Shown here piece by piece: positions 1 through 64,000 of a DNA stretch of 64,000 nt. A program made the position numbers and the translations under genes. Under the pieces are notes generated by a model. It had not been told where the DNA came from. It was given only the letters and a program-made list of their open reading frames with translations, and made no database searches. Positions within the stretch are counted from its first letter, which is position 1. The number at the start of each line of letters is the position of its first letter. Origin of the DNA: Nereocystis luetkeana. Its lineage: Eukaryota > Sar > Phaeophyceae > Laminariales > Laminariaceae. The stretch spans positions 5,617,680-5,681,679 of the forward strand of contig JARUPZ010000018.1 in assembly GCA_031213475.1 (NCBI GenBank), written 5' to 3'.

Positions 1-79
1 AATGGCCAGCCACAAAAGCGCCACCAGAGCGGGGATTCGAGAACAAAAACAGAACCAGCGGTATATGTTGTTAGGATTT

Positions 80-357
80 GTTTGTTCTTGTTTATGAATC
101 ATCACTTTTACTGTCCAGCTCAACTAGATGCCGTCCCTTCTCCCCCCCGGTACGTGCCTTCTTTTTTTACCGCGCATACGGTTCAGCATGCATGCCCACT
201 CACTGCTCGTCGACTTTCATCGAATGTTGTTAACTCACGCTCTCGCGCTTCCCGCTGAAAAACATGTTTTGCGCCGTAGCAAAGCCCCTACGAGTACGCA
301 CTCGGTGGAACTCGAACCCACGAAATGGATCTTGATAGGCACGCCGACCACCTACCA
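80..357 (-). mobile_element. tRNA-derived SINE, copy 1 (near full length)
   Basis: Read on the minus strand this begins near a tRNA-like head containing GGTAGGTGGTCGGCG and a pol III B box GGTTCGAGTTC (plus-strand positions about 308-318). A body shared with copies at 7493-7790 and 42089-42300 follows, including AAGCGCGAGAGCGTGAGTTA, CATTCGATGAAA and GTGATGA near the 3' end. Four copies share the same order of blocks, which supports a SINE. The head is tRNA-like, but I cannot name the parent tRNA. Flanking duplications were not resolved. Confidence 0.7.
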
Positions 358-1189
358 GGTCACCGGGGACGCCGGCGAATATCCTGGGCTGGGTAATCGA
401 TCAATATCCTATCCCTCTTGCTAATCAGGTAACTCCTTCACATTTGGCGTCGACGGCAGGACACGGGTTAGAATCTCACTTCGAACGTTTCCTTTATAGA
501 AACGCGCTTGCTCGTGCGTCCAAAGAAACGCTTCTCCCCCTGGTTCCCCAGGTAATGAAACGAAGCGGGTAGGTCAGCGTACGTCCGTATACGGTACCGA
601 CGCCCCAAAGATCCCGTCGTTCAGAGGGGGGGAGAGTGTTACAAGGATTACCCAGGGCTGGGTAATCGATCGATACTTGCCCCCTATAATAACAGCTCAG
701 CAGGTAATACACCTTCACACATACTTGGAACTCGACACAAAAATAATGGGCAAAAGCGAACATAAGGTACACCTGTTCAATTTGAGCCAAAAACAGTTAC
801 ATACCGAAACCAAGTAATAAGCACACGTCACGAGCGATGTTTTCGGCCATTGCATGAGAAATCACAAACATTTGTTTTTGGGCTGCGGTCCAAATCAGGT
901 ATAGCTAATCCATTTGGGCCAAAATCAGGTACATATCAAAACCAAGTACAAAACATGCTGCACGAGTGGTGTTTGGTCCATGAAAATCCATAAACTTTTT
1001 TTGCGCCTGAACATTGAGCGTGTGGCCTCCAAAATCTAAATTGTCTGTTGTATTTCGTAGGGTATAGGTACGACGGGCTCCACTTGGACCTGCATAGAGT
1101 CGCCGCGCTTCGTTTCGTTAGTTTCGCCACGGTGGGAGCGCCAAGTGTATTTTTCTGGCGCCCCCCCCCCGTTGCCAGCTTTTTGGAGC
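358..1189. other. No gene recognised
   Basis: Short overlapping open frames only, none with recognisable motifs. A partial internal duplication is visible: 'CTGGGTAATCGAT' occurs near 388 and again near 658, each within a longer weakly similar block, so this may be a decayed repeat. Confidence 0.4.
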
Positions 1190-1895
1190 TTATTGTGAAG
1201 AGGGTTGCACGGATATAAGCTGGTAAGGGGCACAGGGATGTCGGTGCAGGGTAGAACGCGCTGCTTGTAGTACGCGAACTTCTTATTATTGCTCCTCAAG
1301 TGAGTTGAGAGGAAGGGAGGAGAACTCGAGTGAGTAATGAGGGCATTGTCGGGGACACAACTCAGCCCAGACGTTTACAAAAACCAACCTGTATGCAGAT
1401 ACAGGTTATCGGGACGTTGTCCCACAGAAGATTCCCAACTATAACTGAATGTTCCCGACAAGGACGTTGTCATACAGAAGGTTCCCAGACTTATAACCTA
1501 ATGTTCTGCAGGCAAAGGGGATTTCTGAACTGCTCCGGAGAATAATCCCCAAGAGTTATGTATAACCATACGAGATTCGCCTGCAGATATATTCCTACGT
1601 TTCTACATACAACCATATAGTTTGTTTGTTGTTGTTGTTCTCACATTAACTCACAATTCAATGCAGTCCGTGGTCGCAGGACAGGCTCCAATAACTCTGG
1701 AGTGGAAGAGATACCTCAAGTAAAAACAGAGGCAAAAAAACAAAAAACAAGCATACGCACTCCACCACTGCGGACACCAGGGAAGCAAAAAGGAGACTAT
1801 TAATAGCATAGTATTCGTCTACAGGTATGTCTGGGATCTGCAAAGAGCTCTGTGCAACCAAATAAAGATCCACATACGGGTATATACGTTCCTAT
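1190..1895 (+). repeat. Left LTR of the copia fossil, with nested repeat
   Basis: This copy aligns with 5449-5985 through a TATA-like 'GATATAAGCTGG', the block 'GAGTTGAGAGGAAGGGAGGA', a short hairpin (AACCTGTAT/ATACAGGTT) and the terminal block 'CATACGGGTATATA'. It is longer than the right copy because of the insertion at 1621-1806. Confidence 0.65.
1621..1806 (+). mobile_element. GTT-headed short repeat, copy G1, nested in the LTR
   Basis: This block is absent from the matching position of the right LTR, where CCATATAG runs straight into TATTCGTC. It starts with (GTT)n, then CTCACATTAACTC, then AGTCCGTGGTCGCAGGACAGG and CTCCAA. Similar arrangements occur at 39843-39940 (+), 45638-45800 (-) and 14415-14505 (-). 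It therefore looks like a small interspersed element, possibly SINE-like; no promoter boxes are clear. Confidence 0.55.
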
Positions 1896-4680
1896 ACAAT
1901 GGATGTGTTACTCCATCACACTATCGACCATCCTCGCGGAACCGCCTGCCCATACACGAAATTATTTCGCCGTACGAAACCTGAGGTCACCTCGACGCGG
2001 GGTGGGGCAGACGAGCTGCCGCATGTGTTCACGGTATCATACCGTGATATGACTCCTGTGACCATAAAAAGCAAGAGAGTACACATCATAACAATATGCA
2101 AGGTTCCCCTTCGGAATGCGGGAAAAAAAGTGAAATCCCGGGGGCGTCACAAGGCGAAAGGGGGAGTCACAGGTCACAGGTAACATGCTGTTCTTGGCGG
2201 AAACGGGGGCCATGGGCTAGCGTACTGCTCGAAGGAAAGACTAATTTTTTAATAGTAGTCGGCAGGGCCTGAGTTCTACTATTTATGTGGTGGATACTAC
2301 ATACTACCAGGTACACTACTCCCACTGCACGCTGTACCATGGGTTGACTACTATTTATATACCGCCACTGTGCACCACTACCACTACTACGCAAACTTAG
2401 TACCAGGTACAGGTAGAAGCAGCATGCAGCAACACCTGGCTGGTACACTACGACTGACAGTTGTGCTATTAAAATACTACGACTTCTATTTATAACTATA
2501 CAACTACAGCAGTACCTGGTAAGTACTACTGTTGACCAAACGCTCATACAAGATACATACAACCTCATGGTAAACAGAGCGGTCAAATAACCACGCGGTA
2601 CCATGGGTTGCGGCATGACTGCTGTTGTACTGTTACTATACACTACCACCAGTAATACATCAATGCAGGAGAAGTAGAAGCAGCATGAATAAATAGTACA
2701 ACACTACTACAATACCTACTACTACTACTTCTACTCCTTCCTGCTGTAATACTAAAACTTTCATACAACGACGGCGACGTAGCATGCAGCAAGCGGTACG
2801 ATGAGTTGGGGGCATGACTACACTGTTGTTACTCTTAACGTAGACCACTATCACTGCTACGAAGATAGATGTACTGCTGTAGCGAAGAAAGGTAGAAGCA
2901 GCATGCACGCCACAAACTGCCTGGTACTACGTATACTACTACGACTACTATTGACAATGATTTTTTATATAATTACCTGGTATGAAATAGGTCAGTTGTG
3001 AGCTCGACTGATTTAAGTAGTTGATACTCAGTTTTGCAAGCTGCGTGACGTCTGGTCTATATATTATGATAGTGCTTTGTATGAGGTTGAAAGCCCGGTA
3101 ATTACCTGGGTTCTGGCACTGGGATCGTAGTTGTAGTACTTGGAAGGCGTATCTTAGGTGGAAACCCACAGGGGTTTTCCAGAGAGGCACGAGCGTGGTC
3201 TCAGTCTCCGTCGCGCACGAAATGAATCAAACTGTTTTTCTTCCATCTGTAAGCAAACAACAACGTGAGTACCAACGAGTACCGACTTAATGAGCAAGTC
3301 CTGCCCAGGGATACTGCTGATTACCTGGTAGCACTCCCTGCTAGACCACTCAGTCAGCGCTGACTGAGTGGTCCAGCAGGTAGTGCTACATAATAAACAA
3401 AAGATATGTTTTAGAGTTCGTGGAATCTCGTCGACTTAGTAACAGTAGTGATCTCCGGGCCCTCCCCTCGCCTAACGCGACTAGGGTGTTGAGGCACACT
3501 ATCATAATCATTCGTAATTTGTTCTTTTCGAGCGTGCTCCCGCATGCCCTGATCTTAACAAGTGGCGTCGTCGGCACATATACCCCATTTTTTACTGAAT
3601 TTTACAATTTGTATAATATTATAAGCCGTTCGCTTTTGTAAATGTATACGCTACCTGGTGCGTGTTACTTGCGGCCAAGGGCATCTACTACTAGTAACTG
3701 CTATTGGCCAGGTAGAAGCAGCATGCAGGGGTATACGGACTGAGGGAGCCAGTTTATAAATTCGTGGTCATGTACGTGCCCGCTGTGAGGTGTGGGGTGC
3801 ATGTCGAAGGGCTAGGTGAAGCGTGTATGACGCTCTACAGAATCTGATGTGTATTGTTGCTGCTGCCGTATCTACTGCTGCCGCTTCCAAGGTTGATCAA
3901 AACATTATACGGCTGAATGGACCAGATGTGAATTGTAGAACCTTGCCCTGAACGCCGTACGGAGGGTCTTTTGATTATTGCAATGGACTATACCACACAC
4001 ATGACATGTTGCTACACTATTAATACCAGCAATATACACTGGTTGGATGTCGGATACGTATACTATACGATCATCGTGTGTGTCGGATACGTACGAGAAT
4101 ATAGTATATAAGTACCTACGTAACGTTCGTGATTATAGCTATCGATGCACAAATCGGTTCGAGGCGGCAGTGTTTAGTACCAGGGGTACATAGTACCTGG
4201 TACATGACATGCTGTAATTTTCGTACGTAATTGCTTCATGATCAGCGGTATATTTGAAATTAACTGCTTGAAGCGCTGCAGCTGTAATCTGATCGACCAA
4301 GGCATTGAGGAATTACTATCATATGACATATACTACCTGATTCTGTGTGCGGAGGGTATTCTCCTTTTACTACTTACTGTAGGTCGTACCCTCGTTGCAT
4401 ACGAAAATACATTGCAGGCTACCAGGCACATACACAACACCACTACCGCCGTACAGCTGTCCTGGTGGAGTGACACGTGGGCACGTATGGTGTGTGCGAA
4501 CAGAGAGTAGATGGAGCAAAGATTAATCGATTATACTGGTATTGAGCAAGAAAATATATAGGGAGATTGACGATTGATTGCTGTGTCCGAGTATGTTTGT
4601 CCCTCCATGCCTCCCTCCCCTCATAGCGGAGTCATCGTAGGAATGAGATGGCTTCGATAACTATGTAGAATTCATTCTAT
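1896..4680. other. Decayed interior of the copia fossil, no gene recognised
   Basis: AT/TAC-rich sequence with many TACTACT runs and four copies of GGTAGAAGCAGCATG-type words near 2411, 2672, 2892 and 3711. No coding domain is recognisable. Confidence 0.4.
3328..3389. repeat. 62-bp near-perfect palindrome
   Basis: The left arm (31 nt, 3328-3358) begins GTAGCACTCCCTGCT and ends ACTCAGTCAGC. The right arm (3359-3389) is its reverse complement with two mismatches and no spacer. It would extrude as a long cruciform or hairpin. Its left end overlaps an ACCTGGTA octamer at 3324-3331. Confidence 0.9.
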
Positions 4681-4689
4681 GAATGTTAA

Positions 4690-5000
4690 TTGTACTTCAA
4701 ACTGGGGGGATATTGTCGTACTCTGGAGTGATTTCTGCGTTACTTTTCAGAGAGGGAGTGGTTTTGAGCTGTGGTGTAGCGTTTGCTGACGCGAGCGATG
4801 ACAGGCAAGCCACGGACAGGAAATCCGTCTCAGGTGGAGTTATCACATGCGCAGGTGCCTGCGTGTGCTGGTATACGAGGATGCAGAGATGTCTCACTCT
4901 TTCGACCTCCGAGATAGAAGAGGGGATATTTTATACTACTATTCTGTAGTAGTTTCTCCGGTGAATTTTGTGATACATGGTTTCCTGGAGGGCTATTCCA
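4690..5000 (+). pseudogene. Fossil copia ribonuclease H domain
   Basis: The translated segment contains 'FADASDDRQATDRKSVSGGV' followed shortly by 'LSTSEIE'. This is the family signature (D/A-S-x-A...SVSG...ALSTTEAEY) of the C-terminal RNase H of Ty1/copia polyproteins. It lies between the two LTRs in the expected 3'-proximal position and orientation. It is a relic and not intact. Confidence 0.75.
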
Positions 5001-5448
5001 ACAGTTTCACACACACGAGGGAGAAAGAAAGAGGTGCGTACCACGGACTCTGACTTTTACTGTATCAAACTATGAATACTAGGAGATACGCAAAGCTCTC
5101 ATCTTGCTACTGGCTGTACAAAGTAGGCGTTTCATCGACCATCGTCAGAAGTCGACTCTGTCAGGGGGGCGATCGTACCGACGCAGCAAGCGGAAAGAGA
5201 GCGGGGCTACGAGCGGATTGCAGCGGTTCGTTGAGGCTACGACTGCTGTGACGACGCTACTGTAGGAAGCTGTTGCGGGTGCAGCCCGAAAAGTAGTGCA
5301 TGTAAAAAACAAATTGACTTGGAACTCAAAATAATCTCACAATGATACTCACTGGGTAACAACAGTCGGGGAGGGTAGAAGAAGCCTGTGTGAAGCAGGT
5401 GCGTCTAGCTCAGCGGTGACCAGTCTTGCTGACGTCGCCAAATGTTGT

Positions 5449-5985
5449 GAGGGGTGCAGATAGATATATAAGCTGGTGAGGGGCACAGGGATGTCGGTGC
5501 TGCGTAGAGCACGCTGCTTGTAGATCACGGTGTTCTTATTAACGCTCCTCAAGTGAGTTGAGAGGAAGGGAGGAGAACTCGAGTGAGTAAGGAGGGCATT
5601 GTCGGGGACACAACTCAGCCCAGACGTTTACAAAAACCAACCTGTATGCAGATACAGGTTATCGGGACGTTGTCCCACAGTAGATTCCCAACTATAACAG
5701 AATGTTCCCGACCGGGACGTTGTCATACAGAAGGTTCCCAGACTTACCTGGTACCTGGTATACCCTAATGTTTTGCGGGCGAAGGGGGTGTCTGAACTGC
5801 TCCAAAGAATATACCCACTAAGAGTTACGTATAACCATACAAAAATAACGGTTTAATGTGAAGAGCACACACATACACGTAGGTTCGCCTGCAGATCTAT
5901 TCCTACGTTTCTATATACAACCATATAGTATTCGTCTACAGGTGTGTCTGGTATCTGCAGAGATTTATGCATACGGGTATATATA
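5449..5985 (+). repeat. Right LTR of the copia fossil
   Basis: Direct repeat of 1190-1895 without the nested 186-bp element. At 5746-5760 it carries a double ACCTGGTA inserted where the left copy reads CTTATAACCTAATG. A palindromic ACCAGGTACCTGGTA abuts its right end. Confidence 0.65.
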
Positions 5986-6496
5986 CCAGGTACCTGGTAT
6001 ATGTCAAGCCCTAGCGAATAAGTCATGCCTTAGAGAATGCCTTAGAGCCCTTTCTCAGCAGAGCCCTGCCTTAGACGCTGTTTCGTGCCTTACGTGCCTT
6101 ACTCCCGTAAGGCAACGTACATGCGCTCGAAAAGGGGCAATAAAGCACGTTTTGGGCACCAACATAACGCCGTTATATACGAACTCCCTGAAAACGGAGT
6201 TTGGGGTCACAGAGCATAGGCCGCTCTGCTCAAAGCTCCAAGTCAGCGGTCAGCATCAATTTGTGGTTTAGCAGTGCACGGCCTTCCAGAGTGTGATTTT
6301 CGCCTACAACCCTACTGACGACGAGGTCGTTGAATGTCGACGTTGTCGTTGTGCAAAGTAACAACACAGTGCTTTGAACAAGCAACGGGATCCTCCAAAG
6401 CGCGAAACAGACAGGGTACGTACGTGCTGCCAGGTACAGCGGGTGGTTGGAAAGTGCAGATGTGTGTCATGTACATTATTATTGTCTTTTTTTATG
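5986..6496. other. No gene recognised
   Basis: One 137-codon open frame overlaps here but shows no family motif. Its sequence includes repeated GCCTTA words (6025-6115), so I read it as non-coding. Confidence 0.35.
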
Positions 6497-6835
6497 CCAT
6501 GGGGGTTGCCGTGACATCCCGTGGGGTTGCCATATATATATATATATATATATATTTTTTAATCATCACTTCCGCTTTCCAGCCTAACTCGTAGGAGATT
6601 TTACCCTCGACGACCTTCGGGACAAGCCGTGGTCACATGTGTCTACCCTTCTCCCCCCCGGTGCCATGGAGCGCCGTGGCATTTGTCGCGGGGGTTGCCA
6701 TGGTACATGGTACCACCCATGGCATGCCGGGCACCCCCCACGGCGTGCCATGGGATCCTATGCCACACCATGGGATGCCGTGGGGATGCCATGGTGTGCT
6801 ATGGGTGATACCATGGCAATGCCACGGCATGCCCA
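6497..6835. repeat. CCATGG-rich minisatellite interrupted by a SINE piece
   Basis: Imperfect repeats of the type (G)CCATGG/GCCGTGGGG occur at 6497-6540 and 6660-6835, on both sides of SINE copy 4 and a short (AT)n run. The CCATGG words are palindromic, so both strands show spurious open frames rich in His, Gly, Met and Trp. Confidence 0.6.
6560..6662 (-). mobile_element. tRNA-derived SINE, copy 4 (3' part only)
   Basis: It contains the reverse complement of the SINE 3' half: AATCATCACTT, CCAGCCTAACTCGTAGGAG, CAAGCCGTGGTCAC and TTCTCCCCCCCGGT, matching 7680-7790. Homology stops where the CCATGG repeats resume. Confidence 0.6.
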
Positions 6836-6888
6836 CGAAACCGTCAAATAGTGTAGAACCCTGTATTGTCACCTTCGAGCTTGATCTT

Positions 6889-7252
6889 CTATCACGGGAG
6901 ATCATATTTAATAGGACCTATGAGTCACCCCAAGGTAGGGGTTGCTCTTTGTGGGGCATAGGTTTCTGACCAATTGAGTTCCTTAAGTGAGGAACTACCA
7001 GTGAGGATGACATTTTTACTCCTATTATATTCGTTTTAGGTCTAGCGCGTACAAGTGCCGGTCGGGTGGCACGAACGAATTTCTTCCAAGTGTTTTACCG
7101 GGTGATATACTGAGCTCCTAATGTTAGGGGCTCAGGAACTTCTGGTGCACCCCTGCTGTGGGATGGCTCCTACGGTAAACATAAAAAACTATATATTTAA
7201 GTATTTATACAAACAATATTTGGTCCTATTAACTATGGTCCCCTGTAATAGT
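6889..7252. mobile_element. MITE copy C (interrupted) with GGACCATAGTTAATAGGACC ends
   Basis: The left terminal repeat (6889-6922) reads CTATCACGGGAG...AATAGGACC. The right end reads GGTCCTATTAACTATGG to AATAGT near 7252. The right half matches the compact copies at 17145-17263 and 43764-43876. About 240 bp at 6927-7165 is absent from those copies, so it is either an insertion or an older, longer form. The extra block contains GAGCTCCTAATGTTAGGGG-like sequence resembling the fold-back repeat at 34.2-34.8 kb, and a word shared with 24.54 kb. Confidence 0.6.
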
Positions 7253-7492
7253 AGTTAACGGCATTGTTGCTTGCGTGTCGATACGTAAAGATGTGCGGAG
7301 AGGGCGTATGGAGACTGTGCAGGGTGCAGGATGAGGGTTCGTAGGTCATACTGGTGGAAGAAAAACATCGCACATGCGGCGTGATTAGTTAGACCTTGTT
7401 GGATCTGAAACGGTAAACGGGGTGCGATTACGAGTACGAGTATTAGACCGCGGCGAGACATGAAAAAAAGTTGATACTTAGTCAGTCGCAAA

Positions 7493-7790
7493 TTTGGTAG
7501 GTGGTCCGCGTGCCTATCAAGATCAATTTCTTGGGTGCAAGTCTCACCGCGTGCATGCTCGTACTGTAGGGGTTTTTTCTTGGATGAAAAAAAACGGTTA
7601 GAGGAAAGCGCGAGAGCGTGAGTTAGCTTCATTCGATGAAAATCCACGAGCAGTGGGAATGCTGTACCGGGGGGGAAGGGTAGACACCCGTGACCACGGC
7701 TTGTCCAGAAGTTTGTTGAGGGTAAAACCTCCTACGAATTAGGCTGGAAAGTAAAAGTGATGATTAAAAAACAAAAAAGTGCGTGTGTGT
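7493..7790 (+). mobile_element. tRNA-derived SINE, copy 2 (full length)
   Basis: The copy starts TTTGGTAGGTGGTCCGCG. It has a decayed B box, then AGCGCGAGAGCGTGAGTTAG, CATTCGATGAAAATC, CCACGGCTTGTCCAGAAG, and ends GAAAGTAAAAGTGATGATT. Block order matches copies 1 and 3 throughout, defining an element of about 290 bp. Confidence 0.75.
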
Positions 7791-9660
7791 TTGTCATGAA
7801 AGCGTGTGGATGTGTGGATATGGCTGTTTGATTGAACGCAATCGTGGGTGGCATCGGGAGACCTCTGTTGTGCGGCACCTGGTGCTTCTTTGACAGAAGG
7901 GAGTACTCGCAGGAACTACCGCATGCAGCGGTAAGTAAGAAGGGGTGACAAGTAAGCGGTGTTCGTGCTGCCGTTGTCGCTCTACTGGCGTGAAATGCGT
8001 GCGTGTTTATCGTAGGCATGCGTTCGTTCGTGTATGCGGGGAAGCCCCGCTGTCACTTTGGAACAACAAGGTATAGGTATGTGTACTCCAATGTGTGTAT
8101 AACATGTATGTCTTGTGCGGAGTTGAGGACAGACGAATAATGGCTGGAGGGAGTCCCCAAGGCGGAGGAGACCAATCATGGCGCAGGGTGGTGGTATTAG
8201 TCGTAATGTTCGACTGGTGGAAGATCTGCAGTCGGCTGTACGTCTATTAATTATCAGATGGATGCGCGTGTGGCCATCGTGGCTGAATACACGGCTATGG
8301 GGAGGGATCAACGTGTAGTATTGTCGGCGTCGCCGTGCAGGTCCTGACGTAGAGGAGTACTTGGAAGGACCAAGAAGTGTTGCACTGCCGTAGAGACCTG
8401 CAGTAAGACAGACGGGGTAGCAACCTGCTGAAGGACAGACGGGGTAGCAAAGGATGCATCAAAGATCGACTCTGTTTTCGAAACGATAAGCAGCGAAAAC
8501 AAAAGTGGGCATGAAAACTCAACTCCATTTTCAATATGTTGAGTGGGCATCACGGTAAACTCTACAAATACAAGCATAAACTCGTTTGGCGTGGACGGTC
8601 GCTGTGAGGGCGTTTCGGTATAATGGAATGATGCGTGTTTCAGGGCAGGGCCGCCCTTCCAGAACGTCAGAGATTCCGGAATAACGCATGCTTATGACGG
8701 ACTGATCCGTGTTTTTCTATACGTCGCACTTAAGCCCTGTGAATTTACCGCCGACAGCCCTAACGAGCTTGTCGACTGCATCAGCTGCTTTCGTTGACTC
8801 TCCCATGATGATGCTGATGCTGATGCTGTAGTCGGGGCTTCATTGTTATTTGTTTTTGAAACAAATCCTCCCCAATGGAAAAAGTGAGATATTTTCTTGC
8901 ACTTCTTCGAAGAACGTGACAAACTCAGTAAGACTTTGAAGCGTGGTGCCAGTTGATGCGTAGATCGAGGCTCATAACCTGATGGAATGATGCGTGTCGA
9001 GGCTCTGTCTTCTATGAGAATAGATGCAGAGGCGGCACCGAAATGTCTGTGAAGATCACTTGTGATGAAGAAAATAAATTGTTTGGAAAGGCGCTCATGT
9101 GGCCAAATGCGGAAATGAAAGAGAGTGATGGTGGGCGATGCCATCACCTGATCACGAGACAATGCCCATGCTACGGGCAGGTTTATTCTACAGCAGCCCG
9201 TCAAGGTTCCCTGAACCGGTCCTAGCAATGTCCCTGCCACGGTCTATGTAGCGTACTCGTAACGTTCTATGCAATGTTACCTTATACTGATGGCGGTAAG
9301 CTAGCTACCCTGCATTACGATCAGCATGATAGAGGTAAGTTGAATGCAGTGCGTCGGCAAGAAAGAACAAACTCAAGTCTCGCTGCATATCGTATTTCTC
9401 CGCATCTATCATAAGATACTTAATACCAGGTATGCTCGTGTGAAGTGACTGCACATCAACATAGATATGGATCTCAACGTCCATATTTCAATACAGTAGA
9501 CTTTCGCAAGATTGTAAACCATGATTCGCGAGAGCAAGTAGAGGGACTTTATCATTCTTTTGGGAATAGTTTTAACAGGACTGTCAGCTTTCTGGCCCAT
9601 TAAACTTTGATCCCAGTTGCTCTGGCGTGAAGAGACCGGCTAAGACGGCATACGACGCGG
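7791..9660. other. No gene recognised
   Basis: The longest open frame is 182 codons on the minus strand at 8692-9240. It starts inside a run of other frames, has no recognisable domain and no supporting splice or context signal. A small tandem duplication ACAGACGGGGTAGCA is present near 8411 and 8435. TACCAGGT occurs at 9424. Confidence 0.35.
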
Positions 9661-9734
9661 GTCATTGGATTGTTGGTGTGCGTGGACACATGTAGACAGC
9701 ATACGACGCGCGTCACGCTGGTGCTGCCTCTTAT

Positions 9735-11310
9735 TTTACTGCTGGGCCTCCTGCTCGTGTTGCTCCTGCTCGTGCCGCTCCTGCTGGTGCCGCTCCTGCT
9801 TGTGCCGCTCCTGCTGGTGCCGTTTCTGCTGGTGCGGCTCCTGCTGGTACTGCTTTTGCTGGTGCTGTTTCTGCTAGTGCTCCTCCTGGTGATGCTTCTC
9901 CTGCCTGGCAGACGCCATCGTCTCCTCCTTCTGGTGGTGCTGCTTCTACAGAGTGGACGGCACCTTTTGCTGCTGCCGCTACAGTAGTACTGCCTTCAAT
10001 ACACCTACGAAAGCTCCCCAAGGCTCCTCTGCCTCGCCCTCTTTTTGGCGGATCTTTGGCGGGTCTTCGAAGTCCGTTTCGAAGAGAACCCCCCCGTCCA
10101 AGTCAGTGCTCAATCCCGCTGTATAAAGTGCAACCGCTGCATCTCCCAGCTGTGGAGACAGGACTTTGGAGGCAAGGTCAAATTTGCCACCTGCGAGCTC
10201 GACACCTGCCCCCCAGCGGGAGAATATTGAAGTGGCCTAAACTCTGTGAATTCTGCACCAGGCCCGTCGACGTCGGCACCGTGTCTTTTACGCTCGAGAA
10301 AGGAGGTAGCGGTGAGTTGTGATCTGTGCTTCTCTGTTGCTGTTGTGGTTTGGTCCCTATGTCTACCGCCGCGGCTGCTGTTGTTGATTTTTTCCCACAC
10401 TTGCCACTTTTGTTTGGAATGCGAGAACACGTCTTGGTGGCGCACCCCACTGCTGCTGCTGTTGCTGCTGCTGGTTCCCCTGCTACTGTAGCCCCGCGCA
10501 TCTACCGCCCCTGATGCTGTTTTTGTTGTTTATGTAGTCGTCGTTCGCGTTGTTGCTGTTGTAGGCAGCTTTGAGTCGGTGTCTACCGCCGCTGCTGCTG
10601 TTGCGTATGCTGTTGTTGGCGTTGTTGCTTTTTCGCGCACGTTGTCGACCTTCAGCACTAAATAGAACAAAAAAAAAACAAGCTAATTTCGAGATAGTTT
10701 TGTGCACAATACGTACAACCAAGATGTTTTTGCCATTTTTTTGTGATACGAGCTCACACCGAGAGAGGGGTATAGTATGCGTGTGTATGCGCTACTGCCG
10801 CCGCAACTCCTGTCGTTGTTGAGTACAGCTTGCGTTCCTTTCCACACCGGGACTGGCGTGTACCACCGCTGCTGCTGTTGCTGTTTATGTTGTTGCTTTT
10901 GGCGTTGTTGCTGTTCCCGCGCGCAGTCGGCCTTCAGCGCTAAAACCGAGACAAAAAAGAACGTACTAATTTCAATAATGTTTAAAGCACATTATAACCA
11001 AGATATGTTTGCCTTTTTCTAATACGAGCTCTGCCTCCACATCGAGACAGGGGTATACAACACATACTGCCATTTGTTTATGCGCTGCTGCTGCCGTTGT
11101 TGTTTATGCTGCTGTTGTTGGCGTTGTTGTTCCCGCACGTAGTCGACCTTTAGAAACAAAATCCTAGAAAATAATACATACTAATTTCGAGATATTTTTT
11201 TGACACTATAGCCAAGATATTTTTTTACGAACAGCTGCCGTTGTTGCTTACAGCCTGCGTTTCTTTCCACTCAGAGACAGTTAGTTGTCTACCGCTGCTG
11301 CTGCTGTTGT
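9735..11310. repeat. CTG/TGC-rich low-complexity region
   Basis: Interrupted CTG, GTTGCTG and CTGCTGGTGCCG triplet runs occur at 9740-9990, 10360-10490, 10580-10630, 10865-10920, 11080-11130 and 11290-11315. Triplet bias alone opens long frames of poly-Leu, Cys-Ser-rich or Ala-Pro-rich character. In the third frame an Ala/Pro-rich reading runs without a stop into 10.0-10.3 kb. Confidence 0.6.
10045..10311 (+). CDS. Possible upstream exons of a cysteine-rich protein (broken or unresolved)
   Basis: Two stretches here have gene-like codon use and cysteine pairs: 'CIKCNRCISQLWRQDFGGK' with 'FATCELDTC' in one frame (about 10123-10227), then 'KLCEFCTRPVDVGTVSFTL' in another (about 10236-10311). 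The second is followed by a good splice donor, G|GTGAGT at 10312. A stop codon (10228-10230) ends the first frame, so either a short intron was missed or the gene is frameshifted. CxxC pairs suggest zinc binding. I do not recognise the family. Phase does not match the exon at 12277 exactly, so joining them is inference. Confidence 0.35.
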
Positions 11311-11616
11311 TGTTTAGACATGATAACAAACAGGCGTTGACTACACTAACACGTTCCCATGATATTATGCTGCTGCTCTTTACGTACCAGGTATGATTTT
11401 TGAATATGTTTGGCTCATAGAAGTCTACTGCAACTATTTTTTATGATACCAGTACTGCCTCTACAACTGCTACCACTTACGTTTGCCGCCGCCATTGCCG
11501 CTGTTGTTGTTCCTTCCCTCCCATTCCTATTTACCTTGCATGCTTACTTCCCGTACAGCACACGCCAACGCCCATTTTTATAACTAACTGTCTTAAGGAC
11601 GTCGTCTCGGGCTGCT

Positions 11617-12003
11617 GTGAGGTCTTAGTCCGTTGGGCTAGAGGTAAAAGGTAAACCAACCGCCTACCCAATCTAAGCCTCATAACACTCTCCCCCCCCG
11701 GAACGAACCGGATTTTACGGGTCGACGCGCCACCACGCGCGGTTCCGATTTCTGGGGATCCAGAAGCATTTTTCAGATTATTGACATGAGGAAACTCGCT
11801 TTTTCTTTTAAAAGCGATTTCATGGTGGACGTCTCACGACCAACGACCCATGTTCTCCCGCCGTCGCCATTTGTGAAGGTCTTAATCCGTAGGGGTAAGG
11901 GTAACAGGTTAACCAATCGCCTGACCAATCCAAGCCTCATAACACTCTCCCCCCCTGGGACGGACCGGATTTTACGGGTCGAAGCGCCACCACACGCGGA
12001 TTA
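11617..12003. repeat. Pair of about 130-bp direct repeats
   Basis: Copy 1 (11617-11745) and copy 2 (11872-12003) share GTCTTAGTCCGT / GTCTTAATCCGT, then AAGCCTCATAACACTCTCCC and GGATTTTACGGGTCGA, then GCGCCACCACRCGCGG. A fragment of a third copy, GCCTCATAACACT, follows at 12003-12016. Spacing is about 255 bp. They lie in the presumed intron between the cysteine-rich exons. Confidence 0.75.
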
Positions 12004-12276
12004 GCCTCATAACACTGCCCCTTCGACTCTGCTGTCGCCGTCTCTGCCGCGAAAAACGACCTGTTCGCCAACATCCTTCATCGCATCCCATTTCTACAGT
12101 TAGTAGTATTTACCTTCCAGACTTCCTGCCTCTACAGCGCACCTCAACGCGTTTTTTTTAAACTGTTTTTCAAGTCATCGCGAACTAAACTCATACCAAC
12201 TAAAATCTTTGTAATAAACACCTCTTATATGTCTCTTCTGTGTTGTCGGTTTGTTGCCTATGATATATTTTCGCAG

Positions 12277-12522
12277 GTCGGGAAGGATTGCATCTACTAC
12301 AAAGGAGCCATCAAGCACAACGAGATCTTGATCGGCCTGTGCAAGACCCCCCTGCACTTCTCGTGCTCCAAGTGCTCCAGGAAGCTCTTCATCGCCCAGG
12401 TCGAGCTAGTTCGGGACGAACGCCACGCGAAGTTCGGCGCAAAGGCTCGGGGGGAACTGGAGAAGAGCGTCGCCAAGCGCAAGGGTGTGCCGGTCGATCT
12501 CCTCGGTTCGGACTCGGAATAG
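12277..12522 (+). CDS. Terminal exon of an unrecognised cysteine-rich protein
   Basis: This 81-codon stretch follows a convincing acceptor (TATTTTCGCAG at 12266-12276) and ends at TAG. It starts 'VGKDCIYYKGAIKHNEILIG', continues 'LCKTPLHFSCSKCSRKLF', which holds a possible H-x2-C-x2-C zinc ligand group, and ends in a charged Lys/Glu/Arg-rich tail with 'GVPVDLLGSDSE'. Codon use is GC-rich and gene-like, unlike flanking DNA. It may be the second half of a zinc-binding domain whose first CxxC pairs lie at 10.1-10.3 kb. Function is unknown. Whether the gene is live depends on the unresolved frame problem upstream. Confidence 0.5.
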   Translation, partial: VGKDCIYYKGAIKHNEILIGLCKTPLHFSCSKCSRKLFIAQVELVRDERHAKFGAKARGELEKSVAKRKGVPVDLLGSDSE

Positions 12523-13779
12523 ATCTTCGTACTTTGAGAGCCTGTTATCGTGTCTATCGTGGTCTTCCGGTAGAGCACCATACACAGTCGATCTGCCTTT
12601 GGTCTGCGCCTGGGGTCTTAATTTAGAGGTGCTCGCGCGCGTTTCGTTGCGGCGTGCGCCTGCGTTTATACTATTTCAATACTTTCAGTAAACATCCGTT
12701 TTGCTTGTACTTGCACGTCTGTCAGCGGGTGCTTTGAGTTCAAGCGTGGGGAGCGGACTGGTTTATTTTTTTTAGGGCGGGTTTTCCTTCGCCCAAGAAG
12801 AGTGTCGGGTGTTGCATCGCCTTCATCGAGCTAGGTCTGCTTGATTTTCCTGCATCCTCTTTGGGTGCTGTGGGCCTTCGCTTTAGCGAGGATCCTGTTT
12901 TTTATCTATCTTGGGAGTTTGCCCCGGTGTTGCTTCCGTTGTTAGTAGTGACATCCGCGTTCGCGGGGAAATTTCTACCAGTACTCCCGTCGCTTTGCGT
13001 TTTTTTAGTTTCACGCCGGCCCTAGGCCCACTGCTACGGTTTGTTAAAGACGTTTTTCCAAGAGGAATTCTGTCGTAGTTGGTGTTGGCGTTCGCCAAAG
13101 GTTTCAGTTAGTTGAAGAACGGTTAGGTGACGCAGGACGTGTGTCCACTGATGCTCCGGTTCGTTGAAGAAGTGCTTACTGTCGTATTAATAGTTGCATA
13201 CCACGCTCAGGTCGCCTTCCTGTCTCATAACAACTGTGCTACATAAATACTACCTGGTACCTGTTTTTTCGGTCATTAGAACTAAACTGCTCTCTTGCGT
13301 CACCCTTATCTGCATGTTTCACTCCTATTTTCCTTATCCAAATACATATTTGGTTGTTAACAGGTACATTTGAGCTATTATTGCCCCAATTGCAGCACAT
13401 ACATATAACTACAGTTGGTGGAATAGCTCAAACTTGTCCATTGATAACCGAGTGCCTGGTACGTATTTCGACAAGAGTCTTCTTACACGCTACGCTCATG
13501 CCACTCCGAAGGGAGAACAGGTATAGACATATAGATATCCTGGCCTTTTCGGCTAAAAATCAGGTACGATGTCAATATCGCCTATAACAGGGGTCCTGCG
13601 TGTGATTTGGACTTGTTTTCAGTGAGTATCTGATCTTGGTCCGAAAGTGGCCAGGTATATCTGATTCTGGCTAAAACCGTTATATCTACATCCATACGCG
13701 ACATCTCGGTGCCTTGCGGCGAGCGCAAGCACTGACCAGCGGAGACAACGAGGCAGCGTTGAGGAACTCCGGTGGGCGG
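12523..13779. other. Probable 3' UTR and spacer, no gene recognised
   Basis: T-rich and G/C-mixed sequence after the stop at 12522. ACCTGGTA occurs at 13252. No motif-bearing frame was seen. Confidence 0.35.
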
Positions 13780-13995
13780 TGGGGATGCCCGACCACCATG
13801 CACCCCCTTTCCGCGTCTTCGAGAGCAAGTCGTTGGCGGGTACGACCGTTGACGAGATCATGAAGATCGGAAGGTGGGAGGCGGAAAACGGGGCGAATTT
13901 CTACATCGGATCGACCACTTGCACGCAGATCCAACCGTCAAAGCGGGAACGGGACACTAATACCCGACCGCGAGCGAGCTATCTCCAGCTTTTTT
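13780..13995 (+). pseudogene. Fossil tyrosine-recombinase C-terminal fragment
   Basis: The translation 'TTVDEIMKIGRWEAENGANF' followed by 'YIGSTT' has the family layout after the catalytic H-x-x-R region (I-x-x-x-GRW-x-S...YI-S), including the GRW and a candidate catalytic Tyr. The downstream 'KRERD' is typical of the basic tail. Only the last part of the domain is recognisable. It is a relic of a tyrosine-recombinase element (DIRS/Ngaro or Crypton kin). Confidence 0.45.
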
Positions 13996-14414
13996 AGTCA
14001 GTTTTCTTCGCGTCCGCGCCAACGCGAGGCTAAAATATTCCAGTATGAACCAAGTTTGGGTGACAACACAGCGCCCGGAAGGTGGCAAATCACGAGCGAA
14101 GAAACACAAGAAAGTTCGGGTAGGACCACCTACCGGGGCTGCATCCAACCTGATACTCCAATTGGATTATCGTTGACAGCGTGAAAGAATACTGTAGGAA
14201 ATATGCGTGTTTCCGAGCATTTAGCTGATTGCGATATGTTTTGCCCTCCACTTGAGTTGACTTCCTTTTCTTGCGTGTTCTACGTGGATAACACCCTGCG
14301 GGGCTTGTACATCATGACTGCCCGTCTATAAACCGACTCAGGCTCGGCCCATCATATCAGTGAGCGCTCTGGATATAGGGTTTCCTTCGCGGAGACAGCA
14401 TACCATTTCGGAGT

Positions 14415-14505
14415 TATACTGGAGCCTGTCTTACGACTACATACTGCATTGTAGCGATGAGCTGATGCAAGAGCAACAGCAGCAGCAACAACAACCAGGC
14501 TACCA
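14415..14505 (-). mobile_element. GTT-headed short repeat, copy G4
   Basis: On the minus strand it reads (GTT/GCT)n followed by a variant of ...GTAGTCGTAAGACAGGCTCCAGTA, matching the GTCGCAGGACAGGCTCCAATA block of copy G1. Diverged, so confidence is modest. Confidence 0.4.
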
Positions 14506-14509
14506 TTCC

Positions 14510-16325
14510 CTTCCCAAAAGATCCTCACTAAATCCTATGCACACGTTCCTACTGATTCCTACAAGTAGATAAAATAAACCGTGCGAAATAATCGTACGTT
14601 GATTCGTACGCATGAAACTCGAAGAGACTCCAGCCATCGAACCATCGCCACACACGCATGATCGCGAACGTCAGAGACCGGCAAACGCGCTCCCTATAGT
14701 GTGGAAAGACATGCTGATCTTGGAGGTTCACTGCTGCTGCTGTGTTGACGCGTCTGGTCGCGCGATCCGTGAGAGGGGCGCCTCACACGCGTACGGATCC
14801 GCCTCACACACAATTCTTCCTCAGTAAAACTCGTTCACCTCGTCGCACGAGATAAGCCGAGCGTATGGCTCCCTAAATATATGTGGACCCAGCATTCAAT
14901 ACCAAAAGCTACGTACGCCGTACGTGGCGCTGATCCAGCCTAGCTCTAAAGTCAAGATAAACCAGTCGTTACTACACCTTCAATCTGTCTTGACGATCCT
15001 GCCTCGCTGCGTCCCCTCGATCGCGAGTCAACTGGTACGGGAGGATTGGTCCCACGTACACATTTTAGACTATAAGGGTACAACAACTCGTGTTGATCTG
15101 ATTGGTCAACTTAACCCGTACGTACAAAACGCATATTTTCTCGTACCTTGATGATCGATGATACCCAGCATTTGATTTGAAACCGTTAAAAAGGCGACGA
15201 GACTCTCAGCCGACGCGCACGCTGCGCAGCTCTAACCAATGGTACTTAGCGGTGTGTACAGAACGAACTACAAGTACGTACCATCCACACAGGTGGCCGG
15301 GACTCCCCCCTTGCATAATGCGGGGGCAAAAAGAGGGTAGGTTTGTCCGTAGACGAGGTAACGGCCTCCGCAAACGAAGTAACGGACAAAGCAGGGTTTA
15401 TTGGTAGAGAGAATGTGGCATGTCCGTATCGGGAACTGGGATAGAGCAAGTTTGGTTGGAAAGGAAGGCCTCGCACGCAGTCCTTCCAAGCAAAGCACCG
15501 AGCGTAGGTCAGCATCCCCACGCCGGGCACGAGCAAGCACGAGGTGCTGTGACGAGCACGGGCAGACGTGAGGTAATCGCTGGTAAGTCGATCCAAGCCA
15601 GGAATTAGTGCCTTATTTTTCCTTTCCTCCCGTCTCTACTCCGGCCCGGCTGGGACCACAACTGCTGAGGGCGGGGGCGAGCTGACGCGACTTTGGTGAT
15701 CGGGGGGGATTTGCTGCGAGGACTGGATTCAGCGAGTTCCAAAAAAAAAACACACACACACGGTATGTCATGTGTAGTGATTGTCGACTGACGATAAAGT
15801 ACTATCTAACGATAGGCGAAGAAACGATGAGTGGGAGCGGCGACCGCTTCCCAGTAACGGGAGGCGGCCCGTTTAGAGAAGAAAGAACCCGTACGGGTTG
15901 GGGCACCCGCTCACACGAGAGCACGAGCATAGACGTGGCTGTACGGGTGGGAAGCAGCGCGACGCGGGTCTTTGTCTCGAGGTGCATACATGCACATCGA
16001 AAAGACGCTATGATACATTCGTGAAGGCGGCAGAGGGAGGACGCGTGGTGGAGACAATGGGCGCGCCAGTGTACGAGAGAGCAAAAAAAAAAAACGAAAA
16101 AAAACGCATACTACCTGGTACCTGGCACGTATTGATCTATAGGCATCTATGCGCACATCCCACAACATACACCCCAGACCACCAGATCACCCAGGCAGGT
16201 AGGTTTGGGGAGGTCCCAGGACGCTGGTGGTGCTGCTGTGTACAGTCAGTCCCCTTTTTAACGCGACCGAGAAGGCAAGCACAAGTTCTGGACATGATAC
16301 TCATGGAAACATATACTGTTGGTAG
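14510..16325. other. No gene recognised
   Basis: Several open frames of 60-145 codons overlap in opposing strands but none shows a domain, splice-bounded exon or consistent codon bias. ACCTGGTA occurs at 16113 beside an A-rich tract. Confidence 0.35.
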
Positions 16326-16329
16326 TATA

Positions 16330-18370
16330 ATTTGAGTCGGTGGAGACAGCAGTACTGCTGTATGCGATGGAAACATGCCGTCGCAAGACCGACACGGTGT
16401 TGTTTGCTGTGGAGGCGCAGCCTCGTTACTAGCTCTGGGCATGATACCCATGGAAACATGCCGGAGTATAGGCCGCTATAATAATAATGAGACTAATAAT
16501 AATGATAATAGAAAATAACACGCAGCACAGCAGCACAGACAGGTCGGGGTTTTCATAAACGTGATAACACAGGAATGCGATGGGCACTGTATAATCAGCC
16601 CGGGGTACAAGAAAAGGGACGAAAAGGGGAGCAAATTGTTTCGTATACGCGTGGACGGGGGTTTCCATAAACGTGATAAAACAGGAATGCGAGGGGCACT
16701 GTATAATCAGCCCCGGGGTACAAGGAAAGGGACGAAAACGAGACGAAATGCTACATGTATGTACCAAATATGATGTGGCTGTAGACTAAATTGCGTCGGT
16801 GCACAGTGGAGTTGGTACCGCTACTGTGGGCGGCAATTAAGAAAAAAACAAAAACATGTTGACGCACGACCGACACGGGGTTGCTTGCTGTGTGTGGAGA
16901 CACAGTCCGGCTGCAAGCTCTGGGCCTGATACTCTTGGAAATATGACGAAGTATCGGCCGCTATAATAATTTGAGTTGGTGCGCTGTGGAGACAGTTCTG
17001 CTGTGTGCGATGAAAACATATCGACGCACGACCGACACAATGTTGCTTGCTGTGGAGACACAGTCTAGTTACAAGCCCTGGGGCTGAGACCCATGGAAAC
17101 ATGCAAGGTACTGGCCGCTCTAATAATAATAATTATTCATATCATATTACGGGGGACCATAGTTAATAGGACCTATGGTGTACATAAAAACCTACCAGGT
17201 ATATATTTAACCTTCTTTTACTAACAATATTTGGTCCTATTAACTATGGTCCCCCGTAATAGTGATTTGAGTCGGCGTGCTGTGGAGGCAGTACTGCTGT
17301 GTGCGATGAAAACATATCGACGCACGACCGACACGGTGTTGCTTGCTGTGGAGACACAGTCTGGTTACAAACTCTGGGGCTGAGACCCATGGACTTGGGA
17401 ATATGACGAAATATCGGCCGCTAAAATAATTTGAGTTGGTGCGCTGTGGAGACAGTTCCGCTGTGTGCGATGAAAACATATCGACGCACGACCGACACGG
17501 CGTTGCTTGCTGTGGAGACGCAGTCTGGTTACAAGCTCTGGGGCTGAGACCCAGGGAAACAGGCAAGGTACTGGCCGCTCTAATAATTATTATTATTATT
17601 GATATCATCATAGTAATTTGAGTCGGCGTGCTGTGGAGACAGTACTGCTGTGTGCGATGAAAACATGTTGACGCACGACCGACACGGGGTTGCTTACTGC
17701 TGTGGAGACACAGTCTTGTTACAAGCGCTGGGGCTGATACTCTTGGAAACATGACGAAGTATTGGCCGCTATAATATAGTTTGGGTCGGTGCGCGGTGGA
17801 GACAGTACTGCTGTGTGCGATGCAAACATATCGACGCACGACCGACCCGGTGTTGTTTGCAGTGGAAGCACAGTTTGTTTTTACAATCGCTGGGCATCAT
17901 ACTCATGGAAACATGCCGGAGTATGGACTGCTATAGTAATAATTTGAGTCGGAGCGCTGTGGAGACAGAACTGCCGTGTGCGATGATGGAAACATGTGGA
18001 CGCACGACCGACACGGGGTTGTTGGCTGTGGAGACACAGTCCTGGTACAAGTTCTTGGCCTGAAACTCATGAAAACATGCAAGGTATTGGCCGCTATAAA
18101 AATAATAATTTAAGTCGGTGCGCTGTGGAGAAAAAAAACTGCTGCTGTGCGATCAAAACATGTCGATGCACGACCGACACGGTGTTGTTGGCTGTGGAGA
18201 CACAGTCCTGTTACAAATTCTTGGCCTGAGACTCGTGGAAACATGGAAGGTATTGACCGCTGGGGAGGCAGTACTGCTGTGTGCGATTACAACATATCGA
18301 CGCACGACCGACACGGTGTTGGCCGGCTGTGGCGACAGCAAGGGGCCGGCTCGCTGTGGAGACAGGGAGG
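16330..18370 (+). repeat. Satellite array of about 165-bp monomers
   Basis: At least ten monomers are anchored by GACGCACGACCGACACGG at about 16381, 16859, 17018, 17317, 17483, 17668, 17830, 17998, 18162 and 18298. Typical spacing is 159-185 bp. Each holds TTGCTTGCTGTGGAGACACAG, a CTGGGCCTGATACTC-like block, GGCCGCTATAATAATTTGAG and TCGGTGCGCTGTGGAGACAG. The first interval is longer and contains decayed sequence. A MITE is nested between monomers 3 and 4. The open frames that run through the array (Cys/His-rich) repeat with the unit and are not taken as genes. Confidence 0.85.
17145..17263. mobile_element. MITE copy A, nested in the satellite
   Basis: About 119 bp with terminal inverted repeats: TATTACGGGGGACCATAG and TTAATAGGACC on the left, complementary GGTCCTATTAA and CTATGGTCCCCCGTAATA on the right. 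It lies in an (AAT)-rich stretch between satellite monomers. It carries a TACCAGG insertion (octamer at 17193-17200) that copy B at 43764-43876 lacks. No coding capacity; superfamily not assigned because the target duplication is unclear. Confidence 0.85.
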
Positions 18371-18559
18371 ACTTACTCAGGTGGAAACACACGAGGAAAA
18401 TATTCCGGTACGACCACATGGGTAGGCAAGAAGAGAGTAGAAAAAAAAAAAAAACGAAGAAATAAAGAGAAAAGAAGGAAGAGCAGGAAGGGCTTGTAGC
18501 CTAGATTCACGGATCCGTATAAAAATAAAAATAAAAAAAAAATCTACCCGTTGGTTGAA

Positions 18560-20960
<2,401 letters not shown>

Positions 20961-20964
20961 TGCT

Positions 20965-22049
20965 CGAGGGGGAGCTACGACGAGGCCACGTCTCAGCTCG
21001 TATTTCAACTTTTCGTTGCATAAGTTTGTTATCTTGTCTCCGCACCTACGTTGCCCAGATGAGGGCACGCCCACGGTGGGAATGCAGGAGGCAGAGGTGG
21101 GGACACCCACCCTTACCATTGCCCACCGTCACACAGGCGGCATTGACCCCCCAACAAACACGAGGGGGACATAATTCCGCACTGACGACAGCCGGGTGTT
21201 CCGCGAACGTTGGCGGCCGATGTACGGCACAAACATTTCCAACCTGCCACATGGTACAACTCATGATTCGGGCTTCCACGATATACGGTTACCCATTTTA
21301 TATTTAGCTACTTTATCCTTCGTTTCTGGCTTATTTCCTCTGGAAACACGAGAAACGTGCAGATGAACGGTTCCGGCACGGAAATCAGATCGGTGTGCTG
21401 ATAAAGTGGCTACCGCTAAGGCTGTTCACTTGACCTCCTGATTGTTCGTGATATTCCGACCGCCCTTGGCCGCTGCTAATTCCGGGGGGGCGTGATGCAC
21501 CCAAGGTGTGCTTACTTTTCCGATGGGGGAAGGCATTCATATGCTGGTGCCGGTGATTTGGTGTGCCGTGCTTCTAATCAGTCTAGTTCCCCCTTACAGG
21601 ACGGTCCACGTGGATACAGATTGGTATATATGGCGAATATTTTTGTCGATGACAGACGGCACCGTTGTACAGACAAATATCGGGTCGTCGCGTCACACAG
21701 CACGCACACTGGGCAAAGCTCAAGTCTCTATGGGGGGCAGAGCTAGACGTTGGAAGATCAACCCTTGCGACTCCACACCGTTGTAAATTCATCGGTGACC
21801 CCCCCCCCCCCCCCCCCCACTCGTCCCGTCGCCGCCTGCACACTCCGAGCGCGTGTCTCTGGCGTCGTTGGCAGCGCTCATACACGGGATACAAGCTGGC
21901 CGGCCACTGTTTCGCGTGGAGAGAGCACGCGGCTGCCGATTCGGACGCAAAGGTTTCTGCAGCAGCTACTTACGCGCTCGGATAGGGTTTGCTTGGCACT
22001 GGCCCACGTGACGGTCGGAATGCCACGATGCGTTTGACCACCGGCGTTA
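20965..22049. other. No gene recognised
   Basis: Contains an 18-base C tract near 21801. Open frames on both strands overlap without family motifs. The right part may belong to the recombinase element that starts near 22050. Confidence 0.3.
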
Positions 22050-23165
22050 TTCGGAGCAGCGCCTGGTGGAGGCGAGGGCGGATCTTTGTACCGACATCTT
22101 GGCCTCCAGTACGTTGGGGGTTCAGTTGCGAGCTCGAATAGGCGTACGTACGAGTCTGGTCGCCGATCTTGGAATCCGTTTCGCAGGTTGATGGGTTGTT
22201 GGGAGTTCTCGGCATCGAGTGATTCGAAGAGTTTTAAAGGATGGGCGTTGATCGAGTTTGTATCGTGGTGTCGTGCGTCGGAAGGTAACCTGGCGAATAC
22301 GATTTCCGGTAAATACGCGGAGGTGCAGTATTTCCATCAATTGAGGGTAGGGGTGGAGCTGCTGGTCACGGCTCCTGTTGTCCAGTGTGCGCTCGGGAGT
22401 ATGGCACGGACCCACGTGACGGCAGAAACGCCACGCCGCGTCCGCTTACCGGTGTCGTTCGGTGGAAATCCTCATTCCCACGTGGGGCCCGGAGGGGAAA
22501 GTGTTGTGGTTGTGTCTGTGTCCGAGTTACTTCTTGATGACGCGTTCGGACGAAATGTTCACCGCGGATTCGGGGGCGGTGCACCCGGTGCACTGCCCGA
22601 CGCGAGGTGACATGGCGTTTTTCACCGAGGGCACACAGTTAGGAGAGAGGCGTAGGCAACAACCGGACAGGGTAGAGGTGCGGTTTAAGGGGCATACGGA
22701 GGATCAGGAACAGGCTGGCAGTGTGCGCGTGCGGACGCGAAGTGAGGTTCGCGGGCCAAGGTCGTCCTTTAGGGCAGACGGCGGGACCGTTGCCCTTATG
22801 TTGGAGTTGAGGTCATGCTTCCCTGGTTTTCTCGACCATGCCCCCCTGTCCTCGTATCAATGTGGCAAGGCCATACGAGTGGTTAGGTGTGGCCGTGCCC
22901 TTAAAGCACTCAAGGAGGTGGTGCCGAAGTCAGGTCGGAATGCCGATGAGTTCGCCTTGCACTCGTTGAGCATAGGAGCCACGAACACGCTCGCGGTGGG
23001 GGGGGAGACATAGCGGAACGAGTTATCCAGAGAGAAGGGAGGCGGAGGTCTGACGCGTACGAGGTGTACACTTGTAATATCATAGAAGATTCCACGAGAG
23101 TGTCACGTAAGCTGGCGAGGGCAAAGGTGGAAGGGAGGGATGGAACGGCGGGGGGTAAGAAATAA
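22050..23165 (+). mobile_element. Fossil tyrosine-recombinase element (DIRS/Ngaro or Crypton kin)
   Basis: An N-terminal DNA-binding-type segment ('SSNRRTYESGRRSWNPF', about 22134-22184) is followed by a helical region 'ANTISGKYAEVQYFHQLRVG'. A C-terminal catalytic part contains 'DEFALHSLSIGATNTLAVGG' near 22946-23005. That matches the H-x-L-R/S-x-G-A-x-x-L box of tyrosine recombinases, and downstream reading resembles the GRRxSDAYxVYT region with the catalytic Tyr. The element is broken in a few places. No reverse transcriptase was seen beside it, so I cannot choose between a YR retroelement remnant and a Crypton. Confidence 0.6.
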
Positions 23166-24214
23166 CTAAGAGTACGTCAAACAGTAGCCTCACATCACCT
23201 CGGGGTTGGAGGAGTCGAATGGTACCGTACCATTTGGAGGCTTGGTTATCCGAGACAACTGTAGGCCGTACTAGTTAGGAACCCGGCCGGTATAATAATA
23301 GGGAGAGAGAGACGTAGAATTAGAGTGGTCGAGATATCCAGGGTATTGCAGGAAGCTGCGATACAGGTATCTGGCCGAGGGGAGGAACCTCTCTCTCTCC
23401 CACGACACAGGAAACGATAATGATAATGCAATTCGAAAGATATACAATAAAAAGTTGTGGGGACGTTGAACAACGTAGCACACCGGTATGCGCACCGAAT
23501 GGAGAAGTTGTCGACACCTTGACAATGTGAGGTTTGCTATAATACCAGGTATTGTTCAATGTCTCCACAGCAACTTTTCTTCTCTCCCAAATTCTGCAAG
23601 GAGGGGGTCCCGGCCACCTGTGCAGTATCCAGTAACCTGACGCATCTACAATTGGTGTCGAACCACAGAAGTTGTTTGCCGTGATCGTTCAGAACATCAC
23701 GTCCGTGTGCTTCTAGCCAGTATACTGGAACCAACCGTATTTTACTGCCAGCACATTACAACGACGTACAGAGACGTAGCGCGCTTTACTGCAGTATATG
23801 GCACACTGTTTAGCGGTGCGTATAGTAGATGATGCATCGAAGTATGCGAGTACGTGTTCTCCAGTGTCCAGTCGACTGCCGCATGTTCTGGATTCATACT
23901 CTATCGCCAGCACGACGTCGTGACGTGCAAAGGCGCACATACATGCACCACGAGACTCTGAGTACAGCAGCGTGAGCTGACCGCAGGACGACCGAAGGTC
24001 ACTCACTACACCGTTAAAGGGTGAGCCGCATCGTAGTAAACGGGTAGGGGGGGGGGGGGGTTAGTCAGGTTTTGTTTTTGGGCCCCCTCTGCGCATGCCA
24101 TTATCCGATACGTGTGAAGCGACCAGACCCGATTGGATGCGATTACCGTAGAACACGCGAGATCACACACACACCCTAGGACAACGTTCAGCGCTTGATT
24201 TCTCGACGACGTGG
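23166..24214. other. No gene recognised
   Basis: No domain in any frame. TACCAGGT lies at 23543. A G tract lies near 24048-24060. Confidence 0.3.
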
Positions 24215-24433
24215 AGTGTGCAATCAACGGGCGATACGTCTGTTGGGACGACCTCGACGAGATTTCCAAAAGCCACCATTTTTGCTGGGTGTGACGCGCA
24301 CGTTTTGGAAAAAGAATGGCTCTGGGATTCGTCCCAGAGGGTGATTTATCTTACCGCCCGTGCGACACGGTATGAGTTTCTAAAACATGGGACGGAAAAC
24401 GTAGTGAGTAGCAACAACGGGAAGGTCGTCTAG
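24215..24433 (+). pseudogene. Possible fossil retroelement protease fragment
   Basis: 'IFAGCDAHVLEKEWLWDS' resembles the DSGxxxHVLxK neighbourhood of the aspartic protease in LTR-type polyproteins. Nothing else of an element is confidently recognisable next to it. A 40-bp stretch nearby (about 24541-24575, TAGCGCATACAAATG then GGTCGGGT) is shared with 7036-7070. Confidence 0.3.
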
Positions 24434-27210
24434 ATACATACTCGACCGTTCAAACGTCGCATCAAGCTCATACTCACAAGATACACTCTCCTGTCCTAGC
24501 AGGCCTACAGGATAGTGTGATACGATTACAGGGACATTTGGTGTCTAGGACTAGCGCATACAAATGTTGGTCGGGTTGAGAGAACAACTATCCTTGAAGT
24601 CAACGTGCGGCTGACACATTGAGTTTCTCGTGTGGGGCAGCAGCTCGGACAATCAGGTACCACCCGTAGAAAGCACTCCCCCTACCATGGCATTGCTCGG
24701 AACTGCTTGAGAAATTCCGTGGTGTCCGACTTGTGGCGCGTAAAATGCACCCTGGTATGACGTGAAAACTGATCGCGCACTACAGAGTACACCGTTTCAG
24801 TACACCGTGTCCCGCCCAATAACTCTACCACCACTTCTCTCAAATCAACATAACTCATCCCGATTTCATGATTGGGTCGTGACTCGTGACTGCATGGACT
24901 GCCTGATGCTCTTGTGAAGACCCTTCGGCATGGAGCACCCCTCGCGCTCCCGACGTCCTCCCCCGACGACTATGTATTGCTGCTGCGCAATCTGCAGAAC
25001 TTCGTGGGGCGCCCATCAAAAATGAGGCCGTTCTTGAAAAGATTGAATGAGGAAAGGGGGTGATATCGAAGATCCGGCACGTAAGCGCAACGCCGGTAAG
25101 CAGCACGTCTACAGCATCGTTTCATAGCCTAAAGTCAAGGCGGACGCTGCCGTACTCTTCGATTGTGTGAGTAGAGAGACGCTCCAATCTCGCTTATCCA
25201 GTCCATGTCTCCCACCTACCAGGCCAGCTCCTCGGTCCCAATTTTTAATATGGCATCTCGTAACACTCGCCTGTCTCCCCGGCATTCAAAGCTGGAGGCT
25301 GGGCCGTACAATCTTCACTTTGGTCATCCCTCGGTCCAAGCTTGCTTCGTCACCGTCAGGAAAATGTGTTTTTCGCCATGACACAGACATCAACAGCATG
25401 CCCCCAACCCGCTGCATTGGCTGTATAGCTTCCCCTTACTGTCAGCCAACAACGTGGCCCTTCTCGCCACAACTTGTAACCCCCCCTTCGGAGAGAAATT
25501 GGTTTCGGTGGCTTCGGCGCTGCTGTCATCACCACCGGCAGTCGTGGCCACGCCGCCGCCGCTCTCGTTGTCCGTATTTTCCCTTTCGTGAACTACGTTT
25601 TCTCCCGCGGCCCCCACCCACATCCCGCGATCGCCACCGGCGCCGTCTCCAGCGTAAATGGCGTGGCCCGCGTTCGTCCCCTCCTTAGTGCTTCCAGATA
25701 ATCGGTGATGCCGCTCTCGAACGGCTTTTATGGCCCCTTCGTGACCAATGTTGTCGACAGATTCCAGATTCCGGGTCCCCATTACATTGTCCAGAATTGC
25801 CGTCGTAGTGTCTCGAGCACCGCCACACTACCGCGACAACCGTCATTTTACCGCAATTGTTTTGTGTCGTGTCACCTCGTTCACCGGTGAAGTACCGTCG
25901 TCTTCCAAATGCGATATATGACTATTCACCGAGAATGTGTATCGAGGTGCCTCGTAACCAAGATCGTCCAAAAATAAATTGCTGCCGTCATTCATGACAG
26001 TGCTGACAAATACCAAGGTATCTCGTTACCGAGCAACTTCAAACCAAATTACCGCCGGCTTCCGTTACCGTTCCGGCCATTTCAGAGTAGTCTATTTACT
26101 TGTCATAGCTGAAACAAAAGCGGTTTACAATCGTAGTGGAAGAACCCGGTGGAAAACCCCAACCATGTCATCAACACTCCTGCTACAGGTCGACCAATTG
26201 GTACGTAACGGGCTACGTTCGCGCACAACGAGCGCCAGAACTGTAACGTAACGTATTGGCACTACTGTAGACAGAGAAACGACCGACAGGTCGTATAGAC
26301 GAACAAAAGGACTGCAACCGGTGCTACGCCAATGCCCGACCGACTGGCTGATGGGTAAAAGGACGTACACACCAGCTTGATAGCCAGCCCCAGGATTCGG
26401 CCTCGCCGCTAGAAGCCACAAAATAACGGCACTATACTGCGGAAACCTGGGCAGTGTCAGACTTCATGCAGCCTTGCAGCCATACACTATTGACAGCGTA
26501 AAGTATATCGAGGGGTGCTACGGTAGGCGCGCACTTAGTCATTCTGATATCAGTAACCGACTTTGAATGAAACTAACGTTCGCTCGCAACCCAAAAGTAT
26601 TATCAAGGGCTAAAGAGCAATGCCTTGCCGTATACCTGGTACTATAATCAAGATAGCGCACCCCCTCGGACGAATTTCAGACCCGGTTTCCTCCAAAACA
26701 TGGGGGGGCACACACAACGATGGTGGCTTCGGAGAGATTTCGTCGAGAACGTTGTATAGAGGAATCGCTCAGCGTATTCAGTACGCCCTCCCCATTGCCG
26801 AAAACTCCATCTTCGAAAATCGTTGGGGGGGGGGGTGTTACCGTGCGTGTTATACGGTGTAGAGGTGTGGTGGCAGATATTCTGAGCTCCTCGCTTGAGG
26901 GCCTTGACGTCACACCCGAACCAAGGCTTCGAAGAAATTCCTTCACGCAATCCATGGCTAGTCCTAAACCAACTTCACTAGTAAAGGTATCATGCAAGCC
27001 CGTACAGATGCTCACTTAAAGAGCTCGACTGGTCATAAAGTGTTTGAGCCAAAAAGTGCTATCCCTGACGTGGGATGAGTCTAGGTATATAACGAGCAAA
27101 ACCAAAAATGGCATCCCAAAGCTACATCGAGTACTTCCTTGACTTCGGTGTGGAGACCATCAGTCAGAACGTTGTGGGCCCGAACGAACGAACGTACTTC
27201 CCCCCCCCCC
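24434..27210. other. No gene recognised
   Basis: Open frames at 25167-25688 (+) and 25390-25782 (-) overlap each other and show only Arg/Pro- and Gly-rich composition. ACCTGGTA occurs at 26634. A G tract lies near 26825. Probably decayed repeats. Confidence 0.3.
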
Positions 27211-27712
27211 TATATAGGTTGGATTGGCGTCAGTTGGTAACGAAACTGTAAAACATGCCGCTCACTAAGTGAGCCAGACAACCAGGTTGACGTTTTGTTA
27301 TGGCGGTCGGTCACAGCTGGCGATCGAGTCAGATCATTAGTGCGGTGTGGAAAACCTTTACTCCGCACAAGGGGAGTTATCTCATCACGTAATGTTTATG
27401 GTAAAGCATCTACGCGATAGTCACATAGTGACTCCATTGCTGTCTCTGGAAGTGGCCACACCAGAAATCAAGTAGCTCATTGGAGATGTCGCCCATATGC
27501 AAGTCCGCCTCACAAATGTTTCTTACTTCGATGCAGCTCACCCTTCATGCGACTCACCGAACACCTCACGGCGCTTCGCGCTTGGTGCAAGCAATGCCTG
27601 CCTGGTCGATGAAACCCCGGCGTGGTCCGCCTCGGCATTGTAGCGGCGCGAGGGTCTATGGTCATACGACTACGGCCATGAATTATATAGAGTACACCCC
27701 TCCCTACACCAT
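27211..27712 (+). mobile_element. R1 interspersed repeat, long copy
   Basis: It begins TATATAGGTTGGATTGGCGTC, continues CATGCCGCTCACTAAGTGAG and GCGGTCGGTCACAGCTGGCG, then CTGTCTCTGGAAGTGGCCAC. It ends with the conserved 3' block CGGCGCTTCGCGCTTGGTGC, GAGGGTCTATGGTCATACGA and CTACGGCCATG before a C-rich tail. It aligns over its whole length with 49386-49945. No coding frame and no clear terminal repeats. Confidence 0.8.
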
Positions 27713-28260
27713 TGCGTGGGTATAATACTTTCGAAGAGCCTCCTCCCCGCCCCTGTCACCCTCGGTGGTTTCGGCGGTCGGTATCGCGGTTGCTACCCTT
27801 CGTGTGGTGTTCTTCTGTTCTATGAATAGTACTCTTCGCGTTGTGCCACCTGATCTCATGAAGAGCACCGCCCCTGTTTCACCAGCTCTGCACCACCACC
27901 ATCCGCCCCCCGTTTGTGCTATTGTGGGCCTCAAGTGTCACTCTCGCTGCCGAGCTCTGGTGTGTCGTTTCCACCTAAAGGCAAGGTAACCTCCTACGGG
28001 TAGCAACAGGCACACGCTTAATGTACTTTCGTTTTGCATCGGAGGACACAAGCCTCGACACACTCCACAGCACCGCAGCAGTTGCGCGCGGGAGGGGAAG
28101 CCGCTTGAGTGGTGCAGACAGATGAAACGAGGATAATATGGTCCGATACTTTCGATTATTGAAGGGATAGGGAACCGGCCTCAGGATTGCAAAAACACGG
28201 CATGAACTTCCTCAATCTGAGCCCAAAGGTTCCCCCCCCCCCCCTTCCATTGTGGGCGGT
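27713..28260. other. Spacer between two R1 copies, no gene recognised
   Basis: A 75-codon frame (27765-27989, +) has His/Cys-rich composition but no recognised domain, and an overlapping minus frame looks equally plausible. Confidence 0.3.
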
Positions 28261-28463
28261 TTTTAGTAGGGTGCGGATCGCCCTTTATGCGACTCGCTCA
28301 TCACCCCACGGCGCTTGGCGCAAGCAATGTATGACTGGTCGGGAAATTCCGGCGTACTCCGTCCCGGCATTGTAGGGATGCGAGGGTCTATGGTCAGACG
28401 ACTAGGTCTATTCATGACATGGGTACCCCACCATCACCACCGTGACATGAGTACACCCCCCAC
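28261..28463 (+). mobile_element. R1 repeat, short 3' copy
   Basis: Starts at the TTTTAGTAGGGTGCGGATCG block and carries CGGCGCTTGGCGCAAGCAATG, GGGATGCGAGGGTCTATGGTC and a C-rich tail. The 5' half of the repeat is absent. Confidence 0.75.
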
Positions 28464-28799
28464 CCCCACTGTGGATTTGCCCTGTGTACAGGGCACACGA
28501 GGGGACCTTGTCGTGATATAAAAGGAGGGCTATTTTAAAATAGCGTGTTGCCGACATACAGCCTACGCGGCGTAATACGCTCTACACGAACTTTAAGCTG
28601 CTGGACGAGTTGGTGCATGCACATTTCGGAGGCTTCAGTGGCCCTAGGCTCCGCTGTGGGGTGGTGGCTGACCCTGGTCTCCAGAATAAGATCGTGCGTG
28701 TTGCGGGAATACCAGGGAAATATAAATGCGGTGCATGTTTTTGTTAGAAATGTGCACACCTAGGACGGATCAGAACCAATTTCCGGGATCTAGATCTTT

Positions 28800-29140
28800 T
28801 GGGGAAGATATGCTCTGTATGATCTGTCTGAACTCCACATGCTTGCCTGGTGGGGTATATATGATCTGCGAGATCTAGATCATATATGCCTGAAGGTATA
28901 TGTATGATCTAGATCCTACATACATGTTTCGGTGGGTGGGATCTGTATGATCTATACCATACATACATGTTCCGCCTGGTGAGATCTGCAGGTCTGCGTG
29001 ATCTGCACATGTTTCAGAAGGTGGGATCTGTATGATCTGCCTGAACTGCACATGTTTGCCGGATGGGATCTGTGTGGTCTGCATGAACTGCACATGTTTC
29101 GCCGGGTGGGATCTGCATGATCTAGATCTTGTGCACAACT
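28800..29140 (+). repeat. Minisatellite, about 40-bp units
   Basis: About eight imperfect units of the form GGGATCTGTATGATCTGC, then CTGAACTGCACATGTTT, then CGCCGGGT. Some units carry AGATCTAGATC palindromes instead. Confidence 0.85.
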
Positions 29141-29575
29141 TTTACGTATCTATCTGTGAAAAAGGATCTAGAGGATCTAGATTGTGATATGTCCTAGGTG
29201 TGGCAATGTGATAGTTGCATGCATGTCGCGCTCGTCTTCTCGCAAGAAAAGCTTAAATCAGATAGATGGAAGGAGGGGGTGGATTTCTCACAATTTCCTA
29301 TTATAGACGACGACCACCTAGGCTTAATAATTTTTTATTTCTGAATTTCTAGGTTCGACTTCTTGACCAGGAACGTATGTCTGAACTTTTATTCCAAGTA
29401 ACTTGTCTCCAACACAGGAGCGCGGTCCTCAAGAATTTAAGGTATGCTTCCTTACGAGAGGCCCGATACTGTACCGTACAATAACACGCAAGAGAACACT
29501 CCGGGGGAGGATTTTCCTAGTCGGATTTGTACAAAAGAAAAGAGGCTGTCATGTCAATACGTACAGTGGTGTATG
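29141..29575. other. No gene recognised
   Basis: A 66-codon frame at 29403-29603 runs into the hAT terminus, with no domain seen. Confidence 0.3.
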
Positions 29576-29583
29576 GTGTGAAC
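29576..29583. repeat. hAT target-site duplication, left
   Basis: GTGTGAAC, identical to 33288-33295 on the other side of the element. Confidence 0.85.
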
Positions 29584-29754
29584 TACGGTTGGTATTCAAC
29601 TAAAATAATCAAGATCAATCACGTTTTTAAACCGTGATTGTTTTATCGTAATCATGATTATATTTCCGTGATTATTTGATCCTCTCAAAAAGAATCATGA
29701 TTAATCAATCAACTTAAATTTGGTGATTATTGTTGATTACTTCTCGTAAAAACA

Positions 29755-31555
29755 ACTAGTTTGCTTCGTAGTTACTGAGCAATAACCTATTGAATATGCC
29801 TATCGGTCTGTGAATAGGTTGGGGTATTGCATATCGACACCTATTGCCCCCTGCAAGCAATAGGAAGGTGAAAGTATCCATAGGTAGCTATCTATTTGAT
29901 CAATAAATACAGAGCAATACATACACTACGCTAATGTTCTTGGGGTAGCTATATGGATTTCCGTCTATCGATATCTATGTATTTGACCAAGAGGTTCAGA
30001 GCAATAGGTATAATAGGCTATTGTTCATAGGATGGGTATGTACGTGGAAACTGGAAATTGTCTACGTATGTGTTCAGAGAAGTGCACATCGATACGTGTT
30101 TACTAGATCAAAGTGTTCAGAGAATTCCGTGCAATACCCAATTCTTCTTAGGGTAAGTGTGAGGTTGTTGATCGACACCTACGTCTTTGACCACTATGTT
30201 AAGATAAATGGTATCTAGGCTATTTTCATAGGATAGAGATAGATAGATGCGACATTGTCGATCAGTATCTGTCTATTTGGCCCATAGGTTCATATAAATA
30301 AATACAATAGGCTTGATATCTATAATACCTGGTATTTATTTGACCAACAGATTCAGTGAAATATGTGTAGGTGCGACAGGCTAATGTTTCCAAGATAGGG
30401 ATGCAAACCTACTTGAAGAGATACAAAAAGCAATATGGATGGATGGACACCCTTGCAGACCTCAAGCAATAGGTATTGGTCGAGATTATTTGCAAGCCTA
30501 TTGAATTGACCACTAAGCATCGATCGATATCACTGCAAACCTATCGATTTCATCAATACGTATCTATAGTTAGTTGGCGATGCAAAGGTATTTTTCGTAC
30601 GATAGTCTATTGAGGGTTACTTTCAAACAATATTGATGTCCAAGATAACTGTAGGTAGACCCCTTCGCAATCCTATCGGACGCACAAAAGGCTATTGTGG
30701 CCGCTGCCCCCGTCCTATTGTTGCTTCCAATACTGATCGATACATCCCGAAACCAATCCATTGTGGCTCGCAGTACGTATCGATACCCATCATCTCCGAC
30801 CTGTTGTTGGTCTGATAGCCTATTCAATAGGGTACTTTCCATGAGGGAAAGCTACACGGCACACGAGCACGTCGGTCTAGAGCACTACAGTCTCGAGCCT
30901 CAGACCACCTTGTTGCGAAGACCATCCACCTCAAGCTCTTCAAGTGCAACAACGACAGACAGCGCCGGGTATGGGGATGATGCGCCAACCTACGAGGCAC
31001 GCCGCGTGGATGACTAAGAGCTCTATGCGAAATGGGGGTGTATTTTAGCCACAAACCTATTGAAGATACTATGCCACAATGCCCGGCACCTTGGGCAATA
31101 TGGCCTATATTGAATATGCCTAATGGTCTGTCGATAGGTTGGGGTTTTGTACATCGATACCTATTGTCCCCTGCAGTCAGAGGGTGAAACAGAGGTATGT
31201 TCAATTGCCCATCGATACCCATTATTTTACCAGACTGAGTATGTTCAGAAGCGTAGCGATCGATAACTATTTGTTTGACCAATGTGTCCAGAGAATTTTG
31301 TGCCTTAGCCTATTCTTCTTAGGATAAGTGTGTGGTTTTGTCGATCAATAGCTACTTCTTTGACCAATGTGTTATTATGGATAGGTAGAATAGGTTTTTG
31401 GCCGAACAGTAGATTGGTGAAAATGTCAATCGATACCCATTGTCGGCCACACTAGGCTTCAAAAAGTGTCAATCGATACCTATCGCAAGTATCAACATAT
31501 CCCTTCTATTGGAATAGGTACCTATCGATTGCCTATTGACCTGAAACCTATTGTC
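29755..31555. repeat. Degenerate CTATTG/ATCGATA repeats inside the hAT element
   Basis: Dozens of short words, CCTATTG, AATAGGT, ATCGATACC and TTTGACCAA, recur at irregular spacing. One longer repeat pairs 29790-29850 with 31105-31165 (GAATATGCCTA, GGTCTGT, GATAGGTTGGGGT). They could be multiplied transposase-binding sites. Confidence 0.6.
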
Positions 31556-33117
31556 CACGGTGTGTTCGTGTAGCGCCGTGGCACGGCTTCAAGCCTCCGT
31601 CGGCATGGTAGGAACAATGGAGGCAACCTTGCTCGTTGTCGTGGGCAGTATAGATAGTAAACAGTTGTACACATCCACCAAGCAGCTACAAGAAACGTCG
31701 CTGCAGCTGTTGTGCAGCTGTGCGAAGGTTGCCGTGCGAGAAATTGGTCGTGCTTTATAACACCCCCCACCTACTACAGATGGTGGCTGTTGGCGAAGCT
31801 CACCCCGAACATGACTGCCTGGCTCATGGGACGCAGGTGCCACGGATTCGCGTGCGGGGCGTTGAGTAGGACATATTGTCAACCGCGGTTTTAACTTGCT
31901 ATTTACGCTCCGTTGTCGACGTTGAGGGTATAGTGTTCGGCGACAGATTCGACAATAGAGTGCAGGACGTGGCGAGGCCTGATTCGGTGGTGTGTCTGAA
32001 GTTCTGTGTGGCCTTCGAACAGGAGATTGACGAAGTCTAGTGGCCGGCCGTTCTGCAGGAACTCACCTTTGGCGGTCATTTCAACATGTGTTGGGGGGAG
32101 GAACGTGGCCAAGCACTCTGAACGGGATATTACAGTAGTACGATTTTGAGCACTCGACCGTAGGAATCACTTCTTCTCTCTTCTTCAGGGTCAGCAATCG
32201 AGGTGTTAATGCCTTGCATGTCTTGAGCAATTTCGAATTGCTGCTGCTTTTCGAGGGGGGAAGGGGGGGGGGGGCGCACTCATTTGTTGCTTGCCTAGCT
32301 TTTTGACCATTGACCACGCATCCCTTTCGACACGGAGGGGGGGGCGGAGTCACTCGGAGGTATATTCTACTAGGTAGTAGGTGTCTTCGTGGTTTGAGAT
32401 GTCTTGTGGGTTGCGACTTGTAAGGCGATACGTACGGCGGTTTTGTTTTCCGCCCCATTTTGCTTTTTTCGAGGGGGTGAATGGTGTAGGTCATGGATTT
32501 TGGTTAGGTGCCTAAGTTGAAATGAGTTTTTTTTTTCCGCCCCATTTTTGTGTTTTTTAGAGGGGGAGAGTATTGTGTTGAAAATAAATTTGGTTTGGGC
32601 GCCCTAGGTTAGAATGAAGTTATGCGGCTTGGGCCGAGGTCAGCTCATTGACTACCGACATGACTGCCCCAACCGATATATCAGAGTTAGTGTGTGAAAA
32701 AGTGAGTGGAACACACCCTCTAAATCATACTGGTTTAAGAAAGCTACGTAGCTTGGGGCCAGTACACCGGTAGTGGGTACACACACAACACACCGTCCGT
32801 GGAGATGGGGTTTGGCGGATGACGGGTGCGCAGAGCAGTGCGTTGATCCCAAGTGCAAAAAACAGTGGAGATGTATTTATAGTTACTACAACCAACGACA
32901 AGTGGCTCTCGGCGACGCTGCTGCGGGCCTCGGCGCCGCTGCTTTGCGCTTGCCGGCGTTCCTCATGACTCCAAGTGACGAAGCCCGATTGCAGAAGATA
33001 CGTCTGCCATGGCTTAGCTGTTCCAGTAATTGCGTGCAGGGTGTGCCATCGGGTCGGGTGCCGGGTGCCGTGGTGTCGTAGCCGCTTATAATATTATCCC
33101 GGCAGGATAACGCCTTT
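31556..33117. other. Right interior of the hAT element, no gene recognised
   Basis: Overlapping open frames on both strands carry no hAT dimerisation or BED zinc-finger motif. G tracts lie near 32265 and 32338. Confidence 0.4.
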
Positions 33118-33287
33118 CATTTCTCTATAAATAAAATAATAATCATGATTGATCAATCAACTATTATTTTCCTGATTTAATCGCGACCAGATGATTAGAA
33201 TCAAATAATCATGAGTAAGAAAGCAAAAAACACCCAAAATAATCAATAATCAAATCAAGGCCTCATTTTAGTTGATTACCAACCCTA

Positions 33288-33295
33288 GTGTGAAC
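33288..33295. repeat. hAT target-site duplication, right
   Basis: GTGTGAAC, identical to the left copy at 29576-29583. Confidence 0.85.
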
Positions 33296-33429
33296 CTTGT
33301 TGGGCAAGTTGGTATTATAGACAGGATGTTTCTTGCGCTGCTATTGTAGGAAAAGAAAACGTGACTTTCCCCAGACTGTTGTACTGAGGAATGGCCAGGA
33401 TAGAAATGCGGTGTATGCTTGAAGTGGTT

Positions 33430-33735
33430 GTTTTTGCTGGCGTGGATGTTATCGGCCGATGTGGTAGGTGGTACATGTCGTTGGGGTGGCGCGTGGGCAA
33501 AAAGCCAGGAGACGAACAGCACCAGCGCTTCCCACGTGGCCCCCCACCGTAGTTCTAACCTTTCCCGACGCTGCATAACTTCACAGAGTGGACAGGATAG
33601 GGAACGGTCGACGTGGTATGGCCCTTCTTGGCTATAAACGAGTTGGCGGTCATTTTGTAGCCCGAGGTCAGGTAGGGGGGTCACTTTCCCAGCTTCTTTT
33701 CTACAGCGACTCAGAAACACTCGCGGGTGTGGCTA
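33430..33735 (-). repeat. Diverged duplicated block, copy 1
   Basis: It matches 34840-35125 in order: GTAGGTGGTAC, CCCACGTGG, CACCGTAGT, ACTTCACAGAG, CGACGTGGTAT, CGAGTTGGCGG, GTAGCCCGAG, GGGGGGTCACTT. On the minus strand both read a similar protein stretch around 'YHVDRSLSCPLCEV' / 'YHVDRTILFPLCEV', so the parent may have been a coding repeat of unknown type. Confidence 0.65.
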
Positions 33736-33891
33736 TTCGTATTCACCCTAGACTATTGGTTTGCAGTCTTGAGCTTTGGGTACGTTTGGTCTGCTGGCGA
33801 TGCGTACCGTGCACCGCCATCGGGTCGTTTGTCACGCCGCGTCAAACAGAAATATAATTCAACAGTCCGCTTTTTGGAGTGAGTGGCTTAA

Positions 33892-33983
33892 CCCTTGTAG
33901 TACTACTGCAGTCCCGTTTTGGGGCGAAACTACTCTAATTCCAGGGAGATCATCCCCAAAACGGGGCTGTAGTCCTAAACGGG
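33892..33983. mobile_element. piggyBac-type MITE (92 bp)
   Basis: Flanked by TTAA at 33888-33891 and 33984-33987. The inverted ends start CCCTTGTAGTACTACTG and, from the other side, CCCGTTTAGGACTACAG, then both run into CCCCGTTTTGGGG. A TTAA target and CCC-starting ends are the piggyBac pattern. It has no coding capacity. Confidence 0.8.
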
Positions 33984-34157
33984 TTAAATCAAAAGGGGGG
34001 TAACCCACCGTACATATTTCCGGTGTACCGTATGCCGCATGCCGTGTATATTTTACGGTGTGCCGCATTTTGTGCATTTTATACCGTACCGTAAACCCTA
34101 GACAGTATCGGAAGTGCTTGGTTCGTGGGGCAGGTGCTAGCAATAGCAAGGAATGAT

Positions 34158-34810
34158 CGTTACCGTAGCGAGGCGTTCTAGACGATAGACGTGTTCTACG
34201 ATAGAGGTGGCACATTTCCGTTAAAAAAAAATCTGAATGGCCGGGTTCCTTAGCCCACAATCGTCGGAATGTCATCTTGTTTTCAAAAAGTGTGTGTTTG
34301 TGTACTCGAGCGATGGGATTATTCATCGGGGTGCAATTTGATTTGTGCCGAAGTCAGTTTTCGAGTGAGGTATGGAGCTCCATAGGTGAGGAGCCTTATA
34401 AACGCCAGGGGGAACTTCTGTCGTAGACTTCATCGGCGACTAAATTTGATGTTTGCGCAAGTCAGTTTTCGGGTGAGCTACGGAGCTCCTTAGGTTATAA
34501 AGCCTCAGAAAGTTTAGGGGGGGGCTCTATCGTAGACTTGCTGTTACGAGATAGAGGTTCGCCTTACTTCTACGATGGAGGTTCCCCCCAAACTTCTGAG
34601 ACCCCTCACCTAAGGAGCTCCATACCTCACCCGAAAACTGACTTCAGCAAAAATCAAAATTCATCCCGATGAATAATCCCATGGCCCAAGTAATCAGAAA
34701 AAACATTTTTTGAAACAAGATTGGCATTCCGACGATTATGGGTTAAGGAACCCCGTCATTCAGAAAATATTTCAACGGAACTGTGCTACCTCTATCGTAG
34801 AACGCGTCTA
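34158..34810. mobile_element. Fold-back element with about 270-bp inverted arms
   Basis: The left arm starts GTGTTCTACGATAGAGGTGG and continues through CTGAATGGCCGGGTTCCTTA, AATCGTCGGAATG, GGGATTATTCATCGGG and GAAGTCAGTTTTCG to GGAGCTCC. The right arm repeats the same blocks inverted, ending CTATCGTAGAACGCGTCTAG. A partial third arm copy lies between (34435-34560). No transposase. Ends suggest a Mutator-like or fold-back origin, but a target duplication was not found. Confidence 0.75.
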
Positions 34811-34839
34811 GCCCCAATGGGCGTATGCCGTGAAAAGGG

Positions 34840-35125
34840 GTTGTTGGTTGGCGTCGGCAGGTATGATAGGTGGTACGTAGCGATTGTCGGTGCCTGAGCA
34901 AAAAACAAAACGGAACAGCACAACGGTTGCCCACGTGGTGTTCCACCGTAGTATTTAACTGGGCCCGATGCCGCTTTACTTCACAGAGCGGGAAGAGTAT
35001 GGTGCGATCGACGTGGTATATGGCCGTTTCTGAGTTCAGACGAGTTGGCGGCCACACGTAGCCCGAGTTGAAGAAGGGGGGTCACTTCTCGAAAAAATGT
35101 TTTCGCCGGTTCAGAATCCTTCGAC
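34840..35125 (-). repeat. Diverged duplicated block, copy 2
   Basis: See 33430-33735. The two copies lie on either side of the piggyBac MITE and the fold-back element, so those elements probably entered the DNA between them or accompanied the duplication. Confidence 0.6.
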
Positions 35126-35474
35126 CGAGTCTCTGCTTTTTTAGTCGTAATCTTGAGATTTTTTGGCGTTTTGGTTTCGTGATACGCACCCGCCATGAAA
35201 TCGATACGTAGGTACGCTCCGCCAGCAGTAGTACCGGTTGAAATCCCGATTTTGAGTGGGGTGCGGAGAGGGGCCACTCGCAAGAGTGGCCTACCCCCGG
35301 TGATGACAATAATGGCATCATACCCCCCCCCCAAGCGTATCCACTCGCGCGACGGGCCCGTGTCCGGTACTCGTATTAAAAGGTAAGGAAAAAATATAAT
35401 GAGGGTACAGCACGCTCTCCCTACCGTAGCCTTGAGGTTGGTTACTGGTATTAATGATGATCGTTGGCGGGTTG

Positions 35475-35592
35475 GGGAAGGGGGCATTTATGTCATACAT
35501 TGCCGTAGTCGTATGGCCATAGACCCTCGAATCGCTGCAACGCCCGAACGGAGCACGTCGGGCTTGCACCCACCACGCAGACATTGACTTGG
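35475..35592 (-). mobile_element. R1 repeat, 3' fragment
   Basis: Reverse complement of the R1 3' block: TTGCCGTAGTCGTATGGCCA, TAGACCCTCGAATCG and GGAGCACGTCGGG. Short and diverged. Confidence 0.65.
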
Positions 35593-35599
35593 GGGCATA

Positions 35600-37140
35600 A
35601 TGGGCGTGTGCATGTATGAGTGGCCGTTGTCGTGTGTAAGGGGTGCGCGTGTCTTCTCAACGGCGACGGTCGCACGTCTTCGTGGTTAGCCGGTGCGGGT
35701 GGCTTGGACTCACGGTATCACCAGTGAAACTGGAGGCACCCCTCCTACCAAGCCCTCGTGAAAAGGGACTTTGAAATATTTTCTCCGACAAGATGTTTGC
35801 TGTTCTTCTAATGGACCCTTTAGCCTCATAAGAAGGCATGAGCCCTACTGTAAGTACAGGCTGGCTGGTGTTGCTGTGCGTTCCCCTATTCTGAACCCAG
35901 CAGTTTCGAGGACCCGCCGGGCAACGTCAAACGGGTGCCTCCTTCCTAACTCCGAGAAGAAACAATGGGTCAGTGTGCATTTCGACCGAGAATCACAACG
36001 TAGAGGGCGGGGCTGGATGTGTTGGCAATCAATAGCGGTGGACGCGGTAGTTGCGGCGGTGTCCGTTGATTGCGGGCTGTTTCCTGGGCCAACAAGCCAG
36101 AGCCCACGAAATGCTAGGCTGTATCGTCTCCCACACCGCCCCGATGGCGCGTGCAAACTCTCGCATCGTCTGAGCTCGCGACCGCTCCGTCCCCTTCATA
36201 ATGCCGTGTGAGGGGCTCGGCTTGCCCTGCCGTGCCGTGCGCCGATCGCTCTGTCTCTTGCGCCGAACGGTTCGGGCTCGCGATGCCTTCGAGATAGTGG
36301 GAAAAATAGGCAGAGCGAGTCGGCTCGTAATAGCTTGTCCAGTAGTGTGGGCCGATGTTTCTCCATCGCTGGAGAAATAATTGGTCCGCTCTGATCCCAC
36401 GGTCAGGAGGTTAGCCCGCGATTGTAACGAGGATAACAATCGAAAGTGGATGCGTACACTGCTGTAACTTTTAACCCCTTGTACATGCACCTTATTGAAG
36501 CAGTTTTATGCTGGTACAAAGTAACTCATCAAAAATAAAATACGTTTGTATCATACGTACATCCCAGGTACCAGGTACACATCTGTAGTTCTCGAGCTAA
36601 ATTACGCGAGGATGGGCGCAACACGATCCTCAACATAGCGTATACGTGGTACTTGCTAGTGTTGGCGCCTTCCAACAATCCTAGACACCAAGGTCATTGC
36701 AACGCCACCCTTTCAGCGGCATTTACCCCTGATCTCCAGGACGGCCGAAACTGCATGGGACTTACAGCAGTAGTACGACGAACCATCCCAGGATCCGTCG
36801 TCATGTAGCCGGTCAATGCCGGAGATAGTAAATCCAGAACAGCACTCACTACGGTACTACTCTAGTGTTGTTTCAAGCACGTAAGCAGTCAAACCTCCTG
36901 CTTTTTTATAGATTTGGCTTTTCTTTTCCCGTGAATATCTCCGCCCTTCTTTTCTATCTCCCGCCTAATCGAAACTCAGATCAACCATTGGGTCACATAG
37001 CAGGTTCTCCTCCCCCCTGCCCAGTACGGCTCGCGCCTTTAGATATTTGGCCTTTGTCTTCCCTCGTCGACTCGCGTCGAACTGCGCCTGCCCACGCTAC
37101 GCGCTCTCACTAATAGACTCGTTTTTTTTATTTGCAAATA
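35600..37140. other. No gene recognised
   Basis: Frames at 35771-36211 (+) and 36029-36490 (-) overlap. The minus one has 'MREFARAIGAVWETIQPSIS', faintly like the thumb region of YR-type reverse transcriptases, too weak to annotate. TACCAGGT occurs at 36569. Confidence 0.3.
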
Positions 37141-37145
37141 CAGTC

Positions 37146-37232
37146 AAAATACCATCACGGTGGGATTCGAACTCACAAAAATAAACGCTAGCAGCACTAT
37201 TAGAGTGTTACCACTACACCACGGGGGAGACC
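37146..37232 (-). pseudogene. tRNA-like sequence (tRNA pseudogene or SINE head)
   Basis: On the minus strand it contains an A box-like TGGTGTAGTGG and a B box GAGTTCGAATCCC with a four-of-five paired T stem. The acceptor and anticodon stems do not pair convincingly, so I do not call a functional tRNA or an anticodon. It has no obvious relation to the SINE family at 80-357. Confidence 0.5.
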
Positions 37233-37239
37233 GGCTACG

Positions 37240-39842
37240 CCCGATAATCGGCAGAAATAAGTACCAGCAGGTATAACCACCAAGTGTAAAACAACCGCCA
37301 CCGAGGACAGCGACAATTCAAGCAACACCCAAGCAACCTCCACGCCGCCACCACTGGCATCAAAGGCGACGGCAATAGGGACAAGAAAACGCCACGGTGT
37401 GTTTTCCGAGATATGGTGGCGCGGAAAGCTGGCGCTGCCTGCCGCGCGCTGCCGCCATTTTCTGCAGAGAAGACGGGGTTCACGCTTGCGGAGGCATCGG
37501 CTTCGAAGGGGATAGCGCCGAAGGGCTGATTGCTGAATAAGTCTTGATGTATACGCTAGACGTGGCACCCACAGGATGAAACAATGTTATTACTTGTTTT
37601 GCTCGTTGTCCGAATAATAAAGGAGGCCAAGTGGGGCATTTTGCTGTGCCTAGGGGCGGCATTGCCTGCCATCCACTCGCCCAAGACATGAGTCGCGTAC
37701 AAGATTCGTATAGAAAGTTAAGATGCCGTACGCCGTGCCCTGTTCCAGAATCGATCAACGACTAATTCAACGCGTTGCGCAAGATGAAACCGTTGGGCTT
37801 CTGTTTCAGAACGTAGAAGAAGATGCATACCTGTAGCGAGTTCGCAGCTCCACGAAATAAGCGCACAACCGATGGCTCATCCGTAGGCGATGCCTCAAAA
37901 AGGCTCTATAAATACCAGGTGATGATTACCTGTCAGTTGTAACTGACAGTCGAACTACTGCGACTAATGCCTTGAAGTGTATGGGCTAATTACTCGTTAA
38001 TTTTCATGAACCGATATAGAGTTACCAACGCCACACAGCTCGTGCTCTTGTTTTATGTAAGAAGCCCAACATCAATATGCTGGGCGTGCGTGAGACAAGG
38101 AGCACGGTGTTTAAAACGGAATGGCTTGTTTTGCGACTGTAGATATTTCTTGATCACGCTCCGTCACTCAGAAATCGCAGGTACGTTTTGTCCACACATA
38201 CGGTTTGTGGCATGAGCAAATAATCTAACAAAGAAGGCTGCTCGATCGAATGTGATGGAGCAACCCCCATTAAAATGTTGGTATATAATATTATGCTGTA
38301 TCAGTATTTCTTAAATACAAACATCACCAGCCACCATCAACACATTGCGATCGACAATTGCTATCGATATGTTCACACTCACAAAGTGCCAGGTGCTGCG
38401 GTAGGCAAGGCAAACTATTTGGGTATTTAGAGAGCAGTGGGCGGTCGGCACTATCGAATGGATTACGTATGATTTACTTGCCCCCTGGACAATAGTATAC
38501 CAGGTATGAAATAGAAAAATAGCCGTTTCAATCGCCGAAAGAGTGTTTGTTTGTCGTTGGCCATTGGCTACCACAACAGACTGGCAACGTTGTCTGTCGA
38601 TAGCTATTGTCGGGGAGCTTAGTGTCGGGAATGTGCACGTTAAGCCATTGCCGCCACAGTGCGGTGGCAAGGTTCCCCTTCTAACTATACTAACCTGAAC
38701 AATAGATGACGGGGAAGCAACCGCAATAAACAGTGTCTGGACGATAGACCAGTAAGTTTTGACTCGATAGACACAACCGCCAACAATGTTATGTACCCAT
38801 CGGTAGACATCGCCACGCACAATAGACGATAGGGGTATGTTTCCACGGGCTATTATTGCATTACCCCTTCGGGGCCCCGATGTATCGACCCAACCAGTGA
38901 TAGTCTTTGTGTTTATCAGCCGCCTATGAGCACAAGCAGTGTCAGCGCCAACAGTACGGGTAGGAACGTGTTGCTGCAGGGCCGCACGACTCCTACAGTT
39001 TCTCGGACACCAACCGGTATCATCCCTCATACCAGTATCACGCAGTATTTATAGCCGTTGCTGCGATCGTCAATTTTTGTCTTCGTTTTTTGTTCTGTCA
39101 GGCCCCAACAGGGTTATTTCATACCTGGTACTCGTTTTTGATCCCGTGAAGTGATGCGCATCGATAGTCGTTGCTGCCGACCGCCAATTTTCATAAGAGA
39201 GTAGAAGAGTGGGTCAAATCTAATCGAGCAGGAGGGCAAAGAAGGGCATACGCTGGTGCTACGGAATTGGTGAAGTCTGGTTTCTGCCCGTTCTCCCAAA
39301 AGCCCGTAGCTCCACAACAAATGTATCGCTTGATAGCTTGAAGGAGGAAAAAAGACAGCTTGAAGCAGTGAAAAAATCGGAGCACTGCCGCCAATGACGT
39401 GGGGGTAGAACGTTGACGAGGAGCAGGGTAAGCGTGAGTTTGCCAAGGGAGGAAGGCGCAAGTAGAAGCCCGCAAGAAGGGAAAGAGAGGGCATATGTTG
39501 GTTCAGAGTGATTGAAGAGGGACTAATACTGCGGTATTAGAATGCATGATTTTCAAGTCGGAATGGAATATGTACGATACATTGTCGAAGGGCATAACTC
39601 CTACTATTATTGGCTTTCACAAAATTTTGCGGCCGGCAAATCAAGGACCTTCGATGGACATGGCTCACACTATATTGCAGGGGGCAGTGTGTTTACATCA
39701 ATTCGCAGCAGCGCCAGTTTATTGTCGGGGCAACGGACTATTATTGCGGCCGAGTTTCAAGCTATGTTGTCGCTGACATCATCTGTCGACAGACACCTTC
39801 AACAGTCTGTTAATTGTGCCCCACAATATATACCTGGTACCA
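37240..39842. other. No gene recognised; degenerate TCGATAG/CTATTGTC words
   Basis: From 38330 to 39740 short words such as TCGATAGCTATTGTC, ACAATAGACGATAGG and GCGATCGTCAATTTT recur, recalling the hAT interior at 29.8-31.5 kb. A 239-codon minus frame (38311-39030) is built from these words and shows no domain. A short hairpin TGTCAGTTGTAACTGACA lies near 37931. TACCWGGTA sites lie at 37913, 38498, 39123 and 39832. Confidence 0.4.
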
Positions 39843-39940
39843 GGTATATGTTGTTGTTGTTGTTGTTGTTCTCACATTAACTCTCTGACGAAGGAGTCCG
39901 TGGTCACACAAAGGTGCTGGAGCCCTAGGAAGATCCGAAA
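39843..39940 (+). mobile_element. GTT-headed short repeat, copy G2
   Basis: (GTT)n, then CTCACATTAACTC, then GAGTCCGTGGTCACA and GCTGGAGCCC, collinear with copy G1 (1621-1806). It begins directly after a TACCTGGTACCAGGTA palindrome at 39831-39846. Confidence 0.6.
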
Positions 39941-42088
39941 AAAAAAAAAAAATCCGAAAATTCGGCTGCCTCAAAATACACGAGACGGAAAAAGCGCACA
40001 CAAGATAAAACCAATGTGCAAAACTGAACTAACATGGCCGCGGGTATATCCTCTCAACTATAACATAGATAGAAGAGTACCCCCGTTCCCACCACTAACC
40101 AACTCGTGGCTGCTGACTACAGCGGATGCTGTCTGAAGTGCTGCCTGCACCGTACGAAACGCACGGTAGTCGTGAAAACGAAAGAGGAACACACCTGCCT
40201 GCTATCTGGAGTGCTGTCAGAGTGAAGACTCGCGGATATGCAGTGAAAAAAGGAGCAATCGAACCTTACTACCACACGAATATCAACGATCGCCATCTCT
40301 TCCTGGACTGTCTGACACAAAAAGGTGCAGCACAGTTATGATACCACGTCCCTGATAATTGCGTAGGTTATTCCCCATGAAGGGTATACAACTCGTTAAA
40401 CTACGAAGGCCAGTGACGAGTACCGGTAGATACTATTCTGCCTCGTGAAAAACAATACCAGGAAAAAACAAACTATGACTGCTTCTCTCGTGATGATAGC
40501 GTGCGCGCAAATCATGGGTCTCCATGCACCGTCTTCCTGCCGCTCTTCAAGGCCGCATCATCGCCTTGGCCCAATCCACCCGCTCCTTTGCGCGTGCACT
40601 CGTTGCCATTCCCTTCCAGTCGTTTCCCTTTCTCCGTCATCCTGAAAAACAAAATGCTCCTCGCACTTGCGGTTCTGATCTGGGAAATAAAAATTCTCGC
40701 GCAGGGGGAGGTCAATCCGTCTCTTCCCCGCACGTCGACGCTCAGTCTCCCTCCTCCCTCGTCGTCGAATCCAGCCTCCTACCGGCGCAATAGACTGTGC
40801 CGTAGTGTGGCCTGTGGTGGCGCCTGCCTCCGCGCACGGACCCCCCGATTGAGCATTGCTGCTCTGCCGCAGCTGCCTAAAAAGACGCGCGAATCGTAGG
40901 TCTCCGTGCCTGACGCACCACGTACGACCCAACTCTACTGCCGCCTGAGCCTCGCGGCCACAGGCAGCAGCAAGAAGGTACCACTCCTTGAGGGTGAGTC
41001 CGGCCTTACACCCGCCAGAAAGACCTACCCCACTCGCTATTAGCCTGATAGGGCATGCCTCGCAGCATTCCTTGCCGAGGCAGCGAGGGGAACGGAAGTA
41101 TATATCGATAGACTATGTCCGTCGCCTGCTGTCGAAGTATCAAACTGGTATCGTTGCAACACGTTGTTGTGTCTACGGCCCAGGCTGTGTGAAAAGGTAT
41201 GTCATGTGTCCATTAGAGTACGTACGAGAAGTTAAAATCTGCCACGGAGCCTCCGAGGCAATCGGCTGCTCCTACTTGAGCACATGAGAAACTAAAATAT
41301 CAAGAATTTCCCCGTGTACTGGTGTGTGTCGATCAGTTAGTCCTCCGTTTAGACAGTCATTGCACCGTTATTTTGCTTGTCTGCCGTTGTAATGGTATAA
41401 CAGTGTGTGACACTGCTGTCAATCGCAACCAAACACCAGGTCCAGGTAGTCTAGATATTTGTAGTACTCGGCGTACGAGTTCGAAAATCTCCGTTGTTGG
41501 CCTGCTGGTACGTACACCTAGAGAGGAAGTTTTAAAGCTCGCCCGAGAGGCAATCGGCCGTTCGTTCCTGGCTGGCTTACCGGGGTCGCGCAGCATGTAG
41601 AATCCCCGGCGGTGTGCCGTGGTCGGTCCAACTCCGACGGGTGGGCGGGACCCCCGCTTTTCGACATCCTAGTACAGAAGAAGGTGGAGAACAGCGACGG
41701 GCGTTCTCGAGTCTTTTGGGACTCCTCGAAAGCGGTCAAAACAATCCTAACTTGGTGTTGTTGCCAACTGTCTACAAGCAGCGAGAACGCCTAGAAAATA
41801 CGGGTAGGATCACGGTGCGCCCGAGCCGTGCGAACTCCTTGTTTTCTTGTGACTCGGACGCCAATTTGTACCATCCCCCTACCTCGCAAAGTCCTCAGAA
41901 CGTGAGCCAGTGTAACCAAGAGACCTTCCAGACACCTCTCGGGACACATTATTATTGGTAAAAAACGCGAAAGAAATCCGAGCGTGGGCATACACCCGGG
42001 CCTTGCAGGATTATTTACCTTCTAAAAAAAGTGTTTTTTCACGTTCCTTCGCAGACTTTTCCTTCCATAAAAAAATGAATATTAATAG
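39941..42088. other. No gene recognised
   Basis: A 124-codon minus frame (40558-40932) and a 132-codon plus frame (40501-40899) overlap. Both lack motifs. Confidence 0.3.
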
Positions 42089-42300
42089 CGGAAAGCGCGA
42101 AAGCGTGAGTTAGCGACATTCGATGAAAATCGACGAGCAGGGGGAATGCTGAACCCTATGCGCGACAATAAATAAAGGCACGTACCAGGGGGGAGAAGGG
42201 ACGACACCTGTGACCACCGCTTGACCAGAAGAAGACCGCTGAGGGTTAAACCTCGTGCGAGTTGAGCTGGAAAGTGAAAGTGATGAAAACAAGAAACAAG
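42089..42300 (+). mobile_element. tRNA-derived SINE, copy 3 (5'-truncated)
   Basis: Starts at the GCGGAAAGCGCGAAAGCGTG block, lacks the tRNA head, and runs to GAAAGTGAAAGTGATGA plus an A-rich end. It lies less than 200 bp upstream of the first recognised WD40 exon, probably in its promoter, 5' UTR or an upstream intron. Confidence 0.7.
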
Positions 42301-42484
42301 AGTGCTGCAAACTCGAAGTTGTGCTCGTTCTCCGATACCTGCCGTGATTGGAGTTCGATAGGTTCTCGTGGCGTTATTGTTGGTTCTACCGCTTGCTGCT
42401 GCTGCTCGCAGTGGTTCAAGAGCGACAAGCGACAGGCGAGTCATTTTCGTTCACGAGGCCTCGCCGCGACGTGCCAGGAGAGGC

Positions 42485-42576
42485 ATGCCGACGAGCCCTC
42501 GAATGAAGAACAAGAGCAGCTCTTCCTCGTCCGAGAGCTACTTCCGGGCGCAGTACGAGAGCGTCTGCAAAGAGAG
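42485..42576 (+). CDS. WD40 gene, first recognised exon
   Basis: Reads MPTSPRMKNKSSSSSSESYF and on to 'AQYESVCKE', ending AG|GTGACT with two bases of the next codon. The open frame extends upstream to an acceptor TGCTCGCAG at 42403-42411, so translation may begin in an earlier exon instead. Confidence 0.6.
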
Positions 42577-43972
42577 GTGACTGCCAAACGAAAATGGCGT
42601 GTTGTGGAGATTCAGCTGCTATGAACTAAACCTTCCATATGTATGGGTGTGTGCTCTACAAGTATTTATAGTCAGTACCTCCGACTGCTCCCGCTCAGCT
42701 AGTGCTGCTGTGGTGAGTGTGCTTGCGATGCGTTGGAGAGCGGTTTCTGCCCACCACCACTGCGGCCCACGACATGCCCGTTGCTTCAGGGGAGGGGGGG
42801 GTGCGTGAGCACTATTGACGAGTCAGTACATCGCGTTGCTGGCTCCAGCGACCTCGCAAGCGGCTTCGTTCCAGCTCTTCGCCCTGCAGTAACTACACTC
42901 TACCCTGCCCTATGATACACCACAGCAGTGTACCAGACTCCAGGTACCTGGTAGCCTCCCTTCTCCGCTCGTTTAATGCCTGACAGGGCAGGGCGGGGCA
43001 AGCGCGCGGGGGGGGGGGGGGGGGGTACATCGAAATTGGGCACTGTTGTTGGGTATATAGATGCCCGTGAACGAACTTTACTTACAGCAGCAATTGCAGC
43101 GCTGCTATGCCGGTTTGTGGTCATACTTGGAAGTATCATAGTGTGCCAACCTCCAGGTCCACACCAGGACAGGATAACGGCTGCTGTATGTGGATGGTCC
43201 TACTTCACTTCAGCAACAAACAGCAGTAAGTTGTCTCCCGGTAATAGGCCGCGCGTCGCCTGTTGCGTACTTCTGTTCCTGCTGCTGCTCTTCGAGGTAG
43301 GGGGGAGGGGGGGGGGGGGGCGGGGGGGGGGCTTCCAGCTACAGCTCGATTCGCAGCCTTTCGTCCCTACCGCCACTGCCACAACGAACTATTATTAGTA
43401 TTAATAGTAGCTACCCATGGTGTTTGCAAGCGTGCTGCCGATATCGCCAGCAGGTCAGATTCTCCGTCATGTTCTATCCTATTGTAGCAGCCGGCGGGAG
43501 TAGAATTGTAGCTTGATGGGTACGAGTACACCATTGATACTCCGTACCAGGTACATATATATCATAGACGTGACACGTCGTGCACGTTTTGTGGCTGTTT
43601 TCGTTTGCGGTTGCTGTTGCTGCTGTCGGTGGTGTTGGCATTGTTTTCCGGAAAAATATGTGCAGCTCACAATGCTCCGTATGGACCGGTGCGTATTTAT
43701 GTCCCCCCTGTTATTTTTCGTAGGACACATGCTGCCGAAAAGTTGACCAAGAAGCGTTACTACACTATTACGGGGGGGCATAGTTAATAGGACCTATGGT
43801 ATACACAAAAACGTATATATTTAACCAATATTACTTACAATATTTGGTCCTATTAACTATGGTCCCCCGTAATAGTAGATTGAAGACGTCCGATCGGTCG
43901 CACCCAACCGTAGCTCCAAGGCACAACCGCAACCCAAAGCAAAGACAGCACCATAGCATCAGCTCTAGCAAC

Positions 43973-44016
<44 letters not shown>

Positions 44017-47000
44017 GCGTTAATACTTGCACGGATTTCTCGGAGGTGGCGACGAGCGATCCCGGAAATCCCACTCGAGACCTTCCCGCCGAGATGCGTA
44101 TTATGTCCGTAAAATTGTTCTCTGGATGTTGGTCACAGTCAACAGACAGGTGAAGGGAAGGGAAGGGCTTGTTTCGCGCCATCGAGACCATCCCTCCGCG
44201 TGTCCCAACGCGTTGCATGCGGCCAAATCCGACGATATGAATACTGCGACCCTGCCAGCATGGAATATGAGACTGGAACATAGACCGTGTCGTGTAATAT
44301 ACCTGTACGTATATACCAGGTGCGAGATGTCTATCAACAGCTATCGTATTAATATCGAGCTGACCCGATATCGCTGAAACAGCAACCCTATATACGTAAC
44401 AAAAAAAAACATACAGCTGCTGCAACTATTACTATTTGCGCACCAACGCTGATTTATCAAACGCTGTTGTATGTCCCCCCACGCTCATGTTGCCTTATGA
44501 CGTTACAGGGATGCGCTGCAAGGGACCGTGGAGGCCCAGGAGAGGGACATCGACGAGCTCAAAAAGAGCGTCTACGAGCTTTCCTACATGGTTTCCATGC
44601 AGGTGCGCTACCCACTCTCCCACCCGCATACGGTGCCACCTGCTTTGCGTAGGAGTATCGTCTATGCTTGTAGTATACGCACGCGTGTTTTTGTTGAAGT
44701 TGTCTGACCGGCTCTACTCTGGTGTTGAACGACGCTCGAGCGCTTGTGGTACGGCAGTACGTGTGGCGCAGGTACGGGTACAGATACAGAGAACAGCAGA
44801 GGTACAGAGTACAACAGTGCACGGCACAGTTACAGGGTGGTAGATAGCCCAGGAGTAAGATGCGATACAGCAGCACTTGCCTGCAATCAACCTGTCTCCA
44901 TACAATATTCGTGTTAATAGTTCGCACTAGGTACATTCATACCTGGTATGTACGATCAGCAGTGGCAGAGCAGAGAGAACTCTTTATTGATTACAGATAT
45001 ATCTGGTGTATATTTTCCCGGCTGGAAACACAAAATACTAGTAGTTCCAGTATGTCACTTGAGCTAGCGTTAGATCATTGTTGATATCATGTCCAGTCCA
45101 CCAGTCTACCGATGTAGAGCTATGAGGTTAGTGCAAAACGTCAATTTCCGATGTATAAGTATCCATAGTACTGTGCTTGGATCGGTCCGCTTCATTATCG
45201 CTGCGAAGCTGCACCTTGACTAATAGCATAGCCAGCCTCCCTCCCTCCCTCCCTTCTCCCTCCATTCTTCCTTTCATATGACTCCAAGTGTGTTCCTTCC
45301 AATTATGCGACCGCCCAACTCCCCCCCCCCCCCGGCCCCTAAATCAAACGCCTCACGTTGATTCGTTAACCGCAAATGCCAATAAAGGGGAGCGCGGGCT
45401 TGGCTCCGGTTTCAGCGAGCCTCGGCCCTGAGGGAGCGAGCCCAGGGATAGCACATGGCGGTGTCGGTGAGGAAGGGTGGTAGGGATGGTATAGTGCCCC
45501 CAAGAGAACGGGCGAGGAAAACGGGGCTTACGCCTTCGAATGGTATACCATGGTACTTTATTCTCCACTACACCGCTGTTTGCCTGCTCGCTTTTTTATG
45601 GTTTTTTTATGTTTTCCTTATTTGTTTTTTTTAGTTTCCCTTCGAAACTGTTGGAGCCTGCCCTGTGACCACGGACTAGATTTGTGGCAATTATTCATAG
45701 GTATACCGGCATGTGCGACCAACGACAACAAAAGCCACAAAAAGAACGACGACAATAGCAGCAACAACAGCAACAACAACAACAAGAGCAGCTGCTGTAG
45801 CGCTTCCTTGTGTTCGCGTAGGGCATGCTCATGGTGGGCGTTTTTTTCGGGGAGGGGGGGGGGGGGGACGCCTGCTGTATATGGGTACCCGTGCATGCTG
45901 TTTCGAGTTCGGTGTGGTGGTCGTCGATGGATCCGCCGCCTCCTATATATCGCCATTACATTACTTTCACATATGTAGTAGCCATAAACGTCGCCATCAG
46001 ATGTTGCGATCATTACATGTGTGAAATCGTCAACGTTGTGTACCGGTTTCTAAATAGTGTCGTTGGCGCCCTACTCTATATACTGTACCTGATATGATGT
46101 TATTGTTCCGTAGCACCCACATTGCTGTATGTTTCGTAAGTCGTTTTTTAATCGTTTTTTTTCTTGTGTTTTCACGGGTGTCATACTGGAATAGTCCATC
46201 GTAGAGCGCTACGCTTACGGGATTACCGTTATCACCAATCGGCAACCCGGGGCACACTCGGATCGGAGACAACAAGGTGGGCCTACAGTAGTACCCTCCC
46301 CGGCCCACCCTGGCACCTCAAGGCCCTGCCCATCACCCCCCCACACCTTATACGACTACAGCCATGCATGGCAATGAGTGCATCCCCCCCACACACACGC
46401 ACCACCGAGTTGATCGTATCACGTAGTGTTCAAGGCAAGGCACCCAAGAGGCAGTTACATAGTACTCCCTCCCATTGCTGTCTCTGGAAATGCCTACACC
46501 GGAAATTTAAGTAACTCGATAAAGCTGTCATCCACATGCAAGTCCGCCAGAAAGCAAGCGGTTCTTAGTAGGATGCAGCTCACCATTCATGCGACTCGCT
46601 GGACACCTCACGGCGCTTCGCGCTTGGTGCAAGCAATGTCTGCCTGGTCGGTGAAAACCCGATATGCTCCGTCCCGGCATTGTAGGGATGCGAGGGTCTA
46701 TGGTCATACGACTACGGCCATGCATGAGATCGAGTACATCTCTCCTATCGAGTACACCCCCCCACACACACCACCACCACCACCACCTGCGCAGGTCTGC
46801 GACCGCCGAGCCGAGCGGTCTTCGACCCCCGCGTGGGGCCCACCGCGCAGCAGCTTGACTCTTTGAGCCTAATCGGCGATGCGGGCATGGGGGTCGGGGG
46901 CAGCAGCGGCGTCGCGGCGGACCGCGTGCTTGTCGCAGAGGCTAAGCTGGTGAGAACCAGATATATTGCTAGAGGGGGGGCAGGGGAAGGGGGGTGTACT

Positions 47001-50000
47001 CATGTCATGCATGGCCGTAGTCGTAGGACCATGGGGAGGGGGAGGGTGGAGGGTGGAGGGGGTACTCAATTTCGTCCGCGGCTGTAGTCGTATGACCGTA
47101 GACCCTCGCATCCCTACAATGCCGGGACGGGCCATGTCAGGCTTTCACCATAGAGAGGGGGGGGGGGGTTATGTTCTATAAGAGGCACATGCTGGTGTAG
47201 AAGGGTGGAGGGTGGAGGGTGAGGGGACTGGGGGAGGCTGAGATGGGGGTCGAAGCCATCCGGGGGTGAGGGAAGGGGGAGTTTGACACAAAGTAAGAGC
47301 AGCAGAGGGAGGAAGTGAAAGCTCGCGGTGAAGGGGGGGGGGGTAGGCTAGCTCTTTTTTTGGCTTATTGCAGGACCCATGATCGCGGGCGCATTGCTTT
47401 GGACGTAGATCGTTAATTTGGGCGGGGGGGGGGGGGGAGGGGCGCTTGTTTGCAATTGAAAATGTTGGCCCCCCGTACTGCTCTGCTGAGTCACGCGGCG
47501 ATGCTGCTATAACAATAACAGCAACGTCAACAACAACAGCCGTCTTATATCTCGCCCTCCGGCGGCAGAGGAAAAGGAATTAATACCTTTATCCATTTTC
47601 AAGAGAGTCCGCCTCACAAGCGGTTCTCAGTGCGATGCAGACCACCCTTCATGCGACTCCTCGCCAAACACCCCCGCGGCGCTTCGCGCTTTGTGCAAGC
47701 AATGTCTGTCTGGTCGATGAAAAAACCCGACGTGCTCCGTCCAGCATTGTAGAGATGCAAGGGTCGTTCGTCATACTACTGTTCTACAGCCACTGCATAG
47801 CATGAGTACACCACCACCCCACCACCCCACCACCCCCCCCCCCCCCCCTCCCCATGCCCTCTCTACCAACGCTCCCCCGCCCCCCCCCCCCCCTCCCCCT
47901 TCCCCTCGCCAAACGTGCAGTCGGGGCACACGGCCGCGGTGTATGTTGCCAAATTCTCCCCGCGCGACAGCCTGGTGGCATCGGCCGGGTTCGACCGCAC
48001 CCTCCGCCTGTGGGAGGGCGCTTACCCTTACAGCCAGGTGGCGTGCCTAGAGGGCCATCGGCAGCTGATCAGCGACCTGTGTTGGGCCCCCGACGGGAGG
48101 TCGCTTATCAGCGCTTCGTTCGATCAGGTGGGTGGGGTGGGGTGGGGTGTGAGTAGGGTGTGAGTCGGGTGGGGTGGGTGGAGTGGGGAAGGGGCAGAGC
48201 AGTCCGTGGCCAGGGGGGTGCCTCGGAGGTCAATGATGACGAGCACATTTTATCGCACCCCCCAGGAGCTCCGGGTTGAGATGCTGAAGTAGTGTGATTG
48301 AGATGGCCCAATATATAGATCGTTCTAGCGAAGGTGGGGGTTGGAGGGGAGGGTTGGGGAAAGTTTGCCTTGTGTCGTTTTTGACGGGCGTTTGCCCTAT
48401 TCGGGTCTTTCTTTTCTCCGGACAGTTTTTTTTGTCCATGCTTTCCATATTTCTTTCGCGCTATTTTTTAATGTACCAGATTTTCCTGGTCTGTTTTTCC
48501 AATTGTGTGAATTGAAACTTTCCTGGATTTTTGTTTGTGAAGAATTCCACAAATTGTGACAGAACGCCTCTGTATCTTGATGCATATCTCCAAGATTTCC
48601 AAAGTTGGGAAATTCTGGGAAAAAAGCTTTCCGGTAAGAATGGTCCTTAGTCTGGCCGTCTTCCTCCCTTCGGGTGCTTGATGTTTTTTTGTGTGCATTG
48701 CCTTGCTTCTTTGTTGATGTATTCCGCCTGTTCCGTGGTCGGGGAAGGGGTAGAACGGGGCGGAGAGACCTCTTGTGCGTCGTGTGATTTTCGGCCGAGC
48801 CAAGTAGTGATCGAGCCGAGATGACGGCCGACTGTACTACCTACTGGGATGGCTAGCTTGTTGGCTTGCGGCTCGACGCGGAGGACACGCGCTCTTCGAT
48901 CCGGGCGCCAGTCTTCCCCCAGTCGGCATACGCTGTAGGGGCGGTTGTTTGATGTCGACTTCCCAGAGGGAATGGTGGTCCGACGGCCGCCGCCGCCGCC
49001 GCCGCCGCCACTACCGCCACCGAGCGCATCTCGAACTCCGAAACCCGGACTAAGCGTCGCGTCTCCGCACTGAAACACACGCACGCACGCGCCATGCGCT
49101 TGGCACACACCTGGCAGGCGCTTGGCGGCGGTTGTTTTATCTCGCCGCTACCCCCACCCATACGAAACGCAACCCCATCAGCCACACATGTTACGTGAAA
49201 GCATTGACACGCTGACAGCCAGCGGGTACGGGGGGCGTGCCGTGTCGATGACGAGTAGCTAGCCGCGGCCCCAGTCCCCCGAACAATGTTTGGCAATAAC
49301 CTCAGGCAACAATGTGTCATTTTCCTAGCTCGCCGTGATCCTTTTATTTTTTTCTTAGCTCCTATTCTCCCTACAAGTACCCCCCTTATATATTTGACAT
49401 AGGTTGGGTTGGCGTCGGTTGGTAACGACACTGTACACCATGCCGCTCACTACGTGAGCTAGACAACCAGGGTACCGTTTTATTTTCGTTTTCGTTTGTT
49501 CTGGCGGTCGGTCACAGCTGGCGATCGAGTTATAGAACATTTGTGCAGGGTGGAGAACCTTCACTCCGCACAAGGGGAATGATCGCATCACGTCGTGTTT
49601 ATAGTATAGCACCCACGAGGCAGATACATAGTAACCCCACTGCTGTCTCTGGGAGTGGCCACACCGGAAAATAAATCAACTAGTTGAAGCTGCCGTCCAT
49701 ATCCAAGTCCACCTCACAAGCAATTCTTAGTAGGATGCAGCTCACCCTTCATGTGACTCACCGAACACCTCACGGCGCTTCGCGCCTGGTGCAAGCAATA
49801 ATATCTGCCTGATCGGTGAGAACCCGACGTGCTCCGTCCCGGCATCGTAGGGAGGCGAGGGTCTATGGTCATACGACTACGGCCATGCATGGCATGATTA
49901 CCCCCCCTCGACTACTGCATTGCACGACAATGAGTACCCCCCTCGCCGCACCCCTTCCCGCATGCTTTGTTCACCCTTCGGGCCGCGGTCTTTCCGCTGA

Positions 50001-50036
50001 GCTCTTCCCCGCCTGCTATTCGTCATCGTTGCGACG

Positions 50037-50098
<62 letters not shown>

Positions 50099-53000
50099 GG
50101 ATGATGATGATGATGGTGATGATGATGATGATGATGGTGCTGATGCTGTTGCTATTGTTGCCGCTCCGCCGCTGCTTCGCCCTGTCTGTATCTCTAGACC
50201 GTCGCGAAGTGGGATACAGAAACCGGCCAGAGGGTTGGGAGCATGCTCGGGCTGGACGGGCTTATTCAGTGCGTCCAGGTGGCGGCCGAAGGAGGAGTCG
50301 ATGGTATCGATGGTGTTATTGGTATCGGGGCCAGTATTGGCGGGAGCGGGAGCGGGAGTGGGGGCGGCGGCGGGGGCGGGGGAGGGGGGAAAGTGGCCTA
50401 TGCAGGCTCGACGAGCAAGCGCATTTACACCGTGGACACGCGGGACTCGATGTCGGTCGTGGCCAACTGGAACTGCGGGTCGTTCGTGAACTCCCTACAC
50501 GTGTACTCTGACGGTAGTAAGGTAATCTAAGAGAGAGGAGGGGTACGCAGAGGGACGGAGGCGGGGGCGGGGGAAGAGGGGTGAATACGTTGTGCATGGT
50601 AGGGCTGTTGAGGTAAGGAGGTCGGGGGGGAGGGGGGGGGGGGGGCGCGTTACAACATGTTCCTGTTCGGGAGAGGTTTGTGGTGGGAATGTTGAGAAGG
50701 AGGAGTTGAGAGGGGGAGGGAGGGCACGGGGTCGTTTCGATAGCAAGGTGACACCACCGACGCCACGTGCCTAAGCGCCCCATTTTCTCTCCGCCTACCC
50801 CCACTGCCCCCAGCCCTTTTGGTTATACCACACGACCATGTATGACATGAGAAACCCCCCTCCCCCTTTTATCATCTGCCGGTGCCTGTGCACTCCCGGC
50901 ATGTCCATGACCGGACCGTACCACTGCTGTGTCGCGTGGCATGTGTCATTTCACGCGACGGTCGCGGCAGGTGGTCTCGGCGGACGCCAGCGGGAATATT
51001 TTGACGTGGGATACGAGAACGGGAGGAATCGTGGACTCTTACAGCCTCGAAGACCCCATCCACATCTCCCACATCCAAGTGAGCGCGACCAATTGAGCGC
51101 CACCCTCTGCCGCACCTTGAGACCCGCGCTTTTGAGATGGGTGACGTGGCACCGGAGCGTTGGGCGAAGACAAAGACGGGTGCACTGCTGTACTGTGCGG
51201 TGTGGCCGGTTTGTTTGTCGTGGCTGCTACCACTGTAGTAGCTGTTATGTTTGCTTTTTTTTCCAGGTGAGAAGATGGGGTAACGTCGGCCTGCTGCTTG
51301 CTGCTGCTGCCGCTGTTGATGGTAGTACTGCTGCTGCTGCTGCTGCTGTTGTCAAATATTTGTCCATATCTGCCGTTGGCACAGAGTGCTATCCGCTGTT
51401 TTATGTCCACGCCATCTTGAGGCTTTTGAACCGGTTGGAGCGTGCGTGCTCCGTGGAAGCGCGGTCAATGACAATGAACACAGCCGACATCCCGAATCAA
51501 GCATACCACCCCCCCCCCCCCCGCGCCCCGACCCCCTCCCGCGCTCGTCTCGCCCCCCCTCCCCCCTCCCTTCCTCCCCGCCCCACCTCCCGCCCCTTCC
51601 CCCTGCCCCCCTTCCCCCTGGCGTGCCTTCCGTGTTCTTTTTTCTGGTGTTCTTTTTTCTGGGGACGGGACTTTTCTTGCTCCTGTGAGGCCTCTCCACC
51701 CGATGCCGGCAGACAAGACGAGGAAGGGCTGCTACTGGCGGCCAACTGCTTCGACAACACCCTTAGGGTCTTCCAACGGAAGTTCTTGAATAAGCCGCGC
51801 CAAACCGCTGCCGTCGGGGTGCCCGCGCCTGCCTACGTTACCGGCGGCTCGCCTGCGACCGATGCGGGCGGCGTCACCGCCGGAGGCGGCGGTGGTAGTG
51901 TCACCTGGGGTCTGGGGGTGACGGAGGAGGGAGGGGGGGGGAGGCAGGCACAGGCACAGGCGCAGGAGCCGTCCCTACAGCTGATGCACGCGTTGAGGGG
52001 GCACACGGTCAAGAACTGGCCGATACGGTAAGAGGCGTTTCGCGCGTTTTGTAGTGCGAGCTCGGTCTTCCCCTCGCTGAAAGCAAGGAGTCTGGCCTCG
52101 CAAGACGTGATGGCATGGGGGGGGGGCCGGGCGGGGGGGCAAGCGGTGCTCTCAAGCGGGGATGGCTGATCTTGTTTCGTCGGATGCGCAGCAGCAACAG
52201 CGGCAGCAGCAGCGTTGGTACTTATTGTAGGCTCCCCCTCCTTACGTGGCGTGCGTCTCTACCCGCAGCCCCCTCTCCCCTTGTCCCTGCGTCTTTCCGT
52301 TTGTTTTTTTTTCCGGCAAGCGCTTGTCTTTTTGGTCGACACAGTAATCTAGTGCTTCGTGTACCATCTCGGTTGTGTTGTGTTGTGTTGTGCTGCTATA
52401 GAGTGCGTGTCGATCCGATCAACTGCGGGTGAGGCTTCGCGAGGAGGCCCAGGCATACGCACCCGTCTCGAAAGGGATGCGTGGTCAATGGTCAAATGGC
52501 TAAGGCGAGCAACAAATGGGTACACTCCCCCCGCCCTCCCCGGCACGCCCGACCCCCCGACCCCCAACCCCAAACTCCCCCCGCCCACAAGCTGATGTCT
52601 GTCTGTCCCGCGTGCTTCGTCTCCGGGTCGTGCCTCCCCCGCTCCCCTCGATTTTTTGCCCCCCTGCACACACAAAAGTTGCGCATTCTTTCGAGGTTTG
52701 CATCACCGTCCTCCGCGTGTCCGCCTCGGGGTGGCGAAGGGGGGCGACTCGCACTGGGGCAGTGGCGGTGGTGGCGGTGGAGGTGGAGGCGGTGGTGGGG
52801 GCGGGGGTGGGGGCGGGGGTGGGGGCGGGGGGAGTGGCGCGATGGGTGGGGGGGGCGGCGGTAAAGGCGGGCGAGGGGGCATGGGGTACAACGACCTCGG
52901 GAACGACTGGCAGCACTCGTTGGTTCTGGCAACCGGCAGCGCGGACGGGAGCATTCACGTGTTCGACCTGTCCAAGGGCCAGGTTAGTGGACCTGTTGGA

Positions 53001-54294
53001 TTGTTCCACCTGCCGGGAAGATAAGAGATATTCTGCAGATAGATCGTCTGCCTGGTACCAGGTACACCCTATCCTTCCGTTATGTGGCATGTTGTCCAGG
53101 GTCCGTGTAAGTACAGATCCACAACCCGGCAAACGCGTCCTGCCGTAGATCGTGTAGATTACGCAGCTCCCCCCCGGGAACATGAGCTTTGATATTTAGA
53201 TCATACAGCTCGGGAATGTAACTAGCTGTCCCTGAAGGTGGGAATCGAATTTATCTGTCCAAGGTGAGGGTGGGTTGTTCTGAGACCGGTTGATTCGTGT
53301 TGTTGTGTTTTACAGTAGAGGGGACCGCTGCGGCAATTAACATTCGCGTAAGTGCGTTGGTTTTTTGTCGGTTTGTCCTGAACCCGATGTTTTGGTTTTT
53401 ACGGTAGTGTTTCAGAAGAGACCTCTCTGCAAGGGTACGAGTGGTAAAGAGTGGGTGCGGTTGTGCTTCGTTTCGCCAGCACGTGTTGTTTTGTTTTGGG
53501 CGTATGTTTTGTTTTTTGTTCGTTTTAGCTTTGTCAGCGCTTGGTGGGTTGTGAGGGAGTCTCGTCGGCGTGCAGGCGGCATCTCTGGCAGGGGGTCGGG
53601 TCGGGTCGGGTCGGGTCGGGTCGGATCGGGTTCAGAAGGGTCTCGGCTGAGGGAAAGGGCGCTCGAGTGCCCAGGTCGACTTGTTTTGGTTTTTTTTTCG
53701 GGGGGGGGGGGTCGTTTTTCGGGCCATCTTAGTCCACTCGGGCGCACAGCTGCTACCGTAGGCGCGGGACAACAAGGCTGTACAGACGTGCTCGGCGCTG
53801 TTTTCCGACGGCGCGGCATGAGCACCGCGGTTCGGTCCGACCCGGTACCCTGCGTCATTGGTTCGCGTTCGGCGCTCTAGCTGTTGTACCGTCGGCGCAG
53901 TACCTCCCCTCTGCAAATTGATAAAGCAGCTCGCTCTCGTGTCGAACGGCTGTTGAAGAAGGGTCTCGAAACCCTATTTCTATCGTTCTTTTCTGGAAAA
54001 CTCCCCACCTCGCTCACTCTTTCTCTTCCCCCTTCCCCCTCCGCTCCCCCCGCCTCTTCCGTGCCACTTCTCCCCTCCCCCTCCTACCCACTACGTACCG
54101 CTTTGTTGCACGCGGCTGGTTGTGGCGCCTTCGTGCTCCTCTCCCAGGGGGAGCAGATGCAGACGCTTCGAGGGCATCGAAACAGGGTCTACTCGGCCGA
54201 CTTCCACCCCACAGAACCGAAGCTCGTTTCCTGCAGCGCGGATCGCACGGTTCGAATCTGGGAGCCCAATCGGAAGCGCCACTCCAGAAAATGA
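42485..54294 (+). CDS. Coiled-coil and seven-blade WD40 protein (gene span, at least 9 exons)
   Basis: Joining splice-consistent exons gives a Ser-rich start, an N-terminal coiled coil and a seven-blade beta-propeller ending at TGA 54294. Blade signatures include 'LVASAGFDRTLRLWEG', 'SLISASFDQTVAKWDTETG', 'VVSADASGNILTWDTRTG', 'LVLATGSADGSIHVFD' and 'LVSCSADRTVRIW'. Blade order and wording resemble the U5 snRNP 40K protein (SNRNP40: ASAGFD, SASTDKTVAVWD, GSADR), so a spliceosomal or scaffold role in the nucleus is a reasonable guess. The coiled coil and long Gly-rich insertions between blades differ from that family, so orthology is unproven. The start is uncertain: ATG 42485 lies inside an open exon that follows an acceptor at 42410-42411. 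One small exon between 44602 and 46795 is probably missing because phases disagree there. Confidence 0.75.
43764..43876. mobile_element. MITE copy B
   Basis: About 113 bp, the cleanest compact copy: ACTATTACGGGGG, TAGTTAATAGGACC, TATATATTTAACC, then GGTCCTATTAACTATGG and CCCCCGTAATAGT. It lacks the TACCAGG insertion seen in copy A. Confidence 0.85.
43974..44008. repeat. (CAG)n microsatellite in a WD40 intron
   Basis: About twelve uninterrupted CAG units followed by CAACAACAG. Confidence 0.95.
44509..44602 (+). CDS. WD40 gene, coiled-coil exon
   Basis: Acceptor GTTACAG and donor CAG|GTGCGC bound it. Its first base completes the Arg codon split at 42576, an independent phase check. The product 'DALQGTVEAQERDIDELKKS' followed by 'VYELSYMVSMQ' has heptad spacing of hydrophobic residues. 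Confidence 0.75.
45638..45800 (-). mobile_element. GTT-headed short repeat, copy G3
   Basis: On the minus strand: (GTT/GCT)n head, then CTAGTCCGTGGTCACAGGGC and AGGCTCCAACAGTTTC, matching G1 and G2 in order. Confidence 0.55.
46340..46390 (+). mobile_element. R1 repeat, tail fragment
   Basis: CTTATACGACTACAGCCATG, then GCAATGAGTGCATCCCCCC: only the 3' end of R1 and its C-rich tail. Confidence 0.5.
46436..46765 (+). mobile_element. R1 repeat copy in a WD40 intron
   Basis: Carries the R1 middle and 3' blocks (GCTGTCTCTGGAAATGCC, GCAGCTCACCATTCATGCG, CGGCGCTTCGCGCTTGGTGC, GAGGGTCTATGGTCATACGA). Its C-rich tail runs directly into the acceptor tract of the exon at 46795. Confidence 0.8.
46795..46949 (+). 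CDS. WD40 gene, linker exon
   Basis: Acceptor CTGCGCAG, donor CTG|GTGAGA. The reading 'LRPPSRAVFDPRVGPTAQQL' then 'DSLSLIGDAGMGVGG' and 'AADRVLVAEAKL' is a Gly/Ser-rich linker between coiled coil and propeller. The 3' phase matches the next exon; the 5' phase does not match 44602, implying a missed exon. Confidence 0.65.
46983..47155 (-). mobile_element. R1 repeat, inverted copy in a WD40 intron
   Basis: Reverse complement of the R1 3' block: CATGCATGGCCGTAGTCGTA, TGACCGTAGACCCTCGCATC, CTACAATGCCGGGACGG. Interrupted by G-rich sequence near 47035. Confidence 0.65.
47608..47822 (+). mobile_element. R1 repeat copy in a WD40 intron
   Basis: GTCCGCCTCACAAGCGGTTC, CTTCATGCGACTCCTCGCC, CGGCGCTTCGCGCTTTGTGC and the GTACACCACC tail. 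Its C-rich extension (47820-47905) forms the acceptor tract of the exon at 47921. Confidence 0.75.
47921..48127 (+). CDS. WD40 gene, blades 1-2 exon
   Basis: Acceptor ACGTGCAG, donor CAG|GTGGGT, exactly 69 codons. It reads 'SGHTAAVYVAKFSPRDSLVA' through 'RTLRLWEG', then 'LEGHRQLISDLCWAPDGRSL' and 'ISASFDQ'. The GH and WD-type strand ends are clear. Confidence 0.85.
49386..49945 (+). mobile_element. R1 repeat, long copy in a WD40 intron
   Basis: Aligns with 27211-27712 from AGGTTGGGTTGGCGTCGGTT through GCGGTCGGTCACAGCTGGCG and CACTCCGCACAAGGGGAA to GTCATACGACTACGGCCATG and a C-rich tail. Slightly longer, with extra TTTTCGTTTTCG sequence near 49482. Confidence 0.8.
50048..50148. repeat. (ATG)n microsatellite in a WD40 intron
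   Basis: About 100 bp of GATGATGAT with rare GAGG and GGT variants; gives a false poly-Met frame. Confidence 0.95.
50198..50521 (+). CDS. WD40 gene, blades 2-4 exon
   Basis: Acceptor TCTCTAG, donor AAG|GTAATC, exactly 108 codons. Completes blade 2 ('TVAKWDTETGQRVGSM'), then a Gly/Ser-rich insertion of over 20 residues, then 'KVAYAGSTSKRIYTVDTRDS' and the start of blade 4 ('FVNSLHVYSDGSK'). Confidence 0.85.
50822..50862 (+). mobile_element. R1 repeat, tail fragment before an acceptor
   Basis: ACGACCATGTATGACATGAG followed by a C-rich run, like the R1 3' terminus, about 110 bp upstream of the acceptor at 50970. Short, so tentative. Confidence 0.35.
50971..51078 (+). CDS. WD40 gene, blade 4-5 exon
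   Basis: Acceptor GCGGCAG, donor CAA|GTGAGC, 36 codons. Reads 'VVSADASGNILTWDTRTGGI' then 'VDSYSLEDPIHISHIQ', directly continuing blade 4. Confidence 0.85.
51079..51722 (+). other. Intron of the WD40 gene
   Basis: C-rich in its second half with CTG-type triplets near 51290-51350. No other exon is evident. Confidence 0.6.
51723..52027 (+). CDS. WD40 gene, blade 5 and linker exon
   Basis: Reads 'EGLLLAANCFDNTLRVFQRK', then an Ala/Gly/Pro-rich linker, then 'HALRGHTVKNWPI' with the Arg codon split at CG|GTAAGA. An acceptor at GACGAG (51722) gives the matching phase 0. The stronger-looking CGGCAG at 51712 would shift the frame, so the 5' edge is uncertain by about ten bases. Confidence 0.75.
52028..52678 (+). 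other. Intron of the WD40 gene
   Basis: Donor GTAAGA, acceptor CACAAAAG. No other exon or repeat family recognised. Confidence 0.6.
52679..52982 (+). CDS. WD40 gene, blade 6 exon with poly-Gly insert
   Basis: Its first base completes the split Arg, giving 'NWPIRCAFFRG' across the junction. A run of more than 20 Gly codons (about 52755-52870) follows, then 'NDWQHSLVLATGSADGSIHV' and 'FDLSKGQ' before CAG|GTTAGT. The poly-Gly insert sits in a loop between strands of blade 6. Confidence 0.8.
52983..54147 (+). other. Last intron of the WD40 gene
   Basis: 1.17 kb. Contains TACCAGGT (53056), a GGGTC pentamer repeat near 53595-53630 and a G tract near 53701. No exon recognised. Confidence 0.65.
54148..54294 (+). 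CDS. WD40 gene, terminal exon (blade 7)
   Basis: Acceptor CTCTCCCAG. 48 codons plus TGA. 'QTLRGHRNRVYSADFHPTEP' then 'KLVSCSADRTVRIWEPNRKR' closes the propeller, followed by a short basic tail. Confidence 0.9.
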   Translation, partial: GEQMQTLRGHRNRVYSADFHPTEPKLVSCSADRTVRIWEPNRKRHSRK

Positions 54295-54867
54295 TTCGGT
54301 TTCGATGGGGGGGAACGGGTGCGGGCGCGGGCGGGGCGGAGCGGTCGCTAACCTGACTGCGCCGGCGCCCGCGGCAGAGAGGGCCCCAAAAGTCGGTTGT
54401 TTGTATTAGGAGAACTACATCACGTTAAAGGGTTGGACAATAGAAAGAGTTGCTATTCGATTGGCGAGGGATTTTGTTTGGGAAGGGGAGAAGGAGTGGG
54501 GGCGATTTGGGGGGGCTACAGCTTCCGGTGTACGGTACATATGTACCCGTTTCGTTTTCCATGCGGATTTGTTTTGTTTTCCCCCCAGTGAACGGAACAA
54601 GGAAAAAATTGTTTGGGGTTTTAGGGGTACGTATTATACGTCATTTTTGAAAATGTGAGCGAAAATATTTGTTTTTTTTTCAATTATTTTTTGTTTGTTT
54701 GGTGTCCCCACGATTTTTTTTCGTGCGTGTGGCGTCGGCCGAACGCCAGTCAGGCCTCTGCCATAATTACATCATTACTCGTGTACACTATCATGATACT
54801 GCTGCAGTTGCTGCCATTTCGGCGAGAAGGAGGCAGGCATCGACCGTTTTGGGCGTGCACGGTGGCG
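54295..54867. other. Probable 3' UTR and spacer
   Basis: G- and T-rich sequence after the WD40 stop. No clear polyadenylation signal and no gene seen. Confidence 0.4.
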
Positions 54868-55365
54868 TAGCTGACCTTGCTCATCACGAGAGGCGGATGC
54901 AGGTCGGGATTGCGCTCTTAGAGGGAGTGCCCATGCTCATTGTGGGAGGTGGTTACGGGTCGGGGCTGTGCGTGTAGAGCTCTCTGCGGAGAACGCCCAT
55001 GCTCGTTAGGAGGGGTGGGATGCAGCATTGTGGGAGGTGGTTACGAGTCGGGGCTGTGCGTGTAGAGCTCTGTACGGAGAACGCCCATGCTCGTTAGGAG
55101 GGATGGGATGCAGCTCGGGACTGAGCTCTTGAGATGTCTGTACGGAGAATGCCCATGCTCATTACGAGAAAAACGGACGCCGATCGGGACTGCCGTTCTC
55201 ATAAAACTCTGTTTCGAAAAACACCCATGCTCGTTACGAGAGGTGGATGCACGGTCGGGACTGCCGTGCTCATGGAGCCTTGTACGGAAAGCATCCATAA
55301 TCATTACGAGAGGTGGATGCATCTCGCGATTGTAAACTACTCATAGAGTTATGTACGGAGAGTGC
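54868..55365 (+). repeat. Minisatellite with 60-85 bp units
   Basis: About six to seven imperfect units built from TGTACGGAGAACGCCCATGC, TCGTTACGAGAGGTGGATGC, TCGGGACTG and GAGCTCT. Two neighbouring units near 54935-55100 are nearly identical over about 80 bp. Confidence 0.85.
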
Positions 55366-58300
55366 AGAGCCAACAGACTTTGCTCGTTAAATGTGCGAGG
55401 GGGAGGGACCGAGAGGGGCCGATGGTTTGAAACGATAGTTATGACTCAGTTGCCATGATTTTGCGGTCCGAGTTTGTTTTGGCTGCATTTTTTTTTCCCG
55501 CGAGCCAAGACCTGGCGGCCGTGAATTGGGTCACGTCTAAATCCTGGGAGCCAACACGATTTTTTGCTCCGGAGACTGTTAGCAAACAGCAGCCGGTGAG
55601 ATTTGCAGTACACCCCCCAAAGAGTTGGTAGGAGAGAAAAGCCGATGTATGAAAGGTTTTGATAAAACCATGTGTAACAGAGCTTGCGGCGTTCGTCGCT
55701 TTTGTTTTTTGTGGGCAGGGGGGGGAGGGGGAGGGAGGGGGGGAGGGGGGGTGTTGCACTGGCTGTCTCTATAGTTAGTGTGTGGGTACCTTAAAAAACA
55801 TGTACCTGTTGCGAACTATGTGGGTGGGCGCGTCTTCGTTCTTGTGCAATCCGTGAAACACCGTGCATGGTGCAGGAAAAGCACACCGCTGCATGTTGTG
55901 TATGTGTGATGGCGTTGGAGGGCATCGGGCGGCGAGGTTACAGGCCTGATCGATTTGTCGGGGGGGGGGGGGCGACGAGAGATCGGTGGTCCCTCATCTG
56001 CCCCCCTTCGACTCTTGGGTGTGTGGGTGTGGGTGTGGGTATTAATGGTCGTCCGAGTGCTCTTTTTTTGCAGTGGCACGTGCGCTCGTGATGGTACCAT
56101 GCGAGCGGTAACTATATATACATCCATCGAGAGCGTTGAAGCAGTGCCTTTTCTATCCACCTATCTACCCTACCTACCGTCATGGTGATTTTGCCATCAT
56201 TAGTGTTGTTCTTCAAGCGTAACCCAAGCTGGAGCGACAATCGCGTGATATTTTCGAACAAGTCCTGCCCTGAACGGCGCTGTGCCCACCTGGCTTGGTT
56301 CTGTTGCTGCAGAGTTCCCCCTGTTACCTCTTATGCTTGAACGGAAATTATTTTCAAATGCCTCGCTGTTTCAAGCCGTTTCGTCTCCTCGCTTTTTTCA
56401 AGTGTTATACTTTTTCGTGCGCGTCGTGTCACCCGCATCGGGTACGACCCTCTCACTACCTCCTAATGATTGACGCCCAACCACAAACGGAAACTCGGTA
56501 GCTGACAGACGCGCCTGCTTCACACTCTACCGCGAAACACACACCGGGGAACAGCATGCGCATTCGTTTATTTGTGAAGCGCTACATGTGAGCCGGCCGG
56601 CCGGCCGGCCTCACGTTGAGGCTTGAGTGACCCGAAAACATCGGTCGGTTTGACACGTCTCACGTTAGGGGTGTTCGTTTGATCGGGTCGGCTCCTCGGA
56701 GAATTCGACCTATCCGGGCATGACCTTCGGGATATTCGAGGTCACTCGTACGGGTATCTACAGATTGGTGGGACGAGAGAACCGCAGTGTTAAAGGATAT
56801 TTGTCGGAGCACTCAATAAAACTTCCCCGTGTTTTAACGGGTACTTCAACGAAGAGGTGCAGAACAACCGAACACCTCCAAGAGACACTTCGAGAATGTG
56901 GGGAAAATAACGGCGTGGGGCCATGATTTATCGGGTAACCTTGCGTTTCCATCTTCGTGGTACACGGAGTGCAGTGTAACAGTGCTTAAGAGCTTTTGCA
57001 GGAACAGGCTGTTTGGTCCAGCCAGCCCGCGTGCATGTGCCCTCCGGTTTTTTGTCTAGAGATGGAGATTCGAAGGAATTTAGGATCAAGAGCACCGCTC
57101 GACAGCCTGGCACAAGAAAAACTGTGTATCACCCGAGGGTCCTCGTTTCTGGCACTGCAGATGAAGCTATATACACTTTACATTGTGTGTCGGTTGTATA
57201 CGAAGTACATGGTACCAGATACCAGGAAAAGCAGACGGCGCATGAAGCATGCACGATCTGCACCAAATCGCTTCCTGCACGAAGACTTGAGCAGCACAAA
57301 CCCGAACATCAGGCCTGTGCTGGATCTCTGCTGACCTGCAACATATCCAGGAAGTATATCGCACACAGGCATTGCTTACGGCATACTGGTGCATTGCGTC
57401 GAAACGATGGCAGGTTTTGAAAGACCATGGAAGTGTGGTTAGTTTTACCGATCCGCTGGAGGGTAAAAAAAATAAAGAATAAAAAAACATAGGAACGAGT
57501 AAACGTAGTGTACAGTGGTACGACAACCAAAAATTGCGCAAGGCTGCATCCTGGCGTCCACAGCTGTCTGATTCCGCCCCCCCTCGAAGAGGGGATATAC
57601 GTAGTGTCCGTGCGCTGAATCGCTGTGGGTCGACGGTCTTTATACTGAATAGTTACATGTTGACAGATAGCCTTTGTAAAATCGTCCTTCTGACGGCTGT
57701 ACTACTGTATCAACCTGGGGAGTCCCCGACCTATAACCCTTGACGAGGTCATACAAGCCATGGCCCGCGCGGTCGAAATACCGCACGCAGTTTTCGCGTA
57801 CGAGTTTTGACGATTTCTTCGGGCTCAGCACAGCTGGCGTGTCTTTTTAATTCGAAGATATCCAAATGTGTCATACCAAGGTACCGTAGATATTAGTTGT
57901 TCCACAGTGCCAACTGAGGTTTTTGTATTCATTTTCGAGCATTGATGCCCGTCCGTCCGATGACACCGCACACCAGGCCTACTCGCGCACTTGTAGCATA
58001 GAAGTAGCTGTTGTATTTCCACGAGCTGGAGCAGCACGTTTGGACCCCCAGCTCAGACGGGGAGAGTGTGGGACCTCTCCCCACGTTGACGCGGTCTGTA
58101 ACACCTTCTCCTGCGACAGCTACAGACGCAACGACAGTTATGCTCTCTCCCTACCCCGACCTCCACCTCTCTTCTCTCCGTGTCCACGCTACTATTAATA
58201 CTACGGCTCCTACTGCCACCATCGCTTGAGTAAACCGTGTCAGATTTATAAAAGCCTGCGTACGCTGGTGACAGGGAGAAGGCCAAGCGCCTTACAAACA

Positions 58301-59814
58301 ACACTCGATACAAGCCATTCCTCACACCACCCCCCCCCCACACCTTGCTTAAATCAGTGTTGTACGACTGGAGGTACGGTCGGCACACTGCGAGCCCTCT
58401 CGACGAAAGCGAACCAAAATTGGTGTCGCTTGATCCTTTCGAGTCCCGCCACGCATTATCTTTCTTACGTTCGTATTCGCAGCCCGCCGCGTCGTTCTAC
58501 GTACTGATCCCCACTGCAGACTGCGGACACGCGCAAACATCCGTATGGGTGCACCCAAACACCCGATACGTTTTTGGATCACAAGAATTTCGGGACTGCA
58601 ACAACCGCCATCGCTTTCGACGGCAGAGAAATGCAATTGCTTCGCCGAGTGGAACACAGGCGACAACGAGTATCACTCATCACGACAAACATACTGTTCT
58701 CAGCGCACCGAGAATATCTCAGTTGCACTGTGTATCGATCCTGCGGAGTGCGCAACATGAAGCGACAATACCGCACACACACAAACACACGTGCACTCAA
58801 CACAACGCCAACCACGCAACACGCCACTCATACTGCTTTCGCACGAATGACTCTCATGAAACAACGATAAAACGTCGACACCACTCGAGGTGAAAGGCCA
58901 AACATTTCCGAAGAAAAAAAAACGGCCTGCATGCTCGTAGCGGGGAAGTTTTGGTTCTACGAGCTGCGCAACCAGAGCGAAGTTCGACCGAACAAGAAAA
59001 AAAAAGAAAAAAACAAGCCTTCACGCCAGGCAGAAAAATACAGCAAGACTGAGGCAACGAAAGGGCCACGACAAAATGTCCTCTTGGCGCCTTCGTCGGG
59101 CGACAAGAAAACGGCCATAACGCGTGCCACCAGGCACATCAAACACTGCAAACCAACGGGGGCGGGCGCGGCCAACCCTTCCACAAACAGAGCCCTGCCC
59201 GTAGGTTTCTCATTACCAAGAGCCAAAACAACTACTGTACTCGAGGGCGAGGTAAGCTAATACCCCGCCCCTCTCCCTTCCCGCCCTCCACTCATTCGCG
59301 CTCGTCGTCCCCCCCCCCCCCCCCCCCCGCAAAAAAAAAAGCAAACGTCATCGGACCGCCGCAAATGTTTGCGGCGTATATGCAGCACGCGAGGCTATCA
59401 AGCCACACCTTTCACCGCTCGCGAAAACAGCACAGCATGCTGTTGCCAACCACCGTGGGCCCTTCGACGAATCCGCAGCACAACAATTTCACTCTAGTTC
59501 CAAGTAGTTTGTCCCCCAAAACGTGGGTCGGTGGGCGGGCGCAGTTCACACAAGGGCTATTGAGCCAAAAGTCATGCTAGCCTCTTACCGCCACGCATCC
59601 CCGACCGTGCACCTCGGTCGAAAAAAATGGCCTATAAACACCTCATTTGACATATTTTTTTGACGTCGAGGGCCACGCCTCTGCCATCCTCTGCGCCTCA
59701 CGTGGGTTCGCCGAGAGAGACCATGGCGGCCAGCTACGGCGTAGTCTGCGAACCGATGGCGTCGTAGCCAGCACTGTGAAGTCGGGTGCCGACGAAGGGG
59801 GAGGGGGGGGAGGG
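55366..59814. other. No gene recognised with confidence
   Basis: Includes a (GGGA/GGGGG) run near 55715-55750, a four-unit CCGG block near 56593-56608, and frames at 57013-57420 (Cys/His-rich end) and 58345-58893 without a secure domain. A frame at 58931-59260 is Lys-rich. None has convincing splice bounds. Confidence 0.3.
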
Positions 59815-59875
59815 GGGGGGGGGGTACTCGATATCTTGCATAGCCATAGACGTACGGGGAGGGGGGGGGGGGGTG
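59815..59875 (-). mobile_element. Possible R1 tail fragments between G tracts
   Basis: GTACTCGATATCTTGCATAGCC and ATAGACGTACGGGG resemble the reverse complement of the R1 3' end, flanked by G tracts as in other R1 tails. Too short to be sure. Confidence 0.35.
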
Positions 59876-60672
59876 AAGAAAATGGAAACCGGCTTTGTTA
59901 ACTCTTTTAGGACACAACTGTAGTTCGAAGTCATCACCTAAAAAAACTGGCAAGCGCGGTCTTATCCACCCGACGACAGTAGCAAATAGTCGTTATGGAC
60001 AGTAATAAATACCAGTGTCGTTGTGCTGCCCTACGCGCGTGTCGTTGCACTTCGGGCACACCTCCTACCCCAGCAGCCAGGCGGCTGCATTCGATGTTGT
60101 GACCGCCATCAGCGGTTCCGACACTTGCTACCTACCTCGGGACAGACCCGGCACCTCTGTAGGTCGTCTTATCGACCCGGTGGGGCGGTGGTGGTGGCGG
60201 TGGTGGTGCGAGCGAGGGTTTCGTGGGACGGCGCGCGGCGGCTGGGCTCCTCGTTGCGAGCGTGGGTGACTGACTTGCCGCGGGCCCCCCTTCACCAGCC
60301 ATCAAAGCCAATAAAATCAAATGATGTGCCTCAACGGCAGTACTTGCAGCTTACAGCACATTTCCTCACTCCAATGAGCGCTACATAGGACGGCAGACGG
60401 AGAGAAGGAAATAGGCCTCAGCGGCCTTCGCGCAACCCTCTCGCGCCCGACGCGAGTTATGTGTGATCTTCCCACATACATGGTTGCACGCGCGCGGGAA
60501 AACAACGTCCTTGAACGCCAACGCATCATGTCTGCACCTGAACAGTAAAACTATTGAAGAGGTTCATCACGGCGTTCTCCCCAACGCGCAAAAATACAAA
60601 CCGAAACTACACAAGCATGTTCAGCCAGGCCTGCCCCTGCTCCCACTTCCGCGGCAGGTCAGGTCTTCCGAA

Positions 60673-60700
60673 CTACGGGGGCTGCCGCACTCGAACTTCC
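60673..60700 (-). CDS. GH5-like gene, terminal exon
   Basis: Acceptor TTGAGCAG. One base completes the split Arg, then 'EVRVRQPP' and TAG. It is very short and was chosen because acceptor, phase and stop all agree. Confidence 0.55.
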
Positions 60701-63700
60701 CTGCTCAATAGCATGTCCGTACCGAAACAAAAACAGCCTACCGCCTCCTCCGCTCCAGGTACTCAACACGAACAAGGCATGAAAGGACACGCGTCCTCTC
60801 AACAACTTCACGATGGCGTCGTCCACCTTCACCCCCTTCCTCTACCCCACAACCCGCAGTCCACCGCCCACCCGCCCGCCTTGGCTCACCTGAAGACGGC
60901 CGGCATCCACCCGCTTGCCCCGACCCCACCGCTAACCGGCTGTCCGTTGCCGCCGCCACCGCCGCCGCGGCGTTTGATGCGGCCGAGCGCCAAAGTCGCC
61001 GCCACCCCAGCCATCGCGCCGACCACGACGAGCAGAGTCATCATCGCGGGTGAACTGCTTGCGTCTGTGCCGTGCGTGTCCTGTGATATTGGAAGGGCCG
61101 CAGTTGGGCGCATATAAAGCGGAGGCGAAACGGGGGGGGTGGGGTAACATTGTCCTTCAGAGAAACACGGGATGAGGCATTGGGGTTGTGGGCATAGGGG
61201 GGACGGACGGGGGGAGATAAAAGAGCCACCAGGATGAACACGAAATGAGGCATTTCAGTGGGCTTCCTTCTAGTGCGGAGACCGTTGAGAGCGAGTGCTT
61301 GTGTCGTCGGCTGATACTAAAATGACCGGTTCGCCCTAATACGCGAGCATCCTGTTTACACCCGACGGCTTGGGATCTAGACGGCATTCCTCAATGCGCG
61401 GCGTCTATGGGCGCTCTGAATTAACGCCAAAGGTGAAACCTTCGTTTGCAGCTTTGTGCGCATGCATGCGGTCGGAAAAACGACCGATGCGAGGTCATTC
61501 CTGCGAAAAACCGGGGGGGGGCGAGGGAGAGGCGTGCGGGTGGCGCAAGGGGGATACTGATCGCAAAAATTAAGCCTACCGGTAAAAATTCCCGGCGGCA
61601 ACCACCGCACACCGGGCCGGACCGCGTCCAGCTCTTGCCAACGCCTACCCCTCCTCATCCCTCTCATCCTCTCACCTCTCTCTCACCCCAGTGCGCGCCC
61701 CCACCCTCAAGCGTGCCCTGACGCCTAAACACACACAATCCAAACCCCCAACGACACGCACAACCAACCACCCCCGGCTTTGCATCACAACACCTAAGAT
61801 CTAACCAACGTCCTGGCTCATTAAGGGGCTGTATGCGTAGGCCTTTGCCGATACCATGGTTGAAATATACTCGATATCGTTCAACACTGTAAGCATAAAC
61901 CTACTCCTAACCCTACCCATAACCCCGACCGCCTGGGAATATTCTCATAATGAACCTGTGATGAGGCGCTATATATATTATCGTTGAGCTATCATGGCCG
62001 TTTTTATGGTTCTGCGAAATGTAACATCTATTAATAGTGTCGATTGTCAACCATTGATCGAAAAAAAGCTGGGCCGAGTCGCCAACCATTCTTGCCGCTC
62101 ACCGTCGTCGCGAACTCTGCTGGCGCCACGCCCTCTCCCTGCGGTGCGGCCCCTCCCCCTCTCCCTCCTTCTCCTCCTTCTCCTCCTCCTCCTCCTCGCA
62201 CCCCCGCTTGATCTTGGCGGCCGTAGGACCCCGCCGTGGCGTCAAGGTCGGCAGAGCCGTCCTCCTGCTCGTCCGAGGAGGAAACGGAGGAGGAGGAAGT
62301 GGGGGTGGAGGTCGGGGTGGTGATGGGCTCCATCCAGTCGACGTCGGGAGGGTGTATGCAAGCATCGGACGGGAACTTGGTGTCGATGAACCCGTGGTCC
62401 ACGGCGAGTCGGAAGGACCAGTACTTGGATGCTTGCTCGTTTTTCTCTGCGGAATAGGAGGGAGAGGAAGAGGGCGCGGGAGGGGGGGGGGGGGAAGAGA
62501 AGGAAAGGAAGAAGGGGGAGGGGGGGGGGGGGGAGGAGGAAGAGGAGGGGGGGTGAGGAGGACGAGGAGGAGGACGAGGAGGAGGGGGAGGAAAAAACAA
62601 AGAGGATGAGGACGAGGACGAGGCAGGAATGCAGGGGGTCAAGTGGAATGGGTGAACATTCGAAAAATTGGTGGATGCGGGGGGCGGGGGTGTCGTACAT
62701 TGTAGTACGCCAAGCCTTGCCGAATCAGCAACAACGCGTCTCCGAAAACGCGATCTGGGGATTGCAGCGTATCGGAATGTGAGTGTAATTCGAGCTCTAG
62801 CTGCGCTTTCACCCATACCATATATGTTAAGAAGTCCTTCCGCGCGCACAGATACAGCCGCCGAGTCTTAAGGCACCGACAGGAGTTTCCACATCTTCGA
62901 GGACGTGATCCCCCCGCATCGAGCCAAAAAACGCACAACGCAACTCACCGCTCGTTTCTGCTTCTGAGCATGGACGACGTTTTCTACACGCCTCGTTTTA
63001 GCCAATGGTGGATCCTCCCACCGGGCCGACCGCACACAGTTCATGCCCGGTTCGAGGCGTAGAGGCTACGGCGCGAGGTATTCTACGAGGTATAAACGAG
63101 GGGAGTGTGGGGTATGCTCGACATCATGAATGGCCGTAGGTGGGGGGGGGGGGGGACGTACTCGATAGGAGTGATGTATTCGATCTCATGCATGGTCGTA
63201 GTCGTATGACCATAGACCCTCGCATCCCTACAATGCCGGGACGGAGCACGTCGGGTTTTCACCGACCAGGCAGACATTGCTTGCACCAAGCGTGAAGCGC
63301 CGTGAGGTGTCTGGCGAGTCGCATGAAGGGTGAGCTGCATCCTCCTAAAAACCGCTTTTGAGGCGGACTTGCATGTGGATGACAGCTTCAATGAGTTGTT
63401 TTAATTTCCGGTGTAGGCATTTCCAGAGACAGCAATGGCGGGGGGGGGGGGGGGAGCTCACCGAGATGATCCTCGAGCTTCCAAGTCCAGAACGACCAGC
63501 CCATCTCCCTCTCAAACATGCCAATCTGGCGCATGGCGAAGGAGCGGGTGTGCTCTTTCCACCAGGTCGCGTGCTCGCGCTCCGCCAGATTGTTACACTG
63601 TCCGTAGTCGGCAAACCTGTCCGTAGGGGAAAAAAAAAAAATAACAATTCGGAAACGCCGCGCGAGCGTCGAAATGTGACACACAGTCACCAAACAAAAG

Positions 63701-64000
63701 CACGTTTCCCACTCACCCTTTTATCACTGCAAAAAGCTATTATCGGTCTGACCGGAAATATAAGGTACTTTTTGTACCAAATGTGGAAATCGAAAAGTAC
63801 CCTACATTCTTGAAGAGACCGGGTGCATTTCTGAAGGGAGGGGTGAAAAGCCGCGCAAAGCAGGAGCGACTGGTTCCTTCGTAAACGGCCGGGCCTTGGG
63901 AACACCTGTTATTGGTGAGAGCGAAGGTGACACGCAAATCCCCCGCCGCCCCCTTCCCCAAAGTGGTGGTGCAAGGACAAGGGCAGCCGTCATATTGTGA
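60673..64000 (-). CDS. GH5-type glucanase with C-terminal membrane anchor (3' part, runs off the window)
   Basis: Five minus-strand exons join with matching phase at every junction. The readable protein has the final part of a GH5 exo-beta-1,3-glucanase-like barrel, 'MFEREMGWSFWTWKLEDHL' then 'SKYWSFRLAVDHGFI', matching the family's GWxFWTWK and W-S-F/Y strand. It continues with a Ser/Thr/Asp/Glu-rich linker, one transmembrane helix ('MMTLLVVVGAMAGVAATLAL') and a basic Gly-rich tail ending 'EVRVRQPP'. By family the enzyme hydrolyses beta-glucans, and the anchor would hold it at a membrane with the catalytic part outside. The catalytic glutamates and signal peptide lie beyond position 64000, so activity cannot be judged. 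No operon-like context applies. Confidence 0.75.
60701..60889 (-). other. Intron of the GH5-like gene
   Basis: 189 bp between donor CAG|GTGAGC and acceptor GAGCAG. Confidence 0.55.
60890..61080 (-). CDS. GH5-like gene, transmembrane exon
   Basis: Acceptor ATATCACAG, donor CTTCAG|GTGAGC. 'DTHGTDASSSPAMMTLLVVV' leads into one hydrophobic helix, then GRIKRR as positive stop-transfer residues, then a Gly-rich tail. Confidence 0.75.
61081..62102 (-). other. Intron of the GH5-like gene
   Basis: 1.02 kb. No repeat family or exon recognised. A telomere-like TAAACCTACTCCTAACCCTA stretch lies near 61896-61915 but does not form an array. Confidence 0.55.
62103..62446 (-). CDS. GH5-like gene, barrel end and Ser/Thr linker exon
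   Basis: Acceptor TTCCGCAG. The first two bases complete the split Glu. 'KNEQASKYWSFRLAVDHGFI' then 'DTKFPSDACIHPPDVDWMEP', then a Ser/Thr-, Asp/Glu- and Gly-rich linker to ACG|GTGAGC. Confidence 0.8.
62447..63461 (-). other. Intron of the GH5-like gene with an R1 copy
   Basis: 1.02 kb. An R1 copy starts about 20 bases after the donor. A stretch at about 62700-62850 reads an open 'TYMVWVKAQLELELHSHSDT' on the minus strand, but joining the two flanking exons directly preserves phase and family sequence, so it is not needed as an exon. Confidence 0.6.
63112..63440 (-). mobile_element. R1 repeat copy in a GH5-like intron
   Basis: On the minus strand: CATTGCTGTCTCTGGAAATG, CAGCTCACCCTTCATGCGAC, CGGCGCTTCACGCTTGGTGC, GAGGGTCTATGGTCATACGA and a C-rich tail near 63150. 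It is in the same sense as the host gene. Confidence 0.8.
63462..63616 (-). CDS. GH5-like gene, GWxFWTWK exon
   Basis: Acceptor CTACGGACAG, donor CTCG|GTGAGC. 'FADYGQCNNLAEREHATWWK' then 'EHTRSFAMRQIGMFEREMGW' and 'SFWTWKLEDHL'. One base at the start and one at the end are shared codons, both agreeing with neighbours. Confidence 0.85.
63906..64000 (-). CDS. GH5-like gene, exon cut by the window edge
   Basis: 'SQYDGCPCPCTTTLGKGAAG' then 'DLRVTFALTNN' to AG|GTGTTC. Its split Arg joins the next exon in phase. The 5' end is outside the window. Confidence 0.6.

What the first reader, a model, noticed from the sequence alone, without database searches (positions are those of the whole stretch)
2305..53063. 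Thirty copies of the TACCWGGTA palindrome, about 15 times chance
Scanning by eye I find the exact octamer ACCTGGTA or TACCAGGT 30 times: 353, 2305, 2401, 2514, 2974, 3324, 4195, 5746, 5753, 5984, 5992, 9424, 11385, 13252, 16113, 17193, 23543, 26634, 30327, 36569, 37913, 38498, 39123, 39832, 39838, 42946, 43545, 44314, 44941 and 53056. Random expectation for an octamer plus its complement in 64 kb is about 2. Many extend to ATACCWGGTAT, some are doubled head to tail or as TACCTGGTACCAGGTA. None is in a recognised exon and only one lies beyond 45 kb. The core CCWGG suggests a binding, methylation or end-joining sequence, but no known element of this kind comes to mind.
Basis: seen in the sequence. 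Interest (0 to 1): 0.85.

Follow-up and report, generated by a model that had tools for sequence, protein, structure and literature searches.

The report
Genome-wide scars of transposon excision
The repeated nine-letter palindrome is a 7-base insertion at the dinucleotide TA, present about 182,000 times in this alga-like genome, and is best read as the scar left each time a cut-and-paste DNA transposon jumped out; the transposon itself was not found.

Summary
The window has 30 ACCTGGTA octamers (2.06 expected) and 27 TACCWGGTA nonamers (0.48 expected). The host genome (465 Mb) has 182,395 nonamers, one per 2.5 kb, against 1,744 for the reversed control. It looks like an insertion, not a binding or methylation site made by point mutation: copies of one repeat differ by 7 bp per unit, TA becoming TA-CCWGG-TA. 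At 5745-5760 a double unit is missing from 16 of 16 informative related copies. In a second family one copy carries an independent double insertion at another TA. Flanks show a target preference confined to about 8 bp on each side. A longer variant, TACCAGGGTA, occurs 11,422 times against 1,578 for TACCTGGGTA, so the lost element's end probably read 5'-CCAGGG. Two CCAGG overhangs would anneal with an A:A mismatch, giving CCAGG or CCTGG, the 5-nt counterpart of the Sleeping Beauty scar (CAG or CTG). Most likely these are excision scars of a TA-targeting cut-and-paste transposon. Scale and uniformity are the surprise. No intact element with such ends was found, and no transposase is linked to the scars.

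The parts
2305..2313 (.). scar TACCAGGTA
2401..2409 (.). scar TACCAGGTA
2513..2521 (.). scar TACCTGGTA
2974..2982 (.). scar TACCTGGTA
3322..3330 (.). scar TACCTGGTA
4178..4188 (.). 7-nt variant scar TACCAGGGGTA
4194..4202 (.). scar TACCTGGTA
5745..5760 (.). double scar TACCTGGTACCTGGTA; the 14 bp are absent from 16 of 16 informative related copies
1213..1493 (.). duplicate of 5466-5746 (94%); plain TA where 5745-5760 has the double scar
5984..5999 (.). double scar TACCAGGTACCTGGTA
9424..9432 (.). scar TACCAGGTA
11385..11393 (.). scar TACCAGGTA
13251..13259 (.). scar TACCTGGTA followed by what looks like a decayed second unit
16112..16120 (.). scar TACCTGGTA followed by TACCTGGCA (decayed second unit)
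17193..17201 (.). scar TACCAGGTA inside a MITE-like repeat; plain TA in 6 of 23 family copies aligned
23543..23551 (.). scar TACCAGGTA
26633..26641 (.). scar TACCTGGTA
30326..30334 (.). scar TACCTGGTA
36569..36577 (.). scar TACCAGGTA next to a decayed unit
38498..38506 (.). scar TACCAGGTA
39122..39130 (.). scar TACCTGGTA
39831..39846 (.). double scar TACCTGGTACCAGGTA
42945..42953 (.). scar TACCTGGTA next to a decayed unit
43545..43553 (.). scar TACCAGGTA
44940..44948 (.). scar TACCTGGTA
53056..53064 (.). scar TACCAGGTA next to a decayed unit
353..360 (.). octamer TACCAGGT only (decayed scar or chance)
37913..37920 (.). octamer TACCAGGT only (decayed scar or chance)
44314..44321 (.). octamer TACCAGGT only (decayed scar or chance)

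Best explanation
Each TACCWGGTA is the scar of one visit by a cut-and-paste DNA transposon that inserts at TA. Shown: in the families compared, the nonamer is TA plus a 7-bp insertion that duplicates TA; it arose independently at different TAs; the flanks carry a target preference; longer and shorter variants exist. Inferred: on insertion the element duplicated TA. On excision the transposase cut inside the element, leaving 5 nt of each end (5'-CCAGG...) as 3' overhangs. The two overhangs annealed (CC with GG) with an A:A mismatch in the middle, which repair turned into CCAGG or CCTGG, hence the central W. Slightly shifted joining leaves CCGG, CCAGGG or CCAGGGG. An old scar offers two TAs in a favoured context and is hit again, giving arrays with a 7-bp period. 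The scars then decay neutrally. Few or no intact elements remain, as expected of a low-copy element that jumps without multiplying, or of one now extinct.
For: Enrichment: 182,395 against 1,744 for the control; 89 against 2.1 expected in 264 kb; top of the TA-flanked palindromes with two-base arms tested. Empty sites: a 301-b query around 5745 gives 41 matches; 36 places other than itself span the site, all shorter than the query span by 6-21 bases, 30 of 36 by 13-17. 16 were fetched and the window's copy at 1347 added; 16 of 16 that cover the site lack the 14 bp (12 keep TA, 4 are mutated there), and one (L054) ends at the site. Second family: plain TA in 6 of 23 copies, the scar or a mutated scar in 17, an independent double scar at another TA in L075, a TA-to-TACCGGTA insertion in L076. 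Among 12 motif runs with a clean related copy, 8 have a partner shorter by 7 or 14 (within 1), three of these 8 being one position in one family; among 139 control TA-N5-TA sites, 5 have any partner shorter by 7. Target preference: W at -7 in 150 of 181 half-sites against 0.52 background, p = 6e-18, little beyond -8. End sequence: TACCAGGGTA 11,422 (control 409) against TACCTGGGTA 1,578 (control 362). Arrays: 1,689 triples, 0 in control; 35 of the 50 listed + rows mix A and T. Decay: one-mismatch excess 46 transitions to 16 transversions against 104 perfect.
Against: No intact element with TA-CCAGGG ends was found: pair searches in the sequence held and 20 stretches picked for non-TA continuations gave no shared terminal sequence. 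The sequence held is under 0.1% of the genome. DDE_3 gave no match. The 28 DDE_1 matches are not linked to the scars; the three loci read show no such inverted ends. A 5-nt scar is longer than the 0-4 bp reported for Passer. Scars this uniform contrast with rice, where 8 of 94 excisions were perfect. Triples exceed simple independence about 80-fold (1,689 against about 20) and their A/T states are uneven (p = 0.004), so re-insertion is strongly favoured or another process helps. The few CCSGG, CCGG and CCAGGG sites sampled (13, 25 and 11 half-sites) do not show W at -7, though CCGG and CCAGGG show R at -6. TACCTGGGTA is itself about 4 times its control.
Confidence: 0.83

Rival explanations
1. 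A functional sequence motif (transcription-factor site, methylation or restriction-type site, HIP1-like dispersed palindrome) kept by selection or by a biased mutation process.
For: Self-complementary core CCWGG, dispersed genome-wide.
Against: Where related copies exist the motif enters as a 7- or 14-bp insertion duplicating TA, not by substitution. Near-miss copies show a neutral-looking 3:1 transition excess. Length variants CCGG and CCAGGG exist.
Confidence: 0.04
2. Short tandem-repeat expansion: slippage of a 7-bp unit TACCWGG.
For: Units are 7 bp apart and arrays of three or more exist (1,689 triples). Arrays exceed independent insertion by far.
Against: In the 264-kb sample 79 of 84 runs are single units. 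35 of the 50 listed triples mix A and T. Slippage cannot create the first unit at a bare TA. It may contribute to arrays.
Confidence: 0.04
3. Templated insertion at breaks: a telomerase-like or other polymerase adds CCWGGTA units when breaks at TA are repaired.
For: Fixed 7-nt unit added at TA; no intact element seen.
Against: Does not explain self-complementarity, the central W, or the mostly-A CCAGGG variant, which follow from annealed transposon ends. The target preference around TA points to a transposase-like enzyme.
Confidence: 0.06
4. Assembly or library artefact.
For: None found.
Against: 182,395 copies; scars shared and decaying within an old repeat family.
Confidence: 0.01

Closest known systems
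Excision footprints of Sleeping Beauty and Mos1 (Tc1/mariner superfamily)
   Same: TA target duplication; scar made of terminal nucleotides of the element; two alternative products with A or T in the middle (SB: CAG or CTG, passage read in PMC3952818; Mos1 recalled).
   Different: 5 nt between the TAs instead of 3; about 182,000 copies in one genome; no element identified; DDE_3 not found.
Pogo/Passer/Tigger (DDE_1) elements
   Same: TA target duplication and footprints of 0-4 bp for Passer (passages read in PMC9976928); DDE_1 genes exist in this genome. That DDE_1 marks the pogo group is recalled.
   Different: The DDE_1 loci read show no TA-CCAGGG inverted ends; footprint longer; link to the scars not shown.
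DNA-transposon excisions in rice
   Same: Double-strand break repair leaves scars (abstract and passages read in PMC4423477).
   Different: There only 8 of 94 excisions were perfect and the rest carry deletions, filler or both; here one 5-nt product dominates, with 11,422 of the 6-nt form.
Ciliate internal eliminated sequences bounded by TA (recalled; only titles and abstract starts seen)
   Same: Elements bounded by TA and removed in very large numbers.
   Different: IES removal is precise and somatic (recalled); here a CCWGG scar is left and inherited through a repeat family.

Membership tests
Excision footprint of a TA-specific cut-and-paste transposon | Insertion relative to related empty sites, with duplication of TA | tested here: met
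   TA to TACCWGGTA or TACCTGGTACCTGGTA; 16 of 16 informative family copies empty at 5745
Excision footprint of a TA-specific cut-and-paste transposon | Target-site preference around TA | tested here: met
   W at -7 in 150 of 181 half-sites, R at -6 and -1; little beyond 8 bp
Excision footprint of a TA-specific cut-and-paste transposon | Scar nucleotides equal the ends of a known element | tested here: inconclusive
   End inferred as 5'-CCAGGG; no element with such ends found in the sequence held
Tc1/mariner superfamily | DDE transposase (Pfam DDE_3) in the genome | tested here: not met
   0 matches at E up to 0.001, six-frame, exon by exon, 30 candidates scored; Transposase_1 (PF01359) not searched
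Pogo-like (DDE_1) | DDE_1 transposase gene flanked by TA-CCAGGG inverted ends | tested here: inconclusive
   28 DDE_1 matches; 3 loci read, no such ends within the stretches held
Tc1/mariner or pogo | Scar of 0-4 nt between the TAs | tested here: not met
   main product 5 nt; 6-nt form 11,422; 4- and 7-nt forms seen in the sample

The most novel reading that the evidence does not exclude
The genome carries the record of several hundred thousand jumps of a very low-copy, non-multiplying transposon whose excision is coupled to an unusually uniform, annealing-guided end-joining. It may be a dedicated or domesticated excision system comparable to ciliate IES removal but leaving a heritable 5-nt scar, so that scars outnumber elements by orders of magnitude.
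Probability: 0.3. Interest if true: 0.88.

Novelty: new variant of a known kind. Interest (0 to 1): 0.76.

Why it matters
Excision scars are usually found in small numbers by comparing strains (94 in the rice comparison). Here one genome seems to hold about 182,000 readable ones, with ages on a scale of roughly 0.07-0.2 substitutions per site (a rough model). That would make the jump rate, target choice and break-repair outcome of a transposon measurable over evolutionary time without ever seeing the element, and shows that one of the most over-represented words of a genome can be a repair product rather than a regulatory site.

Tried and rejected
Inverted-end pairs: TACCWGG...CCWGGTA pairs in the sequence held were scored or listed, with and without complete scars; none convincing. 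One 29-bp TACCTGG...CCAGGTA pair (in the overlapping loci L007 and L008) was noted and not pursued. Repeat boundaries at TACCWGG: three isolated cases among 2,260 alignments. Second unit not followed by TA: 1,299 places, 100 listed, 55 of them CCAGGGT; of 8 loci read, 7 are CCAGGGTA; 20 places of other types (5 of them CCAGGGG) were fetched and share no terminal sequence. DDE_3: none; DDE_1: present, no link. Other TA-flanked palindromes as parallel scars: TACWGTA is 2.2 times expectation but with little -7 preference (0.59), not pursued. Organism: 18S searches did not complete; rubisco used instead. Papers: the listings showed no title or abstract start about genome-wide excision scars of this kind; only PMC3952818, PMC9976928 and PMC4423477 were opened, and only passages read. 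The library holds open-licence PMC papers only.

Full report
Observation. All 30 octamers reported are present (two coordinates off by one), against 2.06 expected; 27 extend to TACCWGGTA, against 0.48 expected. In the window only simple repeats (AAT, poly-C, CAG and ATC types) outrank it among octamers under a second-order Markov background. The window lies in a 465-Mb, 1,987-contig genome. There TACCWGGTA occurs 182,395 times, one per 2.55 kb, while the pattern read backwards occurs 1,744 times. Of 20 stretches of 10 kb taken at chosen positions on 18 contigs, 17 contain at least one copy.

What organism. The assembly has 131 rubisco large-subunit matches, most with identical scores, so many plastid contigs. 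The one read (L098) holds a 488-aa protein followed by a 140-aa frame that I take, from memory, for the small subunit. Its best solved relatives are 8bdb, 7yk5, 5mz2, 5n9z, 6ftl and 5oya, ahead of 4f0h and 1bwv. From memory several of these are diatom and the last two red-algal enzymes, which suggests a photosynthetic stramenopile; genome size and simple-repeat style make a brown alga likely. This is inference.

It is an insertion. In an all-against-all comparison of the sampled sequence, motif sites often face a partner with a bare TA. Among 12 motif runs with clean flanks, 8 have a partner shorter by 7 or 14 (within 1); three of the 8 are one position in one repeat family, and the other 4 runs have complex or equal-length partners. 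Among 139 control TA-N5-TA sites, 109 have equal length as the commonest state and 5 have any partner shorter by 7. The clearest case is window 5745-5760, TACCTGGTACCTGGTA. A 301-base query gives 41 matches; 36 places other than itself span the site, and all are shorter than the query span, by 6 to 21 bases, 30 of 36 by 13 to 17. I fetched 16 and added the window's own copy at 1347. L054 ends at the site and is uninformative. The other 16 lack the 14 bp: 12 keep TA there, three have TG and one (L053) is ragged. In the MITE-like family at 17130-17290 the search gave 79 matches, about half of them the reverse-strand match of the same place. I fetched 20 places and added three window copies. Plain TA occurs in 6 of 23 (L062, L063, L064, L069 and the window copies at 7169 and 43793); the scar, intact or mutated, occurs in 17. 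L075 carries a double scar at a different TA (GTTAA-TA-GGACC), an independent event, and L076 carries TACCGGTA where the rest have TA.

Anatomy. The three doubled copies in the window are 7 bp apart. Triples number 1,689 against 0 in the control. Of the 50 plus-strand rows listed (three of which overlap another row), 35 mix A and T centres, so they are not simple copies of one unit. The four classes are uneven (15, 22, 6, 7; p = 0.004), which I do not explain, and triples exceed a simple independence estimate of about 20. Flanks of 181 half-sites prefer W at -7 (0.83 against 0.52), R at -6 (0.73 against 0.48) and R at -1 (0.79 against 0.61), with little beyond -8. Each site was read from both sides, so symmetry is built into these figures. 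The motif is therefore not the core of a larger repeat; the flanks look like the target preference of an integrating enzyme. The few CCSGG, CCGG and CCAGGG sites in the sample (13, 25 and 11 half-sites) do not show the -7 preference; CCGG and CCAGGG do show R at -6 (0.72, 0.82).

The end sequence. TACCAGGGTA occurs 11,422 times (control 409) but TACCTGGGTA 1,578 (control 362). In the 100 rows listed, CCAGGGT outnumbers CCTGGGT 55 to 3. A 7-nt form TACCAGGGGTA also occurs (four of the five CCAGGGG stretches fetched continue with TA), but at 7 nt A and T centres are about equal in the small sample (3 and 2). The simplest reading is an element whose ends start 5'-CCAGGG: the 5-nt product is ambiguous in the middle because two CCAGG overhangs meet with an A:A mismatch, while the 6-nt product keeps one end's own A. 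[quoted passage not shown] ours is the same logic with 5 nt.

Age. Leaving out the central base, one-mismatch copies exceed expectation by 46 transitions and 16 transversions against 104 perfect copies. A single burst would then be 0.07 substitutions per site old; constant activity would have begun 0.2 substitutions per site ago and implies about 365,000 events. These figures are rough: they rest on about 0.29 Mb, of which some 18 kb (L001-L004, L007, L008) was picked because it holds the motif.

What is missing. No intact element was found in the sequence held, DDE_3 transposases were not detected, and the 28 DDE_1 matches could not be tied to the scars. L040 has DDE_1 and a Tc5-type DNA-binding domain just below its cut-off. 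It carries nonamers at 553, 2209 and 2666, the last inside the second stop-to-stop frame, and no CCAGGG inverted ends were seen; L041 and L099 likewise showed none. A low-copy element that jumps without multiplying could still leave this many scars over millions of generations; that is an argument, not a result. Rice is the contrast: 8 of 94 excisions perfect (PMC4423477, abstract and passages).

Verdict. Confirmed and reinterpreted: heritable excision scars of a TA-targeting cut-and-paste transposon, remarkable in number and uniformity, with the source element still to be found.

Noticed in passing
window 33511-33629 and 34910-35031, minus strand: Two 5S-rRNA-like matches 1.3 kb apart, above the Rfam gathering score by 5-7 bits; 5S genes or 5S-derived SINEs.
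   Followed up: no
window 17610-18261 and 20331-20658: Tandem arrays of 166-bp and 122-bp units rich in CTGTGGAGACA-type words, which are among the top over-represented decamers of the window.
   Followed up: no
window 7169-7254, 17130-17290, 43793-43878: MITE-like family with inverted ends near TATTACGGGGGACCATAGTTAATAGGACC, apparently also inserted at TA; about 40 places scored of 1,641 first-look candidates.
   Followed up: partly
window 19687-19844 and 50048-50145: Long perfect (AAT)53 and imperfect (TGA)33 microsatellites.
   Followed up: no
G000, contigs C62 to C1228 among others: 131 rubisco large-subunit matches, most with identical scores: the assembly holds many redundant plastid contigs.
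   Followed up: no
sampled 282 kb: TACWGTA, the classical 3-nt Tc1/mariner-type footprint, is 2.2 times a third-order Markov expectation (90 against 40.7).
   Followed up: no
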